A stretch of DNA of 64,000 nucleotides from an uncultured Bacteroidales bacterium. Lineage in GTDB: Bacteria > Bacteroidota > Bacteroidia > Bacteroidales > F082. Shown in pieces: positions 1 through 64,000 of this stretch. The position numbers and the translations under genes were made by a program. Where the stretch lies: contig ONFO01000007.1 in assembly GCA_900317155.1 (NCBI GenBank), positions 1 through 64,000 of the forward strand. The letters are read 5' to 3'. The notes under the pieces were generated by a model. That model did no database searches. It saw only the letters and a list, made by a program, of their open reading frames with translations, and had not been told where the DNA came from. Position 1 is the first letter of the stretch. Each line of letters starts with the position of its first letter.

Positions 1-1
1 G

Positions 2-457
2 TACATCAAGGAGAACATCGGCCGCAAGATTGTCATCGTCGGCGCCTCGACGGGTACTGACGCCCACACCGTGGGTATCGACGCCATCATGAACATGAAA
101 GGATATGCCGGCCACTACGGATTGGAGCGTTACGAGATGATTGACGCTTACAACCTCGGCTCGCAGGTGCCCAACGAGGAGCTTATCGCCAAGGGCATTG
201 AACTCCATGCTGACGCGCTGCTCGTCTCGCAGACCGTGACGCAAAAGGATGTCCACATCCACAACATGACCAACTTCATCGAGCTGATGGAGGCCGAAGG
301 CCTGCGCGACAAGATGATCTGCTGCTGTGGCGGCGCCCGTATCACCCACGAACTGGCCAAGGAACTCGGCTTCGACGCCGGCTTCGGCATGAACACCTAT
401 GCCGACGATGTGGCTTCGTTTGTGGTTCAAGAAATGGTGAAACGTGGAATGAAATAA
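2..457 (+). CDS. kamE: Lysine 5,6-aminomutase beta subunit, C-terminal part
   Basis: The reading frame is open from base 2, so the gene begins before the window; the internal ATG at 71 is not the start. The visible part is the cobalamin-binding, Rossmann-like end of the adenosylcobalamin and PLP-dependent mutase that moves the terminal amino group of beta-lysine or D-lysine during lysine fermentation. The sequence shows GASTGTDAHTVGID, whose D-A-H-T-V-G matches the DxHxxG motif that supplies the lower-axial histidine to B12. It also has the glycine-rich MICCCGGARITHELAKELGF segment typical of the domain end. The genes that follow (CoA-transferase, crotonase, Hbd, Bcd, Etf) are the butyrate half of the same pathway. 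Kce, Kdd, Kal and KamD would be expected upstream, outside the window. Confidence 0.9.
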   Translation, partial: YIKENIGRKIVIVGASTGTDAHTVGIDAIMNMKGYAGHYGLERYEMIDAYNLGSQVPNEELIAKGIELHADALLVSQTVTQKDVHIHNMTNFIELMEAEGLRDKMICCCGGARITHELAKELGFDAGFGMNTYADDVASFVVQEMVKRGMK

Positions 458-460
458 TGG

Positions 461-538
461 ACTATGGCCAATGACTATGGCCCATGGCCGCTCCACGATT
501 TGTAAAAGCGGCCATGGTCATAGGCCATAAGCCATAGT
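461..538. repeat. Long hairpin made of about 7-bp CTATGGC-like units
   Basis: The 138-bp gap between kamE and ctfB holds an imperfect inverted repeat. The left arm has CTATGGC-like units and the right arm the complementary GGCCATA-like units, closing on a short loop near 495-508. Units are mostly 7 bp with one 6-bp step. It begins a few bases after the kamE stop, so it could end transcription or protect the 3' end, but no U-run follows. It belongs to the same heptad family as 2048-2195, 3079-3181 and 40834-40943. Confidence 0.75.
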
Positions 539-570
539 AAAGAAAAAAGAAACAACTTAACAACAAATAG

Positions 571-584
571 TTAAATCTTTAAAT
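571..584 (+). repeat. TTAAATCTTT-type leader repeat before ctfB
   Basis: A short AT-rich stretch (TTAAATCTTTAAAT) sits about 12 bp before the ctfB start codon. The same words occur just before the starts at 2240 and 40719 in the coding orientation. No Shine-Dalgarno sequence is visible, so this may be a preferred leader for translation in this genome (inference). Confidence 0.4.
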
Positions 585-595
585 AACAACACACT

Positions 596-1255
596 ATGGA
601 CAAAAATGAAATGAGAGAAGTGATCGCCAAGCGTGCTGCAAAAGAACTGCACGACGGCGATGTTGTCAATCTGGGTATTGGCATCCCGACTTTGATTCCT
701 AACTACCTGCCCGAAGGCGTCACCGTGACCCTTCAGACCGAGAATGGTGCTATGGGCATGGGCCCGACCCCCGAGGAAGGCAAGGAAGACAAGAACCTCA
801 TCAACGCCGGTGGTGGCGCCATCACGCTGCTGCCTGGTGCCTGCACCTTCGACTCGGCTACTTCGTTCGCCATCATCCGTGGCGGCCATGTGAATGTGTC
901 GTTCCTCGGCGCCCTGCAAGTGGATGAGAAGGGCAACCTCGCCAACTGGATTATCCCGGGCAAGATGGCTCCCGGTATGGGCGGCGCCATGGACCTCGTC
1001 GTGGGTGCCAAGCGCGTCATCTTGACCATGGAACACACCCAAAAGGGTGCTCCCAAGATCCTGAAGGAGTGCACGCTGCCCCTGACCGCTGCCGGACAGG
1101 TGAACATGATCATCACCGAGATGGGTGTCATGGACATCACCCCCGAAGGCATCGTGGTGCGCGAAATCCACCCCGAGTTCACCTTCGAGCAGATGCAAGC
1201 TGCCACCGAGGCCAAGCTCATTCTTGACCCCAACTGGAAACCCATGGACATCTAA
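596..1255 (+). CDS. ctfB: Butyrate/acetoacetate CoA-transferase subunit B
   Basis: 219 residues, full length for the beta subunit of a family I 3-oxoacid CoA-transferase. It moves CoA between butyryl-CoA and acetoacetate, linking lysine breakdown to butyrate release. The family's catalytic glutamate lies in the TENGAMGMG segment (about residues 49-57), and the NAGGGAITLLPG and GGHVNVSFLGALQVD blocks are typical. The gene sits 11 bp before crt, so the two are probably cotranscribed. The partner alpha subunit, usually adjacent, is not seen between kamE and this gene and must be upstream or elsewhere. It could also be annotated atoA or scoB; substrate assignment rests on the neighbourhood. Confidence 0.9.
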   Translation: MDKNEMREVIAKRAAKELHDGDVVNLGIGIPTLIPNYLPEGVTVTLQTENGAMGMGPTPEEGKEDKNLINAGGGAITLLPGACTFDSATSFAIIRGGHVNVSFLGALQVDEKGNLANWIIPGKMAPGMGGAMDLVVGAKRVILTMEHTQKGAPKILKECTLPLTAAGQVNMIITEMGVMDITPEGIVVREIHPEFTFEQMQAATEAKLILDPNWKPMDI

Positions 1256-1266
1256 TCCCTGCGGAC

Positions 1267-2046
1267 ATGGACTACAGTTTCTTGAAGATTGAGCAGCACG
1301 ACCAGATCGCCGTCATGAAAGTGTCGGCACCCAAGTCGTTGAACGCGCTCAACTCGACAGTCCTGAAGGAAATCGACCACTTCGTGAGCAACCTCGACAC
1401 GAAGCAGACGCGCGTCCTCATCATCACGGGCGACGGCGAAAAGGCCTTTGTGGCTGGCGCCGACATCTCGGAGATGGTGCATCTCTATGAGAAGGAAGGC
1501 TACGAGTTCAGCAAACTCGGTGCCATCGCGTTCCGCAAGATCGAGACGCTGCCGATACCCGTCATCGCTGCCGTCAACGGCTTCTGCCTCGGCGGTGGCT
1601 GCGAGTTGGCCATGGCTTGCGACTTCCGTTACGCCTCGTCGAAGGCCAAGTTCGGTCAGCCCGAAGTGGGACTGGGCATCACGCCTGGTTTCAGCGGCAC
1701 CTACCGTTTGGCCAAGCTCGTCGGTCAAGGCTACGCCAAGGAGATGATCTACACGGGCAAGGCCATCCGTGCCGACGAAGCCCTGCGCATCGGCTTGGTA
1801 AACGCCGTCTATGAGCCGGAGGAACTGATGGACAAGGTGATGGAGACCGCCCAGAAGATGGTCGCCAACGCGCCATTGGCCATCGCTTACGCCAAGCAGT
1901 GCATCAACGAGAGTTACGACTTGATTGCCGCCGACGCCATCGAGTTGGAGAACACCGCCTTCGGCAAGTGCTTCGCCACCGAGGACCAGAAGGAAGGCAT
2001 GACGGCGTTTCTAGAGAAGAGGCCTGCGGTGTTTAGAGGGAAGTAA
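1267..2046 (+). CDS. crt: Crotonase (3-hydroxybutyryl-CoA dehydratase)
   Basis: 259 residues, the normal length for an enoyl-CoA hydratase/crotonase. It interconverts 3-hydroxybutyryl-CoA and crotonyl-CoA. The oxyanion-hole segment AFVAGADISEM (about residues 61-71) and the two catalytic glutamates, one in GGGCELAMACD (about 110-120) and one in FGQPEVGLGI (about 131-140), are all present. It follows ctfB closely and is followed by hbd after a 193-bp spacer filled with heptad repeats. With hbd, bcd and etfBA it forms the classic acetoacetyl-CoA to butyryl-CoA module. Specificity for the C4 substrate is inferred from context. Confidence 0.93.
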   Translation: MDYSFLKIEQHDQIAVMKVSAPKSLNALNSTVLKEIDHFVSNLDTKQTRVLIITGDGEKAFVAGADISEMVHLYEKEGYEFSKLGAIAFRKIETLPIPVIAAVNGFCLGGGCELAMACDFRYASSKAKFGQPEVGLGITPGFSGTYRLAKLVGQGYAKEMIYTGKAIRADEALRIGLVNAVYEPEELMDKVMETAQKMVANAPLAIAYAKQCINESYDLIAADAIELENTAFGKCFATEDQKEGMTAFLEKRPAVFRGK

Positions 2047-2047
2047 A

Positions 2048-2195
2048 TGCCTCTGGCTGTTGGCTACTGGCCTCTGGCAATGGGCAGTTAGCTATTAGCA
2101 ATTAGCTGTTAGCATAAAGATACCAAAGCTAATGGCTAACTGCTAAAAGCTAACGGCCAAACAAGCCAAAAGCCAAAGGCCAGAAGCCAAAAGCA
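2048..2195. repeat. Heptanucleotide-repeat hairpin between crt and hbd
   Basis: Starting just after the crt stop, nine consecutive 7-bp units end in GGC or AGC (ctctggc, tgttggc, tactggc, ctctggc, aatgggc, agttagc, tattagc, aattagc, tgttagc). After a short AT-rich loop the other half has units such as gctaatg, gctaact, gctaaaa, gctaacg and aagccaa, roughly complementary. The block can fold into one long imperfect hairpin. It is the longest and most regular member of the heptad family in this window. Confidence 0.8.
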
Positions 2196-2196
2196 A

Positions 2197-2231
2197 TAAA
2201 TCTTGAATATTAAATCTTAAATCTTTAAATC
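2197..2231 (+). repeat. TTAAATCTT-type direct repeats before hbd
   Basis: Three or four copies of an 8- to 9-bp AAATCTT(G/A)AAT-like word stand between the heptad hairpin and the hbd start codon. The same words precede ctfB (571-584) and, in its own orientation, the surface-protein gene starting at 40719. No Shine-Dalgarno site is present. Confidence 0.45.
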
Positions 2232-2239
2232 ATACAAAT

Positions 2240-3076
2240 ATGAAAATCTGTGTTATCGGAACCGGCACCATGGCTAAAGGTATCGTGAAGGCATTTGCCG
2301 CCAAGATGCCCGTCGTCATGAAGAGCCGCACGCAAGCCAGCCTTGATAAGGCCATGGCTTCCATTGAAAAAGGTTACGGTAAGCTGGTGGAAAAAGGCAA
2401 GATGACCCAAGAGGCCGTCGATGCCCTGCTGAAGAACATCTCCACCACGACCGACTATGCCACCTTCGCCGATGCCGACCTCGTGATTGAGGCCGCCGTC
2501 GAGGAGATGCAACTGAAGAAAGATGTCTTCATGGAGCTTGACAAGATCTGCAAGCCCGAAACCATCTTTGCCACCAACTCGTCCTCGCTGTCGATCACCG
2601 AGATCGCTGCCTGCACGAACCGTCCCACCCAATTCATCGGTATGCACTTCTTCAACCCCGCCGACCGTATGGAATTAGTTGAGGTCATCAAAGGCCAACT
2701 GACCAGCGACGAAGTGACCAAGTGCATCGTTGACCTCGCCACCTCCATCGGCAAGCAGCCCGTCGAGGTGAAGGAAGCCCCCGGCTTCGTCGTCAACCGC
2801 ATCCTCATCCCGATGATCAACGAAGCTGTCGGCATCCTTGCCGACGGCATCGCCAGCGCTGAGGACATCGACAAGTGCATGATGCTGGGCGCCAACCACC
2901 CGATGGGCCCTCTGGCTTTGGCCGACCTCATTGGTAACGATGTCAACCTTGCCATCATGGAAGTGTTGTACAAAGAGTTCGGCGACCCGAAGTACCGTCC
3001 TCATCCCTTGCTCCGCAAGATGGTGAGAGCCGGCTTGCTCGGTCGTAAAACTGGAGAAGGATTCTATAAGTATTAA
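2240..3076 (+). CDS. hbd: 3-hydroxybutyryl-CoA dehydrogenase
   Basis: 278 residues, the expected length. It reduces acetoacetyl-CoA to 3-hydroxybutyryl-CoA with NAD(P)H. The N-terminus [10 protein letters not shown] is the dinucleotide-binding GxGxxxxG loop. The catalytic histidine lies in [12 protein letters not shown] (about residues 133-144), and the C-terminal helical domain has the usual [12 protein letters not shown] and [15 protein letters not shown] segments and ends in [11 protein letters not shown]. It lies in line with crt upstream and bcd downstream, flanked on both sides by heptad-repeat hairpins. Those hairpins may set different RNA stabilities for each gene of the pathway (inference). 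Confidence 0.95.
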
Positions 3077-3078
3077 TT

Positions 3079-3181
3079 TGCCTCTGGCTACTGGCCTCTG
3101 GCTACTGGCTGCTTGACAAAAAGAGTGAGGTTCTACCTTATCATAAAGCTGCCAGAAGCCAGGAGCCAAGAGCCAGAAGCC
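3079..3181. repeat. Heptanucleotide-repeat hairpin between hbd and bcd
   Basis: The left arm is built of alternating 7-bp units cctctgg and ctactgg. The right arm is built of agaagcc, aggagcc and aagagcc units, which pair with the left arm. The block begins 3 bp after the hbd stop and ends about 14 bp before bcd. It uses the same unit words as 2048-2195, so the two are clearly related. Confidence 0.8.
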
Positions 3182-3194
3182 CAAAAAAAGAAAA

Positions 3195-4334
3195 ATGGAT
3201 TTTAGTTATTCAAAGACAGAACAACTCTTCCTGCAGATGATCCGTTCGTTTGCGGAGAATGAAGTAAAGCCTTTGGCTGCCGAAGTCGATGAGCAGGAGC
3301 GCTTCCCGATGGAGACCGTCGAAAAGATGGGCAAACTCGGACTGATGGGCATCCCGATTCCGAAGCAATACGGTGGCGCAGGCGGCACGGTCCAGATGTA
3401 CATTATGGCCGTCGAAGAACTGTCGAGAGTGTGCGCCACCACGGGCGTCGTCCTCTCGGCCCACACCTCTTTGTGCATGGCTCCCATCCTGGAGAACGGC
3501 ACCGAGGAACAGAAGATGAAGTACCTGCCCAAACTCGCCTCGGGTGAATGGATTGGCGCTTTCGGCTTGACCGAGCCTAACGCCGGCACCGACGCCGCCA
3601 TGCAGCAGACGACCGCCGTCGACGCTGGCGACAAGTGGATCCTGAACGGCACGAAGATCTTCATCACCAACGCATCCTACGCCAATGTGTTCATCGTCAT
3701 GGCCATGACGGACAAGTCGAAGGGCACGAAGGGCATCTCGGCCTTCATCGTCGAGAAGGGCATGCCTGGCTTCAGCATCGGCAAGAAAGAGTTGAAGATG
3801 GGTATCCGCGGCAGCGCGACCTGCGAGTTGATTTTCGAAAACTGCGAAGTGCCGAAGGAGAACCTCCTTGGCCAACTTGGCAAGGGCTTCAGCATCGCCA
3901 TGAAGACCTTGGACGGTGGCCGTATCGGTATCGCTTCGCAGGCTTTGGGTATCGCTCAAGGTGCTATGGATGAGACCGTTAAGTACACGAAGGAACGTAA
4001 GCAGTTTGGCAAAGCCATCGCCCAGTTCCAGAACACCCAATTCCAGATGGCCGACCTTAAGACGAAGGTCGAGGCTGCCCGTTTCCTCGTGCGCAGCGCC
4101 GCTTGGAAGAAAGACAATGGCATCCCGTATTCGGCCGATGCAGCCATGGCAAAGCTCTTTGCCGCTGAAACGGCTATGGAAGTCACGACCAAGGCCGTGC
4201 AGTTCCACGGCGGTTATGGCTACACCCGCGAGTATCCCGTCGAGCGTATGATGCGCGACGCCAAGATTACGGAGATTTACGAAGGTACATCGGAAGTCCA
4301 GCGCATGGTCATTGCCGGTCATTTGTTCAAATAA
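3195..4334 (+). CDS. bcd: Butyryl-CoA dehydrogenase (short-chain acyl-CoA dehydrogenase)
   Basis: 379 residues, full length. This FAD enzyme reduces crotonyl-CoA to butyryl-CoA. Family blocks are present: GAFGLTEPNAGTDA (about 117-130), the WILNGTKIFITNA segment contacting FAD, and RKQFGKAIAQFQ. The catalytic base glutamate falls in EIYEGTSEVQR near the C-terminus. It is followed after only 15 bp by etfB, so it is probably translated with its electron-transferring flavoprotein. In clostridia and related anaerobes this Bcd-Etf complex bifurcates electrons from NADH to crotonyl-CoA and ferredoxin. That role is likely here because a ferredoxin-using hydrogenase is also encoded, but it is inferred. 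Confidence 0.94.
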   Translation: MDFSYSKTEQLFLQMIRSFAENEVKPLAAEVDEQERFPMETVEKMGKLGLMGIPIPKQYGGAGGTVQMYIMAVEELSRVCATTGVVLSAHTSLCMAPILENGTEEQKMKYLPKLASGEWIGAFGLTEPNAGTDAAMQQTTAVDAGDKWILNGTKIFITNASYANVFIVMAMTDKSKGTKGISAFIVEKGMPGFSIGKKELKMGIRGSATCELIFENCEVPKENLLGQLGKGFSIAMKTLDGGRIGIASQALGIAQGAMDETVKYTKERKQFGKAIAQFQNTQFQMADLKTKVEAARFLVRSAAWKKDNGIPYSADAAMAKLFAAETAMEVTTKAVQFHGGYGYTREYPVERMMRDAKITEIYEGTSEVQRMVIAGHLFK

Positions 4335-4335
4335 T

Positions 4336-4341
4336 AGGAGG
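4336..4341 (+). promoter_or_regulatory. Strong Shine-Dalgarno site of etfB
   Basis: AGGAGG lies 8 bp before the etfB ATG. Most genes in this window have no such site, as is usual for Bacteroidetes, so this one stands out. Similar sites precede hydA and hydB. Confidence 0.7.
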
Positions 4342-4349
4342 GAAGCAGT

Positions 4350-5132
4350 ATGAATATTATCGTATGTATCAAGCAAGTTCCGGATACCACCGAAATCAAG
4401 ATTGATCCGGTAAAGGGTACGCTGATTCGTGAAGGCGTTCCGAGCATCATGAACCCCGACGACAAGGGCGGCCTCGAACTCGCTCTGCGTCTGAAAGACC
4501 AGTTCGGCGCCAAGGTCACCGTCATCTCGATGGGACCTCCGCAAGCCGATGTCATCATGCGCGAAGCCTTCGCCATGGGTGCCGACCGCGCCATCCTTCT
4601 CTCTGACCGTAAGTTCGCAGGCTCCGACACCCTGGCAACCTCGTATGCCATCGCCGGACTCTGCCGCTCGTTGGACTATGATTTGATCATCGCCGGCCGT
4701 CAGGCCATCGATGGCGACACTGCACAAGTGGGTCCTGAAATGGCCGAGCACCTCGGTCTGCCCCAGGTCACTTACGTCTGCGACGCAAAGTTGTTGCCCA
4801 ACGGCAACCTGCAAGTCCACAAGGAGAATGAGGACAGTGTCCAGGTTCTCGAAGTGGAAGGCAAGTGCCTGCTGACCGTCCTCGCTTCCGCCTTTGAACC
4901 TCGTTACATGACCGTGAGCGGCATCGTCGAGGCCTACAACAGAGAGGTTGAGGTTTGGGGTGCCGATAAGATCGACTACGACGAAACGAAGCTGGGTCTC
5001 TCTGGCTCACCCACCAAGGTGTTCCAGTCGTTCCCGAAGGCCATGAAGGCCCCGGGCGAGGTCCACGAAGTGAGCGAAGAAGAAGCCGTCGAGCTGATTG
5101 TCAATAAACTGAAAGAAAAACACATCATCTAA
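4350..5132 (+). CDS. etfB: Electron transfer flavoprotein beta subunit
   Basis: 260 residues. It forms the small subunit of the Etf heterodimer that works with Bcd and holds AMP or a second FAD. The N-terminus MNIIVCIKQVPDT is diagnostic. The nucleotide-binding region follows (SMGPPQADVIMREAFAMGAD, then DLIIAGRQAIDGDTAQVGP, about residues 111-129). The start is fixed by an AGGAGG site 8 bp upstream. The stop is 11 bp from etfA. Sequence resembles EtfB of anaerobes that use Bcd, so electron bifurcation is plausible, but the flavin-tuning residues were not checked. Confidence 0.94.
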   Translation: MNIIVCIKQVPDTTEIKIDPVKGTLIREGVPSIMNPDDKGGLELALRLKDQFGAKVTVISMGPPQADVIMREAFAMGADRAILLSDRKFAGSDTLATSYAIAGLCRSLDYDLIIAGRQAIDGDTAQVGPEMAEHLGLPQVTYVCDAKLLPNGNLQVHKENEDSVQVLEVEGKCLLTVLASAFEPRYMTVSGIVEAYNREVEVWGADKIDYDETKLGLSGSPTKVFQSFPKAMKAPGEVHEVSEEEAVELIVNKLKEKHII

Positions 5133-5143
5133 AAGTTACAGCT

Positions 5144-6166
5144 ATGGAATTGAAAGATTATAAGAACGTATTCGTTTTCGCTGAACAGCGTGAAGGTAAC
5201 ATCCAATCCGTTGCTTTCGAACTTTTAGGAAAAGCCCGCGACCTCGCCGATGCCCTTGGTGAGAAAGTCGTTGCCATGCTGCTGGGTTACAATGTGAAAG
5301 ACCAAGCCCAGAAACTGATTGAATTCGGTGCTGACGAGGTCATCGTCGCCGACTGCCCCGAACTGAAAGACTACTTGAGTGAGCAATATTCGCAGGTCGT
5401 CGACCAGATCGTCAAGGAGCGTTGCCCCAACATCGTGCTCTATGGTGCCACCACCATTGGCCGTGACATGGCTCCGCGTATCGCTTCGCGTCTGAAGACC
5501 GGTCTGACCGCAGACTGCACCAAGCTCGAAGTCGTCAGCGACGAGAAGAGCAACGGCGAGCCGCAGTTCCGCATGACCCGTCCCGCTTTCGGCGGCAACC
5601 TGATGGCCACTATCATTTGCCCGAACACCCGTCCGCAGATGTCGACCGTGCGTCCTGGCGTGATGCAGAAGCGTCAGCGCCAAGAAGGCCGCCAAGGTGT
5701 GGTCACTGCTTTCGCCCCGAAGTTCGACACCAGCAAGTTCAAGGTGAAACTCGTCCAGACCATCAAGGAAGACAAGGCCATGGTCGACATCGCCGATGCC
5801 AAGATCTTGGTCTCTGGCGGTCGTGGCGTCCACAACAAGGAAGGCTTCGACAAGTTGCAGGCTTTGGCCGATGTGCTTGACGGACAGGTTTCGTCGAGCC
5901 GTGCCATGGTCGACAACGGCGTGATGCCTCACGAGCGTCAGGTCGGTCAGACGGGTAAGACCGTCCGCCCGAACCTCTACATGGCTTGTGGTATCAGCGG
6001 TGCCATCCAGCACTTGGCCGGTATGGAAGAGTCCGACTTCATCATCGCCATCAACAAGGACAAGTTTGCACCTATCTTCAGCGTCGCCGACCTCGGCATC
6101 GTTGGAGACCTGCACAAGATTGTCCCCATGCTGACGGAGAGACTGAAGAAGGAAATGGAGAAGTAA
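5144..6166 (+). CDS. etfA: Electron transfer flavoprotein alpha subunit
   Basis: 340 residues. It pairs with EtfB and carries the FAD in its C-terminal domain. The signature runs from LVSGGRGVHNKEGF (about residues 222-235) through SSRAMVDNGVMPHERQVGQTG to ACGISGAIQHLAGM, the canonical FAD-binding fold of the family. The N-terminal domain begins with DYKNVFVFAEQREGNIQ, typical of stand-alone EtfA. It is the last gene of the butyrate cluster and is followed by a hairpin at 6182-6227, after which base composition falls sharply. Its partners are Bcd and EtfB immediately upstream. Confidence 0.95.
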   Translation: MELKDYKNVFVFAEQREGNIQSVAFELLGKARDLADALGEKVVAMLLGYNVKDQAQKLIEFGADEVIVADCPELKDYLSEQYSQVVDQIVKERCPNIVLYGATTIGRDMAPRIASRLKTGLTADCTKLEVVSDEKSNGEPQFRMTRPAFGGNLMATIICPNTRPQMSTVRPGVMQKRQRQEGRQGVVTAFAPKFDTSKFKVKLVQTIKEDKAMVDIADAKILVSGGRGVHNKEGFDKLQALADVLDGQVSSSRAMVDNGVMPHERQVGQTGKTVRPNLYMACGISGAIQHLAGMEESDFIIAINKDKFAPIFSVADLGIVGDLHKIVPMLTERLKKEMEK

Positions 6167-6181
6167 TTCTCTTTGAATGCT

Positions 6182-6227
6182 ATCGCCCTGAATAGAGATG
6201 CCTTTTTGGTGTCTCTATCGGGGCGAT
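6182..6227 (+). terminator. Hairpin after etfA
   Basis: ATCGCCC and ATAGAGATGCC on the left pair with GGTGTCTCTAT and GGGCGAT on the right, around a TTTTT loop, 16 bp after the etfA stop. No long T-run follows, so termination may be weak or the hairpin may mainly stabilise the RNA end. Confidence 0.6.
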
Positions 6228-6272
6228 TGGTATACAATTTAAGTCTGTCTGAACCAAACACATTATTGTACT

Positions 6273-7685
6273 ATGAGTAGATACAATTACACAGAAGAAG
6301 AACTCGAACTGCTTAAAGTTCTTGAGATGCAGAAACAAATGCTTAAAGATTTAGATAGCGATGAGCTTGACACAAGGAAAAGAATAGAGGAGGCAGAAGA
6401 AACTATAAAAAAAATACTCACAGAAAGAGGCATTGATATTCCAGCTCTTTCATCAGAGTCATCTGGACAAGAAAGCGAAAAGCTTTCTTTTGAACATGTC
6501 CCCACTTGGGAATCTTTGGTGTCAAAAGCAAATGAACAAATTGATTATCAACCTTTTATTGAAGATTTCTTGACACAAGAAGAAATTAACTATTCACTTG
6601 AAGAAATAAAACAAATAAAAAAGGAATTCAAAAAGAGAACAAAACTTAATAAGGTTGATGCTTGTTTTATTATTGTTGCAACTGCACTTCAGACATTACG
6701 ATGGGTCATCATAAATAGAATATTGGGCGACGTAGGTGAAAAGATTGATGCGGATTCCCGGCTACAACATGATGATAAGTCTATAGAAGATACGAGTACA
6801 GGAAGAAAGAAAAGTTTCCGAGATAAGCATTATAATAAACCTGGAGATAATAATCCTAGTCAAAAGGGTTACAAGGATTGGATGCATATCATTTTTGATA
6901 CGGTTCCATATGATGCCATTAAAGGTAGTCCTGGTATTGGCGAAAATATGGAAGGACGATACCATCGTTACCGTACTCTTGGGCATGATCCAATTCTTGG
7001 ATGGATTTTTGGAACTGCCAACATCATCACTGACACCATAACTCTATCAAATTGGAGATCATTTAGGATTGCTCGGATTACACCTACAGGAAGTAAGTAT
7101 TTGCATTTCTCTGAACCAACAACTTTGCCTACCATTTTTTACGAGACATACGACAGTATTAAAGAAGATTATCTTAGACTACCTGCTGCTGTTTTTACTC
7201 AATTTGTCCATTTAGAGTCGGATGCATTTACCAAACAAGGTTTGCCAGTACCAATACTTGAAGCCTTCAGTGAAAAACTTGCAGGCAAGTTATATCGCAG
7301 CCAATACGATTCCTTATGTCTATTGCGTGATATTAAAATTGTTGGAACACAAGCTGTTGTCTCTGTAATTATCAACATGTTGGTAACGCTGATACATGGT
7401 CTTTTCTACGATGAAAAAACAGATGATAGTCGTGAAATGTATGAGGTTCGAACTCGAAAAGTCTTGTTATATTCTAACACATTAGCTTCTGCAGGGAATA
7501 TAGCCTACTCTGCTGCTATGCAGGATTGGGGGAAATTGGACATTGGAGGTATAATTGTGACAATAACGAGGTTGTTTTCAGATGTGCGTTTCATTACAAG
7601 AATGAAACATGAGTTTATCCAAAAAGAAATGGATAAAGCTTTATATGAAAGACTGGAACAGATAGATGATAATTATTTTAATTGA
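6273..7685 (+). CDS. Unrecognised 470-residue protein, AT-rich gene pair, first gene
   Basis: I do not recognise this family. The protein opens with a charged, probably coiled-coil region (about 5-55) and has a hydrophobic patch near 129-148. A distinctive central stretch, YHRYRTLGHDPILGWIFG (about 229-246), looks like a conserved motif. A strongly hydrophobic helix lies at about 358-378, and the C-terminus is amphipathic. No signal peptide is evident. Local GC is near 35-40 percent against about 55 percent in etfA, and codon use is shifted towards A/T-ending codons, which suggests transfer. It lies 6 bp from the next gene and the two look like one unit. A membrane-associated role such as phage defence is one possibility but is only inference. 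Confidence 0.8.
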   Translation: MSRYNYTEEELELLKVLEMQKQMLKDLDSDELDTRKRIEEAEETIKKILTERGIDIPALSSESSGQESEKLSFEHVPTWESLVSKANEQIDYQPFIEDFLTQEEINYSLEEIKQIKKEFKKRTKLNKVDACFIIVATALQTLRWVIINRILGDVGEKIDADSRLQHDDKSIEDTSTGRKKSFRDKHYNKPGDNNPSQKGYKDWMHIIFDTVPYDAIKGSPGIGENMEGRYHRYRTLGHDPILGWIFGTANIITDTITLSNWRSFRIARITPTGSKYLHFSEPTTLPTIFYETYDSIKEDYLRLPAAVFTQFVHLESDAFTKQGLPVPILEAFSEKLAGKLYRSQYDSLCLLRDIKIVGTQAVVSVIINMLVTLIHGLFYDEKTDDSREMYEVRTRKVLLYSNTLASAGNIAYSAAMQDWGKLDIGGIIVTITRLFSDVRFITRMKHEFIQKEMDKALYERLEQIDDNYFN

Positions 7686-7691
7686 TAGATT

Positions 7692-8270
7692 ATGAATACT
7701 GATAAACAATTACTAAAACGATACGAGAATACCCGTCTCCTTGTTGATGCTGTACAAAAGACTATAGATAATCCTGATAAGAGTGTTGCAGACAATTTGT
7801 CAGAAGGGGATGAGCAAAGTCGAAAAATGTCGGCTCTTCTTGTTTCAAACGGTGCTGCGATTAGTGCGACTGCATTGTCCACAATTGCTGTAGAGACTGC
7901 TATATTGGGAAGTGGAGCCACTTTGGGAGCAGGTCTTGCTGCTGGAGCTGTCACAGGAATTTTAGGGGGTCCAATTGTATGGAGTGGAGGTCTATTTGCT
8001 CTAATACTTGTTTGGATTCGTAAGATGATTAAGAGATGGAAAGATAAAAAACCACAAAGACCTCAAAAGGAGAAGAAAAGAAAAGGTAAAAAAGCTGATG
8101 AAGAGAAGATGGCGCTTCTGAAGGCAATTATTGAAAAGCAACAGGCTATTATTGATAAACTATCAAAAGAGAATTCGGAAAATAAAGATAGAGTTCGAAA
8201 TCTTGAAGAAGCATTGCGAATAATTCAAGAATCAAAGGAGAGCGTTGAAGACGATTATGCTGTAGCATAG
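7692..8270 (+). CDS. Unrecognised 192-residue membrane/coiled-coil protein, second gene of pair
   Basis: I do not recognise the family. An N-terminal helical region (about 1-48) leads into a glycine- and alanine-rich hydrophobic block (about 50-110) that could form two or three membrane helices. After it comes a very basic patch (KKPQRPQKEKKRKGKK, about 120-135) and a C-terminal coiled coil (about 138-185). This hairpin-plus-basic-plus-coiled-coil layout fits a small membrane protein with a cytoplasmic oligomerisation tail. It shares low GC with the gene 6 bp upstream, and no other gene joins them. It could be the membrane partner or effector of the larger protein; no function can be assigned from sequence alone. 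Confidence 0.8.
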   Translation: MNTDKQLLKRYENTRLLVDAVQKTIDNPDKSVADNLSEGDEQSRKMSALLVSNGAAISATALSTIAVETAILGSGATLGAGLAAGAVTGILGGPIVWSGGLFALILVWIRKMIKRWKDKKPQRPQKEKKRKGKKADEEKMALLKAIIEKQQAIIDKLSKENSENKDRVRNLEEALRIIQESKESVEDDYAVA

Positions 8271-8343
8271 TTGTTTGTTGATGAAAACATGAATTTCCTC
8301 TAACCTCTAACGATAAGGATTTCTTATATGTTCAACGAGAATT

Positions 8344-8371
8344 GTAGTTGTTCGAAGTTCCGAACGACTAC
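8344..8371. repeat. 28-bp palindrome starting GTAG and ending CTAC
   Basis: The arms GTAGTTGTTCG and CGAACGACTAC pair with one mismatch. The length and terminal GTAG/CTAC are the same as in the three palindromes near 48.7-50.8 kb, though the arm sequence differs. It lies between the AT-rich pair and the exporter gene and may act as a terminator. Confidence 0.45.
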
Positions 8372-8433
8372 TCAAATCCAAATAATTGACCATCTTTGCA
8401 TTATAATAAACACATAAAACAACTACCAAAGCA

Positions 8434-9675
8434 ATGAACGGCCCCATAAACCCCTTAGACTTAGCCTACGAAGCCGGTTCCATCCTCTTGGAGAATGGCG
8501 CTGAGATTTCGCGCGTGGAGGAGACTATGCGGCGCATCGCCAGCCATTATGGCGTAGAGGACGAAGAGCTTTTCGTCCTCAGTAACGGCATCATCGTCAC
8601 AAATGAAGGCTATGCCCGCTCGAAGTTCATCCCCATCAAAGGGGCGAGCCTGGATAGGGTTGTGGCTGTCAACCAGCTTTCGCGTGAGGTTGCGGCTGGG
8701 CAATGCACCCTGGAGCAAATTGAGGAAAGACTGAAACAAATCCGCGCCATGAAACCCAAACGCGCCTGGGAGCAGATTTTAGCCTCGGGCGTGGGCAGTG
8801 CCGCTTTCTGCATCCTCTTTGGCGGAGGCTTCGCCGACTGTCTAGCCTCATTTATCGCCGGCCTCTTGCTTTGGGTCTTTGTACTATTCATCGGTTCCAA
8901 ACACCTCTCACGTATCGTAAACACCGTCACCGGTGGGTTGTTGTCGTCCATAATTTGCTTTAGTTTGTATCGTATGGGGCTGGGCTCACATTTGAGCAAT
9001 ATGATTATCGGTGCCATCATACCGCTGATTCCAGGTGTCGCCTTCACCAACGGCATTCGTGACATGGCCAACGAGGACTACCTTGCTGGTACCACAAGGC
9101 TCTTGGATGCCATGCTGACCTTCTTCTGCATCTCGTTGGGCGTAGCTTTGGCTTTTATGCTCGACGAAAACCTCTTCGGCTCATTTTTGAAACTCGATCC
9201 ACTCATCGCCGACCCACAGACATCCAGCTTCCTTGTTCAACTCATTGCAGCATTCTTGGGCACAATGGCATTTGCCGTGTTGTTTGGCGTGCCTCGCAAT
9301 TTCTATTTCGATGCGGGTTTCTGTGGCATGATGGGCTGGCTGCTTTATCTCATCCTGACGCGTTATAGTGCTTTTTCCGCTGTCGAGGTGATGTTTTGTG
9401 CCACGGCCTTGGTCACTTTGATTGCCCTACTACAGTCGACAGGACGGAAGTGTCCAATTACCGTATTCCTCATCAGTGGTATCTTTCCTTTGGTGCCTGG
9501 CGCAGGCATATTCTGGACGAGCTACAACATTGTCTCCAACCAACTTCCCGATGCCCTCAATACGGGTTTTACGGCACTTAAAGCTACTGTTGCCATTGCT
9601 TTCGGCATCCTCGCTGTAATGGAAATCAACGGCAGGGGTGGTTGGTTAAGAAAGTGTATATGGAAAAAGAAATAA
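8434..9675 (+). CDS. Threonine/serine exporter, ThrE family
   Basis: 413 residues, matching the fused form in which the ThrE N-terminal (DUF1212) and C-terminal parts are one chain. The first 110 residues are the cytoplasmic domain (LAYEAGSILLENGAEISRVEE and the SNGIIVTNEGYARSKFIPI region). The rest is about ten hydrophobic helices, with PLIPGVAFTNGIRDMANEDYLAGTTR in the middle and LISGIFPLVPGAGIFW near the end, both typical. The family exports threonine and serine by proton motive force in actinobacteria; here the substrate could be any small amino acid. It is a separate transcription unit, 163 bp after the AT-rich pair. Export of amino acids fits an amino-acid fermenter, but that link is inferred. 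Confidence 0.88.
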   Translation: MNGPINPLDLAYEAGSILLENGAEISRVEETMRRIASHYGVEDEELFVLSNGIIVTNEGYARSKFIPIKGASLDRVVAVNQLSREVAAGQCTLEQIEERLKQIRAMKPKRAWEQILASGVGSAAFCILFGGGFADCLASFIAGLLLWVFVLFIGSKHLSRIVNTVTGGLLSSIICFSLYRMGLGSHLSNMIIGAIIPLIPGVAFTNGIRDMANEDYLAGTTRLLDAMLTFFCISLGVALAFMLDENLFGSFLKLDPLIADPQTSSFLVQLIAAFLGTMAFAVLFGVPRNFYFDAGFCGMMGWLLYLILTRYSAFSAVEVMFCATALVTLIALLQSTGRKCPITVFLISGIFPLVPGAGIFWTSYNIVSNQLPDALNTGFTALKATVAIAFGILAVMEINGRGGWLRKCIWKKK

Positions 9676-9708
9676 TTATTATTTTTGCAGCAACAAAACA
9701 ACAATAAA

Positions 9709-10077
9709 ATGAGAAAACTAATAAAAAGTATCGTTGTCCTTGGCATTCTTGCCGGTATTATGCTGTTTACCTGTCCTGAAGAGGAAAAGCATGTGGACAA
9801 ACTTACACAAGAGATTGTGGCCTCTGCCAATGATCAGAAAGATGAAGCGGAATCCAACATCATTGAAGATATTGGCAATGCCATTGCAGGAACACTTAGC
9901 GAGAAAGTCGTGCATCTGTATGTGAAAAGCCAACTCAAGGTGGAGGACTACACCTTGTTGAATGTCGGTAAAATGAACTATGACGGTGAAAAACGTGTAG
10001 TTACCATTGGCGCTTTCAATCATGTGTTTTGTTTGGTGAAAGCATACGATTTGTTGGATGAAATTAAGGCACAATGA
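9709..10077 (+). CDS. Small exported protein, DUF4359-like
   Basis: About 122 residues from the ATG at 9709. An upstream TTG at 9685 is in frame but the hydrophobic signal begins MRKLIKSIVVLGILAGIMLF, so the ATG is preferred. One N-terminal hydrophobic segment (about 5-21) is followed by a cysteine (FTCPEE) that does not clearly fit a lipobox. The remainder is a small mixed domain ending in VVTIGAFNHVFCLV. It resembles, from memory, the small DUF4359 proteins of Bacteroidetes, whose role is unknown. It starts 34 bp after the exporter gene and precedes the LolA-like gene by 64 bp, so the three may share a transcript. Confidence 0.7.
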   Translation: MRKLIKSIVVLGILAGIMLFTCPEEEKHVDKLTQEIVASANDQKDEAESNIIEDIGNAIAGTLSEKVVHLYVKSQLKVEDYTLLNVGKMNYDGEKRVVTIGAFNHVFCLVKAYDLLDEIKAQ

Positions 10078-10141
10078 AAGCCAATGTCACAAATATTGAT
10101 TTTATATCTTAATTTTTGAAATTTAAACATAAAACACTACT

Positions 10142-10768
10142 ATGAAAAAATTAATCGCTATCATTAGTTTTATCGCTTTGGCCACCGCTGCTATGGCACA
10201 AACTGCCGAAGAAATCGTCTCTCGCATGGATGCTGAGATGAGCAAACACAATGAAAGTGAAGGCTTTGCCATGACTATGGACATCAAGATGATCTTCATT
10301 GGCACAATAAGTTCCCGTAGTTATGTCTTAGGCGACAAGATGCGTATTGAGGCAAATAGGGATGGTAAGGATTTTGTCACTTGGAGCGACGGGAAAACAG
10401 ATTGGAGTTACGATCCCGAAAAGAATGAAATCGAAATCACGAACGCTAAACCCAAGGAAAAATCCGAAACGGACGGCGACACTAAGTTGTTCAAAGACAT
10501 CACAGACGGTTATGACATCAAAATCGACAAAGAGACTGCCACAGAATGGCATATCCGCTGCAAAAGATCGAGGTCGAATCCCGACAAAGATGCTCCCAAA
10601 AGGATGGACTTGGTTGTTGCTAAAGAAACGTATTGGCCTGTCAGCCTGAGCACAAGCGTCACTGCTGCAACGGTGACAATGCGCGACATTTCCTTCGGCG
10701 TCACCGAAGAGCAAGTCACTTTCAACCCCAAGGAATTTCCCCAGGCCACCATCGTTGACAAGCGATAA
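10142..10768 (+). CDS. LolA-like outer-membrane lipoprotein carrier
   Basis: 208 residues. A signal peptide (about 1-19, cleaved after ATAAMA) leads to a mature domain beginning QTAEEIVSRMDAEM, typical of Bacteroidetes LolA-type proteins. These form an open beta-barrel that binds lipoprotein acyl chains in the periplasm and carries them to the outer membrane. The middle shows alternating strands (DKMRIEANRDGKDFVTWSDGKTDWSY) as in the fold. No LolB, LolCDE or FtsK neighbour is seen, so it could instead be one of the LolA paralogues of unknown cargo. It is followed 11 bp later by a small orphan gene. Confidence 0.8.
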   Translation: MKKLIAIISFIALATAAMAQTAEEIVSRMDAEMSKHNESEGFAMTMDIKMIFIGTISSRSYVLGDKMRIEANRDGKDFVTWSDGKTDWSYDPEKNEIEITNAKPKEKSETDGDTKLFKDITDGYDIKIDKETATEWHIRCKRSRSNPDKDAPKRMDLVVAKETYWPVSLSTSVTAATVTMRDISFGVTEEQVTFNPKEFPQATIVDKR

Positions 10769-10779
10769 ACCCAATAGCA

Positions 10780-11115
10780 ATGGTCAACGTCTATGAACAA
10801 TACTTCTCTGCCAAAGCCGAATACAACAGTGTTCCTCGCCACGGGGCTTTGGTAATGCTCATTGCCGACTCCGAGGCTGGCAACATCAGATATGAAGCTG
10901 CAGTGTCTTTCTTTCCGCATAACAACGAAGAAGACTTTGCCGTTTCATGCGATGCCTATTTCAGCAAAGTGCTATATGAGGCAAAAGGTCGACGCTCAAA
11001 GAAAAGAGAAGAGACATTGTTGGAGACGTTTCCAGTGGAAATCGACCAACTCGCCGATACAATAGGAGGGAAGGTGCTATGGGAACAACCACTACGTGAA
11101 GCAAGGAGAGGATGA
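10780..11115 (+). CDS. Hypothetical 111-residue protein
   Basis: I do not recognise this protein. It has no signal peptide or membrane helix. It has a beta-rich first half (HGALVMLIADSEAGNIRYEAAVSFFP) and a charged second half (EAKGRRSKKREETLLETFPVEID). It is kept because it starts 11 bp after the LolA-like gene on the same strand, has the local base composition, and ends 15 bp before a strong terminator. Confidence 0.6.
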   Translation: MVNVYEQYFSAKAEYNSVPRHGALVMLIADSEAGNIRYEAAVSFFPHNNEEDFAVSCDAYFSKVLYEAKGRRSKKREETLLETFPVEIDQLADTIGGKVLWEQPLREARRG

Positions 11116-11130
11116 CTTCTATAGACACTA

Positions 11131-11167
11131 AAAAAGGCTGAATTCCAAGAGAGGAGTTCAGCCTTTT
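11131..11167. terminator. Bidirectional terminator between convergent genes
   Basis: AAAAAGGCTGAATTCC pairs with GGAGTTCAGCCTTTT around a short loop, with an A-run on the left and a T-run on the right. It serves both the + strand LolA unit and the - strand NRPS operon that ends at 11189. Confidence 0.9.
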
Positions 11168-11188
11168 CCGTTACGTTTCCAAATTTGA

Positions 11189-14100
11189 TCATGTACTTAC
11201 ATTAAAATAGTCGAAACCAATGATGGTATCCACGAAACGGTGTACGTAGTCGGCGGCGGTGGGTGGCCACTGGAATCCACAGCGGTAGAGCACCTGAGTG
11301 GTATAGTCGTTGGTTGACTCAATACTGCGAACCTTACGGTTGCCTCCAAGATTGTAGGCCATCAGCGGGCGCAACAGCGTGATCAGGTCGGGATTGTCCA
11401 TCATGCGGTCGAGGGCTTGCTGGAACTCTTCGGACTCCACGCGCTTCAACACGATACCCGCCTTGGCGAAACCAATCAGCACATCGCTAAGGAACTGGCG
11501 ATGGGTGTTGTTAGGATGGAACACTGTGCAGTCCTTCGGTGTCTGTGACAAGAGCATGATGGCGTGGGCCACCTCGTCGATGGGCGAGAACTCAAAGCGT
11601 TGGTTGAGGGCTTCATATGGCACCATTCCGATGACCACGTATGCACGCAACATCGCTAAGAAGTTGTTGGTGTTGAAGTTAATCTGGAACTCACCATCCT
11701 TCTGGCGCGCCGACAGGTTGCCCACACGCATAATCTTGGCATTCAATCCGTGGTGAGCGATGGCGTCGAGCACCAATTCTTCTGCCTTGAATTTTGAGTA
11801 GGTGTACTTTCTGTCGTTGACATACTGGCCGATGTAGAAGTCTTGCTCAGTCAGTTTGACCTCTGGTCCAGGAACATCGTTGATGCTCATGCCTGCCACG
11901 CTGATTGTCGAGATGTGGATGAGACGAGAATGGGTGCGCAGACAGAAACCAATGAGGTTGCGCACGGACTCGATGTTCACCATCTCGATGTCGTTACCTG
12001 CCGAGAAGTGTTTCACATTGGCTACGCAGTTGATAACCGTCAGGCCTTGTCTGTCGATGGCATCAAGCGCATCGGGCTGCGTGACCTCGGCGGAAATCGT
12101 TTCCACGCGCTCCTCGATATGCGCAAAGGCTTCCGTTCGTCCGAAATAGTAGAAATAGAGCGTTTTCAGTCGCTGCATCGGACTTTGGTCTGCCTTGCTG
12201 CGCAACGGACAAATGATGTGGCCGCCGTAATTCGTTAGCAACTCATTGAGGACATGGATGCCCAAATAGCCTGTGGCACCCGTCAGAAGCACATCGCCAA
12301 TGGGCTGATGCTCGCCATTACGGAAAGCGTTGAGGGTGTTTTTGTCCAAAACGGGAATGAAAGCTGCGTATTCGGAATTATCCATTGGACTTGGCTGATT
12401 CGTCGGGACAGACGGAGACGGAGTGGTCGTGTTGGGAGTTCCAGTATTGCCGCTCACATATTCAGCTAATGCCCTCGGTGTCTTCAAATTAAAGATGTCG
12501 TTGAAGACAATCTGCACACCGCGTTTGCTGGCCTCAACAATGACCTTGATGGCATTAATACTGGTGCCGCCAATCTCGAAGAAGTTGTCGGTAGCACCCA
12601 CCTCCTTGATTTTCAGAATGTCGGAGAAGATGTTGCAGAACAACTCTTCCTTTTCACCCTTTGGCGCCTCATACTCGGTGACACGTTTCATTTCAGGAAT
12701 GGGCAACACCTTACGGTTGATCTTGCCGTTGGGGGTCATGGGCATGGTGTCCATCTGCATATAGGCATCGGGCACCATGTATTCTGCCAACGACGAGGCG
12801 GCAAGGGTCTTGCGGATGTCCTCATCGGTGAGGGTGGAGTTGCTTTCCAGCGTGTAATAAAGCACCAGATGCTCATTGCCCATCACCTTGCGCACCTCGG
12901 CAGCAGCCTGACGGACACCCTCGATGTTTAGGGCTTTGCTTTCGATTTCACCCAGTTCGATACGGAAGCCACGCAGTTTCACCTGAGTGTCGATACGACT
13001 GATGTACTCTAACTGACCCTCCTCGTTCCAACGGCAAAGGTCGCCGGTGTGGTACATGCGGACAGGACGACCCCAGCGGTCTTGCTTGACAAACGGACAA
13101 TCGACGAACGACTTGGCCGTGCGTTCGGGCAGCTGCCAGTAGCCGCGCCCCACCTGAATACCAGCAAAACACAACTCACCAGCCACACCCTGCGGCACAA
13201 GGTTACCTGCGGTATCAACGATGAAGTTCCAGTTATTGGCCACACTTTCGCCAATCGGAATGTTCTCCACGCGACGGCCAGGAGCGATGCTATAATAAGA
13301 GGTGTCGTCAGTACACTCGGTCGGACCATAGACATTGATAATCTCAATATGGTCGCTATAGACACCATCCATCTTCTCGCCACCACCCGTGGTGAAGCGG
13401 ATGGGCAGGTCGTCGAAGGTGTTGAGCAGCAGACTGGTCATTGCCGTCGAGTAGCCGCCACCCGTGATTTGATGGTCGATCAGGAACTGACGAATGGCAC
13501 CAAGGTCCTTTCGGATCTCTGTAGGCATGATGTGGAACGAGCCGCCCAACGTCAATACTGGGTACATATCCTCGATATGTGCGTCGAATGAGAACGAACG
13601 GTGTCCACTGACGCGGTCAGCGGCAGTGAGTTGTTCCATGTCGATGACCACGGCAATAAAGTTGCGCAGTCCAGCTTGGTGGAGCATGGCACCCTTAGGC
13701 TTGCCTGTAGATCCAGAAGTATAAATCATGTAAGCCAAACCATCGGGATTCGACAAGTCGATGGGCTCAGCATTGGGCACATTTTCCATGAAGTCGTCGA
13801 TGAAGAAGGTCTTTGCTGCGGCGGTGTTGAAGTCGCCTTCGGCTTGTTTGGCCTCCAAAACGTCGTGCGAGGTAATCAGCACCTTCGACTCGGAGTTTTC
13901 AAGCATGTAACTCAGACGCTCGTTGGGGTATTCGAAGTCGAGTGGGGTATAGGCGGCACCAGCCTTATGGATGGAGAGCACCGACAGCGGGAATTCTTTC
14001 TTGCGGTCAAGCATGACGCAGACGAAGTCGTTGGGTTGCACGCCAAAGTCGATCAACTGGTGCGCCAAGGCATTCGAGTAGCGGTCCATCTCGCCATAGG

Positions 14101-17100
14101 TCAGCTGGCTGTCCCTATCAACCACTGCGGGCGCGTCGGGTGTGCGTTTGGCTTGTTCGGTGAAAAGGTTGGCGAAGGTCTTGGTGATATCTACGTCAAT
14201 CTCCTTGCCTGTACCTAACTTGATGATACGTTCAGCCTCCTCGTCGCTCACGATGCAGATGCTGTTCAAGGCGGCATCGGGCTTTGCAATCATTCGCTCT
14301 ACCGTTACCTTGACAGCATCGGCCAAACTCTGCATCAGACGGGCGGAATACTTGCCGTTGTCGTAGGCCACACAGACGCTGGGCTGACCATCGACTGGAG
14401 CGATGAAGAAAGTAATGGGGAACTTCGGTGTCTGGATGCCCAATGTCTCCATCTTCAGCGGAGTGCCAGCAACGGTATACTCGGTAGCTATGCCGAGCTG
14501 ATAGACGAATTGTATCTCGGGTGTCAGGCCATAATCGGCTGCGATTTGTGCAAATGGATAGTTCTCGTGGTTTAGTGTTTCATCAAAATTCTTGCTTACC
14601 TCTTGCAGGAAATCCATGACGCTTTGCTTGCCGATGGTGGCACTTATGGCCAAGGTGTTGACAAACATACCAACGGTATTGCGGATGCGCAGGTCGGAAC
14701 GACCGTTGGAAACGGTGGTGATACACACTTGTTCACTATTGGCAAAGCGTGAAAGGGCGTAATAGACCGCTGACAAAGTTAAATGAGCAGGGGTAATCTG
14801 ATGCGCACGGCAGAAGGTATCGATAGTCTTTATATCAAGATTAGACACGGCTTGACTGACTGTCCCCGTCATTGGATTCGGCAGGTCGGGACGCACCTCG
14901 GTGGCACTCTCTACCACAGACAAACGTTCTTTGAAGAAGTCCTTGGCGACTCGATAGTCCTCGCTATCTTCAGCGGCCTTCTCTGCCACGACGTATGCCG
15001 GATAAGAGATGGCTTCTTCCTCGATGGGAGTGCCGTTAAGCAATGCGCAAAGCTGACGGAAGAAGATATCGGTAGAGCCGCCGTCGAAAACAAGGTGGTG
15101 TACATCAAACAACAGATAGGCGCCTTGTTCGGTGGTCACAATCTCGAAGCGGCAGAGCGGTCCGGTGGCAAGGTCGAAAGGACGTACAAAGTCGTTCTTG
15201 TACTGCTCCAACTCCTTCTCGCTCATCGTCTTCACAGGAATAGCTATCGTTAACTCAGGATTGAGGGTCTGAACGATGCCTTCCTCTGACTGGCCGAAGT
15301 GAGCAGTCAACTGTGGATGCTTACCGACCAGCGTTCGAATGGCCTCCGACAGCGCCTCGATGTCAATTTCCTTGGGGAAGGTCACCAAATGGGGTATGTT
15401 GTATTGTATTGCCATCGGGTTTTTCAGGCAGTCAAAATATACACCTGTTTGAGCGTAGCTTAACGGGCAAGTGAGAATTGAGGACTGGGAATCGGCATCA
15501 TCTTTTTTCTTTTGTTCAACCGATTGTCCATTGAGAATAGAACTCAGAATCTCATCCTCAATGCTCATCAGAGAACTGTTCTTCACCATCTGCTTGGCTT
15601 GGAGAGCCACACCATAGCGTTGCTGTATAAGGATAGCCAGACGAATGGCTGACAGAGAGGTGAGACCCACCATGCCCAACGAACATTCAACGTCAACATC
15701 TTCAATACCCAAAATCTCCTTTACCATGTCTTGCAGTTCTTTCTCGATGCGGGTAAGTTTACGCGACGCCGCAGTCCCAGAACCACTTGGCGTTGTTTGC
15801 ACAGTTGGGTCAGGTAGTGCTTTGATGTCAGTCTTGCCATTGGGTGTCATCGGCAGGTTTTCTAACTGCATGTAGGCAGTAGGCACCATGTATTCGGTCA
15901 GATGGCTGCTGATAGCTGTACGCATGGCAGCAATGTCAATCTCGTGGTCGGCGGTGAAATAGGCGCAAAGGTGCTCCATACCACCTATTTGTCGAATAAT
16001 CACCACTACCTGTTTCACCCCATCCACTTGAAGGATGGCGTTCTCCACTTCACCTAATTCGATGCGCAATCCGCGCAACTTGATTTGGTGGTCAGTACGG
16101 CCAAGAATGACCACGTTGCCATCAGGGAGCCACTTGGCATAGTCCCCAGATTTATAGATGCGCTCGCCGTGATATTCCACAAAACGCTCGCGGGTCATCT
16201 CGTCAAGGTTGTTGTAGCCTCGGGCTACACCCTTGCCACCGATATATAATTCGCCCACCACACCTACAGGCAATTCGTTGCCATCGGCATCAACGATAAA
16301 CTCCTTGACGTTCAATTGCGGCTTGCCCACGGTAATATGGGCCGCATCGGTGAGTTCGGCATTGTTTGAAGCCACTGTAATTTCCGTGGGACCATAGCAG
16401 TTGAAGAGGCGTGCCTTAGTGACACTGCGCAATTGGTCAAGCAGTTGCTGTGGATATTTTTCTCCACCGGCACGGCAGATTTTTACGTTGCTGATGACAT
16501 GGCAGAAGTCGTCGCTCGTCAACCAGGTCTGCCAGCGCGACGGTGTGCCACTGACCATGTCGATATGCTGCTCTTCGATGAGTTGCGCCAGTTCGAGCGG
16601 GTTATTGGCTTGTTCCTCTGTGGCAAGGATGAGTGTCTTGCCGTTATAGTAGGCCATGCCAATATCCTGCAAGGCCGCATCGAAAGAGATGGTGGTCACG
16701 CTGAGAATGCGTGTGGCATCGGTCAGCACGGCATTGGCGAAGACATTACCCTGATGACCGTACAGATAGTTGCAGATACTTTCGTGACGTAGCATCACGC
16801 CCTTCGGGCGACCTGTGGAACCGCTAGTATAAATAAGGTAGGCGAGGTCGTCGGGAGTAATTGACAATTGATAATTGATAATTGATAATTGACAATTGAT
16901 GAGTTCATCCACATCAATGGCTTTGTCGGAAGGAACAGCATTGAGGCGGTCTTTAGTCGTGATGATAAAGCGGGCCCCGCTGTCTTCGAGGATGAGCTTT
17001 ACGCGGTCGGCGGGATAGTCGGGGTCGCAGGGGATGTAGGCGGCACCGGCCTTCATCACACCAAACATCGAGAGGATGAGCCTGCTAGTACGCGGCAGCA

Positions 17101-20100
17101 ACAAGGCCACACGGTCGCCCATCTCTACGCCTCGCTGACGTAGACCATTGGCGATGCGGTTGGTCTGTTCGTCCATCTCCTTGTAGGTATAGGTGGCATC
17201 GCAGGCTACCAAAGCCTCTTGCTCAGGTGATTTTTCGGCATAATGCGAGATGCACTCGTGGAAGAACTTAAACGGAGCATCGCCTGTTGCCACCTGGCGC
17301 AAGTGCGATAATTCTTCCTCTTGATTCTTGCTGACGATAGACAGTTGACGCACTTTTGCCTGTGGCTCTTCCATCATTCGCTCAGCAACAGCCGCAATGC
17401 TCTCGGCCAAAGCCTTGCCCAATTGGGCGGAATAGAGCGAGTCGTCATACTGAACGACGACCCCTTGTGGCTCTATCTTGATATTGATTTTGAACTTCGG
17501 CACATTCAGCTCAAGCGTCTCCTGCCCAACGGGCTGTCCGTCAACTTTATAGTCAGACAGCACGCCAACCTGGTAAGCATAGAAGATGGCGGGGTGGAAG
17601 CCGAAATCGCTGGCAATACGCGCAAAGGGATAGTTTTCGTGATGTAGCGTTTCATCGAAGGTTTCGCCAACCTGCTTCAGGTATTCGCCGACGGTCACAT
17701 CATCAATACTCAGCCCGAGAGCCAGCGTGTTGACAAACATTCCCACCGTATCCGCGATCTTCAGATTCGAACGACCGCTACTGATGGTGTTCAGATACAC
17801 CTCGCGATTGTTAGTGTAGCGCGAGACCACATAACTGGTAGCGGCAAGGAACAAGTGCGCTGGTGTAATCTCCAGCTGACGACAGAAAGCAGCCGCTTTT
17901 TCGTGATTTGTCGGGCAAACAGCCTCACCGATGAAGCCTTGCTGGTCGGTCTTTGGCATATCGGCAGGAATCTCGCTGGCACCCTCACAATTCTGCAGTT
18001 TTTCAGCAAAGAACTGCTGAGCGGCCTTGAAGTCATCACTATTGGCATCTTTCTGCTGGTCGGATACGAAGTCAAAGTAGGTGTAGGCTTCTTTCTCAAC
18101 GGCAGAATTTTCGAGCATGCTGATGATTTGATGGATAAACAAATCGGCTGAGCCACCGTCGAACACTAGGTGGTGGACATCCATCAAGAGTTTGATGCCG
18201 CTTTCGGTCTTCACCACTTCGAAACGATAGAGGGGGGGCTTCTGAAGATCGAACGGACGGACGAACTCGCGTTTGTATGTGGCCAATTGCTGGTCGGACA
18301 TTTCATTTACGGGCACTTCCACGGGAAAGCTATCCGCAAGGGTTTGCATCACGGTGTCGCCTTCTGTAGTGAAATGGACATGCAATTCCGGATGGGCCTC
18401 AATGACCCGTTTGACGGCATCCGCTAACTTCGCATCTTCGATACCGGCAGGGAAACTCAGCAAGAAAGGAATGTTGTAAAGCGTTGAGGTCGGGTTGCTT
18501 ACACAATCGATATAGACACCTGTCTGGGCGTAGGAGAGCGGAACGCTTTTTAGTTGAGAGTTAAGAGTTGAGGGTTGAGAGTTGGCCTCTTGAGTCGAGG
18601 ATTTCAAATCTCCTCCAGCTATGACACCGCCAGCCATCACGTTTTTCCATATCTCGTTCTCAATGCTCTGCAAGGTACCATTCTTGACAAGGGCCTTCGA
18701 ATCCAGTGTCACGCCGTAACGCTTATTCACCTGTACCGCCAGCTTGATAGCAGAGATAGAGGTCAGTCCAACATAGCTAAGTTTAGTGGTAACACCGAAA
18801 GCAGAGGTATTCACAATGCCAGCAATCAACTCATGAAGTTCCTGCTCCAAATCATTCATCGGCACGTCACTCTCCATTACAGCCTCTTCCGCTTTCTTTT
18901 CGGGTTTCGGTAATGCCTTCTTGTTCACCTTCTGGTTTTGGTTGAGTGGAATGCGGTCAATCTGCATCGTCACGGCGGGCACCATGTAAGGCGGCTTTTG
19001 GTCGAGGATGAAGTTGTTGAGTGCCTCGATGTCTATCTGTTCATCTGCAACGATATAGGCAGCGATGAACTTGCCACCGCCCTCATCGTCGAAAGCTTGC
19101 ACTGTGGCATCCTTGATGCCGGGGAACTCGCGAATGACGGCTTCCACCTCTTTCAACTCGATGCGGAAACCGCGAATCTTCACTTGACCGTCCTTGCGGC
19201 CCACAAACTGGATGTTGCCATCAGGCAGGTAGCGCACAATGTCGCCTGTACGATAGGCGCGGATGTATTTCTTTTCGGTGGTAAAGGGATTTTGGATAAA
19301 CACTTCTGCGTTTTTATCCGGTCGGTTCAGGTAGCCGAGCGCCACTTGCGGTCCTGCTGCCCACAGTTCGCCCATAGCTCCCACGGGCAGACGATGTCCT
19401 TGCTGGTCGACCACATAGAGCCTCACATTGTCCAAAGGCTTGCCGATGGGAACATCGGTGTCTTTCTTCGTGACGGGATAGATGGTGATGAGGATGGTGG
19501 CCTCTGTTGGGCCGTAGCCGTTGTGCAGCTGATAGCCTTGAGGCGGAGCGATACTGGCCAACTTCTCGCCAGCCACCGACATGTGAATCAAGGAATGGTT
19601 CTCGATGTTCGTCGCAAACTGATAGCCCACCTGGGTAGTCATGAAGGTGTGGGTAATGTGTTCGCGCTCCAAATATTCGTTGAGTGACACGAGGTCCAAA
19701 CGGAGCTCCTCCGGAATGATGTGTACGGTGGCACCGCCCGTCAGTGGGGGATAGATACCCTCTTGATGTACATCGAAACCATAGCTGGCGTATTCCGCCA
19801 CGTTGTGCTCTGGCTTCAGGTCGTAATACTTCCAGTACCAGTTGCAATAGTTCACCAGATTGCCGTGCGTCAGCTGACAACCTTTTGGAACGCCTGTCGA
19901 ACCAGAAGTGTAGAGCAGGATAAATCGGTCTGATGGGGAAAGTTGAGAGTTGAGAGTTGAGAGTTTAGAGTTGGCTTCCGCTGTGAGGGGAGGGAGTTGT
20001 AAAAACTCTTTCGTCAGCAACACTTCGCCCTGATATTCATCCACCAGGTCACGCAGCGACTCGTCGGCAATGAGTAACTTGGCATCAGCATCCATCACCA

Positions 20101-21670
20101 TGAAGTTCAGGCGCTCCTTTGGGTAGCTGGGGTCAAGTGGCTGATAGGCACAGCCCGCCTTGAGAATACCGAGCGAGGCAATCGCCATCCACTCGCAGCG
20201 AGGGATGATGATTGAAACAGCATCGCCCACGCCCAATCCTTTGGACATGATATAACCTGCTATGCGGTCGCTCAATTCGTCAACCTGTGCGTAGGTGTAA
20301 CGATGGTCTTTGAAAACGACGGCTTCGGCATCCGGCGTGGCCTTGGCCTGACGACGGAACAGCGACACCACTGTCTGCGTGTCATCGTAAGGTCTGTCAG
20401 TGTCGTTGAACGAATCGAGCAATTCGACCTGTTTCTTCGTGGCAATGTTGATATTGCGCAGATATTCCTCTGTGAGGAAGCCTTCAACAACTGCTTCAAA
20501 ACTTTCCAAAAACTGGCTGATTAACTGCTCCGAATACATGTTGGCTTTGTATTCTGCCTCCACACAGTAATGACCATCCATAACCAAAGCCTTTACATAG
20601 AACGGAACCTCCAAGGTCGTGTTGCACATTTGGATAGCCTTCGTGGGTTTGCCGTTTATCTCCATGTTGTCCAATACATTACCGTGCCATGCAAAGAAAG
20701 AAGCCATCTGCAGGTTCAAATCGTTCATCATGTCGCTGAAGGCATAGGTGTCATGTTGTCGGCAGCCCGTCATTTGCTCCTGACCTGCCTTTAGGAAATC
20801 GATCACCGTAGTGTCGTCGGTAAATGTTGCATATACGGGCAGCGTTTTGACTAACATAGCGACAGAGTGAGCCAATCTTTCGTCTGAACGACCACTATAA
20901 ATGGTATTGAATAGTGCCTCCTGCTCGTTGTTGAATTTTGCTAACAGATAGCTATAGACCGCAGTAAAGAAGGTGCTCTTGAAGATGCTGTGTTCCTTGC
21001 AGAATGCATCCAATCGCGCATTGTCTACATTCATGATTCGTGTCATACGACCTTGTTGCGATTCCGAGTCCTCTTTGTCTGGCAACAACGGCGAATAGCA
21101 GTCTCCGCAGTCGAAATGTTGAGCATACCATTGCTTATCTTCTTCAAAAACAGGTGTATTGCGCTTTTCAGCTTCGGCTATGGCTACATCGGCAAGTGTC
21201 ATGGCTTCAGGCTTCAACGTTTTGCCGTTGTAGGCAGCGTCCACATCGTTGAGTATCACCTTCAGTGCCGAGCCGTCGCAAATGATATGGAGAATGTCGA
21301 TGAAAAAGTAGAAATGCTCGGCATCTTTGAGCAGCCGGATGCGGAAAAGCCTGTCGTTATAAATATTGAACGGCTTAACCATCCCTTGTTTTTCCGCTTC
21401 GATATCGGTGATATGCTCTACTTCCAAACTGAAAGTCTCGCTGTCATCGATGGTCTGCACGGGGTCGCCCTGCTCGTTCAATTCGATGCGTGTGAATAAT
21501 GTGGGATGGGCGGCAACGGCAGTTTCTATGGCAGCCTTTAACCTTTCCTCGTCCAGACTGCCATCAAGTTCGTAGATGTATGAGATATTGTAACAAATCT
21601 CCCCTTGGTGAGCGACACACTCAACATAGAGGCCATATTGTGATTTTGATAATGGAGCAGTTTGTTTCAT
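11189..21670 (-). CDS. Three-module non-ribosomal peptide synthetase with terminal reductase
   Basis: 3493 residues with domain order C-A-T-C-A-T-C-A-T-R. Condensation domains lie near 1-430, 1040-1460 and 2070-2480; the last two carry HHLVFDG, while the first reads LHIICDG, keeping the catalytic second His. Adenylation domains have YTSGSTG P-loops near residues 585, 1615 and 2652. Carrier serines lie in GLTS (about 970, 2004) and GGTS (about 3036). The C-terminus is a reductase with GATGYLG (about 3130) and a YTYSK catalytic pair, so the peptide should leave as an aldehyde or alcohol. A starter C domain suggests an N-acyl group (inference). Its ATG overlaps the MFS stop by 4 bp. Three in-frame heptad-repeat insertions interrupt it. 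No phosphopantetheinyl transferase is in the window. Confidence 0.95.
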   Translation of the reverse strand: MKQTAPLSKSQYGLYVECVAHQGEICYNISYIYELDGSLDEERLKAAIETAVAAHPTLFTRIELNEQGDPVQTIDDSETFSLEVEHITDIEAEKQGMVKPFNIYNDRLFRIRLLKDAEHFYFFIDILHIICDGSALKVILNDVDAAYNGKTLKPEAMTLADVAIAEAEKRNTPVFEEDKQWYAQHFDCGDCYSPLLPDKEDSESQQGRMTRIMNVDNARLDAFCKEHSIFKSTFFTAVYSYLLAKFNNEQEALFNTIYSGRSDERLAHSVAMLVKTLPVYATFTDDTTVIDFLKAGQEQMTGCRQHDTYAFSDMMNDLNLQMASFFAWHGNVLDNMEINGKPTKAIQMCNTTLEVPFYVKALVMDGHYCVEAEYKANMYSEQLISQFLESFEAVVEGFLTEEYLRNINIATKKQVELLDSFNDTDRPYDDTQTVVSLFRRQAKATPDAEAVVFKDHRYTYAQVDELSDRIAGYIMSKGLGVGDAVSIIIPRCEWMAIASLGILKAGCAYQPLDPSYPKERLNFMVMDADAKLLIADESLRDLVDEYQGEVLLTKEFLQLPPLTAEANSKLSTLNSQLSPSDRFILLYTSGSTGVPKGCQLTHGNLVNYCNWYWKYYDLKPEHNVAEYASYGFDVHQEGIYPPLTGGATVHIIPEELRLDLVSLNEYLEREHITHTFMTTQVGYQFATNIENHSLIHMSVAGEKLASIAPPQGYQLHNGYGPTEATILITIYPVTKKDTDVPIGKPLDNVRLYVVDQQGHRLPVGAMGELWAAGPQVALGYLNRPDKNAEVFIQNPFTTEKKYIRAYRTGDIVRYLPDGNIQFVGRKDGQVKIRGFRIELKEVEAVIREFPGIKDATVQAFDDEGGGKFIAAYIVADEQIDIEALNNFILDQKPPYMVPAVTMQIDRIPLNQNQKVNKKALPKPEKKAEEAVMESDVPMNDLEQELHELIAGIVNTSAFGVTTKLSYVGLTSISAIKLAVQVNKRYGVTLDSKALVKNGTLQSIENEIWKNVMAGGVIAGGDLKSSTQEANSQPSTLNSQLKSVPLSYAQTGVYIDCVSNPTSTLYNIPFLLSFPAGIEDAKLADAVKRVIEAHPELHVHFTTEGDTVMQTLADSFPVEVPVNEMSDQQLATYKREFVRPFDLQKPPLYRFEVVKTESGIKLLMDVHHLVFDGGSADLFIHQIISMLENSAVEKEAYTYFDFVSDQQKDANSDDFKAAQQFFAEKLQNCEGASEIPADMPKTDQQGFIGEAVCPTNHEKAAAFCRQLEITPAHLFLAATSYVVSRYTNNREVYLNTISSGRSNLKIADTVGMFVNTLALGLSIDDVTVGEYLKQVGETFDETLHHENYPFARIASDFGFHPAIFYAYQVGVLSDYKVDGQPVGQETLELNVPKFKINIKIEPQGVVVQYDDSLYSAQLGKALAESIAAVAERMMEEPQAKVRQLSIVSKNQEEELSHLRQVATGDAPFKFFHECISHYAEKSPEQEALVACDATYTYKEMDEQTNRIANGLRQRGVEMGDRVALLLPRTSRLILSMFGVMKAGAAYIPCDPDYPADRVKLILEDSGARFIITTKDRLNAVPSDKAIDVDELINCQLSIINYQLSITPDDLAYLIYTSGSTGRPKGVMLRHESICNYLYGHQGNVFANAVLTDATRILSVTTISFDAALQDIGMAYYNGKTLILATEEQANNPLELAQLIEEQHIDMVSGTPSRWQTWLTSDDFCHVISNVKICRAGGEKYPQQLLDQLRSVTKARLFNCYGPTEITVASNNAELTDAAHITVGKPQLNVKEFIVDADGNELPVGVVGELYIGGKGVARGYNNLDEMTRERFVEYHGERIYKSGDYAKWLPDGNVVILGRTDHQIKLRGLRIELGEVENAILQVDGVKQVVVIIRQIGGMEHLCAYFTADHEIDIAAMRTAISSHLTEYMVPTAYMQLENLPMTPNGKTDIKALPDPTVQTTPSGSGTAASRKLTRIEKELQDMVKEILGIEDVDVECSLGMVGLTSLSAIRLAILIQQRYGVALQAKQMVKNSSLMSIEDEILSSILNGQSVEQKKKDDADSQSSILTCPLSYAQTGVYFDCLKNPMAIQYNIPHLVTFPKEIDIEALSEAIRTLVGKHPQLTAHFGQSEEGIVQTLNPELTIAIPVKTMSEKELEQYKNDFVRPFDLATGPLCRFEIVTTEQGAYLLFDVHHLVFDGGSTDIFFRQLCALLNGTPIEEEAISYPAYVVAEKAAEDSEDYRVAKDFFKERLSVVESATEVRPDLPNPMTGTVSQAVSNLDIKTIDTFCRAHQITPAHLTLSAVYYALSRFANSEQVCITTVSNGRSDLRIRNTVGMFVNTLAISATIGKQSVMDFLQEVSKNFDETLNHENYPFAQIAADYGLTPEIQFVYQLGIATEYTVAGTPLKMETLGIQTPKFPITFFIAPVDGQPSVCVAYDNGKYSARLMQSLADAVKVTVERMIAKPDAALNSICIVSDEEAERIIKLGTGKEIDVDITKTFANLFTEQAKRTPDAPAVVDRDSQLTYGEMDRYSNALAHQLIDFGVQPNDFVCVMLDRKKEFPLSVLSIHKAGAAYTPLDFEYPNERLSYMLENSESKVLITSHDVLEAKQAEGDFNTAAAKTFFIDDFMENVPNAEPIDLSNPDGLAYMIYTSGSTGKPKGAMLHQAGLRNFIAVVIDMEQLTAADRVSGHRSFSFDAHIEDMYPVLTLGGSFHIMPTEIRKDLGAIRQFLIDHQITGGGYSTAMTSLLLNTFDDLPIRFTTGGGEKMDGVYSDHIEIINVYGPTECTDDTSYYSIAPGRRVENIPIGESVANNWNFIVDTAGNLVPQGVAGELCFAGIQVGRGYWQLPERTAKSFVDCPFVKQDRWGRPVRMYHTGDLCRWNEEGQLEYISRIDTQVKLRGFRIELGEIESKALNIEGVRQAAAEVRKVMGNEHLVLYYTLESNSTLTDEDIRKTLAASSLAEYMVPDAYMQMDTMPMTPNGKINRKVLPIPEMKRVTEYEAPKGEKEELFCNIFSDILKIKEVGATDNFFEIGGTSINAIKVIVEASKRGVQIVFNDIFNLKTPRALAEYVSGNTGTPNTTTPSPSVPTNQPSPMDNSEYAAFIPVLDKNTLNAFRNGEHQPIGDVLLTGATGYLGIHVLNELLTNYGGHIICPLRSKADQSPMQRLKTLYFYYFGRTEAFAHIEERVETISAEVTQPDALDAIDRQGLTVINCVANVKHFSAGNDIEMVNIESVRNLIGFCLRTHSRLIHISTISVAGMSINDVPGPEVKLTEQDFYIGQYVNDRKYTYSKFKAEELVLDAIAHHGLNAKIMRVGNLSARQKDGEFQINFNTNNFLAMLRAYVVIGMVPYEALNQRFEFSPIDEVAHAIMLLSQTPKDCTVFHPNNTHRQFLSDVLIGFAKAGIVLKRVESEEFQQALDRMMDNPDLITLLRPLMAYNLGGNRKVRSIESTNDYTTQVLYRCGFQWPPTAADYVHRFVDTIIGFDYFNVST
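16861..16901 (-). repeat. In-frame heptad repeat inside NRPS adenylation domain 2
   Basis: Five to six 7-bp units of the type CAATTAT (CAATTGT at the ends) on the coding strand encode NCQLSIINYQLSI. The insertion lies just before DDLAYLIYTSGSTG, the A3 core motif. Comparable A domains in this window have only a short loop here. Confidence 0.85.
18551..18586 (-). repeat. In-frame heptad repeat between carrier 1 and condensation 2
   Basis: Five 7-bp units of the type ACTCTCA on the coding strand encode ANSQPSTLNSQLKS. They sit in the T-C linker just before the conserved VPLSYAQTG start of the condensation domain. Confidence 0.85.
19940..19974 (-). repeat. In-frame heptad repeat inside NRPS adenylation domain 1
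   Basis: Five 7-bp units (ACTCTAA, then ACTCTCA copies) on the coding strand encode NSKLSTLNSQLS. They lie directly before SDRFILLYTSGSTG, at the same structural position as the 16861-16901 insertion in the next adenylation domain. Confidence 0.85.
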
Positions 21671-22905
21671 AATATGTTTTCTTTATTCATTTTTTTCAAT
21701 GCTTTCAAGTGAAGGACGATGCCTACCAGCATAAAGACGGTAGAGGTGGCGGCCAGCGTCTGGAAAATGTTGACAGAACTGAATTTCGCCAAATAGAGCC
21801 CCTGTATCGTCAGCACACCGGCTAAGGCTGCGATGCTGTAGATGCTGTTGAACAGACTGGTATAGACACTTTTCTTCTCAGGTTCTATCACCATGCTGTT
21901 GCGCAGGCAGTAGATATACATGCCACTGAAGCCGAAGCCAAACACAGCCATAACAACGGTAATCTCAATGATGTCGTGATGACCCACTATCATACGATAG
22001 CCAAGCGCGCCAAGTGTCGCCAGCAATACGACCGCCTGATGGTAGAGGAAGGTGACACGTGGTCCGTAATGCTTCTGGATATACATGATGGGGAATCGAC
22101 CCGCGAAGGCACCGAGCACATAGACCATGATGATGCCGCCCAGCTGAGCCGCGTTCAATCCTAACTCATCGACAAACAGGAAGGAGGTGATGGCCATGTA
22201 TCCACCTTCGAACCATGCCATCCATCCTAAAGAAAAGTTCAATGCCAGCAGAGGTGAATGTGAAATTACCTGGCGGTATTCCCGTAGTGTTTCCTTTGGA
22301 GAAAACTTTGGGCGGTTGTTGGGCGACTCTTGTTGTTCCGTTTTCTCCTGGATGCGGAAAATACTGATTCCTGCCAACATGGCTACACTCAGCACACCCA
22401 AGACGATGAAGCAGTATTGCCAGGATGCCTTCTCGGCAATCACTCCGCCAACAGAAGGGGCAATGATGGGTGAGATGGTAATCAAGATGGTGTACCAGCT
22501 TAGGCGGGTTGCCAAGTTGTCCTTATTCGAGATGCCCGCTATCCAAAGCTGCATGGTGAGCATTACTGTGGCGCGCGAAATGGCCTCGATAATTTGGGCT
22601 ATGTCGAACATGTAGATGCTCTTCGATAGCACACTCAGTGCACAGCTTATCGTGCAGGTGAGGAGTCCCATCTGCATCAGCCGGCGCGAAGTGAAAAGAT
22701 CGGCAAAGGCTGCAAAGCAGAACATGCAGATAATCATGCTGATACGGCTGAATACCATGTTTGACGACATGGCGGCCTCCTCAACACCTAGGTCCTTCGC
22801 TATATAGGATGTCGCTGGAACGAAGATGGTGTTGGCGGAAATAACGATGATGGCGGACAGTACCATCACCACCCAACTGAGATAAAAACGCTTTTTTGTT
22901 GTCAT
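21667..22905 (-). CDS. MFS exporter, Bcr/CflA-like (DHA1)
   Basis: 412 residues with about twelve hydrophobic helices. The loop between helices 2 and 3 reads FADLFTSRRLMQMG, a weak motif A. Helix 5 carries ISPIIAPSVGGVI, the motif C-like antiporter signature of the drug-export subfamily. The gene lies between the two NRPS genes: 42 bp after the two-module NRPS, with its stop overlapping the start of the three-module NRPS as ATGA. That arrangement implies translational coupling and a role exporting the peptide product across the inner membrane, with the upstream porin as a possible outer-membrane exit. The substrate is inferred from position only. Confidence 0.88.
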   Translation of the reverse strand: MTTKKRFYLSWVVMVLSAIIVISANTIFVPATSYIAKDLGVEEAAMSSNMVFSRISMIICMFCFAAFADLFTSRRLMQMGLLTCTISCALSVLSKSIYMFDIAQIIEAISRATVMLTMQLWIAGISNKDNLATRLSWYTILITISPIIAPSVGGVIAEKASWQYCFIVLGVLSVAMLAGISIFRIQEKTEQQESPNNRPKFSPKETLREYRQVISHSPLLALNFSLGWMAWFEGGYMAITSFLFVDELGLNAAQLGGIIMVYVLGAFAGRFPIMYIQKHYGPRVTFLYHQAVVLLATLGALGYRMIVGHHDIIEITVVMAVFGFGFSGMYIYCLRNSMVIEPEKKSVYTSLFNSIYSIAALAGVLTIQGLYLAKFSSVNIFQTLAATSTVFMLVGIVLHLKALKKMNKENIL

Positions 22906-22947
22906 AGGTTAGTACTGTTTTAACAAGCTTGTGATAAATAATCAGCC

Positions 22948-25900
22948 TTATTTTATTTCATCGAAATACCCAAATCCGGCAATTGCCTTCAGCATCTGGT
23001 CCACATAATCCCACGAAGTGCTCGACCAGCGGAATCCGAGACGATACAGCACCTGTGTCGTGTATTGGTTGTCAGTAGGAATCATCACGGCCTTTTGTCC
23101 GTGGGCCATGTCTTGGTAGGCAATCAAGCTGGAGAGACGTTTGGCTTTTTCTGGGTCTTGCTTGGCTTCTTCCATGGCTTCGTTGAAGGTCTCTGTTTCC
23201 ACTTGACGCGGTGCTTGCCCCACCTGTGACAACTCAGCCAACACATCACCGAAATGTACATAGTGGTTGTTGAAAGGATGGAACAGACAGCACGATTGTG
23301 GAGTTTCCGACAGCAACACAATGGCTTTGGCAACTTCGTTGATGGGGGAGAACTCCATGGGTGAGTCAGTCATTTCGTAAGGATAGCAACCCATCATCTG
23401 ATACACCCTGATGCGTCCCATGGCGCTGTTGGTCTGGAAATTAATCTGGAATTCACCATCGGTGGAACGAGGAGCCAGGTTGCCAACGCGCATCACCTTG
23501 GCGTTCAACTTGTGCAAGGCAACGGCATCGAGTACGACGCGCTCGGAGATGAACTTCGAGTGCGAATATTGGTTGCCAAGGTTCTGGCCGAAATAGAGTT
23601 TCTGCTCTGTGTAAACCGTATCCTCAGGCGGCATCCCATTGATGGACATGCCAGCAGTGCTGTAGGTGGAAATATGTATCAACCTTGCATTGTTGAGCAG
23701 GCAGAAACGCACACAATGTGCCGCACCACCCACGTTGACGTCCTCAATCTCAGTGCCCTTGGAGAAGTGCTTCACCACGGCGGCGCAATTGAAGACTGTG
23801 TCCACCTTGCCATCCACCTTGATGTCTTGGGTCACATCGCCGTTGATGATACGCAAACGACTGCCAAACAACTCATTATAGTTGTTGCTGAAGTAGTAAT
23901 ACAGCATTCCTTTCAGTCGGCGTTCAGCCTTTTCTTCGTTTTCAGCCCTCACCATGCACCAAATGGTCGGCACATCTTCGCGGTCGATGAGTTCCTTGAG
24001 AACATGGATACCTAAGAAGCCCGTGGCACCCGTAAGCAACACGTTACCAATTGGCTGTCTTTCACCGCTACGGAAAGCGTCGAGTGTGTTGGCCTCAAGC
24101 ACCTTTTGGATGGGGCCGTAGTTGTACTTGCGTGCCTCTTCGTCCTCGTCGACGGTGTCGCCCGTGAGGAAGTTGGCCAACATTCGCGGTGTCGGGTTGG
24201 CGAACACATCACCATAAGCGATATGATGACCAGCCTTGTCGGCCTCGATGATGACGCGGGTCACCATGAGCGAGGTGCCACCCAATTCAAAGAAGTTGTC
24301 GGTCGCGCCAATCTTGACCATGGACAGGATGTCGCTGTAAATCTTGCAGAACAGCTTCTCGACATCGTTGACAGGCTCCACATATTCGTGGTCTGCCGCC
24401 TGAATGACAGGTGCAGGCAAGGCCTTTCGGTTCACCTTCTGGTTCTGGTTCAGCGGGATGCTGTCGATTTGCATGGTGGCCGCAGGAATCATGTAAGGCG
24501 GTTTCTGCTGCCCGATGAATGCATTCAGTTCCTTGATGTCCACCTTCTGGTCACTGACGATGTAGGCGGCGATGAACTTTCCACCGTTCTCATAATCAAA
24601 GGCTTGCACGGTAGCATCCTTGATGCCTGGGAATTGGCGTATCACGGCCTCCACTTCCTTCAACTCGATGCGGAAACCACGAATCTTCACCTGACCGTCT
24701 TTACGTCCCACAAACTGGATGTTGCCATCGGGGAGGTAACGCACGATGTCGCCCGTGCGATACACACGACTGTGCTTCGGGTCGTCGCTAAAAGGATTCT
24801 TTATATAGGTCTCGGCAGTCTTTTCGGGACGGTTCAGGTAGCCACGGCTCACTTGCGGTCCCGTAACCCACAACTCGCCCATAGCTCCGATGGGCAATCT
24901 ATTGAATTGCTTGTCAACGATATAGAGTCTCAGATTGTCTAACGGCTTGCCGATGGGGATGTCCAATTCGTAATCCTTCACCCAGTAATTTGTGGTGAAA
25001 ATGGTACATTCCGTCGGGCCATAGCCGTTGTACATCTTATAGTTGGTCGGCGGGTTGAGTGCAGAGAGTTTCTCACCACCCACAGCGAAGCAACGCAATG
25101 AATGGTTCTCGACATTGGTCGCAAACTGATAACCGACCTGTGTCGTTATAAATGAATGTGTTATGCCATTTGAATTGAAGTAATCATTCAAATCAGGCAA
25201 GTTCAAGCGGATGTCCTCGCCGATGATATAGACACAGGCACCGCATGTCAGCGCTGGATACATATCCATCATGCAGGCATCGAAGCCATAACTGGCGTAG
25301 GCGGCCACCTTGTCGTTGGCAGTCAAGCCATAATGACTCTGATACCAATGGCAGAAAGCCACAAGGTTGCCATGTTCGAGTTGGCATCCCTTGGGCGTGC
25401 CCGTCGAACCCGAAGTGTAAAGCATGATGAACAAGCTCGAAGGAGTGATGTCGGCCTTTATGGGCTCAGCCGCAGGCAGCGTGTAGATGTCTTTCGTCAA
25501 CAGCACTTCACCTTGGTATTCATCGACGATGGGACGCAATTCCTCATCGGCGATGAGCAACTTGGCGTTGGCATCCTTCATCATGAAGTTCAGGCGCTCG
25601 GCGGGATAACTCGGGTCAAGAGGCTGATAAGCGCAACCGGCCTTCAACACGCCCAACGAGGCAATGGCCATCCACTCGCTGCGCGGAATGAGCACCGAAA
25701 CCACATCCTCGTTGCCAAGGCCTTGTTTCACAAGGTAACTGGCGATACGCTCCGATATGGCATCCACTTCTTTATAAGTATAATGCTTGTCGTGATACAC
25801 CACCGCCATGTTGTCGGGCGTTTGCTCCACCTGACGGCGGAACAGCGAGATGATGGTCTGGGTGTCGTCGTAAGGCACATCGGTTTGGTTGAAGCTGTCG

Positions 25901-28900
25901 AGGATGGTGGCTTGTTCGGCATCCAACAGCGACACTTGCTGCAACTTCATCTCCGGCTGACGGACGAATGCCTTCGCAGCGTTGCAGATCGACTGGGCCA
26001 AACTTTGCATCAGGTCGTGACTGTAACGGCCATTGTCGTATTCGACACACACACTCGGCTTACCCGCCTTGTCGTTCATGATATAGAAAGCGATGCGGAA
26101 CTTCGGCGTGTCTGACTCTAAATTGTCAATAGCAAGCGTTTGGCCTTTGAACTTATGCTCGTCGATAACGCCCATCTGGTAGGCAAACATGATTTCGGCG
26201 GAAAGGTCGTAGTCGGCAGCGATTTGTGCGAAAGGATAATTTTCATGGCGCAATGTTTCATCGAACTGCTTGCTGGTCTCGTTAAGGAACTCAAGCACAG
26301 TTTGTTCGCCGATAGTAGAGCTCAATGCCAGCGTGTTGACGAACATACCGGTAGTGTTGCTGATGCGCAGGTCGGAACGTCCGTTGCTGATGGTGGTGAT
26401 ACACAGTTGCTCGTTGTTGGTGAAACGCGAAAGTGCGTAGAAGGTGGCAGCGAGGGTGAGATGCGCCGGAGTGATGTTATGCTGACGGCAGAAGCTCTCT
26501 ATGGCTTCGAAGTCCAACTGGCTCGACAAGGTCTCTATGACACCTTGCTCTTTGGGGTTGGTCAGGTCTGACGGTACCTCAGTCACGCCCTCCACCTTGC
26601 CCAAACGCTCTTGGAAGAAGTCTCGGGCAGCCGCGTATTCTTCGCTGCTTTCAGCGGCTTTCTCAGCTGCCACGAAATCGGCGTAGGTGAATGACTCAGG
26701 TTCAATCTCATGACCGTTGAGCAATTCAAAGAGTTGGGTCAAAAACAGGTCAATAGATCCGCCGTCAATGACGAGGTGATGGAAATCGAGCATAAGATAG
26801 ACCCATTGCTCAGTTGTGACAATCTCCATGCGATAGAGCGGACCTTGCCTCAAATTGAACGGCTTGACAAAATCCCGCTTATATTGGTTCAACTCTGCCT
26901 CGCTATGCCGGCTCTGCAGAATCTCGATAGGTTGCTCGAAATCAATGATTTGAATGATATCCGAACCTAAACTTCCAAAATGCGCCCGCAGCTGAGGATG
27001 CGTTTTGACAAGGGTTTCCAATGCCTTGGAAAGCAAGGTGGTATCTACATCTTTTGGGAAACGAACCGCCATCGGGATATTATATACGGTTGCCTCGGGC
27101 TGCTTTATGCAATCAACATAGACGCCCATCTGCGCGTATGACAACGGAATATTGTTCGTGTCGGCATGGGTCTCTGCTTTCACCGTCTCTTCCCCAGTAC
27201 CTTCGCTCATCATCTTGGCCAAAATCTCGTTCTCGATGGTTTGTAAAGTGCCCGTCTTGGCTAATGATTTCGAGTCGAGGGTGACGCCGAAGCGCTTGTT
27301 GATTTGAATGGCTAACTTGATGGCCATGATGGAGGTCAGGCCGACATAGCCCAACACCGTCGTTACGCCGAAGTCTTCGGTGTTGATGATCTTTGCGATG
27401 ATACCATGGATTTCCTGTTCCAACAGGTTCATCGGGACGTTGCTCTCCACCACTGCCTCAGCTGCTTTCTTTTCGGGTTTGGGTAATGCTTTCTTGTTCA
27501 CCTTCTGGTTCTGGTTGAGCGGGATGCGGTCGATTTGCATCGTCACGGCAGGCACCATGTAAGGCGGTTTTTGGTCGAGGATGAAGTCGTTTAATGCCTT
27601 GATGTCAATGGTCTCATCGGAAACGATGTAGGCTGCGATGAACTTGCCGCCACCCTCTTCGTCGAAGGCCTGAACGGTGGCGTCTTTGATGCCTGGGAAC
27701 TGAAGGATGACACCTTCAACTTCTTTAAGCTCGATGCGGAAGCCACGAATCTTGACCTGTCCATCCTTACGTCCCACAAACTGGATATTGCCATCGGGGA
27801 GATAGCGGACGATGTCGCCGGTGCGGTAGATGTGGGCGTATTTTTCGCTAGTATCGAAGGGGTTGGAGATATAGACCTCAGCGGTTTTCTCAGGACGGTT
27901 GAGGTAGCCACGGCTCACTTGCGGTCCGGCAACCCAAAGCTCACCAGCAGCACCCACAGGCAAACGGTGACCTGCCTTGTCGACAATATAAAGTTTAGTG
28001 TTGTCCAATGCTGCGCCAATCGGGATGTCCTTCATGGGCTTCGTCACGTCGAAGGAGGTGATGCAGACGGTGCTTTCGGTGGGGCCGTAGAGGTTGGCCA
28101 AGGTGTAATTCGTGGGCGGAGTCAGCGGCGCCAACTTCTCGCCGCCTGTCAACAGGTAGCGCAGACAGTGGTTCTCAACGGAAGTGGCAAACTGATAGGC
28201 CACCTGCGTGGTCATGAATCCGTGGGTAATCTGCTCTTGTTCAAAATACTCGTTCAATGCCAACAAATCCAAGCGCAGTTCTTCAGGGATGATGTAAAGT
28301 GTGGCGCCACTGGTGAGACATGGATAGGTTTCCATCATATTGGCATCGAAACCATAACTTGCGTAGGCCGTCACTTTGCAGCCGGGGGCGAGGCTGAATC
28401 TGCGGTGATACCACTCACAGAATGCGACAAGGTTACGATGCACCAACTGACAGCCCTTGGGCGTGCCCGTAGTACCGGAAGTGTAAAGCATGATGAACAG
28501 CGACTCGGGGTTGGGCGCACAGGCGGACAGGTCTGTGTTGGGGGCAGGCAGTTGTGGGATGTCGTTGATGGACAGCACATCGCCAGTGTATTGATCGACG
28601 ATGCCACGCAATTCCGGGTCGGCAATGAGCAACTTGACGGAAGCATCTTGCATCATGAAGTTGAGGCGCTCCGAAGGATAGGTCGGGTCGAGGGGCTGAT
28701 AGGCGCAGCCAGCCTTCAACACGCCCAGAGAGACGATAGGCATCCACTCGCATCGGGGAATCAACACGGAGACCACATCCTCTTCGTGAAGGCCTTTACC
28801 ATGGATATAAGCAGCGATGCGGTCTGAAATCTCATCCAATTCTCTGTAGGTGAAACGCTTGTCCTTATAAACCACAGCGATGTTGTCGGGCGTTTTCGCC

Positions 28901-30228
28901 ACCTGCTCACGGAACATGGAAACGATGGTTGCACTCTTGTCCAGGTCAGTGTCGGTCTGGTTGAAACTGTCAAGCAAAGCGCATTGGCTCTTTGTGGTGA
29001 TGTCAATGTCGCGCAGATAGGTTTGGCTCAGGAAGCCTTCCAAGGTAGCCTCATAGCTCTCCATGAACTGGGCAATCAGCGTCTCGGAGTATTCGTTGGC
29101 ATTGTATTCCGCCCTGATATGTATTTCTTTGCCGACATAGAAGGACATCAGATAAAACGGCACTTCCTCGTTGTGCTTGCGGAGTTGTATGGCCTCCATG
29201 GGTTTACCCATCAGCTCGGTGTAATCAAACAAGAGCCCGTGCCACACAAAGATGGAGTTGCTTTGCAGGTTGAGGTCAGCCATCAGGTCGGTATAGGAAT
29301 AAATGTCGTGCTTGCGGCAGCCGTCCATCTGTTCTTGATTGGCTTTCATGAAGTCAAGCACGGTGGTGTCATCGGTGAACTTGGAGTAAACGGGCAGCGT
29401 CTTCACCGTCATGCCAACGGAATGTTGGAACTTCGGTTCGGTGCGGCCGTTATAAACCGTGTTGAACAGCGATTCCTGCTCGTTGTTGTATTTGGCCAAC
29501 AGGTAGGCATACGCCGCAGTGAAAAAGGCGCTCTTTTTGATGTTGTTGTCCTTGCAGAAGGCATCCACCCGATCCATGTCGATGTTGAGGATGCGGACCA
29601 AATGGGCGTCGGATTGTCCAGGAATCTCGCGGTCGGGGAGGAGTTGGGTGAACGTGTCGCCGCAGTCGAAATTCTGGGCGTACCATTGTTTGCCTTCTTC
29701 GAAGGCGGGCGTTTTGCGCAACTCGGCTTCGGCAAGGGCCAGTTCCTGCATCGACATCTCCTCGGGAGCGAGCGTGCCGCCGTTGTAGGCAGTCTCCACA
29801 TCGCGAATGATAATATTATAAGAGGTGCCGTCGCTGATGATATGGTGCATGTCGAAGAGCCAATAGATATGTTCCGCATCGCGCATCACTTTGGTATGAA
29901 ACAGCCTGCCGCCATAGAGCTTGTACGGCTCGATGAATTTCTTCTTCTCAGCCTCAAGGTCTGTGACTTGTTCAACAGAAAGACTGAACTCTTCGTTTTC
30001 CAAGTCAATTGCCTGGAAGGGTTCGCCGTCGTCGGTCACCCCAATCCGCGTGAAGAAAGTGGGGTGCGCCTTTATTGTCGTCTCGATGGCGCGACACAAG
30101 CGTTCGGCATCGAGGCTGCCGTCAAAGACAAAGAGGAACGGCAGGTTATAAAAAATCTCGTTTTCGTGGCTTACACATTCGGCATAGATGCCATATTGTG
30201 ATTTAGATAAAGGAGCTGTTTGTTTCAT
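22948..30228 (-). CDS. Two-module non-ribosomal peptide synthetase with terminal reductase
   Basis: 2426 residues, order C-A-T-C-A-T-R. Condensation motifs are HHIISDG (about residue 128) and HHLVIDG (about 1151). Adenylation P-loops are YTSGTTG (about 584) and YTSGSTG (about 1606). Carrier serines are in GLTS (about 964) and GGTS (about 1985). The reductase has GATGFLG (about 2067) and YSHSK as the Tyr-Lys pair. By hand alignment to GrsA, the first A domain pocket reads roughly DAMFLGLVC, close to leucine-type codes, and the second DAMFAGGIF, unassigned. The expected product is an acyl-dipeptide aldehyde, which can be a protease inhibitor or cyclise to a pyrazinone after oxidation (family knowledge). 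The N-termini of both NRPSs are nearly the same (MKQTAPLSKSQYG), pointing to duplication. Confidence 0.95.
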   Translation of the reverse strand: MKQTAPLSKSQYGIYAECVSHENEIFYNLPFLFVFDGSLDAERLCRAIETTIKAHPTFFTRIGVTDDGEPFQAIDLENEEFSLSVEQVTDLEAEKKKFIEPYKLYGGRLFHTKVMRDAEHIYWLFDMHHIISDGTSYNIIIRDVETAYNGGTLAPEEMSMQELALAEAELRKTPAFEEGKQWYAQNFDCGDTFTQLLPDREIPGQSDAHLVRILNIDMDRVDAFCKDNNIKKSAFFTAAYAYLLAKYNNEQESLFNTVYNGRTEPKFQHSVGMTVKTLPVYSKFTDDTTVLDFMKANQEQMDGCRKHDIYSYTDLMADLNLQSNSIFVWHGLLFDYTELMGKPMEAIQLRKHNEEVPFYLMSFYVGKEIHIRAEYNANEYSETLIAQFMESYEATLEGFLSQTYLRDIDITTKSQCALLDSFNQTDTDLDKSATIVSMFREQVAKTPDNIAVVYKDKRFTYRELDEISDRIAAYIHGKGLHEEDVVSVLIPRCEWMPIVSLGVLKAGCAYQPLDPTYPSERLNFMMQDASVKLLIADPELRGIVDQYTGDVLSINDIPQLPAPNTDLSACAPNPESLFIMLYTSGTTGTPKGCQLVHRNLVAFCEWYHRRFSLAPGCKVTAYASYGFDANMMETYPCLTSGATLYIIPEELRLDLLALNEYFEQEQITHGFMTTQVAYQFATSVENHCLRYLLTGGEKLAPLTPPTNYTLANLYGPTESTVCITSFDVTKPMKDIPIGAALDNTKLYIVDKAGHRLPVGAAGELWVAGPQVSRGYLNRPEKTAEVYISNPFDTSEKYAHIYRTGDIVRYLPDGNIQFVGRKDGQVKIRGFRIELKEVEGVILQFPGIKDATVQAFDEEGGGKFIAAYIVSDETIDIKALNDFILDQKPPYMVPAVTMQIDRIPLNQNQKVNKKALPKPEKKAAEAVVESNVPMNLLEQEIHGIIAKIINTEDFGVTTVLGYVGLTSIMAIKLAIQINKRFGVTLDSKSLAKTGTLQTIENEILAKMMSEGTGEETVKAETHADTNNIPLSYAQMGVYVDCIKQPEATVYNIPMAVRFPKDVDTTLLSKALETLVKTHPQLRAHFGSLGSDIIQIIDFEQPIEILQSRHSEAELNQYKRDFVKPFNLRQGPLYRMEIVTTEQWVYLMLDFHHLVIDGGSIDLFLTQLFELLNGHEIEPESFTYADFVAAEKAAESSEEYAAARDFFQERLGKVEGVTEVPSDLTNPKEQGVIETLSSQLDFEAIESFCRQHNITPAHLTLAATFYALSRFTNNEQLCITTISNGRSDLRISNTTGMFVNTLALSSTIGEQTVLEFLNETSKQFDETLRHENYPFAQIAADYDLSAEIMFAYQMGVIDEHKFKGQTLAIDNLESDTPKFRIAFYIMNDKAGKPSVCVEYDNGRYSHDLMQSLAQSICNAAKAFVRQPEMKLQQVSLLDAEQATILDSFNQTDVPYDDTQTIISLFRRQVEQTPDNMAVVYHDKHYTYKEVDAISERIASYLVKQGLGNEDVVSVLIPRSEWMAIASLGVLKAGCAYQPLDPSYPAERLNFMMKDANAKLLIADEELRPIVDEYQGEVLLTKDIYTLPAAEPIKADITPSSLFIMLYTSGSTGTPKGCQLEHGNLVAFCHWYQSHYGLTANDKVAAYASYGFDACMMDMYPALTCGACVYIIGEDIRLNLPDLNDYFNSNGITHSFITTQVGYQFATNVENHSLRCFAVGGEKLSALNPPTNYKMYNGYGPTECTIFTTNYWVKDYELDIPIGKPLDNLRLYIVDKQFNRLPIGAMGELWVTGPQVSRGYLNRPEKTAETYIKNPFSDDPKHSRVYRTGDIVRYLPDGNIQFVGRKDGQVKIRGFRIELKEVEAVIRQFPGIKDATVQAFDYENGGKFIAAYIVSDQKVDIKELNAFIGQQKPPYMIPAATMQIDSIPLNQNQKVNRKALPAPVIQAADHEYVEPVNDVEKLFCKIYSDILSMVKIGATDNFFELGGTSLMVTRVIIEADKAGHHIAYGDVFANPTPRMLANFLTGDTVDEDEEARKYNYGPIQKVLEANTLDAFRSGERQPIGNVLLTGATGFLGIHVLKELIDREDVPTIWCMVRAENEEKAERRLKGMLYYYFSNNYNELFGSRLRIINGDVTQDIKVDGKVDTVFNCAAVVKHFSKGTEIEDVNVGGAAHCVRFCLLNNARLIHISTYSTAGMSINGMPPEDTVYTEQKLYFGQNLGNQYSHSKFISERVVLDAVALHKLNAKVMRVGNLAPRSTDGEFQINFQTNSAMGRIRVYQMMGCYPYEMTDSPMEFSPINEVAKAIVLLSETPQSCCLFHPFNNHYVHFGDVLAELSQVGQAPRQVETETFNEAMEEAKQDPEKAKRLSSLIAYQDMAHGQKAVMIPTDNQYTTQVLYRLGFRWSSTSWDYVDQMLKAIAGFGYFDEIK

Positions 30229-30236
30229 AATTATTA

Positions 30237-31574
30237 TTATTTCTTATCTTTCCAAATGGTATTAAACAATGTGGGTTTGACTGATAGCATGAGCCAGCCC
30301 CAATGCAAATTCCGCTGTTCGGTAACTTCTTGGATTTGCTGGAGTATGACCATGGTCTCTGTGCCATGCATGTAAGTATAGCCAGCCGACACCGAAACGG
30401 CCTTGCTAAAGGCGTATGAAGCCGAAAAATCAACTTCATGACCTAAAGTCTTGCTGTCCAAATAGTCGAGGTCGGTCGCGATGGCATAGTAATGGTATGC
30501 CAAATTAAGACTCAGGTCATCAACAGGACTTACATTGCCACCGATATAGAGGTTTTGGAGACCAGGGGTGAAGCCATGGTAATAGTTTTTCATATAGAAG
30601 AAGTCCATTGCACCGTAAAACTCGTGGTGCGAGCCGAAAATGGCATTGAAACCTCTGATTTTGTCGTGTTGAACCATACCTAAATGTCCTTCAGCCGGCA
30701 CGGAAAAAAACTTGTCGCCGCTCAAATAGTCGTATCCAGTAAAAACACTGAATTTCTCGTTTGGTTTCACGGTGGCTTTCACACTACCCATGAAAGCATC
30801 GATGGGCAAACCATGTTCTTGTTTACCCATCTGGTAGTAGAACTCGCCTTCCAACGACCAATATTTGGGACGGAGAGCCATATAAGTGCCCACCAACTGT
30901 TGGAAGTAGGTGACATCGGTTTCCTCTTGCTTGGCGCTTTGCATCCCAATGTTCATGCCCACCAACGAAACACCAAAGACTTTCTTGGGTGTATCATAGT
31001 GATACCAAAGGGTTTGCATAGACTTATAAGGTTGCAAGCCACCCGAATAATACTGGTTTCCGCTTTCCATGTTATCTGCGTCTTGGTTGTAGGCCGCCAT
31101 CAGATGTACCTTGTGGCTTTCGCCATCATAACCCAATTTCAACACATCGTGGGTGGGTGCAGTCATCGTCCAGTCGTCGTTGCCGATGATACGCTCGTTG
31201 TCATAGTCCAATTCCTGACGGCCAATCTTCATGAACAAGCCGTTTTTCGACTGTAGGTTGGCCCAGCCTTCGTAAAGGTTGATGTTGGCGCCACCCTGTC
31301 CCCAAATGCCTGCGAACTGGGGCGACATCTTCACCTCCAACCACGAGCGTTTGTAGTCTGCCGTGATGCGATATTTGCCCAAAACGAATTGTGTCCTGCG
31401 ATATTTGTCGAGGCTGTCGGCCTTGAAGCCGCCTGCACGCAACTCGCCACGGGTCACCAATTGGGCATCCAAACTGAATTGATTGTCGGCTTCCTGTGCT
31501 TTCAATCCAAAAGAAAACAGCAAAGCCATAACCATGCAAAACCACTTTGCAGGTTGGTTGAAATAGTATCTCAT
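30237..31574 (-). CDS. Outer-membrane beta-barrel protein, alginate-export/porin-like
   Basis: 445 residues. A signal peptide (about 1-26, ending FGLKA before QEADN) is followed by many amphipathic strands with aromatic girdles (for example YHYYAIATDLDYLDSKTLGHEVDFSASYAF). The early segment (DAQLVTRGELRAGG and later IGRQELDYDNERIIGNDDWTM) is typical of alginate-export-type barrels of Bacteroidetes. It lies 8 bp before the two-module NRPS and 16 bp after the STAS gene, so it is part of the NRPS operon. The likely role is an outer-membrane pore for uptake or for release of the peptide; which one is not determined by sequence. Confidence 0.82.
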   Translation of the reverse strand: MRYYFNQPAKWFCMVMALLFSFGLKAQEADNQFSLDAQLVTRGELRAGGFKADSLDKYRRTQFVLGKYRITADYKRSWLEVKMSPQFAGIWGQGGANINLYEGWANLQSKNGLFMKIGRQELDYDNERIIGNDDWTMTAPTHDVLKLGYDGESHKVHLMAAYNQDADNMESGNQYYSGGLQPYKSMQTLWYHYDTPKKVFGVSLVGMNIGMQSAKQEETDVTYFQQLVGTYMALRPKYWSLEGEFYYQMGKQEHGLPIDAFMGSVKATVKPNEKFSVFTGYDYLSGDKFFSVPAEGHLGMVQHDKIRGFNAIFGSHHEFYGAMDFFYMKNYYHGFTPGLQNLYIGGNVSPVDDLSLNLAYHYYAIATDLDYLDSKTLGHEVDFSASYAFSKAVSVSAGYTYMHGTETMVILQQIQEVTEQRNLHWGWLMLSVKPTLFNTIWKDKK

Positions 31575-31590
31575 AAGATGTTGATTTTAT

Positions 31591-31893
31591 TTATTCTATG
31601 TCGAATAGGTCGATAAAGCCCGTCATTTTGAAAACTTCCTTGATTTCGTCGTTCAGGTTCTTCAAAACCACCTTGTTGCCTTTGGCTTTGGCGCTTTTCA
31701 GCAAGGCCAAGAGGATGCGCAAGCCGCTGGATGCAATGTAATCCAAATGAGTGCAGTCAATAGTGATGTCTTTGCCATTCAATTCATGGAGGGGCTGCAT
31801 GGCTTGTTCGACTTCAAGAGCATGGGCGGTATCAAGTTCGCCTTCGAGAGAAACGATGTATTTCCCGTCTTTTTCTGTGATGTTGGTGTTCAT
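31591..31893 (-). CDS. STAS-domain anti-sigma factor antagonist
   Basis: 100 residues, a single STAS domain of the SpoIIAA/RsbV type. The phosphorylatable serine is in LDYIASSGLRILL (about residues 49-61), matching the DSSGL motif of the family. Such proteins are switched by a serine kinase (RsbW type) and a SpoIIE-type phosphatase, and control sigma factors or other partners. It is the first gene of the NRPS operon, 16 bp before the porin, which is unusual. Possible partners in this window are the phosphatase-kinase fusion at 42944-45142 and the HydS-linked phosphatase at 62590-63750. No sigma factor gene was seen here. Confidence 0.9.
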   Translation of the reverse strand: MNTNITEKDGKYIVSLEGELDTAHALEVEQAMQPLHELNGKDITIDCTHLDYIASSGLRILLALLKSAKAKGNKVVLKNLNDEIKEVFKMTGFIDLFDIE

Positions 31894-31919
31894 TTGTAAT
31901 GATTTTTAATATAATGCTG

Positions 31920-31927
31920 CAAAAGTA
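31920..31927 (-). promoter_or_regulatory. -7 box TACTTTTG of the STAS-porin-NRPS operon
   Basis: On the - strand TACTTTTG matches the Bacteroidetes TAnnTTTG element, 26 bp before the STAS start codon. No clean -33 TTTG is visible. An identical box lies upstream of the surface-protein gene at 41002-41009. Confidence 0.6.
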
Positions 31928-31958
31928 TAAAAAATCTTTTGTTCGATACCTAAAACAG

Positions 31959-31987
31959 AAAAATCCGCCAAATTTTGACGGATTTTT
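31959..31987 (-). terminator. Terminator hairpin
   Basis: AAAAATCCG and CGGATTTTT flank an 11-base loop. It lies 29 bp downstream of the - strand stop at 32017, so it probably ended the degraded secreted-protein gene. It also shields the STAS promoter from read-through. Confidence 0.75.
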
Positions 31988-32016
31988 GAGTTGTTGTAAG
32001 GTGGAATTCAAACAGC

Positions 32017-32292
32017 CTATTCAATCACCATCTTCTGCGTCCTCACGTCATCTGGCCCTGAGCCCTCGGTCTCTAAGCCAGTCGAAGTGTCGCCAGTGTC
32101 GTTGGTGCTGAACACCAACTTGAAGCGGCTCTCGTAGTCCGTCGTCTTGGCGGTGAAGGTGTAGGAGGTCGTTGAGCCTGTGGTTCCTGAGGCCACTCGA
32201 AGGGTCGAAACGCCGTCATTTACAGTCGGCCCTTCGACAAGCTCAGGGACCTTAACGGCCAGCTCCAAGACCTGCCCGTCAGCGTAGCTCAA
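32017..32292 (-). pseudogene. Truncated C-terminal tail of a secreted Bacteroidales protein, mixed with REP sequence
   Basis: The - strand frame contains SYTFTAKTTDYESRFKLVF and ends DDVRTQKMVIE. These are the typical beginning and end of the C-terminal sorting or adhesion tail of large secreted Bacteroidales proteins. The middle of that tail is missing and is replaced by residues encoded by a REP element. The N-terminal part includes VPELVEGPT, which is the usual translation of another REP copy. The rest of the parent gene is absent, so this is a remnant, not a working gene. Confidence 0.65.
32056..32252. repeat. Cluster of REP-like elements
   Basis: At least three copies of a CTTCGACAAGCTCAGGG-like palindromic unit are present. 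They lie near 32066-32090 (degenerate), 32168-32211, and 32228-32251 (clean). The last two are in opposite orientation and can pair into a stem-loop. The word is a common intergenic repeat in Bacteroidetes genomes (from memory). They are embedded in the two broken gene tails. Confidence 0.75.
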
Positions 32293-32460
32293 CTCACCAG
32301 GCTGGTGGAACTGAATGTGGCGAAAAACAGCGGTACCCTCGTCATCCCTGACATGAGCGAATGCAGCAGGTTGGAAAGGATTTACGTTGACGAATTCACC
32401 ATGATGGATTCATCCTACAATCCATGTGGCAACCGAGTGGAGATTATCGTGGTGAGATAA
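32191..32460 (+). pseudogene. Truncated C-terminal fragment of a leucine-rich-repeat protein
   Basis: The + strand frame is open from 32191 to the stop at 32458-32460. It reads LNGQLQDLPVSVAQLTRLV, then ELNVAKNSGTLVIPDMSE and CSRLERIYVDEF, ending EIIVVR. The leucine spacing is that of a leucine-rich repeat protein. The frame starts inside a REP element with no start codon or signal peptide, so only the end of the gene survives. It overlaps the - strand fragment head-on. Confidence 0.55.
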
Positions 32461-32493
32461 TCAAAGGACATCCTCTCTTATCTCATTGATAAA

Positions 32494-32529
32494 AAACCGC
32501 TGCAAGGTTTGAAACCTTGCAGCAGTTTT
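32494..32529. terminator. Strong hairpin terminator
   Basis: AAACCGCTGCAAGGTTT pairs with AAACCTTGCAGCAGTTTT with almost no loop. T-runs follow in both directions. It lies 111 bp past the stop of the - strand surface-protein gene and 34 bp past the + strand LRR fragment. Confidence 0.85.
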
Positions 32530-32639
32530 AATATATTGGCGCGTGCTGATTATGGAATCACCCTCTTTTTTCATTATCCCCCATGACTGCGTCACGGGGT
32601 GAATTCGGGTCGCTTGGGTTTATTCCGCGTGTGATCCTT

Positions 32640-34151
32640 TTACTGGGCATCCTGCACAGGGCGGACCGAGTACCCCATGCTCCGATTGCTGTAGGCCTGG
32701 GTGTCGAGCTCGCTAATGAAGTCACTATGGAACCACACGTCGTAAGCGGCGGTGTTATTCCTGTGCGTGGACGACCAGTAGCGGCCCAAGTTGCCCACAT
32801 TGTTGACAAACGTGCCGAAGCTGCGTTGGCCCGCTGCGGGCAGGAACACTGCACCGGCGGCCTCCATCGCGGCCCACTCGGTGGTGGTGTAACTGTTGGT
32901 CCAATCGCTGTTACCAGGGGTAAACGAGCACCCGTCGGGCAACGTCCAGTTGTCGGGCAGGATGATCATACCGTTGACCCCGTTGACACTGCCATGCCCA
33001 TACTTGGAGGTAGCGCCATCGCGCCCGCTGAAGAGGTATGCCCACTCGTCATGGGTCAGTGTGCGCCACTGGTTGGCGGCGTTGCCGCCGTTGCTGATGG
33101 GATTGTACCATGCCCAGTCGGCATTGGCGCAGGTACCAGTCAGGTCGTTGTTGCCGTCGCCACCCGGATAGAAATCGTCGGCCATGTAGCTGGTGCTGTA
33201 GGGCATGTAAGCGTTGGCACCGCTGTTCCACCCGCTGGTGCCCCAGCCGAAGAAGTCTATCCAATCCGTGTAGTTTTCCGTATATAGGGAGGTAACATCT
33301 GCATAATTACCCACCGCTGAATGATAAAGGTTCAAGTCTTCGGGAGTGACGAGCAAGTCATACTGGTTGGGGGCGAAACGCCAAGTGGCAGTGCTGGGCT
33401 GGTACTGCAGGTTGCCTTGCGAGAAGTAGACCTGCTTGTCAGCACTCACCGAGAACAGGCCGTCGATGGCGCCGATGGGGGCGCTTGATGCCGGAGCACT
33501 CACCTTGCTGAAAACCACCCTGTCATCGCCACTCTCGCCTTTCACAAACACGGCCGTGCAGGCCGGGATGGTGCCGCCCACAATAGCTTCGGGGTTGATG
33601 GTCGCGCCGTCGGCATTCAGCATATAGTATGGCTTGTTGATAGTGGCCTCGCAGGGGAACGGGTTGCCCACCAAGTTCCAGCACTTGTGGTCGTCGGCGG
33701 CGTCATACTCCAAATCCACTGCTACTGAATCGGTGTCGGTGATGAACGGGCCCGTGAAGACCAAGGTCTTCGTGTTTTTGCGGGCGTAGAGGTAGCCGTG
33801 GCCGTTGACGAGGTTGAAGCTGTCGGTCTTGTAGTTCACCCACTCGCTGCCTTCGTTTGAGGGGTCGAAGCGGTAGAGGTCGTAGTCGGCGGCATCGTCG
33901 CCGGTGAGAATCATGCCGTTGATGGTGGCGGGGTCGGTATTGTCGACATTAGGCGAGGCGATGAGGCAGTAGCCGCCGTCGCTGTCGCCATAACCAGCGA
34001 CAGACTTATAAACGAAGTCTGCGCTGTAAGGATACAGCGTCTTCCCGTCGATGGCGTAGGCTCCGTCCACTTGGGTGATGGTGCCGCTTGTTCGCATGGA
34101 TGAAGTCGGTGGGGTTGGTCCAGCCGAGGGTGATGGTGCCGCCGTATGCAT
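32640..34151 (-). pseudogene. C-terminal part of the broken surface protein (FISUMP-like domain)
   Basis: This frame continues the protein encoded from 40719 but is cut off from it by a 74-bp deletion at 34088/34089. True sequence begins at SGTITQVDGAYAIDGKTLYPY; the first 20 or so residues are out-of-frame translation. A beta-rich linker follows (YCLIASPNVDN, CWNLVGNPFPCEATINKPYYML). Then comes a FISUMP/SUMF-like domain from about VYFSQGNLQYQPSTATWRF to GYSVRPVQDAQ, with DWIDFFGWGTSGWN, QWRTLTHDEWAYLFSGRD and RYWSSTHRNNTAAYDV, which is typical of large Bacteroidales and Fibrobacter secreted proteins. Function is unknown, probably cell-surface. Without the deletion it would be the end of a protein of about 2700 residues. 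Confidence 0.85.
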
Positions 34152-37100
34152 AGATGCCGTAGTTGCCTCCGTTGGCCGTCACTTGGCCACCACTGATGTA
34201 GAGACTGCCAGCACTGGCATAGAGGCCGTAGTCGCCTCCGTTGGCCGTCACTTGGCCACCACTGATGTAGAGACTGCCAGCACTGGCATAGAGGCCGTAG
34301 TCGCCTCCGTTGGCCGTCACTTGGCCGCTGATGATGCGGAGGTCGCCGCCACCGGCAAAGATACTATTGTGCGAAGTGGCCGTGGCCGTCACTTGGCCAC
34401 CGCTGATGTAGATAGTGCCGCCATTGGAATATCTGCTTGAAAAAATAACATAGTCATTACCTGTGGCCGACACCGTGCTGCCAATGATGTTGATGTTGCC
34501 GCCATAGGCATAGATGCAATAGTTCGAAGTGGCTGTGGCCGTCACATCGCTGTTGTAGATGGTGATGTAGCCGCCTGTGGAATACCTATCTGCGTAAATC
34601 ACATTGGCATTTCCAGTGGCCGATACCGTGCTGCCATTGATGTAGATGTCGCCGTTACCGGTAAAGATGCAATAGTCTGAAGTGGCCGTGGCCGTCACAT
34701 CGCTGTTGTTGATGGTGATGCTGCCGCCACTGGCAAAGATGCAATAGTCCGAAGTGGCCGTGGCCGTCACATCGCTGTTGTTGATGGTGATGCTGCCGCC
34801 ATTATATTGCATGTATGCGTAAATAACATGGTCGTTTCCCGTGGCCGACACTTGGCCGCCATCGATGTTGATGTTGCCGCCCTGTGCATAGATGGCATTA
34901 CTGCCAGGGACGTTGACCGTGACCGTGGCATCCTTGAGGTTGATGCTGCCTTTTGAGGAATTATAAGCCAATGCCCAGATGCCATAACTGGATGCGGTAA
35001 CCGAAACCCTTGCGTTGCTGCAGTTGAAGTCGCCGTTGTAAGCCCAAATGCCATATTGCGAGGCATATACATTGAGTTGGCCGTTGTTTTCTCCCGTACT
35101 CTGGCCATAGATATCGATGGAGAAATTGTTTGGGCCAGCATCACCGAAGCCATTGCCGCTGACGGGGGTTTCCGCCGTACCAATGTTCATTACGGCGTTG
35201 TCCTTCAGGATGAGATGCACATCGCCGCTGGGGATGAGGGTCTGATTGTAGTTGAGCGTGCCGTCGGCCACATACCAGCCTACCGCGAGTGTGGTTTCCG
35301 TGCCGTCAAGCACAGTGTATTCGGTACACAACTGCCGTTGGCCGTTCTCGTCGAGGTAGGGAACGCTGCCCTCGATGTAAGGAAGGAGCTTCTTCCCGTC
35401 GACGGGGTATGTATAGGTTGTTCCGTCTCGCTCGATGATGCCGCTGTAGGTGTTGCCTTCCTCGTCGATGAAGGCCTGGCCGTCGGCAACCTGTACGACT
35501 GCATTGCTATTGCTCAATGAGTAGCCGCTGGCGTCGATATAGTCGTCGGCGTTCTTCCAGCCGAGGATGATGCTGCCGTCAGAATTGGCGTTGATGCCAG
35601 TTAAGCGTTGTTTGCTCTTGGCTGTGCACTTACCGCCGAGGATGTTGACGTTGCCTCCGCCACTGATGCCGTAGTAGGAGTCGCCGATGGTGCTGAGCGT
35701 GCCGTCGCGGAGAGTGACATCACCTCCAGTGAAGATGCCGTGGATGCCAGCGCTGATGGTGACATTGCCGCCGTTCTGCTCGTAGTCGTCATCGACGGAG
35801 ATGCCATACTCCTCGCAATAAATATAAAGGTGTCCGCTGCCGGCACTCTGGCCATAGATGTGGAGTGAGCCATTTTCGCCGATGCCATATTCGCCGCTAA
35901 TGGGCTGCTGCTCTGTGCCAACATTCATCACGGCACCGTCCTTCAGGATGAGATGCACGTCGCCGTAGAGGGTGATGGTCTGGCTGTAGTTGCGCGTGCC
36001 GTCGGCCACATACCATGTTTCTTGGCCTGCTGTGCCGAGCGAGGTTTCCGTACCTTCAAGCAGGGTGTAGTTGCCCTGTAAGCACAACTGCCGCTCGCCG
36101 TTCTCGTCGATGTAGGGCACGCTGCCCTCAATGTAGGGATACAGTGTCTTCCCGTTGATGGCGTAGGTTCCGTTCACTCTGGCGACGGTGCCGCTGTAGA
36201 GGTTGCCGTCCTCGTCAATGAAGGCCTGGCTGAGGGTGATGTTGGAGTTGGAGTAGTCAATGTAATAACTGTCCGCATGGATGAAGTCGGTGGGATTGGT
36301 CCAGCCGAGGGCGAGGTTGCTACCGTATGAATAGATGCCGTAGTTGCCTCCGTTGGCCGTTACTTGGCCGCCGCTGATGTTGAGGCCGCCACTTGAGGCA
36401 AGGATGCCGTAGGTGCTTCCGCTGGCCGTCACTTGGCCACCGCTGATGTTGAGGCTGCCACCACTGGCAAAGATGCCGTAGTTGCCTCCGTTAGCCGTCA
36501 CTTGGCTGCCGCTGATGGTGAGGTTGCCGCCATCATAGTATTGCTTGTATGCGTAAATAACATAGTTTTTTCCCGTGGCCGACACCTTGCCGCCATCGAT
36601 GTTGATGTTGCCGCCCTGTGCATAGATAGCATGGTCATTAGTGGAGTTGACTGTGACCGTGGCATCCTTGAGTTTGATGTTGCCTTTTGAGGAATAATTA
36701 TAAGCCAATGCCCAGATGCCATAACTGGATGCGGTAACCGAAACCCTTGCGCTGCTGCAGTTGAAGTCGCCGTCGTAAGCCCAGATGCCATTTTGCGAGG
36801 CATATACATTGAGTTGGCCGTTGTTTTCTCCCGTGCTTTGGCCATAGATATTGATGGAGAAACCGTATTGGCCAGCCTCACCGAAGCCATTGCCGCTGAC
36901 GGGTGTTTCCGCCGTGCCAATGTTCATCACGGCGTTGTCCTTCAGGATGAGATGCACGTCGCCGCTGACGGTGAGGGTCTGATTGTAGTTGAGCGTACCA
37001 TCGACCACATACCAGCCTGCCGCGAGAGGGAAGGTTTCCGAGCCGTCAAGCACGGTGAAATCAATGCATCGCTGTGTGTCGCCATTCATGTCAAGGTAAC

Positions 37101-40100
37101 TGACGGGGTCGTGGAGCGGCATGGTGAAACTCACTTCGTTGCTCCAGTAACTCACGCCGTCGCCGCCGCAGTTGGCGCGCACCTTCACAGTATGGGTGCT
37201 CAGGATTTCGAGATTGTCGAGGATGAACGGATTGCTGTCGACAGCGATGAGGTTGCTTTCGTCGCCGTCGAGGCAGATTTGCCAGTCGGTCTGGTCTTCG
37301 TCGCCGTTGGTCCAACCGAGTTGAACGCGCTGCGTCCCGAGAATGGTGGCCATGAGGCGGGTGGGCTTGGCGCAAGGAAGAACATCTTCCACATTGACCT
37401 CGTCCAAGTAGATGTAGGCATCGCCATTAAAGTTACGGTTGGAGGTTCCCTTGAAGACGATGACCACTTCTTGCCCGGCGTATGCGCCGAGGCTGATGGT
37501 GTATGGGGTCCATTCCTGCTGGTTGGTGAGTCCGGTGGCCAAGGCCGTCGTGTGGGTGTCGCCGCCGTCGGTGGAGAGGTAAACGGAGAAGTCGCCGCCT
37601 GCGGGGTTCTTGTACCAGAAGGACAACTGCATCTCGGGTGAAGCAGGCAGGCTGAGGGGCACGGTTTTCAAATAGTTGGTTGTGCCGTTGAAGTTGTTGT
37701 AAGAATTATACCGCACGCAATTCGTGCCGTCGTAACTGGTGCCGTTGGTGGCGCCGTAGCCGTTGATGGCGGTAGTGAAATAGCCCCACCGATCGAAGAA
37801 TGTTCCCTCTATCTCCATGTAATTCCAGCAGCCGGGGATGCGGCCATCATCGGTAAGGTCGTTGAAGTTTTCTGTCCAGGGAAAGTCGCTGACGATGGCA
37901 GACGATGACCATGCGGCGTTGATGGTCACGTTGGAACTGGGCATGGTGAAGAAGTGGTAGGCGCCGTTGCTGCTGAGTGTCAGTGGGATTCCGGCAGGTT
38001 CGGTGATGAAGTCGGCGCAGGAAATTGGGGTACTTATGCTGATGTGCACTTCGTCGCCTGCGGCTGCATATTGTTTATAAGTAGAGAGGCCTTGATTGTG
38101 GCAAAAGCCGGTATTGTAGAAATAAAGCCTGCTGGTGTTGTAAGTGTAGGTATAACCACTAGTATTGTACACCCCTATGACATTCTCGCCACTGTTGATG
38201 CTGTAGGCTTGTGTGCCTTGGGGCGTGCCGAGGGCGTCGGTATAGTAGCAGTTTGCGTTGTCGGGCATTGTCCAGTTGCGGACGAAGGTGGCGCAGGGCG
38301 TGTTGCCATCAACGGTGTTGATAGTGACCTGGACGGGTACGAAGAGGCTGTTGGTGATGTTGACGGTTTGGCTGCGCCAGCCGACGAAGCCGCCGCAGGA
38401 GTGGGTCGAGGCGCCGAGCAACTGGCCGTTGAAGACGCAGCCCTCGATGGTGAGGGTTTTGCCGTCGTAGTTGCCCTGCACGGCTACGAGTCCGCCGTGG
38501 GTGCCGTCGCCCTCGGTGCTACTGTCGATGGTGACGCTGCTGAGGCAGTCGGTGATGGTAGCCGAGCCTTGCGCGATGCCGATGATTCCGCCGGCGTACT
38601 TGCCGTCGGTGCTGATGGTGCCGTCGACGGTACAGCCGCTCACTGCGATTTGGGCGTCTTTGACCACTTGGCTGGCGATGCCTGCGGGATAGAGGTCGGT
38701 GTTGGTGGAGCCCTTGGTGGCAGTGATGTCGACCGTGACGTTGCAGTTGGTGACATCGACGTAGCCCCATACCAAGGCGATGAGTCCGGCCATGTGGCGT
38801 TGGTCGTGGGCGGTGATGTTGGTCACCACGTTCAGGTCGTGGATGACGGCGTGGTCGGTGTCGCTGTTGCCCAACACGTTGCGGAAAGGCGCCAAGTAAC
38901 TGGCGGTTGCGGTGGCGGTAAAGGTCAGCGTTTTGTGGTTACCGTCGAAGGTGCCGAGGAAGTCGTGGTTGTCGTAGCCAGCCATGCGTGTGACGCTGAT
39001 GTCCGCTCCCAATTTCACGGTTTGGCCGCTGAAGCGGTTCCACGTGCCGTTGTTGTAGAGCGCGTCGCAGAAGTAGTCCCAGTCGTTCTCGTTATTGATG
39101 AGGTAGGCGCCGTTGTTGTCGGTGCTGAGCGTCGGCGCGACGTAATAGAGGCCGTTGTAATAGAGGCCGTTCTCATAGACGGTCATATCCATGAAACTGT
39201 AGGTCGCCCCCTGAGTGCCAAGGCCGGCAGGGGCGGTGGCGCGGCCGGTGGTCTTGGTGCCGTCGGCGGCAATGAAGTTGGCATTGGTCGCGGTGGGTGC
39301 CACGGCTGCGAAGACGTTGGTAGCCGTCAGGTTGGTGGCACTGCTGGTGTTGTGCAGGGCTATGGGGTGGAATGCGGCGGTGCCTGTCGCGGTGCCTTGG
39401 TAGTTGCCGGCGAAGAGGCAGTTCTCAAGGGTGAGCGTGTTGCCGTCGCTCCAGCCTTGCAAGCCGCCGATGTAGTTCTTGTCGCAGGTGATGGTGCCAG
39501 CATAGACGCAGTTGCGCAGGGTGAGGTCGACGGGGTTGTTGCCTCCGAAGCCGTGACCCACGATGCCGCCGCAGTGCCTGTTGTTGCCTACGGTGGAGTT
39601 GACGTTGGCCTCCACGAGGCAGTTCTCGATAAGGATGGTGCCGGCGCTGGCCTTGCCTACCAATCCGGCGGCGTGGGTGGTGCCGGTGACGGTGCCGGTG
39701 ACGTGCAGGTTGCGGATGGTGGCGTTGCTGATGAAGCGGAAGGGCGCGGTGCCTTGTTCCCCTGTGTCGGTGATGTTCACGTCGAGCGTGTGTTCCTGAC
39801 CGTCGAAGGTGCCCATGAACCTATGATCATCGCTGCCCGCCGATTGCGTGATGCTGATGTTGGCGCCGAGTTTCACGGTCTTGCCGGTGAAGTAGCCACT
39901 GGGCTTTAGGGTCAGTGTGTCGCAGAACATGCCCCAGCCCTCAGCGCTGTTGATGGTATAGGTGTTGCCGTCGTCGCTGATGGTGAAGGGAAGGGGAGCA
40001 AATTCGTAGTAGCGATTTTCACCAGGCCAAACTTCATACTCGGTCTCTACACCTTCCGTGAGATGTGTAGCCTCATGCGTTGAAGGGTCGACAGTCCAGA

Positions 40101-40719
40101 TGTCGCTGCCCGACTGGCTGAGGCCAATCTGGAAAAAATAAGGGTCAGATGAGGACGCACCGTAAACTATAACAACTTTGGAGGTGGATTCATGGAGCTG
40201 CACCTGCCATTTGATAGTGGCAGGATCTATATTTGAACCATTCCCAAAAAGATAGAACTCGCAGACTAAGACGCGGTTAGGTGATGTGCCAGTCAACTCA
40301 TATTTGACATAGCCGTCGGTGCCGGTACTCATGTCTCTGGATATTCCGCAAATCTTGGGCTGGTTCTTAGTGCAGTTACTCGGATTAAACTGATTGCTGT
40401 AATTGGTTGTAGGAGTACTGTTGAAACTGAAGATGCCATTGGAGTTAGCCCAAAACTGGGTGTAAGTCCCGTCGCCAAACGTGAACGAGAAGCCGATGTC
40501 GGTAAGGGAAGAACAAGCGTCATCTTGGCCTGACGCAACAATCTGAGTGGCACTGTTACTCAGCGTAATCCATTGGTTTTGATTCACGCCGGTCGTGAAG
40601 GCGTACTCGGCCAAGTTCTGCGCGAAAGCGGTGGAAGGCGTCGCGCAGGCGAAGACGAGGGCGAGCAGGGTTAGGGCTGCCCTTTTCAGATGTTTTGTTG
40701 GTGTAAATTTGTGTTGCAT
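34006..40719 (-). CDS. Giant secreted repeat protein (GLUG, adhesin-like, FN3, beta-helix repeats), truncated
   Basis: 2237 residues as it stands. A signal peptide (about 1-34, ending ATPSTAFA before QNLAEY) is clear. Then come an N-terminal beta domain, GLUG-type repeats (about 250-850; AAGLVGKASAG, CGGIVGHGF), a short InlB-B-like segment (FITEPAGIPLTL), a cleaved-adhesin/MAM-like lectin fold (about 945-1110; FPWTENFNDL, YIYLDEVNVEDV), and an FN3-like domain (about 1115-1200). Last is a long right-handed beta-helix of YGIYASGGSLNISGGQVTANG-type repeats (about 1240-2206). The last 30 residues (NKRHHHPSGR onward) are out of frame because of a 74-bp deletion; the proper C-terminus is in 32640-34088. 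It is most likely a surface adhesin or matrix protein. A long 5' leader with a heptad hairpin precedes it. Confidence 0.85.
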   Translation of the reverse strand: MQHKFTPTKHLKRAALTLLALVFACATPSTAFAQNLAEYAFTTGVNQNQWITLSNSATQIVASGQDDACSSLTDIGFSFTFGDGTYTQFWANSNGIFSFNSTPTTNYSNQFNPSNCTKNQPKICGISRDMSTGTDGYVKYELTGTSPNRVLVCEFYLFGNGSNIDPATIKWQVQLHESTSKVVIVYGASSSDPYFFQIGLSQSGSDIWTVDPSTHEATHLTEGVETEYEVWPGENRYYEFAPLPFTISDDGNTYTINSAEGWGMFCDTLTLKPSGYFTGKTVKLGANISITQSAGSDDHRFMGTFDGQEHTLDVNITDTGEQGTAPFRFISNATIRNLHVTGTVTGTTHAAGLVGKASAGTILIENCLVEANVNSTVGNNRHCGGIVGHGFGGNNPVDLTLRNCVYAGTITCDKNYIGGLQGWSDGNTLTLENCLFAGNYQGTATGTAAFHPIALHNTSSATNLTATNVFAAVAPTATNANFIAADGTKTTGRATAPAGLGTQGATYSFMDMTVYENGLYYNGLYYVAPTLSTDNNGAYLINNENDWDYFCDALYNNGTWNRFSGQTVKLGADISVTRMAGYDNHDFLGTFDGNHKTLTFTATATASYLAPFRNVLGNSDTDHAVIHDLNVVTNITAHDQRHMAGLIALVWGYVDVTNCNVTVDITATKGSTNTDLYPAGIASQVVKDAQIAVSGCTVDGTISTDGKYAGGIIGIAQGSATITDCLSSVTIDSSTEGDGTHGGLVAVQGNYDGKTLTIEGCVFNGQLLGASTHSCGGFVGWRSQTVNITNSLFVPVQVTINTVDGNTPCATFVRNWTMPDNANCYYTDALGTPQGTQAYSINSGENVIGVYNTSGYTYTYNTSRLYFYNTGFCHNQGLSTYKQYAAAGDEVHISISTPISCADFITEPAGIPLTLSSNGAYHFFTMPSSNVTINAAWSSSAIVSDFPWTENFNDLTDDGRIPGCWNYMEIEGTFFDRWGYFTTAINGYGATNGTSYDGTNCVRYNSYNNFNGTTNYLKTVPLSLPASPEMQLSFWYKNPAGGDFSVYLSTDGGDTHTTALATGLTNQQEWTPYTISLGAYAGQEVVIVFKGTSNRNFNGDAYIYLDEVNVEDVLPCAKPTRLMATILGTQRVQLGWTNGDEDQTDWQICLDGDESNLIAVDSNPFILDNLEILSTHTVKVRANCGGDGVSYWSNEVSFTMPLHDPVSYLDMNGDTQRCIDFTVLDGSETFPLAAGWYVVDGTLNYNQTLTVSGDVHLILKDNAVMNIGTAETPVSGNGFGEAGQYGFSINIYGQSTGENNGQLNVYASQNGIWAYDGDFNCSSARVSVTASSYGIWALAYNYSSKGNIKLKDATVTVNSTNDHAIYAQGGNINIDGGKVSATGKNYVIYAYKQYYDGGNLTISGSQVTANGGNYGIFASGGSLNISGGQVTASGSTYGILASSGGLNISGGQVTANGGNYGIYSYGSNLALGWTNPTDFIHADSYYIDYSNSNITLSQAFIDEDGNLYSGTVARVNGTYAINGKTLYPYIEGSVPYIDENGERQLCLQGNYTLLEGTETSLGTAGQETWYVADGTRNYSQTITLYGDVHLILKDGAVMNVGTEQQPISGEYGIGENGSLHIYGQSAGSGHLYIYCEEYGISVDDDYEQNGGNVTISAGIHGIFTGGDVTLRDGTLSTIGDSYYGISGGGNVNILGGKCTAKSKQRLTGINANSDGSIILGWKNADDYIDASGYSLSNSNAVVQVADGQAFIDEEGNTYSGIIERDGTTYTYPVDGKKLLPYIEGSVPYLDENGQRQLCTEYTVLDGTETTLAVGWYVADGTLNYNQTLIPSGDVHLILKDNAVMNIGTAETPVSGNGFGDAGPNNFSIDIYGQSTGENNGQLNVYASQYGIWAYNGDFNCSNARVSVTASSYGIWALAYNSSKGSINLKDATVTVNVPGSNAIYAQGGNINIDGGQVSATGNDHVIYAYMQYNGGSITINNSDVTATATSDYCIFASGGSITINNSDVTATATSDYCIFTGNGDIYINGSTVSATGNANVIYADRYSTGGYITIYNSDVTATATSNYCIYAYGGNINIIGSTVSATGNDYVIFSSRYSNGGTIYISGGQVTATATSHNSIFAGGGDLRIISGQVTANGGDYGLYASAGSLYISGGQVTANGGDYGLYASAGSLYISGGQVTANGGNYGIYAYGGTITLGWTNPTDFIHANKRHHHPSGRSLRHRREDAVSLQRRLRL
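34150..34345. repeat. Tandem repeats of about 69 bp coding beta-helix rungs
   Basis: A unit containing gccgtcacttggccacc and gactgccagcactggc is repeated two to three times with nearly no change, encoding LYASAGSLYISGGQVTANGGDYG. The near identity suggests recent expansion or a spot where assembly could collapse copies. Confidence 0.8.
34680..34805. repeat. Tandem duplication coding two identical beta-helix rungs
   Basis: A unit of about 70 bp with gtcacatcgctgttgttgatg appears twice in a row, encoding ATSDYCIFASGGSITINNSDVT. A larger block around 34800-35230 is also repeated with few changes at about 36540-37000. Confidence 0.75.
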
Positions 40720-40721
40720 GA

Positions 40722-40766
40722 TATTTAAGATTTAAAATTTAAAGATTCAAGATTTAAAGATTGGCC
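40722..40766 (-). repeat. TTTAAATCTT-type leader repeats before the surface-protein gene
   Basis: In the coding orientation the 45 bp before the ATG are repeats of AATCTTTAAATCTT and TTTAAATTTTAAATC. The same words stand before ctfB and hbd. Confidence 0.5.
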
Positions 40767-40833
40767 TGTCGGGGGCTGTTGAATTTCCATAATTAAGTAA
40801 CTGTTCAAAATTAAACTACATGATTTTTGACAC

Positions 40834-40943
40834 GGGACTTTTTACTATGACCATTGACTATGACCATGACCGCTTTCACAGGAATGCTGAAATTTCAGCT
40901 CTTGGTTGAGGTGGTCATTGTCATAGTCACAAGTCATAGTCCC
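40834..40943. repeat. Heptad-type hairpin in the 5' leader of the surface-protein gene
   Basis: The left arm GGGACTTTTTACTATGACC plus further CTATGAC units pairs with GGTCATT, GTCATAG, TCATAGT and CCC on the right across about 40 bases. Units step by 6-7 bp. It lies between the predicted promoter at 41002-41009 and the start codon at 40719, so it would be in the mRNA leader. The 358-bp gap otherwise holds only AT-rich sequence. Confidence 0.7.
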
Positions 40944-41001
40944 GAATCTCGCGTCCAACATATAAACTAAATTTGCTCATCTACTCATTAAAAAACAGGC
41001 T

Positions 41002-41009
41002 CAAAAGTA
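41002..41009 (-). promoter_or_regulatory. -7 box TACTTTTG of the surface-protein gene
   Basis: TACTTTTG on the - strand fits TAnnTTTG and is identical to the box before the STAS-NRPS operon. It predicts a leader of about 275 nt. No clear -33 box. Confidence 0.5.
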
Positions 41010-41077
41010 ACAAAAACCCCAAAAAGAGATGTTTCATTACTTGAAAAAGATGTATCAAATTTTTAAAAAACGAAATA

Positions 41078-42810
41078 TCAGACGGTTACAGAGGTCTGTT
41101 TTGCAGCGTTGCGGTATTCGGTGGGGGTCATGGAATAATGCTCGCGAAAGAGACGGTTGAAGGTGGGACGGCTGGCGATGCCGCACTCATCGGCGATGAG
41201 GCCCACCGGCTGGTCGGTAGTGGTGAGGAGCGCGGCGGCATAACGGATGCGGTAATGGTTGATGAAGTCGGAGGGTGTCGTGTCGGCACACTCGTGCAGG
41301 GCGTCGTACACATATTTATAGTTGGTGCCGACGAGGCGGGCCAGCGTCTCGTGGTTGGCGTTGGGGTCGGTGAAAACGGCAGGGTCTTCCATCAGCGTGC
41401 AAAGACGCTCGTACAGTTGCACGTTGAAAGACGGGTGTTGCGCATCGGCTTCCACACCCACAGTGTCCTCCACACCCTGCTCTTTATGCTCCTCGTGCTC
41501 ATTGTACAGTTGGTAGAGCCTACGGTTCTTCTCGGTGAGAAGGCGGTTGTCGCGGTGCACGCGCCAAAGGATGAAGGCCGTCAGCAGGAGCAGCAGCATG
41601 GTACCAACGGCGACGATGCGGTAGGTGCGTGCCTCCGACTCTTTCTGCTGACGGGCCAAACGCTCTTCCTGCAGGTGATAGACGGTGGCAAGCTCGTTGA
41701 GCTGTTCACGTTGGTTGTAGTATTCAAGGCTGTCTTGGATGACGGAGGCCCGATGGGTGTAGTGGAGGGCATCGGCGTAGCGGCCACGCATCTCGGCGGC
41801 GGCGCTGCGCAGCTGTAGGCCTGTGTAGTAGTTGGCATTGAGGGTGTCGCCCCGCGCTATCATCTCGGCATCGATGCGGTCCATGGCCTGGTCGAAGCGG
41901 TCGAACTGCCCCAAGCGGTGATAGGCGCTAACCAACATCAGGTCGCAGTCGGGCGACTGGCTCCACCGCGTGCGAAACACAGCCTCCTCGGCCTCAAGAC
42001 CTTTGGCGATGTTGCCCTGCTCGGCGTAGGCGATGGTGAGGAAGGCCAATGTCTGGCCTCGGGCGAAGTCGACAAACTCGGCGGGGTCGAAGCCCTCCTT
42101 GTCGATGCTGAAACGCTCGGGATACTGCTCCAACTCGTCGTAACAACTGAGCATGGCCTCGCAAACAGTCACCATCTCATCGAAACGGCCGTTATCGTTC
42201 AGTATGTGGAGCAGGTTCTTTGATGCGCTGTGATAGGACGTTACGCCGTCGAAGTTGTTCATCTGGCGCAGTTCTTCGATGACGCCTTGCAAGCGGTCGA
42301 TGCCTTCGTTGGTGTGGCCGGTCAAGGCCTGGGCATGAGCGATGTAGCCCTCCATCTTGCCCACGACGTGGTAGCGGCCGGAGGCGTGGGCAAGGCGTGA
42401 AGCCTCGGTGGCGTAACGGATGACGGCGGCGTAGTTGCACGACGACTTTTCGATACTTGCAAGCAGGATATAGGTCTGTTCGAGGGTGAGGGTGTCGGTG
42501 AGTGCCTCCTTGTGTTCCAGCAAGTCGAGGCAGGTCTGGCGGGCTAAGGGCATGTTGTCCAAGCCGCCGTACTGTGTCACAGCCTTGAGATACTCGGCAC
42601 GTGGCCATGAGAGGTTACCGACGATGACGGCGGAGTCGATGATGGTCAGTGCCCGCTCCGGCTCGGCGAGGTGGACGCTCATGGCTGTTGCCTCGGTGTA
42701 TTCGGAATCTGAAAGGGCGGCATCGTCTGCACCCCGTCTGCACCCTCTGAAGCACATCCCGCAAGTGCCATCGTGATTGCTAACAAAATGATATATAGCA
42801 AGTTTCTCAT
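41078..42810 (-). pseudogene. TPR/AraC-type helix-turn-helix lipoprotein regulator, frameshifted by an 11-bp duplication
   Basis: The natural start is ATG at 42810, giving MRNLLYIILLAITMALAGC, a lipoprotein signal with an LAGC lipobox. After ASEGA the frame is lost and stops soon after. An 11-bp tandem duplication at 42724-42745 is the cause: removing one copy joins ASEGADD to AALSDSEYTEA and opens a protein of about 573 residues. That protein has TPR-like helices (about 30-390), one membrane helix (YRIVAVGTMLLLLLTAFILW), a coiled coil, and a C-terminal AraC-type DNA-binding domain (DFINHYRIRYAAALLTTTD, PTFNRLFREHYSMTPTEYR). Such proteins sense from the envelope and act on DNA. It follows the phosphatase-kinase gene. 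An in-frame restart at 42682 would give a protein without the anchor. Confidence 0.85.
42724..42745. repeat. Perfect 11-bp tandem duplication (cgtctgcaccc twice)
   Basis: Two adjacent perfect copies lie inside the start of the regulator gene. One extra copy shifts the frame by 11 bp; with a single copy the lipoprotein signal and the TPR region are in one frame. Confidence 0.95.
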
Positions 42811-42943
42811 ATCCACACTTTTGTTCTTTCTGGGCGCAAAAGTACAAAAAAGAGGCTTTTCGGGAAGAAAAAACGTATTTTCCGGCAAAATACATGCGGA
42901 AAGGGAAAAAGGTTGTATTTTGACGTAATGGGATGAAATCCAC

Positions 42944-45142
42944 TCAAGCATACCGTTTCTCCATCCGAAGCACATTCTTCCCGTCAACGCGCTCATAGTT
43001 GATGCTGTCCATCAGGTTGCGGACGAGGAAAACGCCCAAACCACCAATGGGACGCTCTTCCACGGTGAGGGTAGTGTCGGCCTTGCTCACGCCGGTGGGA
43101 TCAAACTCGGCGCCCGAATCTGTAAGGATGAATCGTATTCGGCTTTCGTCGGCCTCAATGATTACGCTTATATTGCCCTCAGTACCATTTTGATAGGCAT
43201 AATCGATAATATTGGTGACAGCTTCCTCGACGGCCAATTTGATTTTGTTGGCAAGCCCGATTTCCATGTTCAGTGTCGCTGTTGCCGACTTCACAAACGC
43301 ATTGAGTTTCGTGATTTCGCTCACCTTATTATTTAAATTAAGCGTTTCGCAAAAGACGATTGGCTTCTCTTGTGGCGTGTAATGGATGGCCAGCATGGTG
43401 AGGTCGTCGCTTTGCTCAGCGCCATCGACAAACCCATTCACCCGATTTATCATTGTTCGGATGAGATTTTCCGATGCGAGGGATTCTTTGTTGATACAAT
43501 CCTTCAATCCCTTTTCCACGCGTTTCAACCCGAACTGTTCGTGGCCTTCGTTCATCGCTTCAGTCAGGCCATCGGTGTAAAGGAATAGGGTCTCGCCCGA
43601 CAGCAACACGGTTTCCTGAGTGGTGTAAATCATATTGTCCATCACGCCCAAAGGCAAATGTGGCTTGGCTGGTAATTGCTTGGTTTCCTCACCGATAACG
43701 AAAGGTTTGTCATGGCCGGCATTGCAATAGCGCAAACGTCCAGTCGGCAAATCGAGCACGCCGATGAACATGGTGACGAACATGTTCTGCTCATTGCGCT
43801 GACAAGAGGTCTCGTTTAATGCCTGCATGATGCGGGCTGGATTGCTCTCATGTGCTGATATCGAACGGAATAGCGTGTGCGCAACGGCCATCACCAAGGC
43901 GGCGGGAACACCTTTCCCACTCACATCTCCAATGCAAAAATACAGTTTCTCGTCACGGATGAAATGGTCGTAGAGGTCGCCGCCCACCATCCTGGCGGGA
44001 TCTAGCAATCCGACCACATCGCAGTCGTCGCGTAAAGCGTTTTCTTCACCTTTGGGCAACATGTCCATTTGGATTTTCCGTGCGATATTCAACTCACTGT
44101 CAATGTGTTCCCGCTCTAAAGTGGCCTGTTGCAGCTTAGAGATGTTCTTGGCGGAACGCTGGACGATGAAGGCAAGAACCAGCAGACCAGCCATAGTCAA
44201 CAACAGGTCTCTCCATCGAATTTTTATCAAAGGCTCAAACACTTCATCGTCATAATTGACTACAGCAATCCTCCATGGTTTTATGCTTTTGGGCGAACTA
44301 TAAAACACATAACCTTTTGAGCCGTCTTCGTTGTCGATAAAGGACAAGAGTGTGGAATGTCCCGTAGAACTGGCATGGCGCTCAAAGGTGCTGTCGTTAA
44401 TCATGTCAAGGGTTTCCTCAGCAAGTTGATGTGTATTTCCTACCTCTTCCGGACCGCATATCAGTTTACCCTGGCCTGAAATCAGAATGTGGTAGGAAGA
44501 AGGGAACATATGTCTGGCATTCAACATTTTGCCGAGCTCTTCGGCATTATAGTCAACACCGACAACAGCTGCAATATCCCCAAACTCGTCATGTATGGGG
44601 AAAGTATAGGTGATGAGCGTCACTTTCGGGTCGCTTTCGTCAGGATAGGGTTCGCCCCAAAAAGAGCTGTCGTTCTTAGCCGCTAAAATGAAATCCTTGT
44701 TTTTGCTATAGTCATGTTCCTCTGAAGCAAGTTGAACGGTTTCAATAGAATCACCGCGCCTTACAGTATAAGGCTCAAACAAACGGCCTTTTTCTGGGTA
44801 GTAGTTGGGAACCACGGCGATGCAACAACCGTCGAAGTCGGGGTTCTGTTCCACTATGCGGCGCGTGATGGCAAACAAAGAATCAGGATAGGGGAGAAAC
44901 TGCTCGAATTCCCAATTGCGGTTTCTCAGCGCAAGTTCCACATCTTCAAGTGAATGCTTGACAGCAATAGACTTGATGACCAACTCCATTTCGGCGTTAC
45001 GCTCCAAATCATTGCGGATTTGCTTGCGTGCAGAATACTGCTGGATAGCCGAAATCAATAACATAAGTGCTGCCGCTGTGATGAGGATGGCTATGCTGGA
45101 CCTGTTGTGAGCACTTTTAAGAGTGTTTTTTACGTTATTCAT
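42944..45142 (-). CDS. Membrane sensor with SpoIIE (PP2C) phosphatase and RsbW-like kinase domains
   Basis: 732 residues. A membrane helix (about 17-35) leads to an extracytoplasmic dCache-like sensor (about 40-310; FDGCCIAVVPNYYP, VVGVDYNAEELGKML). A second helix (about 313-333) and a linker follow (LNIARKIQMDMLP). The PP2C/SpoIIE phosphatase (about 365-580) has GGDLYDHF and FCIGDVSGKGVPAAL metal-site motifs and FLYTDGLTEA. The end is a HATPase domain (about 600-732) with N-box LAVEEAVTNIIDYAY, LTDSGAEFDP and RPIGGLGVFLVRNLMD. So it may both remove and add phosphate on a STAS protein. The STAS gene at 31591 is a candidate substrate (inference). It starts 6 bp after mnmE. Confidence 0.92.
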   Translation of the reverse strand: MNNVKNTLKSAHNRSSIAILITAAALMLLISAIQQYSARKQIRNDLERNAEMELVIKSIAVKHSLEDVELALRNRNWEFEQFLPYPDSLFAITRRIVEQNPDFDGCCIAVVPNYYPEKGRLFEPYTVRRGDSIETVQLASEEHDYSKNKDFILAAKNDSSFWGEPYPDESDPKVTLITYTFPIHDEFGDIAAVVGVDYNAEELGKMLNARHMFPSSYHILISGQGKLICGPEEVGNTHQLAEETLDMINDSTFERHASSTGHSTLLSFIDNEDGSKGYVFYSSPKSIKPWRIAVVNYDDEVFEPLIKIRWRDLLLTMAGLLVLAFIVQRSAKNISKLQQATLEREHIDSELNIARKIQMDMLPKGEENALRDDCDVVGLLDPARMVGGDLYDHFIRDEKLYFCIGDVSGKGVPAALVMAVAHTLFRSISAHESNPARIMQALNETSCQRNEQNMFVTMFIGVLDLPTGRLRYCNAGHDKPFVIGEETKQLPAKPHLPLGVMDNMIYTTQETVLLSGETLFLYTDGLTEAMNEGHEQFGLKRVEKGLKDCINKESLASENLIRTMINRVNGFVDGAEQSDDLTMLAIHYTPQEKPIVFCETLNLNNKVSEITKLNAFVKSATATLNMEIGLANKIKLAVEEAVTNIIDYAYQNGTEGNISVIIEADESRIRFILTDSGAEFDPTGVSKADTTLTVEERPIGGLGVFLVRNLMDSINYERVDGKNVLRMEKRYA

Positions 45143-45148
45143 AATCAG

Positions 45149-46564
45149 TTATTTACCGATGCAAAAACGAGAAAAGATGGAACCTAATACCTCGTCGGTG
45201 CTAATTTCGCCTGTGATACTCCCAAGGTGATAAAGCGCCTGTCGTAAGTCTTGAGAAACCAAGTCAGTAGGGATGTTCATTTCAAGTCCTTGTTGAACTT
45301 GATTCAGGCTATCAGAGGCGTGCAATAATGCCTCATAATGACGGACGTTGGTTACCAAGGTGGCATCAGGTGAGGCGAGGGGTTGGCTGTATTTCAAGGC
45401 GTTATAAAGGTCATTAAGGCCAAATCCATGCTTGGCGGAGAGGCAAATGACCATGATGTCGTCATTGTCAAGGTCAAGGCGAAGTTCACCCAACAATGCT
45501 TCACCTTGATCTGCCAAAGTATCCACCTTATTAATGCATATTATCAGTTGTTGATTTGACAAATCCACCTTCAATCGGATGTCATTTGCAGCTGAAAGCA
45601 TTGATTCATAACTCGTTGTGGCATCCAGCATACCGATAACGACATTGGCTTCAGCAATTTTCTTGTAAGACCGTTCAATGCCAATCTTCTCAATGGTTTC
45701 ATCCGTGTTGCGCAATCCAGCTGTATCGATGAACCTATATAGTATACCGTTGATATTCAATGTTTCCTCGATGGTGTCGCGCGTGGTGCCTGCAATGTCG
45801 CTCACGATGGCGCGGTCTTCGCCCAAAAGGGCATTGAGCAAGGTACTTTTGCCCGTGTTGGTTTGTCCTACGATAGCCACGGGAATACCATTTTTGATGG
45901 CGTTACCGAGGCGGAACGAGTCTTTCAGCTTATTGACATGGGTCAAGGTCTCTTTCAACAATGACTTCAATTGGCTGCGGTCAGCAAATTCAACATCTTC
46001 TTCTGCGAAGTCCAATTCAAGTTCCATCAATGATGTCATTTCCAATAATTTGGAACGCATCATTTGAAGTTCTTTGGAAAAACCACCTTTCAATTGGTTG
46101 ATAGCGACATGGTGGGCAGCTTCGCTCTCCGAACTGATTAAATCCGCTATGGCTTCGGCCTGTGCCAGGTCAAACTTACGATTGATGAAAGCGCGACGGG
46201 TAAACTCACCGGCTTCGGCCATGCGGCAGCCATGCGAAATCAATACTTGCAAGAGTTTTTGCTGGATAAACACCGAACCATGCACACTGATCTCCGCCGA
46301 ATCCTCACCAGTGAAAGAGTGGGGGGCTTTAAAGAAAGTCACCAACACCTCATCGAGCCAATCGCCGTTGTCGACAATATGGCCGTAATAAGCCTTATGT
46401 GAAACCACATTTTCCTGGATAAAAGGCTTGTCATTCTGCCTAAACAGCTGACTGACAATGGATATAGCTTCTGGGCCAGAGACACGTACAACAGCGATAG
46501 CGCCCATGCCATGCGGTGTAGCGATGGCGCAGATTGTGTCGTTATTTAGGATGTTGGTTTGCAT
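45149..46564 (-). CDS. mnmE: tRNA modification GTPase MnmE
   Basis: 471 residues, full length. With MnmG it installs the 5-carboxymethylaminomethyl group on wobble U34 of several tRNAs. The N-terminal formyl-THF-binding domain starts NDTICAIATPHGMGAIAVVRVSG. The inserted G domain has GQTNTGKSTLLNALL (P-loop), IAGTTRDT (G2), DTAGLR (G3) and NKVD (G4). The last residues FSRFCIGK carry the conserved CIGK motif. It is the first gene of the unit mnmE - sensor phosphatase - regulator. Placing a housekeeping tRNA gene before a sensor gene is unusual, and read-through would set a basal level for the sensor. Confidence 0.97.
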   Translation of the reverse strand: MQTNILNNDTICAIATPHGMGAIAVVRVSGPEAISIVSQLFRQNDKPFIQENVVSHKAYYGHIVDNGDWLDEVLVTFFKAPHSFTGEDSAEISVHGSVFIQQKLLQVLISHGCRMAEAGEFTRRAFINRKFDLAQAEAIADLISSESEAAHHVAINQLKGGFSKELQMMRSKLLEMTSLMELELDFAEEDVEFADRSQLKSLLKETLTHVNKLKDSFRLGNAIKNGIPVAIVGQTNTGKSTLLNALLGEDRAIVSDIAGTTRDTIEETLNINGILYRFIDTAGLRNTDETIEKIGIERSYKKIAEANVVIGMLDATTSYESMLSAANDIRLKVDLSNQQLIICINKVDTLADQGEALLGELRLDLDNDDIMVICLSAKHGFGLNDLYNALKYSQPLASPDATLVTNVRHYEALLHASDSLNQVQQGLEMNIPTDLVSQDLRQALYHLGSITGEISTDEVLGSIFSRFCIGK

Positions 46565-46576
46565 GGTTTTAGCAAC

Positions 46577-46609
46577 ACGCCGCAGTCTGCATAAAACAGA
46601 CCACGGCGT
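46577..46609 (-). terminator. Hairpin between the DUF3127 gene and mnmE
   Basis: ACGCCGCAGTCTG pairs imperfectly with CAGACCACGGCGT around a short loop, 12 bp before the mnmE start on the - strand. It may end the upstream transcript or lie in the mnmE leader; only a short T-run follows. Confidence 0.55.
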
Positions 46610-46625
46610 TCAATTTAACATAATG

Positions 46626-47030
46626 TCAGAAGGGAAGATCATCCACGCTGTCTTCGCCCGCCGGAGGATAGTAATCCTGTACGGGAGCGGCTACAGGCGG
46701 CGTTTGATGCATCATGGGTTGCTGCACAGGTTGTGCAGGAGCTGAGACTGGAGCAACCGCAGCGCCAACGGGGTCGAAACGCCAAACGCGTACATCCGTG
46801 TACCATTTCCCATTGAATTCGCGCGATGAAATCTCAATCTGTGCCTTGATGGTCTGTCCAGGTGCAAATTTCTGTATTTCGTCGATTTGGTTCGTCCAGC
46901 AGGTTAAACAAACTGTACGAGGATATTGCTCCTCGGTTTCAATGATTAGATCTTGTTTGCGCCATGGACCGCGGGCGCTTGTACCTTCGGTCAGATTACC
47001 GAGTCTGACCACTTTTCCTATAATTTCCAT
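46626..47030 (-). CDS. DUF3127 protein with an SSB-like C-terminal tip
   Basis: 134 residues from ATG 47030; the longer in-frame start at 47075 lies in an AT-rich leader and is rejected. The domain is MEIIGKVVRLGNLTEG to KWYTDVRVWRF, with the CLTCWTNQ and FNGKWYTD segments of DUF3127, a small OB-fold-like family. A proline- and glutamine-rich linker then leads to EDSVDDLPF. That acidic tip ending in PF resembles the C-terminal tail of single-stranded DNA-binding protein, which recruits partners. A role in DNA binding or repair is therefore plausible but not established. It has its own promoter (47109-47116) and lies upstream of mnmE. Confidence 0.82.
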   Translation of the reverse strand: MEIIGKVVRLGNLTEGTSARGPWRKQDLIIETEEQYPRTVCLTCWTNQIDEIQKFAPGQTIKAQIEISSREFNGKWYTDVRVWRFDPVGAAVAPVSAPAQPVQQPMMHQTPPVAAPVQDYYPPAGEDSVDDLPF

Positions 47031-47108
47031 TGAGTTATTATTTAATGATTTAAAATTCAAATATTTAAAATTCAAAATTCCAAGAAATCAACCTGGAATT
47101 TTAAACTG

Positions 47109-47116
47109 CAAAGGTA
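47109..47116 (-). promoter_or_regulatory. -7 box TACCTTTG of the DUF3127 gene
   Basis: TACCTTTG on the - strand, 79 bp before the start at 47030, fits TAnnTTTG. The leader between is made of AATTTTAAATC-type repeats. Confidence 0.55.
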
Positions 47117-47245
47117 ATCATCATTTTGGTTTCGACAAGCGAAAAACTGATGGAAATGGCAAATTTTTGCATTCTTTTCCGTTTTGTTCTTTTTGAAAAT
47201 AATCAACATTATGTTAAATAGTAGATAAAACACTACTCCTACAAC

Positions 47246-47280
47246 GGACTCTAAACTCTAAACACTCAACTCTAAACTAA
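47246..47280 (-). repeat. Heptad repeat just after the exonuclease gene
   Basis: On the - strand the sequence downstream of the stop reads as 7-bp units TTTAGAG, TTGAGTG, TTTAGAG, TTTAGAG. They are the complement type of the ACTCTAA/ACTCTCA units inside the three-module NRPS. Here the repeat is intergenic and forms no hairpin. Confidence 0.7.
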
Positions 47281-47855
47281 AAAATATTCATCGCAATCAC
47301 CGCACAAGCCTCAGCATCAGCGACGGCATTATGATGGTTCTTCGCCAAGTCATAACCGAAATGCTTTGCCACTGTCTGCAACTTATGGTTCTCCAACTCC
47401 GGAACAAGTTTTTGGGAACCCAAATGCGTACAGTAAAACTTGTAATTTGGGTAAGGAATGTGATACAACTCGTGTAACGCTTTCAAGACGCGTTCGTCAA
47501 ACGAAATGCCATGCGCCACCATCGGCAAGCCCTTCACCTTGTCCTTGACATTGTCCCAAACCTCAGGAAACAAATCCGCATGGTTCGTGTCTTTATAGGT
47601 AATGCCATGAACCTTAGTCGTATAAAAATCATATTTGTTAGGCACTGGCTTGATCAGGCTGTAAAAGCGGTCCACAATCTCGTCCTCTCTAACAATTACG
47701 ACCCCAATGCTGCAAGCACTGGTAACCTCACCGTTGGCAGCTTCAAAGTCGATGGCCGCGAAGTCATGCAAATGGTACTTCGGAATATAGGAAGGCCATT
47801 CGGTATCAGGCCAGTCAGCGCCCTTAATCTTTTGTTTATCGCGATTCCAAAACAT
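47277..47855 (-). CDS. DEDDh 3'-5' exonuclease (DNA polymerase III epsilon-like)
   Basis: 192 residues from ATG 47855; the longer frame to 47888 is rejected because a -7 box lies at 47864-47871. Exo motifs are clear: DFAAIDFEAAN (ExoI, D-x-E), MVAHGISFDERVL (ExoII), and HHNAVADAEACAVIAM (ExoIII, H and D). The layout is that of the stand-alone exonucleases used in proofreading, repair or RNA trimming. It is divergent from rubrerythrin with about 142 bp between the two. Whether it acts on DNA or RNA is not visible. Confidence 0.9.
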   Translation of the reverse strand: MFWNRDKQKIKGADWPDTEWPSYIPKYHLHDFAAIDFEAANGEVTSACSIGVVIVREDEIVDRFYSLIKPVPNKYDFYTTKVHGITYKDTNHADLFPEVWDNVKDKVKGLPMVAHGISFDERVLKALHELYHIPYPNYKFYCTHLGSQKLVPELENHKLQTVAKHFGYDLAKNHHNAVADAEACAVIAMNIF

Positions 47856-47863
47856 AATGGCCG

Positions 47864-47871
47864 CAAAATTA
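47864..47871 (-). promoter_or_regulatory. -7 box TAATTTTG of the exonuclease gene
   Basis: TAATTTTG on the - strand ends 8 bp before the ATG at 47855. With the usual start a few bases after the box, the mRNA would have almost no leader. Confidence 0.45.
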
Positions 47872-47904
47872 CGGAATTTGTAACGCAATTCAGAAAAATA
47901 ATGC

Positions 47905-47912
47905 TACCTTTG
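47905..47912 (+). promoter_or_regulatory. -7 box TACCTTTG of the rubrerythrin gene
   Basis: TACCTTTG fits TAnnTTTG, with TTTG at 47877-47880 as a possible -33 box 24 bp upstream. The leader to the ATG at 47998 is about 80 nt. Confidence 0.6.
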
Positions 47913-47997
47913 CCCCGAAAAGTAGGTTTTCCCCTACTCTATCGGATTATTATTGTTTTGCTAACTAACTTATAATCAACACATAAACTAATCTATC

Positions 47998-48537
47998 ATG
48001 GAATTGAAAGGTTCAAAAACCGAAGCCAACCTGATGGCTGCATTTGCAGGCGAATCACAGGCCCGCAACAAGTACACTTATTATGCCTCAAAAGCACGCA
48101 AAGAAGGCTACAACCAAATTGCCGACCTCTTTGAAGAGACCGCACGTAACGAGCAGGAGCACGCCAAGATTTGGTTCAAACTCTTGCACGAAGGCGAGGT
48201 GCCCGACACCAAAACCAACCTGAAAGATGCCGCTGACGGAGAGAATTACGAATGGACCGACATGTATGCTGGCATGGCCAAGACTGCCCGCGAAGAAGGT
48301 TTCACCAAGATTGCCGTGCTATTCGAACTGGTGGCCAAAATCGAGAAAGAGCACGAAGAACGTTATCGCAAGCTCCTGAAAAACATCGAAGATGGGCTTG
48401 TTTTCTCTCGCGAAGGCGACATGGTATGGCAATGCTCCAACTGCGGCCATATCGTCATTGGAAAGAAGGCTCCGCAAATCTGCCCCGTATGCAACCACCC
48501 GCAATCCTATTTCCAAATCAAAGCTGAAAACTATTAA
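47998..48537 (+). CDS. rbr: Rubrerythrin
   Basis: 179 residues. It reduces hydrogen peroxide in the cytoplasm of anaerobes using electrons from rubredoxin. The N-terminal four-helix domain has the diiron ligands in GESQARNKY (about 17-25) and [13 protein letters not shown] (about 48-60), and again in AREEGF and [14 protein letters not shown] (about 110-125). The C-terminal rubredoxin-like domain has CSNCGH and CPVCNHP for one iron. The next gene is rubredoxin, its likely donor, then the flavoredoxin fusion and the flavodiiron protein, so this is an oxygen and peroxide defence cassette. Confidence 0.96.
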
Positions 48538-48566
48538 TCCACTATTAATCAAATAATTTGTTCAAT

Positions 48567-48728
48567 ATGAAAAAGTACGTTTGCGACGTCTGCGGTTACA
48601 TCTACGACCCAGAAAAAGGCGATCCCGATAGCGGCATCGCTCCCGGCACTCCGTTTGAAGCCATTCCCGACAGCTGGAAATGCCCGCTTTGCGGCATCGG
48701 CAAGGACAGCTTCTCTGTCATGGAATAA
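48567..48728 (+). CDS. Rubredoxin
   Basis: 53 residues. The two iron-binding pairs are CDVCGY (near 6-11) and CPLCGIG (near 39-45), with the usual [12 protein letters not shown] and aromatic core. It carries single electrons to rubrerythrin, the flavodiiron protein or both. It starts 29 bp after rubrerythrin and is followed by a 28-bp palindrome. The full set of four cysteines is present, so it should be active. Confidence 0.96.
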
Positions 48729-48740
48729 TTCATTATGTTT

Positions 48741-48768
48741 GTAGAGACGCGATTAATCGCGTCTCTAC
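48741..48768. repeat. 28-bp palindrome, copy 1
   Basis: Arms GTAGAGACGC and GCGTCTCTAC flank an 8-bp palindromic core GATTAATC. It lies between rubredoxin and the flavoredoxin fusion. Related copies are at 49407-49434 and 50728-50755. Confidence 0.85.
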
Positions 48769-48783
48769 ATAATTAATAACATT

Positions 48784-49404
48784 ATGGATACCAAAGCATT
48801 ATTCAAAATTGGTTACGGCCTCTATGTCCTGACCACCAATTACGACAACATCGACAATGGATGCATCGTCAATACGGTGATTCAAGTCACAAGCAACCCT
48901 TTGCAGATTTCAGTGACGGTCAACAAGGGAAACTATACGCATGACCTCATCAAGGATTCTTGTGTGTTCAATGTCAGCATGTTGACTACCGAAACACCCA
49001 TGTTTGTATTCGAACACTTCGGTTTCCAGTCGGGGCGCAAGGTGAACAAATTCGCCAACTGCGAGGCCGAGCACCGTGCTGTCAACCATGTGCTTTACAT
49101 CCCGAAGTACACCAACGCCTATCTGGCCTGCCGCGTCACCAAGAGCATCGACTTTGGTACACATACGATGTTCATCGCTGACGTCCTTGATGCCCAAGTG
49201 TTGTCTGACAAGCCTTCCCTGACATACGACTATTACCAGAACAACATAAAGCCCAAACCACAACCTCAAGAGAAGCCTAAAGATGGCAAACGTCGCTGGG
49301 TTTGCAAGGTCTGTGGCTTTGTTTACGAAGGTGATTCCCTCCCACCCGATTTCGAATGCCCGTTGTGCAAACACGGCGTAGAGGATTTTGAGGAGGTTTT
49401 TTAG
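48784..49404 (+). CDS. Flavin reductase-like domain fused to rubredoxin
   Basis: 206 residues. The N-terminal 150 residues are a flavoredoxin/FMN-binding split-barrel domain (GLYVLTTNYDNIDNGCIVNT and NPLQISVTVNKGNYTHDLI). A proline- and lysine-rich linker (about 152-170) leads to a C-terminal rubredoxin domain with CKVCGF and CPLCKHG. This is the layout of the high-molecular-weight rubredoxin (Hrb), which takes electrons from NAD(P)H through FMN and passes them to flavodiiron proteins. The flavodiiron gene follows 50 bp later, which supports that role. It is the likely entry point for electrons in the cassette. Confidence 0.93.
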   Translation: MDTKALFKIGYGLYVLTTNYDNIDNGCIVNTVIQVTSNPLQISVTVNKGNYTHDLIKDSCVFNVSMLTTETPMFVFEHFGFQSGRKVNKFANCEAEHRAVNHVLYIPKYTNAYLACRVTKSIDFGTHTMFIADVLDAQVLSDKPSLTYDYYQNNIKPKPQPQEKPKDGKRRWVCKVCGFVYEGDSLPPDFECPLCKHGVEDFEEVF

Positions 49405-49406
49405 CT

Positions 49407-49434
49407 GTAGAGGCGCAAAATTTTGCGTCTCCAC
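49407..49434. repeat. 28-bp palindrome, copy 2
   Basis: Arms GTAGAGGCGC and GCGTCTCCAC flank the core AAAATTTT. It begins 2 bp after the stop of the flavoredoxin fusion. Same length and arm words as copies 1 and 3, different core. Confidence 0.85.
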
Positions 49435-49454
49435 AAAACAAAACAAATTCAATT

Positions 49455-50645
49455 ATGCAACAAATACAATTAACCGAAAATATCTTTTATGTCGGCGTCA
49501 ACGACCGCCACACCGACTTGTTTGAGAACCATATCGAACTGCCCAACGGCGTTTCCTATAACTCCTATCTCATTGTCGACGATAAAGTTGCCTTGATTGA
49601 CCCTGTGGAAGCCAATTTCCTTGAAGAATACCTTTTCAAGGTGAAATCGGTGCTGCAAGGCCGCAAGGTGGACTACCTTATTATTAATCATGACGAGCCC
49701 GACCATAGCAGCACGGTGGCCGCTGTGTTACGTGAGTTTCCCGACGTGCAAGTCGTTGGCAACGCCAAGACTTTTGCCCCCTTGGAGGCTTTCTACGGCC
49801 CGATTGAAAACAAGAAGGTAGTAGCTGAAGGTGAAACCCTTTGCCTCGGCAACCATACCTTACAGTTCTTCATGGTGCCTATGGTGCACTGGCCCGAGTC
49901 GATGGTGACCTACGAGCAAAACAGCAAGATTGTCTTCAGCAACGATGCCTTTGGTGGCTTCGGTGCCCTGAATGGTGGCATCTTTGATGACCAAGTGAAC
50001 CTCGCTTTTTATGAGGATGACATGCGCCGCTATTACGCCAACATCGTTGGCAAAGTGGCTATGCAAGCCTTAAAAGCCATCGAGAAACTTGGTGCCCTGG
50101 AAATCAAGATGATTGCCCCGTCGCATGGCTTGGTCTGGCGTTGCAACCTCGCTTGGGTCATTGGCAAGTACACGCAATGGAGCAAACAAGAGTCGGAAGA
50201 AGGCGTGGTCATCGTCTATGGCTCGATGCACGGCAACACGGCACGTATGGCCGAGATTGTGGCTCGCGGTGCCGCTGAGGCGGGCATCAAGGAGGTAAAG
50301 GTTTACGATGTGGCCAAGACGGAGGTCTCGTTCATTATGAGCGACATCTGGAAGTACAAAGGTGTCATCATCGGGGCCTGTGCCCATTATGCCAACATGT
50401 TCCCGAACATGACCCTGTTGGTGCACGAAATCAACGAGTTCAAGCCGAAGGACAAATGCTACGGGATTTTCGGCGGCATGAGCTGGAGCGGTGGCGGCGT
50501 GAAGACGCTCGCCAAATATGCCGAGGAAGGCAAATGGAACCTAGTGACAGATAACGTCGAAGTGAAAGGCGCGCCTATCCGTGAAGAAGATTGGAACAAG
50601 CTCTACAACCTTGGAAAATCTATCGCCGAAGCTGTAAAGGGTTAA
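49455..50645 (+). CDS. A-type flavodiiron protein (oxygen or NO reductase)
   Basis: 396 residues. The N-terminal metallo-beta-lactamase-like domain carries diiron ligands in NHDEPDHSS (about 79-87; H-x-E-x-D-H) and further histidines near MVHWPESM and SHGLVWR. The C-terminal flavodoxin domain has VIVYGSMHGNTARMAEI (about 251-267) as the FMN phosphate loop and GIFGGMSWSGGGVKT. It reduces oxygen to water (or NO to N2O) with electrons from rubredoxin. It lies after its likely donors and is followed by a terminator. Confidence 0.95.
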   Translation: MQQIQLTENIFYVGVNDRHTDLFENHIELPNGVSYNSYLIVDDKVALIDPVEANFLEEYLFKVKSVLQGRKVDYLIINHDEPDHSSTVAAVLREFPDVQVVGNAKTFAPLEAFYGPIENKKVVAEGETLCLGNHTLQFFMVPMVHWPESMVTYEQNSKIVFSNDAFGGFGALNGGIFDDQVNLAFYEDDMRRYYANIVGKVAMQALKAIEKLGALEIKMIAPSHGLVWRCNLAWVIGKYTQWSKQESEEGVVIVYGSMHGNTARMAEIVARGAAEAGIKEVKVYDVAKTEVSFIMSDIWKYKGVIIGACAHYANMFPNMTLLVHEINEFKPKDKCYGIFGGMSWSGGGVKTLAKYAEEGKWNLVTDNVEVKGAPIREEDWNKLYNLGKSIAEAVKG

Positions 50646-50666
50646 CCCCTACCCTTTTCATACTAC

Positions 50667-50700
50667 AAAAAAATCTCCACCCATTGGATGGAGATTTTTT
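50667..50700. terminator. Bidirectional terminator between fprA-type gene and hydC
   Basis: AAAAAATCTCCA pairs with TGGAGATTTTTT around a short loop, with A- and T-runs on each side. It separates the + strand detoxification cassette from the - strand hydrogenase operon. Confidence 0.9.
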
Positions 50701-50727
50701 CATGTCCTATTAATATAAATAGGTATT

Positions 50728-50755
50728 GTAGAGACGGTGCATGCGCCGTCTCTAC
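50728..50755. repeat. 28-bp palindrome, copy 3
   Basis: Arms GTAGAGACGG and CCGTCTCTAC flank TGCATGCG, with one wobble pair. It lies between the terminator and the hydC stop. Confidence 0.85.
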
Positions 50756-50768
50756 AATTAACACCAAA

Positions 50769-51245
50769 TTATTTATACTCAGCGAGCACGTCCTTCACAC
50801 GGTCGGGGGTCATACGGCCGTAGACCTTGTCACCGACTTCGATGACGGGAGCCAAACCGCAAGCACCGACGCAGCGGAGGCAGGTCAGTGAGAACTTGCC
50901 GTCGGGAGTGACCTCACCAACGTTGATGCCCAGTTGACGCTTCAGCTCGTCCAGCACCTTCTCCGCACCACGCACGTAGCAAGCGGTACCCAAGCAAACG
51001 CTGATCGGATACTCGCCCTTAGGCGTCATGGTGAAGAAGGAATAGAACGAAACGATGCCGTAGACTCTCGAAACCGGGATGCCCAATTCCTTAGCCACCA
51101 GCTCCTGGATCTCAGCAGGCAGATAGCCATACTCGCCCTGAACCTTGTGCAGCACATTGATGACCTCACCCGGCTTGTTGCCATACGACTTGCAGACGTC
51201 CTTGATGAAGTTAACCTTAGCTTCTGATAATTTAATAACTGCCAT
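50769..51245 (-). CDS. hydC: Hydrogenase subunit HydC (NuoE-like, 2Fe-2S)
   Basis: 158 residues. It is the thioredoxin-like 2Fe-2S subunit that links NADH oxidation to the hydrogenase. Cysteine ligands lie in CLGTACYVRGA (about 84-94) and CLRCVGACGLAP (about 120-131). The N-terminal helical part is GYLPAEIQELVAKELGIP. It is the last gene of the hyd operon, 35 bp after hydA. In the family, HydABC uses NADH and reduced ferredoxin together to make H2 (confurcation). The upstream AAGGAA is only a weak ribosome site. Confidence 0.95.
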   Translation of the reverse strand: MAVIKLSEAKVNFIKDVCKSYGNKPGEVINVLHKVQGEYGYLPAEIQELVAKELGIPVSRVYGIVSFYSFFTMTPKGEYPISVCLGTACYVRGAEKVLDELKRQLGINVGEVTPDGKFSLTCLRCVGACGLAPVIEVGDKVYGRMTPDRVKDVLAEYK

Positions 51246-51280
51246 ATTTATTTCCTTTCTATTATTTACTGGTTATTGAA

Positions 51281-53065
51281 TTACTCGCTGATCTCGACGT
51301 GTTCTGACTTGTCGAAATAGTGGGTGTGCAGCAGTTCGTGTGACTTGTGGCCACAAGGCTCACCAAAGTACTCTTCATAGATCTTCTTGATCGACGGATT
51401 CTCGTGCGACTTACGGATTGGTTTGCCGAGGTCTTCACGATAGATAGCCTCCGTACGTTTCTTGATGATCTCGCTGTTGCCGTGGTGGTAGGGCTGACCA
51501 GCACCGCCGACGCAACCGCCGGGGCAGGCCATGACCTCGATGGCGTGGAACTGTTCCTTGCCTTCGCGCACTCTTTGGAGCAGGGTGCGGGCGTTCGACA
51601 GACCGTGAGCGATACCGATATGGATGGGCGTACCATCAAAGTCGACCCAAGCGTCACGGATGCCTTCCATACCACGGAGTTCGGTGAAGTCAATCTTAGG
51701 CAGCGGTTTGCCGGTGAACACTTCGTAGGCGGTACGGGTGGCAGCTTCGATCACACCACCAGTGGCGCCGAAGATGACGGCAGCACCCGTGGATTCGCCC
51801 AGCGGGTCGTCGTAGTCTTCGCACGGCATGTCCTTCAGGTCGAGGTTGAACTGCTTGATCAAGCGGGCCAACTCACGGGTCGTCAGAACGTAGTCGATAT
51901 CCGGGTTACCATCCTTGTAGAATTCCTTACGCTTGCTTTCGTACTTCTTGGCCAAGCAAGGCATGATGGAGACGACGACAAGGTCTTCTCTCTTGATGCC
52001 CATCTTGTCGGCCCAGTAGTTCTTGGCGACAGCGCCAAACATCTGCATAGGCGACTTGGCGGTTGAAGGCACATCCAGCATGTCAGGGAAGTTGTGCTCG
52101 AAGAAGTTGACCCAACCCGGGCAGCAGGAAGTCAGGATAGGCAGACGGACACTCTTGTCTCCAGCCATGAACTTCTTGATACGACCGAGGAGCTCAGTGC
52201 CTTCCTCCATGATGGTAAGGTCGGCGGTGAAGTCGGTGTCGAACACATAGTCAAAGCCGAGGCGACGCAAGGCAGCGGCCATTTGACCGGTGACGATGGT
52301 GCCGGCGGGCATGCCGAACTCTTCACCGAGGGCCACACGCGTAGCGGGAGCTGTGTTGACGATGACGGTCTTCTTAGGATTGTTGATGGCAGCCATGACA
52401 TTGCGGGTGTCGTCCACCTCAGTCAAAGCACCAACGGGGCAAACCTGGACGCACTGACCGCACATGACGCAAGGCGAGTCGACGAGGTCTTGCTCGAAGG
52501 CAGGAGCCACAACGGCGCTGAAGCCACGGTTGATGGCGCTCAAGGCACCAACGGTCTGTACGTTGTTACACATGTTCTCGCAACGGCGGCACATGATGCA
52601 CTTGTCCATGTCGCGCACGATGCTGGGCGACATGTCTTGACGATAGTGGCTCTGCTCACCTTTGAACGGGATGTCGCGGATGCCGAGGTACTGGGCTAAG
52701 CTCTGGAGCTCGCAGTTGCCGCTCTTGGCGCAGGTCAAGCAGTCGGTCGGGTGGTCGGAAAGGATGAGTTCGACCACGGTACGACGGGCGTTGATGACGC
52801 GGGCGCTGTGGGTCAGCACTTCCATGCCTTCCACGCAGTCGGTGGCGCAAGCCGGGGCCAGGTTACGACGCGGACGGCCGTTGAAGTCCTTAGTCACTTC
52901 GACGACGCAAACGCGGCAGCCACCGGGTTTGTTTTCAAATTTCATTCCTGCCAGTTCAAAATAGCAAAGGGTAGGAATATGGATACCAGCCATACGGGCG
53001 GCTTTCAGGATAGTAGTGCCTTCCGGGACCTGGATCTGTTTGTTATCAATAGTTACGTTAATCAT
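51281..53065 (-). CDS. hydA: [FeFe]-hydrogenase catalytic subunit HydA
   Basis: 594 residues. In order: a plant-type 2Fe-2S domain (CYFELAGMKF, CRVCVVEV), a His-ligated 4Fe-4S cluster (HPTDCLTCAKSGNC), and two ferredoxin 4Fe-4S motifs (CIMCRRCENMC, CVMCGQCVQVCPVG). The H-cluster domain has L1 TSCCPGW (about 315-321), L2 MPCLAKKYE and L3 MACPGGCVGG, followed by the small-subunit-like end (EEYFGEPCGHKSHELLHTHY). These are the features of trimeric bifurcating enzymes (group A3). It lacks the extra C-terminal 2Fe-2S domain of some relatives. A GAGGAGG site precedes the start. The maturation genes hydE, hydF and hydG are not in the window. Confidence 0.96.
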   Translation of the reverse strand: MINVTIDNKQIQVPEGTTILKAARMAGIHIPTLCYFELAGMKFENKPGGCRVCVVEVTKDFNGRPRRNLAPACATDCVEGMEVLTHSARVINARRTVVELILSDHPTDCLTCAKSGNCELQSLAQYLGIRDIPFKGEQSHYRQDMSPSIVRDMDKCIMCRRCENMCNNVQTVGALSAINRGFSAVVAPAFEQDLVDSPCVMCGQCVQVCPVGALTEVDDTRNVMAAINNPKKTVIVNTAPATRVALGEEFGMPAGTIVTGQMAAALRRLGFDYVFDTDFTADLTIMEEGTELLGRIKKFMAGDKSVRLPILTSCCPGWVNFFEHNFPDMLDVPSTAKSPMQMFGAVAKNYWADKMGIKREDLVVVSIMPCLAKKYESKRKEFYKDGNPDIDYVLTTRELARLIKQFNLDLKDMPCEDYDDPLGESTGAAVIFGATGGVIEAATRTAYEVFTGKPLPKIDFTELRGMEGIRDAWVDFDGTPIHIGIAHGLSNARTLLQRVREGKEQFHAIEVMACPGGCVGGAGQPYHHGNSEIIKKRTEAIYREDLGKPIRKSHENPSIKKIYEEYFGEPCGHKSHELLHTHYFDKSEHVEISE

Positions 53066-53073
53066 ATTTGTTT

Positions 53074-53080
53074 CCTCCTC
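53074..53080 (-). promoter_or_regulatory. Strong Shine-Dalgarno site of hydA
   Basis: GAGGAGG on the - strand, 8 bp before the hydA ATG. Such sites are rare in this window. Confidence 0.7.
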
Positions 53081-53085
53081 TTTTA

Positions 53086-54900
53086 TTATTTGACAGAAAT
53101 GGCACTGAACTTACAGGTTGAGATACAGGCACCGCACTTGATACACTTGGAAGGATCGATTGTCATCGAAGGCAGCTTGTGGCCGGGAGCGATGTAGTCG
53201 GTCTTCGAGATGGCCTCGGCGGGGCAGTTCTTCTTACAAGCACCGCAGCCAATGCACTTCTCTTTGTCGATTTCATAACGCATGAGCTTCTTGCAGACGC
53301 CAGCGCGGCATTTCTTGTCAACAACGTGCTCAACATACTCGTCCCAGAAGTTGTCGAGGGTCGAAAGCACCGGGTTCGGTGAGGTCTGACCCAGACCGCA
53401 GAGGGCGGTATCCTTAATCACAGCGGCGAGGTTGCGGAGTTCCTGGAGGTCGTCCATGGTGCCTCTGCCTTCCGTGATCTTGGTGAGGATTTCGAGCATA
53501 CGCTTGTTACCGATACGGCAGGGCGAGCACTTACCGCAGCTCTCTTCGCAGGTGAACTCCAAGTAGAACTTGGCGATGGCCACCATGCAGGAGGTGTCGT
53601 CCATGACCACCATACCGCCAGAGCCCATCATGGAGCCGGCAGCGGCGAGGCTTTCATAGTCGATCGGGGTGTCGAGGTGTTTCTCCGTCAAGCAGCCGCC
53701 TGAAGGACCACCAGTCTGGACTGCCTTGAACTTACGGCCACCCTTGATACCACCACCGATTTCGTAGATGATGTCGCGCAGGGTCGTGCCCATCGGGACC
53801 TCAATCAGACCGACGTTGTTGATCTGACCAGCCAGAGCGAACACCTTCGTGCCCTTCGACTTCTCGGAACCGATGCTGGCAAACCAGTCGGCACCCTTGG
53901 TGATGATAATCGGAACGTTGGCGAAGGTCTCCACGTTGTTCACATTGGAGGGCTTGGCCATATAACCGCTGACAGCCGGGAACGGAGGCTTCAGGGTAGG
54001 TTCACCACGCTTGCCTTCCATCGAGTGGATCAGAGCGGTCTCTTCACCGCAGACGAAAGCGCCGGCACCGTAGCGGAGCTCGATATCGAAATCGAAGCCC
54101 GAGCCGAGGATGTCTTTACCGAGCAGGCCATATTCACGAGCCTGGGCGATGGCGACTTGCAGACGGTGGATAGCTAACGGGTATTCAGCACGGATGTAAA
54201 CCAAACCGTGGGTAGCACCGATGGCATAGCCGCAGATGGCCATAGCCTCGACGATGCTGTGCGGGTCACCTTCCATGATGGAACGGTCCATGAACGCACC
54301 CGGGTCACCCTCGTCGGCGTTGCAGATGACGTACATCTCATCGCACTTGTTCTTTGCGCAGAGGCCCCATTTCACGCCGGTGGGGAAACCAGCGCCGCCA
54401 CGGCCACGGAGGCCTGATTTGGTGACTTCATCGACCACCTGTTGGGGAGTCATCTCGGACAAGACCTTACCCAGAGCTTCATAACCGCCGCGCGAGATGC
54501 ACTCGTCGATGTTTTCGGGGTTGATGAAACCGCAGTTACGCAAGGCGATACGGAGTTGCTTACGATAGAAGCCCATGTGCTTCGAGTCGGCAACGTGTTC
54601 CTTGTTCTCGGGATCCATGTAGAGCAAGTCGGTGACCTTACGGCCCTTGATGATGTGCTCGTTCACGATCTTCTCGACGTCTTCAGGCTTGACCTGAGTG
54701 TAGAAAGTGTTGTCAGGCATGATCTTGACGATGGGACCCTTCTCGCAGAAGCCGAAGCAACCCGTTCTGACCACCTGAACTTCATCCTGCAAGCCCTTCG
54801 CGGCGAGAATGTCCTCGAAGTTCTTGATGATTTGAGCACTTGCCGAAGCCTGGCAGCCTGTACCGCCGCAGACCAGCACGTGCATCTTGATTTTTGCCAT
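53086..54900 (-). CDS. hydB: Hydrogenase subunit HydB (NuoF-like, FMN and NAD binding)
   Basis: 604 residues. It holds FMN and the NAD site of the hydrogenase. The N-terminus is a thioredoxin-like 2Fe-2S domain (VCGGTGCQASASAQI, RTGCFGFCEKGP). The core has GLRGRGGAGFPTGVKW, the NADH/FMN glycine-rich loop (about 168-183), and GAGAFVCGEETALIHSMEG. A 4Fe-4S site follows (CEESCGKCSPCRIG). The C-terminus adds two ferredoxin clusters (CIGCGACKKNCPAE, CIKCGACISTC). It is 20 bp upstream of hydA. A GGAGG site precedes its start. Confidence 0.96.
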   Translation of the reverse strand: MAKIKMHVLVCGGTGCQASASAQIIKNFEDILAAKGLQDEVQVVRTGCFGFCEKGPIVKIMPDNTFYTQVKPEDVEKIVNEHIIKGRKVTDLLYMDPENKEHVADSKHMGFYRKQLRIALRNCGFINPENIDECISRGGYEALGKVLSEMTPQQVVDEVTKSGLRGRGGAGFPTGVKWGLCAKNKCDEMYVICNADEGDPGAFMDRSIMEGDPHSIVEAMAICGYAIGATHGLVYIRAEYPLAIHRLQVAIAQAREYGLLGKDILGSGFDFDIELRYGAGAFVCGEETALIHSMEGKRGEPTLKPPFPAVSGYMAKPSNVNNVETFANVPIIITKGADWFASIGSEKSKGTKVFALAGQINNVGLIEVPMGTTLRDIIYEIGGGIKGGRKFKAVQTGGPSGGCLTEKHLDTPIDYESLAAAGSMMGSGGMVVMDDTSCMVAIAKFYLEFTCEESCGKCSPCRIGNKRMLEILTKITEGRGTMDDLQELRNLAAVIKDTALCGLGQTSPNPVLSTLDNFWDEYVEHVVDKKCRAGVCKKLMRYEIDKEKCIGCGACKKNCPAEAISKTDYIAPGHKLPSMTIDPSKCIKCGACISTCKFSAISVK

Positions 54901-54907
54901 ATAAATT

Positions 54908-54912
54908 CCTCC
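54908..54912 (-). promoter_or_regulatory. Shine-Dalgarno site of hydB
   Basis: GGAGG on the - strand, 7 bp before the hydB ATG. Confidence 0.65.
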
Positions 54913-54923
54913 GAATTAAATTA

Positions 54924-55313
54924 TTAGATAGTTTCGTAGTTCACGGGGATGACGCCGTCCACCATTTCGTTGTTCATCACATACTTGGTGAGGATTTCGT
55001 CAGCGCGGTTGTTGTCGACATGACCGAAGACGATCGGGTCCTTGCCAGGGCACTTCACCTCGATGGTCGGCTCAGCGTGGCAGTAGCCCATGCAGCCGGT
55101 CTGGGTGAAGACGATGCCGAGCTTCAGCTCGTCGGCCTTCTCCATCATGTGTTCCATAACTTGTTTTGCACCGGCGGCGATACCGCAAGTGGCCATTGCG
55201 ACCTTAATTTGCACCAAAGAGTCGGGGTCGTTGCTCTTTTCGCGAAGGTCAAGGTTGGACTGAAGCTTTTCTCTCATAGCTTTCAGTTCTGCTAAAGACT
55301 TAACTTTTGCCAT
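54924..55313 (-). CDS. Thioredoxin-like 2Fe-2S ferredoxin, first gene of the hyd operon
   Basis: 129 residues. A helical N-terminus (KSLAELKAMREKLQSNLDLREK) leads to a thioredoxin-like 2Fe-2S domain with cysteines in MATCGIAAG (about 39-47) and QTGCMGYCHAEP (about 73-84), as in NuoE-type folds and the NADP-hydrogenase small subunits. It begins the hyd operon 23 bp before hydB. It probably adds an electron relay to the complex. No serine kinase or ATPase gene, often found in such operons, is present. Confidence 0.9.
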   Translation of the reverse strand: MAKVKSLAELKAMREKLQSNLDLREKSNDPDSLVQIKVAMATCGIAAGAKQVMEHMMEKADELKLGIVFTQTGCMGYCHAEPTIEVKCPGKDPIVFGHVDNNRADEILTKYVMNNEMVDGVIPVNYETI

Positions 55314-55394
55314 AGAATGATTTTTTTATGGTTATTTATTGAGTTGATTTCTCATTTTTGTCTTTCAAAAGGAATGACCTCTCGAAAAACGCTG

Positions 55395-55426
55395 CAAATT
55401 TAGGGAAAATAATGGCTCATTCCAAA
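55395..55426 (-). promoter_or_regulatory. Promoter of the hyd operon (-33 TTTG, -7 TAAATTTG)
   Basis: On the - strand TTTG (55423-55426) is followed after 20 bp by TAAATTTG (55395-55402). This is a textbook match to the Bacteroidetes primary promoter. The leader to the first ATG is about 75 nt. Confidence 0.75.
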
Positions 55427-55512
55427 TAATCAAGAAAGATTTTTTGAGAGTTGGTGTTTTTGTATCCACCTGTTTTTCATCCAGATAAAAATATCAAAAT
55501 TGCAAAAATCTT

Positions 55513-55533
55513 AAATTAGAATCGTTCTAATTT
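55513..55533. promoter_or_regulatory. Perfect 9-bp inverted repeat, possible operator
   Basis: Arms AAATTAGAA and TTCTAATTT are separated by TCG. Its core resembles Fur/PerR-type boxes by shape only. It lies about 90 bp upstream of the hyd -33 box and 88 bp downstream of the TerB-like gene. The rest of the 55314-55620 gap is AT-rich without genes. Confidence 0.45.
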
Positions 55534-55563
55534 AGAAAGAGGCATCATTTATAAAAAATAAAA

Positions 55564-55596
55564 GCTTTCCGATGGGCAATAGTCACATCGGAAAGC
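55564..55596 (-). terminator. Terminator of the TerB-like gene
   Basis: GCTTTCCGATG pairs perfectly with CATCGGAAAGC around an 11-base loop. On the - strand it is followed by TTTTATTTTTTAT, 25 bp after the stop. Confidence 0.85.
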
Positions 55597-55620
55597 CGAA
55601 ATGTTACATGTGTCTAGCTA

Positions 55621-55959
55621 TTATAGTTCGTCGTTCATCAGCATTTCGAGAACTTTCATGAAATTCTTCTCCTTGAGGTTGACCTCGCCTTCCTCAGCCG
55701 AAACAATGTCATTGATATTGGCCATGAAAGCAGCCTTGTCTTCCTCGGTCTTAAGGAACTCGTCCTTGTGTTCTTTGAAGAAACTCAGCCAAGCCGGGCT
55801 GGTCATCGACTTCCATGACTCAAAGACTTCATAATAGCTCTTTTCGTCGAACTGCATGCAAATACGTTCCAATTCTTTCATGGAGATTGTGCCATCAATG
55901 CCCGACGCACATAGCATCATGAAGATTTCGAATTTTTCTTTGGTAAGGTTTTTATCCAT
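55621..55959 (-). CDS. Small helical protein, TerB-like
   Basis: 112 residues from ATG 55959; an ATG two codons upstream is also possible. It is all-helical by appearance. IDGTISMKELERI (about 20-32) and AEEGEVNLKEKNFMKVL (about 90-106) look like the paired acidic loops of TerB/DjlA-type domains, which bind metal. It is not an EF-hand because the loop lacks the full set of ligands. No neighbour hints at a partner. It has its own terminator and is divergent from the protease gene, with a short AT-rich gap. Confidence 0.65.
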   Translation of the reverse strand: MDKNLTKEKFEIFMMLCASGIDGTISMKELERICMQFDEKSYYEVFESWKSMTSPAWLSFFKEHKDEFLKTEEDKAAFMANINDIVSAEEGEVNLKEKNFMKVLEMLMNDEL

Positions 55960-56009
55960 AGGCATACAATTTTATTATTATTTGGTGACAAAATTAGGAA
56001 ATAAAACCA

Positions 56010-56017
56010 TACCTTTG
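56010..56017 (+). promoter_or_regulatory. -7 box TACCTTTG of the subtilase gene
   Basis: TACCTTTG lies 18 bp before the ATG at 56036, with TTTG at 55981-55984 as a loose -33 box. The leader would be very short. Confidence 0.6.
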
Positions 56018-56035
56018 CAGCAAATTTTAAAATTT

Positions 56036-58291
56036 ATGAGAAAAACTATTTTAATCGCCATTTTCACCATGTTAAGCGGCATGATTATGGCACAAAGCAA
56101 GTGTTTCTGGGTTTTCTTCACCGACAAAAATGAAACCCAATTCGATCCTTATTCCTATTTTGATGCCAAGGCCATCGCGCGTTATCAACAATGTGGCGCC
56201 GACCTGTACGACATCAGCAACTATCCTTTGAATGACAGCTATGTCAACGCGGTTGGCTCCTACTCCAACGAGGTTTTTGGCGAGTCTCGTTGGCTCAATG
56301 CCGTGGGCGTTGAGACCACTGATGATAATGCCGCCTTGATTGCACAATTGCCTTTCGTGGCTCGCGTTCAGGAAATCGTCTCCAATGGCGCCATGGCATC
56401 TTTCAATGGAACGGAGCAATCCGAATTTAGCAATGTGCTCAATGACGACGAACCAGTAGACATCCTTACTGACCAAGTGAAGCGTTTTGGCGGACAGCAT
56501 TTCGTTGATAAGGGCATCGATGGCAAGGGCTTGCGCATTTGCGTCATGGATGGTGGCTTCCCCAAGGTGAACACCCACCCCGCTTTCCAACATCTGCGCG
56601 ACAACAACCAGATTATCAAGACCTACAACTTTCCCAACAAGAAAGAGGACGTCTACGGCTGGAGCACCCACGGCACCATGGTGTTAAGCTGCATCGCTGG
56701 CATAAATGAAGAAGGTCAGAAACTCGGTCTTGCAACTGGTGCTGAGTTCCTTCTGGCCCGCACTGAAATCGACCCGGAACCCTTTAAAGAAGAGGTTTGG
56801 TGGGCACAAGGAGCCGAATGGGCCGACAAGAACGGCGCCGACATCATCAATAGCTCGTTGGGCTACGGCAAGGACCGCCACTGGACCAAGGACATGGACG
56901 GCACTTCCTACGTGGCCAAAGCCGCTAACAAAGCCGTTGAAAAGGGCATCCTGATCTGCAACTCTGCCGGCAACGAAGGTGATGACAGCCGCTGGATGAC
57001 CATCATCACCCCTGCCGATGCCGAAAATGTCATTTGCGTGGGTGGAATCGATGCCAATTTGGAACAATATCGTCATATCTCGTTCAGTTCTTTTGGCCCC
57101 ACTGCCGACAAACGCCGTAAACCCGATGTGGTGGCCTTCGGCGAAGCCCAAGTGGCCAACCCCAGCGGTGGATTCACCTCAGCCTTCGGCACTTCGTTTG
57201 CCAGCCCGTTGACAGCTGGTTTCTGTGCCTGTGCATGGCAGACCAAGCGTGATTTGACCGCCTTGCAGATGAAGGCCGAAATCCAGAAATCGTGCGACCT
57301 TTATCCTTATTATGATTATGCCTACGGCTACGGCGTTCCACAAGCCGCCTACTTCACCAACGAGCTGAAGCCTGCCGAACGTTCCTTCAACCTCGTCCAA
57401 GAAAAGGACGGTGTGAAAATTGTCGTACCGAAGGTCTTTGAAAACCAGGACGTGTTCATCAACGTGGAAGGTGCCGACGGTGTGCTGCTCGGTTATTATA
57501 AGGTGTATCCCGATTCCACGGGCATCAAACTGAACAACAAAGACTTCGGCCAGGGCAAGAAGCTCAACGTCAGCTACAACGGATTCTATGACTCCTGCCC
57601 CATCAGCGGCATGGGCGGCGACATCAAACTTGCAGCCAATAATATTCGTATCCATGGTCAAGACGGTACATTTAAAAAGGTGGATGCTGAAGGCTGGCAG
57701 AAAACCACCTATTTCCAATACGACTATAACTTGCCCAATACCACTTGGAACGGCTTCAACCGCCATTTCGCTTTCGGTCGCCGCTGGATGTACGGTAAGT
57801 CATATAAAATAGGTATGGGTCTTGGTTTGGATTGGAACCGTTTTGTAGCCAAAGGACAGATTCCAGACGCCATGGAAGTAGCAGATCGCGAAACCATCAT
57901 GCGTCAGATGCAACTGCGTGGTGAATTGCTGCAACGCGTCGTCATCCGTCTGTGGGGCATCAATTGGGACTTAGGCGTTTATGGCGGCATCAATGCTCTG
58001 CGCCGCGTCAAGATTGTGGACAATCTGAAATGGCAAGATGCTGAAGGCAACCCGACCAAACCTTACAACAGCAAAGTCGCAAGCTATTATAACTACTGTA
58101 GAGCCATGAACCTCTTCGAATACGGTGCCACCACGCGTATCAGCTACAGCATCGCAAACATGCTCAATATTGGCGTTTATGGTAGCTACCGCCTTTCACC
58201 AGTCATTACTAAAGAAGATTTCTTGATAGGCAGCCCCCACAACCAGCCTTCACCTTGGAGTGTTGGCATTGAGTTTGAACTTATGCCTTGA
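56036..58291 (+). CDS. Secreted subtilisin-like serine protease with C-terminal barrel-like domain
   Basis: 751 residues from ATG 56036, which gives a clean signal peptide (MRKTILIAIFTMLSGMIMA before QSK). The in-frame extension to 55856 is rejected. After a propeptide-like part (about 20-140) comes an S8 domain with Asp in CVMDGGF (about 172), His in STHGTMV (about 211), and Ser in GTSFASPLTAGF (about 387). A beta-sandwich segment follows (about 440-560). The last 190 residues have alternating aromatic strands (FAFGRRWMYGKSYKIGMGLGLDWNRF, LNIGVYGSYRLSP) and look like a small outer-membrane barrel. The enzyme may thus stay attached to the outer membrane. It could also be a T9SS-free autotransporter-like design (inference). 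Confidence 0.88.
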   Translation: MRKTILIAIFTMLSGMIMAQSKCFWVFFTDKNETQFDPYSYFDAKAIARYQQCGADLYDISNYPLNDSYVNAVGSYSNEVFGESRWLNAVGVETTDDNAALIAQLPFVARVQEIVSNGAMASFNGTEQSEFSNVLNDDEPVDILTDQVKRFGGQHFVDKGIDGKGLRICVMDGGFPKVNTHPAFQHLRDNNQIIKTYNFPNKKEDVYGWSTHGTMVLSCIAGINEEGQKLGLATGAEFLLARTEIDPEPFKEEVWWAQGAEWADKNGADIINSSLGYGKDRHWTKDMDGTSYVAKAANKAVEKGILICNSAGNEGDDSRWMTIITPADAENVICVGGIDANLEQYRHISFSSFGPTADKRRKPDVVAFGEAQVANPSGGFTSAFGTSFASPLTAGFCACAWQTKRDLTALQMKAEIQKSCDLYPYYDYAYGYGVPQAAYFTNELKPAERSFNLVQEKDGVKIVVPKVFENQDVFINVEGADGVLLGYYKVYPDSTGIKLNNKDFGQGKKLNVSYNGFYDSCPISGMGGDIKLAANNIRIHGQDGTFKKVDAEGWQKTTYFQYDYNLPNTTWNGFNRHFAFGRRWMYGKSYKIGMGLGLDWNRFVAKGQIPDAMEVADRETIMRQMQLRGELLQRVVIRLWGINWDLGVYGGINALRRVKIVDNLKWQDAEGNPTKPYNSKVASYYNYCRAMNLFEYGATTRISYSIANMLNIGVYGSYRLSPVITKEDFLIGSPHNQPSPWSVGIEFELMP

Positions 58292-58334
58292 TTTTTTATC
58301 AAGTTAACACACAATAATTTACAATATTTTTGAG

Positions 58335-58383
58335 AATTAGTGCATTTTTTTGATACAGTGTATCGGAAAATGCACTAATTTTG
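58335..58383 (+). promoter_or_regulatory. rex promoter with nested inverted repeats
   Basis: Perfect 14-bp arms AATTAGTGCATTTT and AAAATGCACTAATT flank an inner palindrome GATACA-G-TGTATC. TTTG at 58349-58352 and TAATTTTG at 58376-58383 fit the -33 and -7 boxes. The inner palindrome lies exactly between them, as an operator for autoregulation would. Confidence 0.65.
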
Positions 58384-58415
58384 CACCATCAAAAAAATAG
58401 ATAAATTTATATCGA

Positions 58416-59075
58416 ATGGCAACGCAACACAACACCTCCCTCGTAGTACAGAAATCGACTTTGAGTCGGTTGCCGCTCTACTACAGCCACATCCGCAAGA
58501 TGCAGCAGCAAGGCGAGAAATATGTGTCGGCAGCCGCCGTTGCCCAAAGCCTCAACCTCAACCCCGTATTGGTACGCAAAGACCTTTCAGGAGTGAGTAG
58601 CGTGGAAGGAAAGCCTCGCGCTGGTTTTGAAATCGATACATTACTAAATGATTTAAGTGAGTTTTTGGGATATAATAACGTGGATGAAGCCATCTTGGTC
58701 GGCGTGGGCAGCCTTGGACGGCTCATACTGACCAACAAGGAGTTTTCGAGCATGGGGCTGAATATCACGGTTGGGTTTGACAAAGACCCCGACTTGCACG
58801 GCCTTCAGGTTGGCGACAAATTCATCCTTCCCATGGAAAAGATGGAGAGTTACATTAAGCGTACTGGCGTCAAAATCGGCATCATCACTGTGCCCGCAGA
58901 CCAAGCTCAGGCCGTCTGTGACCAAATGGTGGAGTGCGGCATCCTTGCCATCTGGAACTTCGCTTTCACCTTACTCAATGTGCCCCAAGGCATCCTCGTG
59001 AAAAACGAGAACCTGCCCTCCTCTCTCGCTGTACTTTCGCAACAACTTGCCAAAAAATTGAACAGCAATAAGTAA
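58416..59075 (+). CDS. rex: Redox-sensing transcriptional repressor Rex
   Basis: 219 residues, the normal length. It senses the NADH/NAD+ ratio and represses fermentation genes when NAD+ is high. The N-terminal winged helix has LPLYYSHIRKMQQQG and SLNLNPVLVRKDLSGV (recognition helix). The Rossmann domain has LVGVGSLGRLI (about 92-102) and IITVPADQAQ. The C-terminal swap helix ends LPSSLAVLSQQLAKKL. The next gene, an alcohol dehydrogenase, is a classic Rex target. The promoter holds a strong inverted repeat that may be its own operator. Confidence 0.96.
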   Translation: MATQHNTSLVVQKSTLSRLPLYYSHIRKMQQQGEKYVSAAAVAQSLNLNPVLVRKDLSGVSSVEGKPRAGFEIDTLLNDLSEFLGYNNVDEAILVGVGSLGRLILTNKEFSSMGLNITVGFDKDPDLHGLQVGDKFILPMEKMESYIKRTGVKIGIITVPADQAQAVCDQMVECGILAIWNFAFTLLNVPQGILVKNENLPSSLAVLSQQLAKKLNSNK

Positions 59076-59220
59076 AACATTTGACATGCATTAAAAAAGA
59101 AAACGATAAAGTAGATTTCTAAATAGATAAATAATTATCGGATAGAATTAATAAAGCAAACAACAAACACAAACCGACAAAATAAACTTAAAATATTAAC
59201 CAATTAAAAAACCCACAAAA

Positions 59221-60438
59221 ATGAATAGATTCACATTACCGAGAGACCTTTATCATGGTGAGAACGCTTTAGAAGCATTGAAGACTTTTACAGGCAAACG
59301 CGCTGTCATCTGCGTTGGCGGAGGAAGCATGAAACGTTTCGGATTTTTAGATAGAGCCATCGCCTACCTTCAAGAAGCTGGCATGGAAGTGAAAGTGATT
59401 GACGGCATCGAGCCAGACCCATCGGTGGAGACTGTGATGAAAGGTGCCGCCGTTATGCAAGAGTTCCAACCCGACTGGATTGTCGCCATCGGTGGTGGTT
59501 CGCCCATCGACGCAGCCAAAGCCATGTGGATAAAATACGAATACCCTGAGACAAGTTTCGAAGACATGTGCAAGGTGTTCGGTCTGCCTAAGCTGAGAAC
59601 CAAGGCCCACTTCTGCGCTGTTTCTTCCACTTCTGGCACAGCCACCGAAGTCACTGCCTTCTCCATCATCACCGACTATGCCAAGGGCATCAAATACCCC
59701 ATCGCTGACTTTGAAATCACGCCCGACGTGGCCATCGTTGATCCGGCCTTGGCACAGACCATGCCCAAGAAATTGGTCGCCCACACGGGTATGGATGCCA
59801 TGACGCATGCCATTGAAGCCTACGTTTCGACCGCCCACTGCGACTACACCGACCCGCTGGCCATGCACGCCATCAAGATGATTCAAAGAGACTTGGTGAA
59901 TTCATACAACGGCGACGTGACCGCCCGCAACGAGATGCACAACGCCCAATGCCTCGCTGGCATGGCCTTCTCCAATGCCCTGTTAGGCATCGTCCACTCG
60001 ATGGCCCACAAGACAGGTGCCGCGTTCGCCGACTTTGGTGCACACATCATTCACGGTGCCGCCAACGCCATGTATCTGCCCAAGGTGATCGCCTTCAACG
60101 CCAAGAATCCTGAGGCCAAGCAACGCTACGGTGTCATCGCTGACAATATGAACCTTGGCGGCAGCAATGATGACGAAAAAGTTGCCCTGCTCATCTCCGC
60201 TCTGCGTAAGATGAACGACGAACTCAACATCCCACACTGCATCAAGCATTACGGTGCCGACTCCTACCCTTGCGAACAAGGCTTTGTGCCAGAGAACGTG
60301 TTCCTTGAAAGACTTCCCGAAATCGCCAAGAACGCTATCGGTGACGCCTGCACAGGCTCCAACCCGCGCATCCCGACGCAAAAGGAGATGGAAGAACTGC
60401 TGAAGTGCTGCTATTACGATACCGAAGTGAATTTTTGA
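59221..60438 (+). CDS. Iron-containing alcohol dehydrogenase (class III)
   Basis: 405 residues. It reduces short aldehydes (such as acetaldehyde or butyraldehyde) to alcohols with NAD(P)H. The nucleotide-binding loop is AIGGGSPIDAAKAM (about 90-103). Iron ligands fall in HTGMDAMTHAIEAY (Asp and His area, about 187-200) and GIVHSMAHKTGA with HIIHGAANA (about 255-280). It is of the butanol/1,3-propanediol dehydrogenase type. It lies 145 bp after rex in an AT-rich gap with no clear promoter and ends at a terminator. Rex control is likely. Confidence 0.93.
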   Translation: MNRFTLPRDLYHGENALEALKTFTGKRAVICVGGGSMKRFGFLDRAIAYLQEAGMEVKVIDGIEPDPSVETVMKGAAVMQEFQPDWIVAIGGGSPIDAAKAMWIKYEYPETSFEDMCKVFGLPKLRTKAHFCAVSSTSGTATEVTAFSIITDYAKGIKYPIADFEITPDVAIVDPALAQTMPKKLVAHTGMDAMTHAIEAYVSTAHCDYTDPLAMHAIKMIQRDLVNSYNGDVTARNEMHNAQCLAGMAFSNALLGIVHSMAHKTGAAFADFGAHIIHGAANAMYLPKVIAFNAKNPEAKQRYGVIADNMNLGGSNDDEKVALLISALRKMNDELNIPHCIKHYGADSYPCEQGFVPENVFLERLPEIAKNAIGDACTGSNPRIPTQKEMEELLKCCYYDTEVNF

Positions 60439-60460
60439 GTTAATATAACCTATTGACAGG

Positions 60461-60489
60461 CGGGTGACCACAAAAAAAGTGGCCACCCG
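60461..60489 (+). terminator. Terminator after the alcohol dehydrogenase
   Basis: CGGGTGACCAC pairs with GTGGCCACCCG around an A7 loop, followed by a moderately T-rich stretch. Confidence 0.8.
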
Positions 60490-60568
60490 ACCTTAATTTT
60501 TACACGACGCTACAACAAAAGCAAGAAAATAACGTTCGCAAAAAAACAACCCTTTAAAACTAACCCAA

Positions 60569-60868
60569 ATGAATATTAAAGTATGTGTTGGCAGTTCATG
60601 CCACCTGAAAGGTTCCTACGAAGTGATCCAAGCCTTGAAAGACATCCTCAAGAAATATGACGTTGAAGACCTCGTCGAATTGCAGGCCAGTTTCTGCCTC
60701 GGCCACTGCGCCAAAGGCGTGAACGTGAAGACCGACGATATTTCGGAAAACATGATGAAGAAAGCCAGCATCAGCGCCGAAGACGGCTTCTTGCTTTTGC
60801 ACAACGTCACCAAAGACAACGCAGAAGAACTTTTTGCCAAAGAAATATATCCCCTAATTGAATTTTAA
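60569..60868 (+). CDS. Thioredoxin-like 2Fe-2S ferredoxin
   Basis: 99 residues. A NuoE-like 2Fe-2S fold with cysteines in VCVGSSCHLKGS (about 5-16) and QASFCLGHCAKG (about 40-51). Small proteins of this type are found with sensory hydrogenases and may pass electrons to or from them. It lies 12 bp before the HydS-like gene and starts the sensory unit. No ribosome site is visible. Confidence 0.9.
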   Translation: MNIKVCVGSSCHLKGSYEVIQALKDILKKYDVEDLVELQASFCLGHCAKGVNVKTDDISENMMKKASISAEDGFLLLHNVTKDNAEELFAKEIYPLIEF

Positions 60869-60880
60869 AACACAGCCATC

Positions 60881-62590
60881 ATGTCGAAATATCTTGAGTT
60901 TCGCAATGCGAGATGTAAGGATTGCTACAAATGCCTTCGCGAATGTCCGGTGAAAGCCATCGACTTCAAGGGCCATCAGGCCGAAATCATTGAAGACCGC
61001 TGCATCTTGTGCGGCCACTGCACGCTGGCTTGTCCGCAAAACGCGAAGATCGTTCACAGCGAATTGGAAGAAGTGAAACAAATGCTGGCCGGCACCGACA
61101 AGGTGATTGCCAGCGTTGCCCCATCGTTCATATCAAGCTTCGGCCTCACCGACTTTGGTGTGATGAAATTGGCCTTGGCCAAGTTAGGCTTTGCCGATGC
61201 AGAAGAAACTGCCGTCGGTGCACAAGCTGTCACCAAGGAATATGCACGTCTGCTTAAGACGGGCGAGTTCACCAACTTCATCACCTCGGCCTGCCCTGCC
61301 GCTTGCCGCATGATTCAGGAATACTATCCGAAAGCCCTCAAATACCTCGCCCCCGTTGATTCGCCAATGGTGGCCCATGCCAAAATCATCAAGAAGCAAC
61401 ACCCCGATGCCCGAATCGTCTTCATCGGCCCCTGCATCGCCAAGAAGCGTGAAGCCGACGAATGTCATTTGATTGACCATGTGCTGACCTTTGAGGATGT
61501 GGTGAAGTTTTTCGATGAGAAAAACATCAAACTCGACGAAATCTCCAACCTCAGCCTCAACAAGAAAAACGGCACGCCCAACCTCGCTAAAGAATACCCG
61601 ATACCGCAAGGCATCATCAACTCCTTCCCCGTGCTGCCCGAGGGCTACGAATATATCGCTGTCGACGGCCCGAAGAAGTGCGTCGAGGCTTTGGAAAATA
61701 TTGAGCATCTCGACCATGTGGTGATGGAAATCAACCTTTGCGTGGATGCCTGCGTCAATGGTCCTTGCTCGTTGGTCAAAGAGGGCGGTTCCATCAAGGC
61801 CACTGCCGATGTGCGTAAATACGTCAGCCGCGAGAAGCAAGCCCTGACCGGACCACAAGACGACAGCCCGCTTGACTTAAGCCTGGCGGCCGCTCATCCG
61901 CGCCTCCGTAGCCACAGCATGGCTGCCCCTGAACGCGACATTGAAGCCATCCTACACCAGACCGGTAAGATGACACCAGAAGATGAACTGAATTGTGGTT
62001 CATGCGGCTATGCCACCTGCCGCGAGAAGGCTTGGGCAGTTTACAACGGCTATGCTGATATCGAAATCTGCCTGCCTTATATGCGCCAACGCGCTGAGTC
62101 GCTCTCATTCGAGATTATCCAAAACAGCCCTGAAGGCATCATCGTCCTCGATTCGGAGCTCAACATTCAGGAAATCAACAATAAAGGCAGAGAACTCCTC
62201 GGCATCGATGACCCCAACGCCAAGGGAAGACCTGCTGCCGACTTCTTCAGCCCCATCGACTTCTACAACGCCTATACGCAAAAGAAGCACGTCAGCTGCA
62301 AACAGACGCACATCCCCGCCACTGGAAAATACGTTGATATATCCATCAACTACCTGGCTGGACAAAACGTCATCTTCGGCATCTTGAAAGACGTCACCGA
62401 TTCAGTCGATTACGAAAACCGCATCATGAAGGTGAAGATGGAAACCTTGACCACCACCGATGAGGTCATCAAGAAACAAATGCGTGTGGCTCAAGAGATT
62501 GCGTCGCTATTGGGCGAAACCACAGCCGAAACAAAGGTGGCCTTGCTGAAACTCAAGAAAACCCTAACCGAAGAAAACAAGAAGAACTGA
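60881..62590 (+). CDS. Sensory [FeFe]-hydrogenase-like protein with PAS domain (HydS type)
   Basis: 569 residues. Two ferredoxin clusters come first (CKDCYKCLRECP, CILCGHCTLACP, about 12-52). The H-cluster domain has altered motifs: L1 is TSACPAAC in place of TSCCPGW, L2 is GPCIAKK, and L3 is LCVDACVNGPC. A further 4Fe-4S site (NCGSCGYATC, about 369-378) and a PAS domain (about 410-510; IIQNSPEGIIVLDSELNIQEINNKG) follow, then a helical tail. The loss of the L1 cysteine and presence of PAS match group C/D sensory hydrogenases, thought to sense H2 or redox state (family knowledge). Its stop overlaps the phosphatase start by one base (TGATG). Confidence 0.92.
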   Translation: MSKYLEFRNARCKDCYKCLRECPVKAIDFKGHQAEIIEDRCILCGHCTLACPQNAKIVHSELEEVKQMLAGTDKVIASVAPSFISSFGLTDFGVMKLALAKLGFADAEETAVGAQAVTKEYARLLKTGEFTNFITSACPAACRMIQEYYPKALKYLAPVDSPMVAHAKIIKKQHPDARIVFIGPCIAKKREADECHLIDHVLTFEDVVKFFDEKNIKLDEISNLSLNKKNGTPNLAKEYPIPQGIINSFPVLPEGYEYIAVDGPKKCVEALENIEHLDHVVMEINLCVDACVNGPCSLVKEGGSIKATADVRKYVSREKQALTGPQDDSPLDLSLAAAHPRLRSHSMAAPERDIEAILHQTGKMTPEDELNCGSCGYATCREKAWAVYNGYADIEICLPYMRQRAESLSFEIIQNSPEGIIVLDSELNIQEINNKGRELLGIDDPNAKGRPAADFFSPIDFYNAYTQKKHVSCKQTHIPATGKYVDISINYLAGQNVIFGILKDVTDSVDYENRIMKVKMETLTTTDEVIKKQMRVAQEIASLLGETTAETKVALLKLKKTLTEENKKN

Positions 62591-63750
62591 TGGAACTCTG
62601 CTTAGAAACGGGATGCACCTCGCTGAACCATGTCGGCGAGGAATTATGCGGCGACAATGTGGCCTGCACCGTTAAGGACGGCTTCACCACCCTCGTCTTG
62701 GCTGACGGTTTGGGCAGCGGCGTGAAGGCCAACATCCTTTCCACGCTTACCTCCAAGATCCTCTGCACGATGGCCGCCAACGACATCGACATCTACGAAT
62801 GCGTTGAGACCATCATCCAAACCCTTCCGGTGTGCTCGGAGCGTGGTGTGGCCTACTCCACCTTTTCCATCATCCATGTGAACACCGAGGGCAAAGGCAT
62901 CATGTTCGAGTTCGACAACCCCGAGGCCATCTACTACCATCGTGGCCAATGCCAGAACTTCGAGCGTATTGAACTGGATGTGTGTGGCAAGAAGGTTTAT
63001 CGCACTGAACTAAACCTTGAGGAAGACGATATCATCATCGTCATGTCCGACGGCACCATTCATGCTGGCATCGGACAAATCCTCAACTTCGGCTGGGAAC
63101 GCGACCAAATCATGGAGCACCTCAATGCCAACATTACGCGCTCCATGTCGGCCCGTGCTGTGGCCTGCCTCTTGGCATCGGCCTGCAACGACCTCTACGC
63201 CGACAAGCCTGGCGACGATACCACCGTAGCCGCTGTCAAGATTCGCAAGCGCTTGGATGTCAACATCATGGTCGGCCCGCCCGTCGACAAGGAAAAGGAT
63301 GACTTCTACATCGAGCAATTCTTGGCAGGTCCTTCAAAGAAAATCGTTTGCGGCGGAACCAGCTCCACCATTGTGGCGCGCCACCTGAAAACCGAGTTGA
63401 AGACCAGCTTCGATTTCCCTGACAAGGAAGTGCCCCCCATCGGCTACATCAAAGGCATCGACCTGACCACCGAAGGCGTGCTCACCTTGCGTCGACTGAT
63501 GCAAATGTTGGAGAAATACATCTCCATCTCTGACCTGACCCCCAAGACCTTCACCAAGAAAGACGGTGCCTCGCTCCTCGCGGATTACCTCTTTGAACGC
63601 GCCACCCACATCACCTTCTTCGTCGGCCAAAGCGTCAATGTGGCCCACCAAGGGCTGCCCATCGACACGACTATGAAGATGAAAATCGTGGAGAAAATTG
63701 CCAACGACCTACGCAAGATAGGCAAAATCGTCGAACTGAATTATTATTGA
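62590..63750 (+). CDS. SpoIIE-type PP2C phosphatase coupled to the sensory hydrogenase
   Basis: 386 residues. The phosphatase domain (about 1-215) has VLADGLGSGVKANILS (metal-binding Asp and Gly) and IIIVMSDGTIHAGIG and DKPGDDTTVAAVKI. A C-terminal domain of about 170 residues (ISSTIVARHL-type helices, YIKGIDLTTEGVLTLRRLMQML) is the extra part seen in phosphatases paired with HydS, of unknown role. Coupled translation with HydS suggests it carries the signal onward, probably to a phosphorylated STAS or other target. No target is next to it; the STAS gene at 31591 is the only one in the window. Confidence 0.92.
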   Translation: MELCLETGCTSLNHVGEELCGDNVACTVKDGFTTLVLADGLGSGVKANILSTLTSKILCTMAANDIDIYECVETIIQTLPVCSERGVAYSTFSIIHVNTEGKGIMFEFDNPEAIYYHRGQCQNFERIELDVCGKKVYRTELNLEEDDIIIVMSDGTIHAGIGQILNFGWERDQIMEHLNANITRSMSARAVACLLASACNDLYADKPGDDTTVAAVKIRKRLDVNIMVGPPVDKEKDDFYIEQFLAGPSKKIVCGGTSSTIVARHLKTELKTSFDFPDKEVPPIGYIKGIDLTTEGVLTLRRLMQMLEKYISISDLTPKTFTKKDGASLLADYLFERATHITFFVGQSVNVAHQGLPIDTTMKMKIVEKIANDLRKIGKIVELNYY

Positions 63751-63774
63751 TCATCCCACAATACCCCAAACAAG

Positions 63775-64000
63775 ATGAACTCACAAAGAATTTTTGACAC
63801 CGACGTACAACTCGTCAAATACAACGTGCTGAAAGAAATCATCCGACGCGCCTACGAGGGCGGATTGGAGGAAGCCTACATGGAAGTGCCCAAGTTGCTC
63901 AGTCCCGGTCCGAAAGCCGAAACGCGCTGCTGCATCTACAAGGAACGCGCCATCTTGCAAGACCGCATCCAGATGGCCATGGGCGGCGACAAGAGCAACC
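63775..64000 (+). CDS. Monomeric [FeFe] hydrogenase, N-terminal part
   Basis: The gene runs off the window. The visible start MNSQRIFDTDVQLVKYNVLK is followed by a helical region and PGPKAETRCCIYKERAILQDRIQMAMGGD. The CCIYKERAI block is typical of the N-terminus of group B-like [FeFe] hydrogenases found next to HydS and SpoIIE genes (from memory). It starts 24 bp after the phosphatase stop, so it may share the transcript. The catalytic part cannot be seen. Confidence 0.75.
   Translation, partial: MNSQRIFDTDVQLVKYNVLKEIIRRAYEGGLEEAYMEVPKLLSPGPKAETRCCIYKERAILQDRIQMAMGGDKSN

Follow-up and report, generated by a model that had tools for sequence, protein, structure and literature searches.

Heptad-built hairpins between genes of an uncultured Bacteroidales bacterium and their association with S23-like open reading frames in relatives

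In relatives of an uncultured Bacteroidales bacterium, and likewise in cyanobacteria, tandem repeats of seven bases (heptads) are associated with genes for S23-like four-helix-bundle proteins (PF05635), which constitutes a new link. To our knowledge, these S23 genes have no known job, and the bacterial heptamer repeats, those of cyanobacteria included, have so far had no source that we know of. The solitary heptad hairpins in the DNA under study, a stretch of 64 kb referred to as the window, are probably relatives, without the ORF, of an S23 element located between cistrons and akin to the intervening sequences (IVS) of rRNA. The heptads are real, as noticed in the initial annotation of the window, whose description is confirmed in part and whose interpretation is partly supported.

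The clearest short-period excess lies at lag 7, in the window as well as in the genome sample and in Bacteroidales loci. With a cluster defined as at least 21 matches in 28, the window holds seven clusters at lag 7 versus zero or one at each of lags 2-6 and 8-13, and harmonics appear at lags 14 and 21. In 364 kb of the bacterium's own genome, a threshold of 24/28 yields 11 clusters at lag 7, one at lag 12 and none at lags 2-6, 8-11 and 13. In three order-4 Markov copies, lag-7 clusters numbered 1, 0 and 0 at the loosest threshold and vanished at every stricter one. The genome-wide excess that the initial annotation had proposed to look for is thus present. As a separate observation, lag 15 in the window reflects an AT-rich family of its own, and in the genome samples lags 8 and 15 rise too once thresholds are loosened.

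Eight sites had been described as having a 7-base period. Their sequences are as described at all eight, and period 7 holds at the six covered by lag-7 clusters (2048-2195, 3079-3181, 16861-16901, 18551-18586, 19940-19974 and 47246-47280), but not at 461-538, where lag 13 gives the best match count (15/21, with lag 7 reaching 14/21), nor at 40834-40943, where lags 13 (16/21) and 6 (14/21) are best and lag 7 attains only 11/21. One further cluster, 40718-40759, was absent from that list. The unit words, taken to be related, are so only in part: there are many of them, they change from locus to locus and, at one locus, from species to species, and they do not form one family. The features are compiled in Table 1.

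Table 1. Heptad tracts and hairpins of the window (positions in the 64-kb stretch; genes flanking 461-538 come from a crude gene caller).
Feature	Position	Strand	Description
Hairpin	461..538	.	In the gap from 457 (end of a called gene) to the start at 596; period 13 fits best; GGCCATA-like word; weakly heptadic
Hairpin, family E1	2048..2195	+	GGCNNNT and GTTAGCT heptads, nested, occupying the crt-hbd spacer from just past the stop codon; dispersed copies elsewhere
AT-rich direct heptads (TAAATCT)	2197..2231	+	Directly ahead of the hbd start codon at 2240
Hairpin, family E2	3079..3181	+	TGGCNNN heptads plus inverted GCCANNN heptads, together occupying the hbd-acd spacer; dispersed copies elsewhere
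NRPS in-frame heptads	16855..16905	-	Peptide NCQLSIINYQLSI; ends 8 residues ahead of TSGSTG, adenylation domain
NRPS in-frame heptads	18550..18586	-	Peptide NSQPSTLNSQL; between PP-binding and condensation domains
NRPS in-frame heptads	19932..19976	-	Peptide NSKLSTLNSQLS; ends 7 residues ahead of TSGSTG, adenylation domain
AT-rich direct heptads	40718..40759	-	Immediately upstream of the start of large gene 34006-40719
Hairpin, mixed period 13 and 6	40834..40943	.	Word GACTATGACCAT; spacer between gene ending at 41078 and gene starting at 40719
Heptad tract	47246..47280	-	At the stop codon of gene 47277-47888 (RNase_T domain); sense-strand word AGTTTAGAGTTGAG

The claim that four of the sites form long hairpins is borne out by minimum free energies of -42.5, -70.9, -53.6 and -55.2 kcal/mol and z-scores of -8.3 to -10.2 relative to base-shuffled copies, the first value belonging to 461-538 (z -8.8) and the last to 40834-40943 (z -10.2). 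The remaining four of the eight do not fold (z -1.2 to +0.8), and for 47246-47280 no partner arm was recognised. None of the window's hairpins contains an ORF, its tracts do not include the word TAACTGA, and an Rfam scan of the 64 kb at gathering cut-offs returned no match, hence no rRNA family. The three tracts within NRPS coding sequence are indeed in frame, two of them just ahead of the A3 motif of adenylation domains and one between domains, as placed by TSGSTG and HHxxxDG patterns, which we take to mark these positions. Heptad peptides in this DNA are LSIINYQ and LSTLNSQ, and the NRPS tracts may represent hairpin words in their stop-free orientation, at positions where the protein would tolerate extra residues.

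The association with S23 genes emerges from the relatives. At genus and order level, heptads lie on both sides of 15/30 PF05635 ORFs versus 0/157 same-size genes (Fisher p 3e-14), and complementary flanks were found at 22/30 versus 2/157, or versus 7/196 when partners were swapped; this count excludes a partial PF05635 match (L166), and two further loci (L289, L292) yielded no ORF. Across the phylum Bacteroidota, complementary flanks persist (14/30 versus 3/196 swapped) and both-side heptads occur in only 4/30. Complementary flanks alone are not specific, being present at 10 of 27 RAYT genes as well. On cyanobacterial plasmids, heptads adjoin 11 of 14 PF05635 ORFs, on both sides in six (14 of 23 cyanobacterial hits used, 25 records in all). 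Hence the resemblance to cyanobacterial heptamers, which the initial annotation had pointed out, has become a tested link, since in either group the same S23/four-helix-bundle gene is accompanied by heptads. The cyanobacterial arms are in some cases direct rather than inverted (L331).

A scan in the reverse direction, covering 2.21 Mb, recovered 13 complementary tract pairs 200-1200 bases apart. Five of these, with gaps of 365-431, hold an extra ORF, which in every case encodes a four-helix bundle, and the other eight span ordinary genes between two hairpins. Moreover, the word of a solitary hairpin is identical to an arm word of an S23 element in 18/60 cases, compared with a mean of 3.9 and a maximum of 9 in 200 shuffles, the 60 words still including two arms of a later-found S23 element (G032); with one mismatch allowed, sharing reaches 45/60 and does not exceed the best shuffle (46). 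The PF05635 ORFs are under purifying selection (e.g. dN 0.029, dS 0.544) and, like the hairpins, sit between protein-coding frames and not within 23S rRNA. PF05635 genes occur in 116 of 148 sampled Bacteroidota genomes. The bacterium's own genome has four matches, on contigs 44, 35, 35 and 24, none in the window hairpins, and two incomplete genomes with no PF05635 match also carry tracts, G002 (six in 140 kb; 72% complete) and G014 (hbd-acd hairpin; 85% complete).

In its full form, as seen in relatives, the putative element would consist of a heptad arm following the upstream stop codon, a small ORF for a four-helix bundle (PF05635/TIGR02436, S23- or Avd-like) and an inverted heptad arm ahead of the next start codon, and the window's solitary hairpins would be relatives of this form without the ORF. 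Across relatives, the hbd-acd spacer is found empty, with a hairpin, and with a hairpin plus ORF. One candidate for an ORF-deletion derivative, L112, looks like an S23 element of the same spacer emptied of its ORF; the likeness covers about a dozen bases and is suggestive only. Such hairpins would persist between the stop and start codons of neighbouring genes because insertions are presumably tolerated there, while heptads within an arm may turn over by slippage, as is partly shown, so that the word, though not every base, is common to both arms. An S23-like protein may recognise the armed hairpin and help its spread, and we infer that the heptad elements are mobile, though neither a target-site duplication nor a link to Y1 transposases was found. 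Also at odds with this reading are the tracts of genomes with no PF05635 match, both-side heptads at no more than 15/30 and 4/30 PF05635 ORFs in the two sets, and window hairpins lacking an ORF. A specific pairing of word and protein was considered and rejected: the word tracks the protein only among close relatives, and below 70% identity (p = 0.13) nothing beyond shared ancestry is indicated.

Concerning placement, 52/62 tracts in a sample of 1.16 Mb from six genomes are intergenic, mostly between co-directional genes. This sample consists of stretches on contigs met in earlier searches and is not random; five stretches chosen for their hits (L058-L062) were excluded from the tract counts, and the gene calls used for tract placement and S23-flank counts stem from a crude script and not from a published gene caller. 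Copies of E1 and E2 begin at the upstream stop codon and finish ahead of the next start, and 16/19 lie between two co-directional genes; this placement, like the uniform orientation of the E1 copies with co-directional neighbours, fits an intercistronic element.

These copies also bear on a rather unlikely alternative, according to which each tract is born locally: a chance word would be multiplied by slippage in steps of seven and its inverted copy created by template switching in neutral spacers, devoid of any mobility, and S23 genes would merely prefer such spacers or have slippage-prone ends. At other loci and in other species, E1 and E2 copies align over the hairpin tip as well as the arms, and therefore a separate origin is excluded for these two GGC/GTTAGC families. 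Many pure-word hairpins, on the other hand, have a word common to both arms without complementarity heptad by heptad and could have arisen on their own; only 23/72 hairpins, mainly of the GGC/GTTAGC families, beat all 30 permutations in this respect. Local birth also accords with exact doublings of 14 bases, with 22 different words at one orthologous spacer (heptads in 25/48 distinct sequences) and with periods of 8, 9 and 11 in other lineages. It accords, too, with the lack of target-site duplication: matching flank words average 4.94 versus 4.87 in swapped pairs and reach nine or more in 1/62 versus 2/926, and duplications apparent by eye at L066, L065, L075, L076 and L080 fail against swapped flanks. 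Against local birth stand the finding of only four-helix-bundle ORFs inside arms and an exact word sharing with S23 elements above all 200 shuffles.

Another explanation, which we regard as unlikely, is that the hairpins are retained as intercistronic RNA devices acting in translational coupling, in ribosome stalling or on mRNA stability, much as has been suggested for E. coli REPs near stop codons. In line with it, the upstream stop is no more than 10 bases away from 17/41 co-directional tracts (8.1 +/- 1.9 under random placement), and PMC12306157 attributes ribosome stalling to REPs located up to 15 nt from a stop codon. All 11 E1 copies with co-directional neighbours share one orientation, and the G-richer arm forms the 5' side in 59/69 heptad hairpins; this asymmetry, however, is strand-symmetric and therefore by itself no sign of an RNA effect. 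Tract ends within 20 bases of a start are in slight excess only (17 versus 12.8 +/- 2.4 expected), just 19/32 heptad co-directional spacers of the sample fold at z below -2, and many orthologous spacers lack any hairpin. Selection on the sense RNA via G-U wobble pairs is unsupported, G-U versus A-C mismatches being 64:91, 70:63 and 33:48. A role as terminators is not favoured either, because spacers of co-directional genes hold 0.516 tracts per kb and convergent ones only 0.208 (p 0.0065 for co-directional versus all other spacers), although it is convergent spacers that most often contain a hairpin of some kind (39/53 with z below -3). In the butyryl operon, a Shine-Dalgarno sequence occurs in 0/59 heptad spacers versus 14/199 others; the same comparison in the genome samples is uninformative, as only 5/332 co-directional spacers have one (p = 1.0).

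Mobilisation of REP-like repeats by a Y1 (RAYT) transposase was rejected as highly improbable. Y1_Tnp is present in 29/36 relatives and one Y1 gene lies less than 1 kb from an E1 copy (G019 contig 238), yet heptads adjoin only 1/27 RAYT ORFs, none on both sides, and heptad tracts occur anywhere in only 4/30 RAYT loci.

Returning to the hairpins as ORF-less relatives of an S23 element, S23 genes and heptamers, if they belong together, would each explain the other. The heptad hairpin would then be the likely target of the S23 protein, word changes at one spacer would provide a natural clock for the origin and turnover of elements, and many Bacteroidota operon gaps would be shaped by selfish elements ending exactly at a cistron's stop and the next start. 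Several repeat families hitherto unexplained may go back to a single source. More tentatively, and on balance doubtfully, the intervening sequences of rRNA, the heptamers of cyanobacteria and the Bacteroidota heptad hairpins might form one superclass of shared origin, whose heptad words would be read by an S23/Avd-like ring protein that protects the element or promotes its spread, a huge set of 'junk' repeats then being the footprint of a single unrecognised intercistronic mobile system.

Among known systems, Avd of diversity-generating retroelements resembles the ORF, which matches its model (E 1e-9 to 2e-4), but at 38 bits or less versus a cut-off of 80, and a reverse transcriptase was rejected as partner, its genes being present in only 19/36 relatives. 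Like MITEs, the hairpins are short, ORF-less, dispersed inverted repeats, though devoid of the target-site duplication. The STRR heptamers of cyanobacteria are tandem 7-base repeats. For Beggiatoaceae, cyanobacteria and some Bacteroidetes, PMC4679880 describes TAACTGA repeats, in which a single word recurs in direct orientation between genes, in many cases across a stop codon or near a start, and whose reverse repeats stay open inside ORFs (peptide LSVISYQ). Tandem 7-base units are likewise mainly intergenic here, above chance, and open inside ORFs, but they comprise many other words, do not share the defined one, stand in inverted arms and have an associated gene. With REP/BIME elements, as portrayed in PMC12306157 and PMC3733652, they have in common intercistronic hairpins near stop codons; they are larger, heptad-built and without Y1 transposase association. 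The IVS of 23S rRNA carrying an S23p ORF are thought to be selfish. Among the literature matches listed, from a scope mostly outside subscription journals, neither the heptad-S23 link nor these words appeared except in the Coxiella IVS paper, which reports tandem heptamers upstream of the S23 ORF (PMC4990558). Unlike those IVS, the present elements lie between protein genes, their arms consist wholly of heptads with a word varying by element, and ORF-less hairpins abound, including those of the window, while related elements do have the ORF (PF05635). As in the 23S rRNA IVS (PF05635, TIGR02436), the ends form an inverted-repeat stem, at four window sites and in the 22 of 30 S23 elements of relatives with complementary flanks, and the same protein family is encoded within it.

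Contig 40, whose first 64000 bases constitute the window, belongs to a genome of 3.80 Mb in 65 contigs, the closest named relatives of which are Bacteroidales MAGs, several of them rumen-derived. Analysis of lag self-similarity yields seven clusters at lag 7 in the window and none or one at each of the other lags between 2 and 13. For the own genome, 364 kb analysed at a threshold of 24/28 contain 11 clusters at lag 7 and one at lag 12, with no cluster at any further lag in this range; lag 7 is most prominent under strict thresholds, and lags 8 and 15 climb once these are relaxed, owing to a single AT-rich family in which steps of 7 and 8 bases are mixed. The initial annotation had ascribed a 7-bp period to eight sites, six of which show it, the two others being strong hairpins of another period, and one lag-7 site was absent from its list (see table). 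Its count of four long hairpins is borne out, since four of the eight sites fold strongly and the other four do not.

Coordinates of the features discussed
Positions	Contig	Feature
461-538; 40834-40943	40	Strong hairpins, period other than 7
2048-2195	40	E1 hairpin, crt-hbd spacer
3079-3181	40	E2 hairpin, hbd-acd spacer
4335-4349	40	Included in Shine-Dalgarno-like motif count
11189-21670	40	NRPS gene with three heptad tracts
34006-40719	40	Gene of 2237 residues
34148-34950; 36333-36523	40	Long tandem repeats (69 to 225 bases) in this gene
40718-40759	40	Additional lag-7 site
48729-48783; 49405-49454	40	Short GTAGAGACG-type palindromes
158121-158435; 166616-167212	44	S23 ORF; sole reverse transcriptase match

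Among 80 named loci around one gene, three groups of 332, 420 and 170 kb hold 40, 34 and 10 lag-7 tracts; the first has at most two tracts at any other lag from 4 to 13, and the second has 21, 7 and 12 at lags 8, 9 and 11. Therefore, seven is the commonest unit length and not the sole one. Hairpins and tandem units with periods 8, 9 and 11 were observed in other Bacteroidales (L111-L148). A 1.16 Mb sample of six genomes contains 62 tracts at lag 7, 18 at lag 8 and none at lags 5, 6 and 13.

The heptads have a distinct placement, turn over at one and the same spacer and form dispersed families. In the 1.16 Mb, 52 of the 62 lag-7 tracts are intergenic (0.40 per kb vs 0.0097 per kb elsewhere, p 7e-40), with densities of 0.516 per kb in co-directional, 0.208 in convergent and 0.233 in divergent spacers. 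In relation to the neighbouring genes, 17 of the 41 tracts in co-directional spacers begin no more than 10 bases from the preceding stop codon (random placement 8.1 +/- 1.9), and 17 finish at most 20 bases from the start of the following gene (12.8 +/- 2.4). The GTAGAGACG-type palindromes of the window, a different hairpin class resembling GTAG-tagged REPs by eye, are likewise found in co-directional spacers.

Relatives differ in what follows the hbd stop codon directly: the hbd-acd spacer is empty in some, and in others it holds a hairpin of heptads or an ORF between heptad arms. Heptads occur in 25 of 48 distinct spacers, with 22 different words (unit sequences) and a median spacer length of 95 bases, compared to 25 without heptads, and the words can be unrelated despite 97-99% identity of the hbd proteins, e.g., in L065 and L083. 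The crt-hbd spacer, between two operon genes, is a hot spot: in relatives (L063, L065, L066, L067, L068, L077 and L079) it has insertions, 734 to about 4100 bases long, that bear other small genes of families assigned by eye only. Shine-Dalgarno-like GGAGG/AGGAG was seen in 0/59 heptad spacers vs 14/199 others (window, orthologous acd-etfB and other butyryl-operon spacers), such motifs being too rare genome-wide for testing exclusion.

E1 and E2 are both dispersed families with a conserved hairpin tip. Two co-directional genes flank 16 of their 19 examined copies, two copies have a single called neighbour and one lies between divergent genes; among the E1 copies, the 11 whose neighbours are co-directional share one orientation. 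A Y1 transposase gene lies <1 kb from an E1 copy in L173 (G019 contig 238), an exception to the general absence of a RAYT link. No target duplication was seen at the elements. The 69 decided heptad hairpins (co-directional sample, butyryl-operon spacers and copies) carry the G-richer arm 5' in 59 cases, as opposed to 69 to 70 for non-heptad co-directional hairpins, although non-heptad butyryl-operon hairpins likewise lean 5' G-rich (21 to 3). This rule is valid on both hairpin strands and is therefore a property of the element. The arms have a common word, yet the pairing of just 23 of 72 hairpins surpasses that of all 30 permutations of their own heptads, and sense G-U mismatches show no excess over A-C mismatches.

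Within coding sequence, the reported NRPS tracts were recovered, all three in the stop-free orientation; the opposite one would give a stop in every frame. Two terminate ahead of the TSGSTG (A3) motif of the first and second adenylation domains, leaving 7 and 8 residues in between, and the third lies between carrier and condensation domain. By hand count, LTK and TSGSTG are 33 residues apart in the first module vs 25 in a paralogous module of the window. The peptides LSTLNSQ and LSIINYQ resemble LSVISYQ, which PMC4679880 reports for reversed TAACTGA repeats inside ORFs. The 2237-residue gene with long tandem repeats has only weak domain matches (beta-helix and MAM).

Heptads are associated with S23 ORFs in both search directions and in two phyla. 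The ORF between heptad arms in L072, L079 and L088 encodes a four-helix-bundle protein (TIGR02436), and family search found PF05635 in 28 of 36 relatives' genomes and in none of 14 control genomes. In 32 relatives' loci, yielding 30 ORFs, compared to 157 same-size genes, heptads within 130 bases occur on both sides of 15 ORFs vs no gene and on either side of 21 vs 16, and flanks are complementary (score >=14) for 22 vs 2; with flanks exchanged between elements, just 7/196 pairs are complementary. The left neighbour, where called, is always co-directional (25/25), and heptads often start both at the stop codon of this neighbour and at that of the ORF itself. Across Bacteroidota (116/148 genomes with the family), 14 of 30 loci have heptads on either side, four on both, and 14 have complementary flanks vs 3/196 swapped. 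Plasmid records matching PF05635 are cyanobacterial in 23 of 25 cases; 11 of 14 ORFs examined there have heptads on either side, six on both, and six have complementary flanks vs 9/182 swapped. Several of these plasmid ORFs lie within operons, e.g., cas10-cmr3 and cas6-cas4; insertions between cas genes were observed in cyanobacterial plasmids (L327, L331, L333). In the own genome, an S23 ORF flanked on both sides by AT-rich heptads lies ~8 kb from the sole reverse transcriptase match. Conversely, a scan of 2.21 Mb from heptads alone returned 13 complementary tract pairs 200-1200 bases apart. A four-helix-bundle ORF lies within five of them, whose gaps measure 365-431 bases, one of the five (G032) being new relative to the family search; the other eight comprise an ordinary gene between two separate hairpins.

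Solitary hairpins probably derive from S23 elements: among 60 solitary tracts, including two arms of the later-found G032 element, 18 have a word that exactly matches an S23-element arm word up to rotation and strand (200 letter shuffles: mean 3.9, max 9), while 45/60 with one mismatch allowed (mean 36.3, max 46) is unconvincing. The ORFs are under purifying selection, with pN/pS <=0.57 in 32/32 compared pairs and 0.07 for the ORFs that two species carry at one shared spacer. In close relatives the word tracks the protein (Mantel r -0.209, 0/2000 permutations as low), with no correlation below 70% identity (p 0.13). The S23 protein may read the heptad arms, and the element may be mobile.

Among known systems, the rRNA intervening sequence (IVS) of Coxiella, as described in PMC4990558, has an S23 ORF preceded by tandem heptamers inside a stem, similar to the heptad-armed elements. 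A resemblance of PF05635 to Avd is stated in PMC10053308; in sequence, 2gsc and 2rld are the nearest solved structures. Given these likenesses and the S23 association, the heptad elements are filed as a variant of the IVS/S23 kind residing between cistrons; they are kept out of the rRNA IVS family because that family is defined by its place in 23S rRNA, whereas the present elements lie elsewhere.
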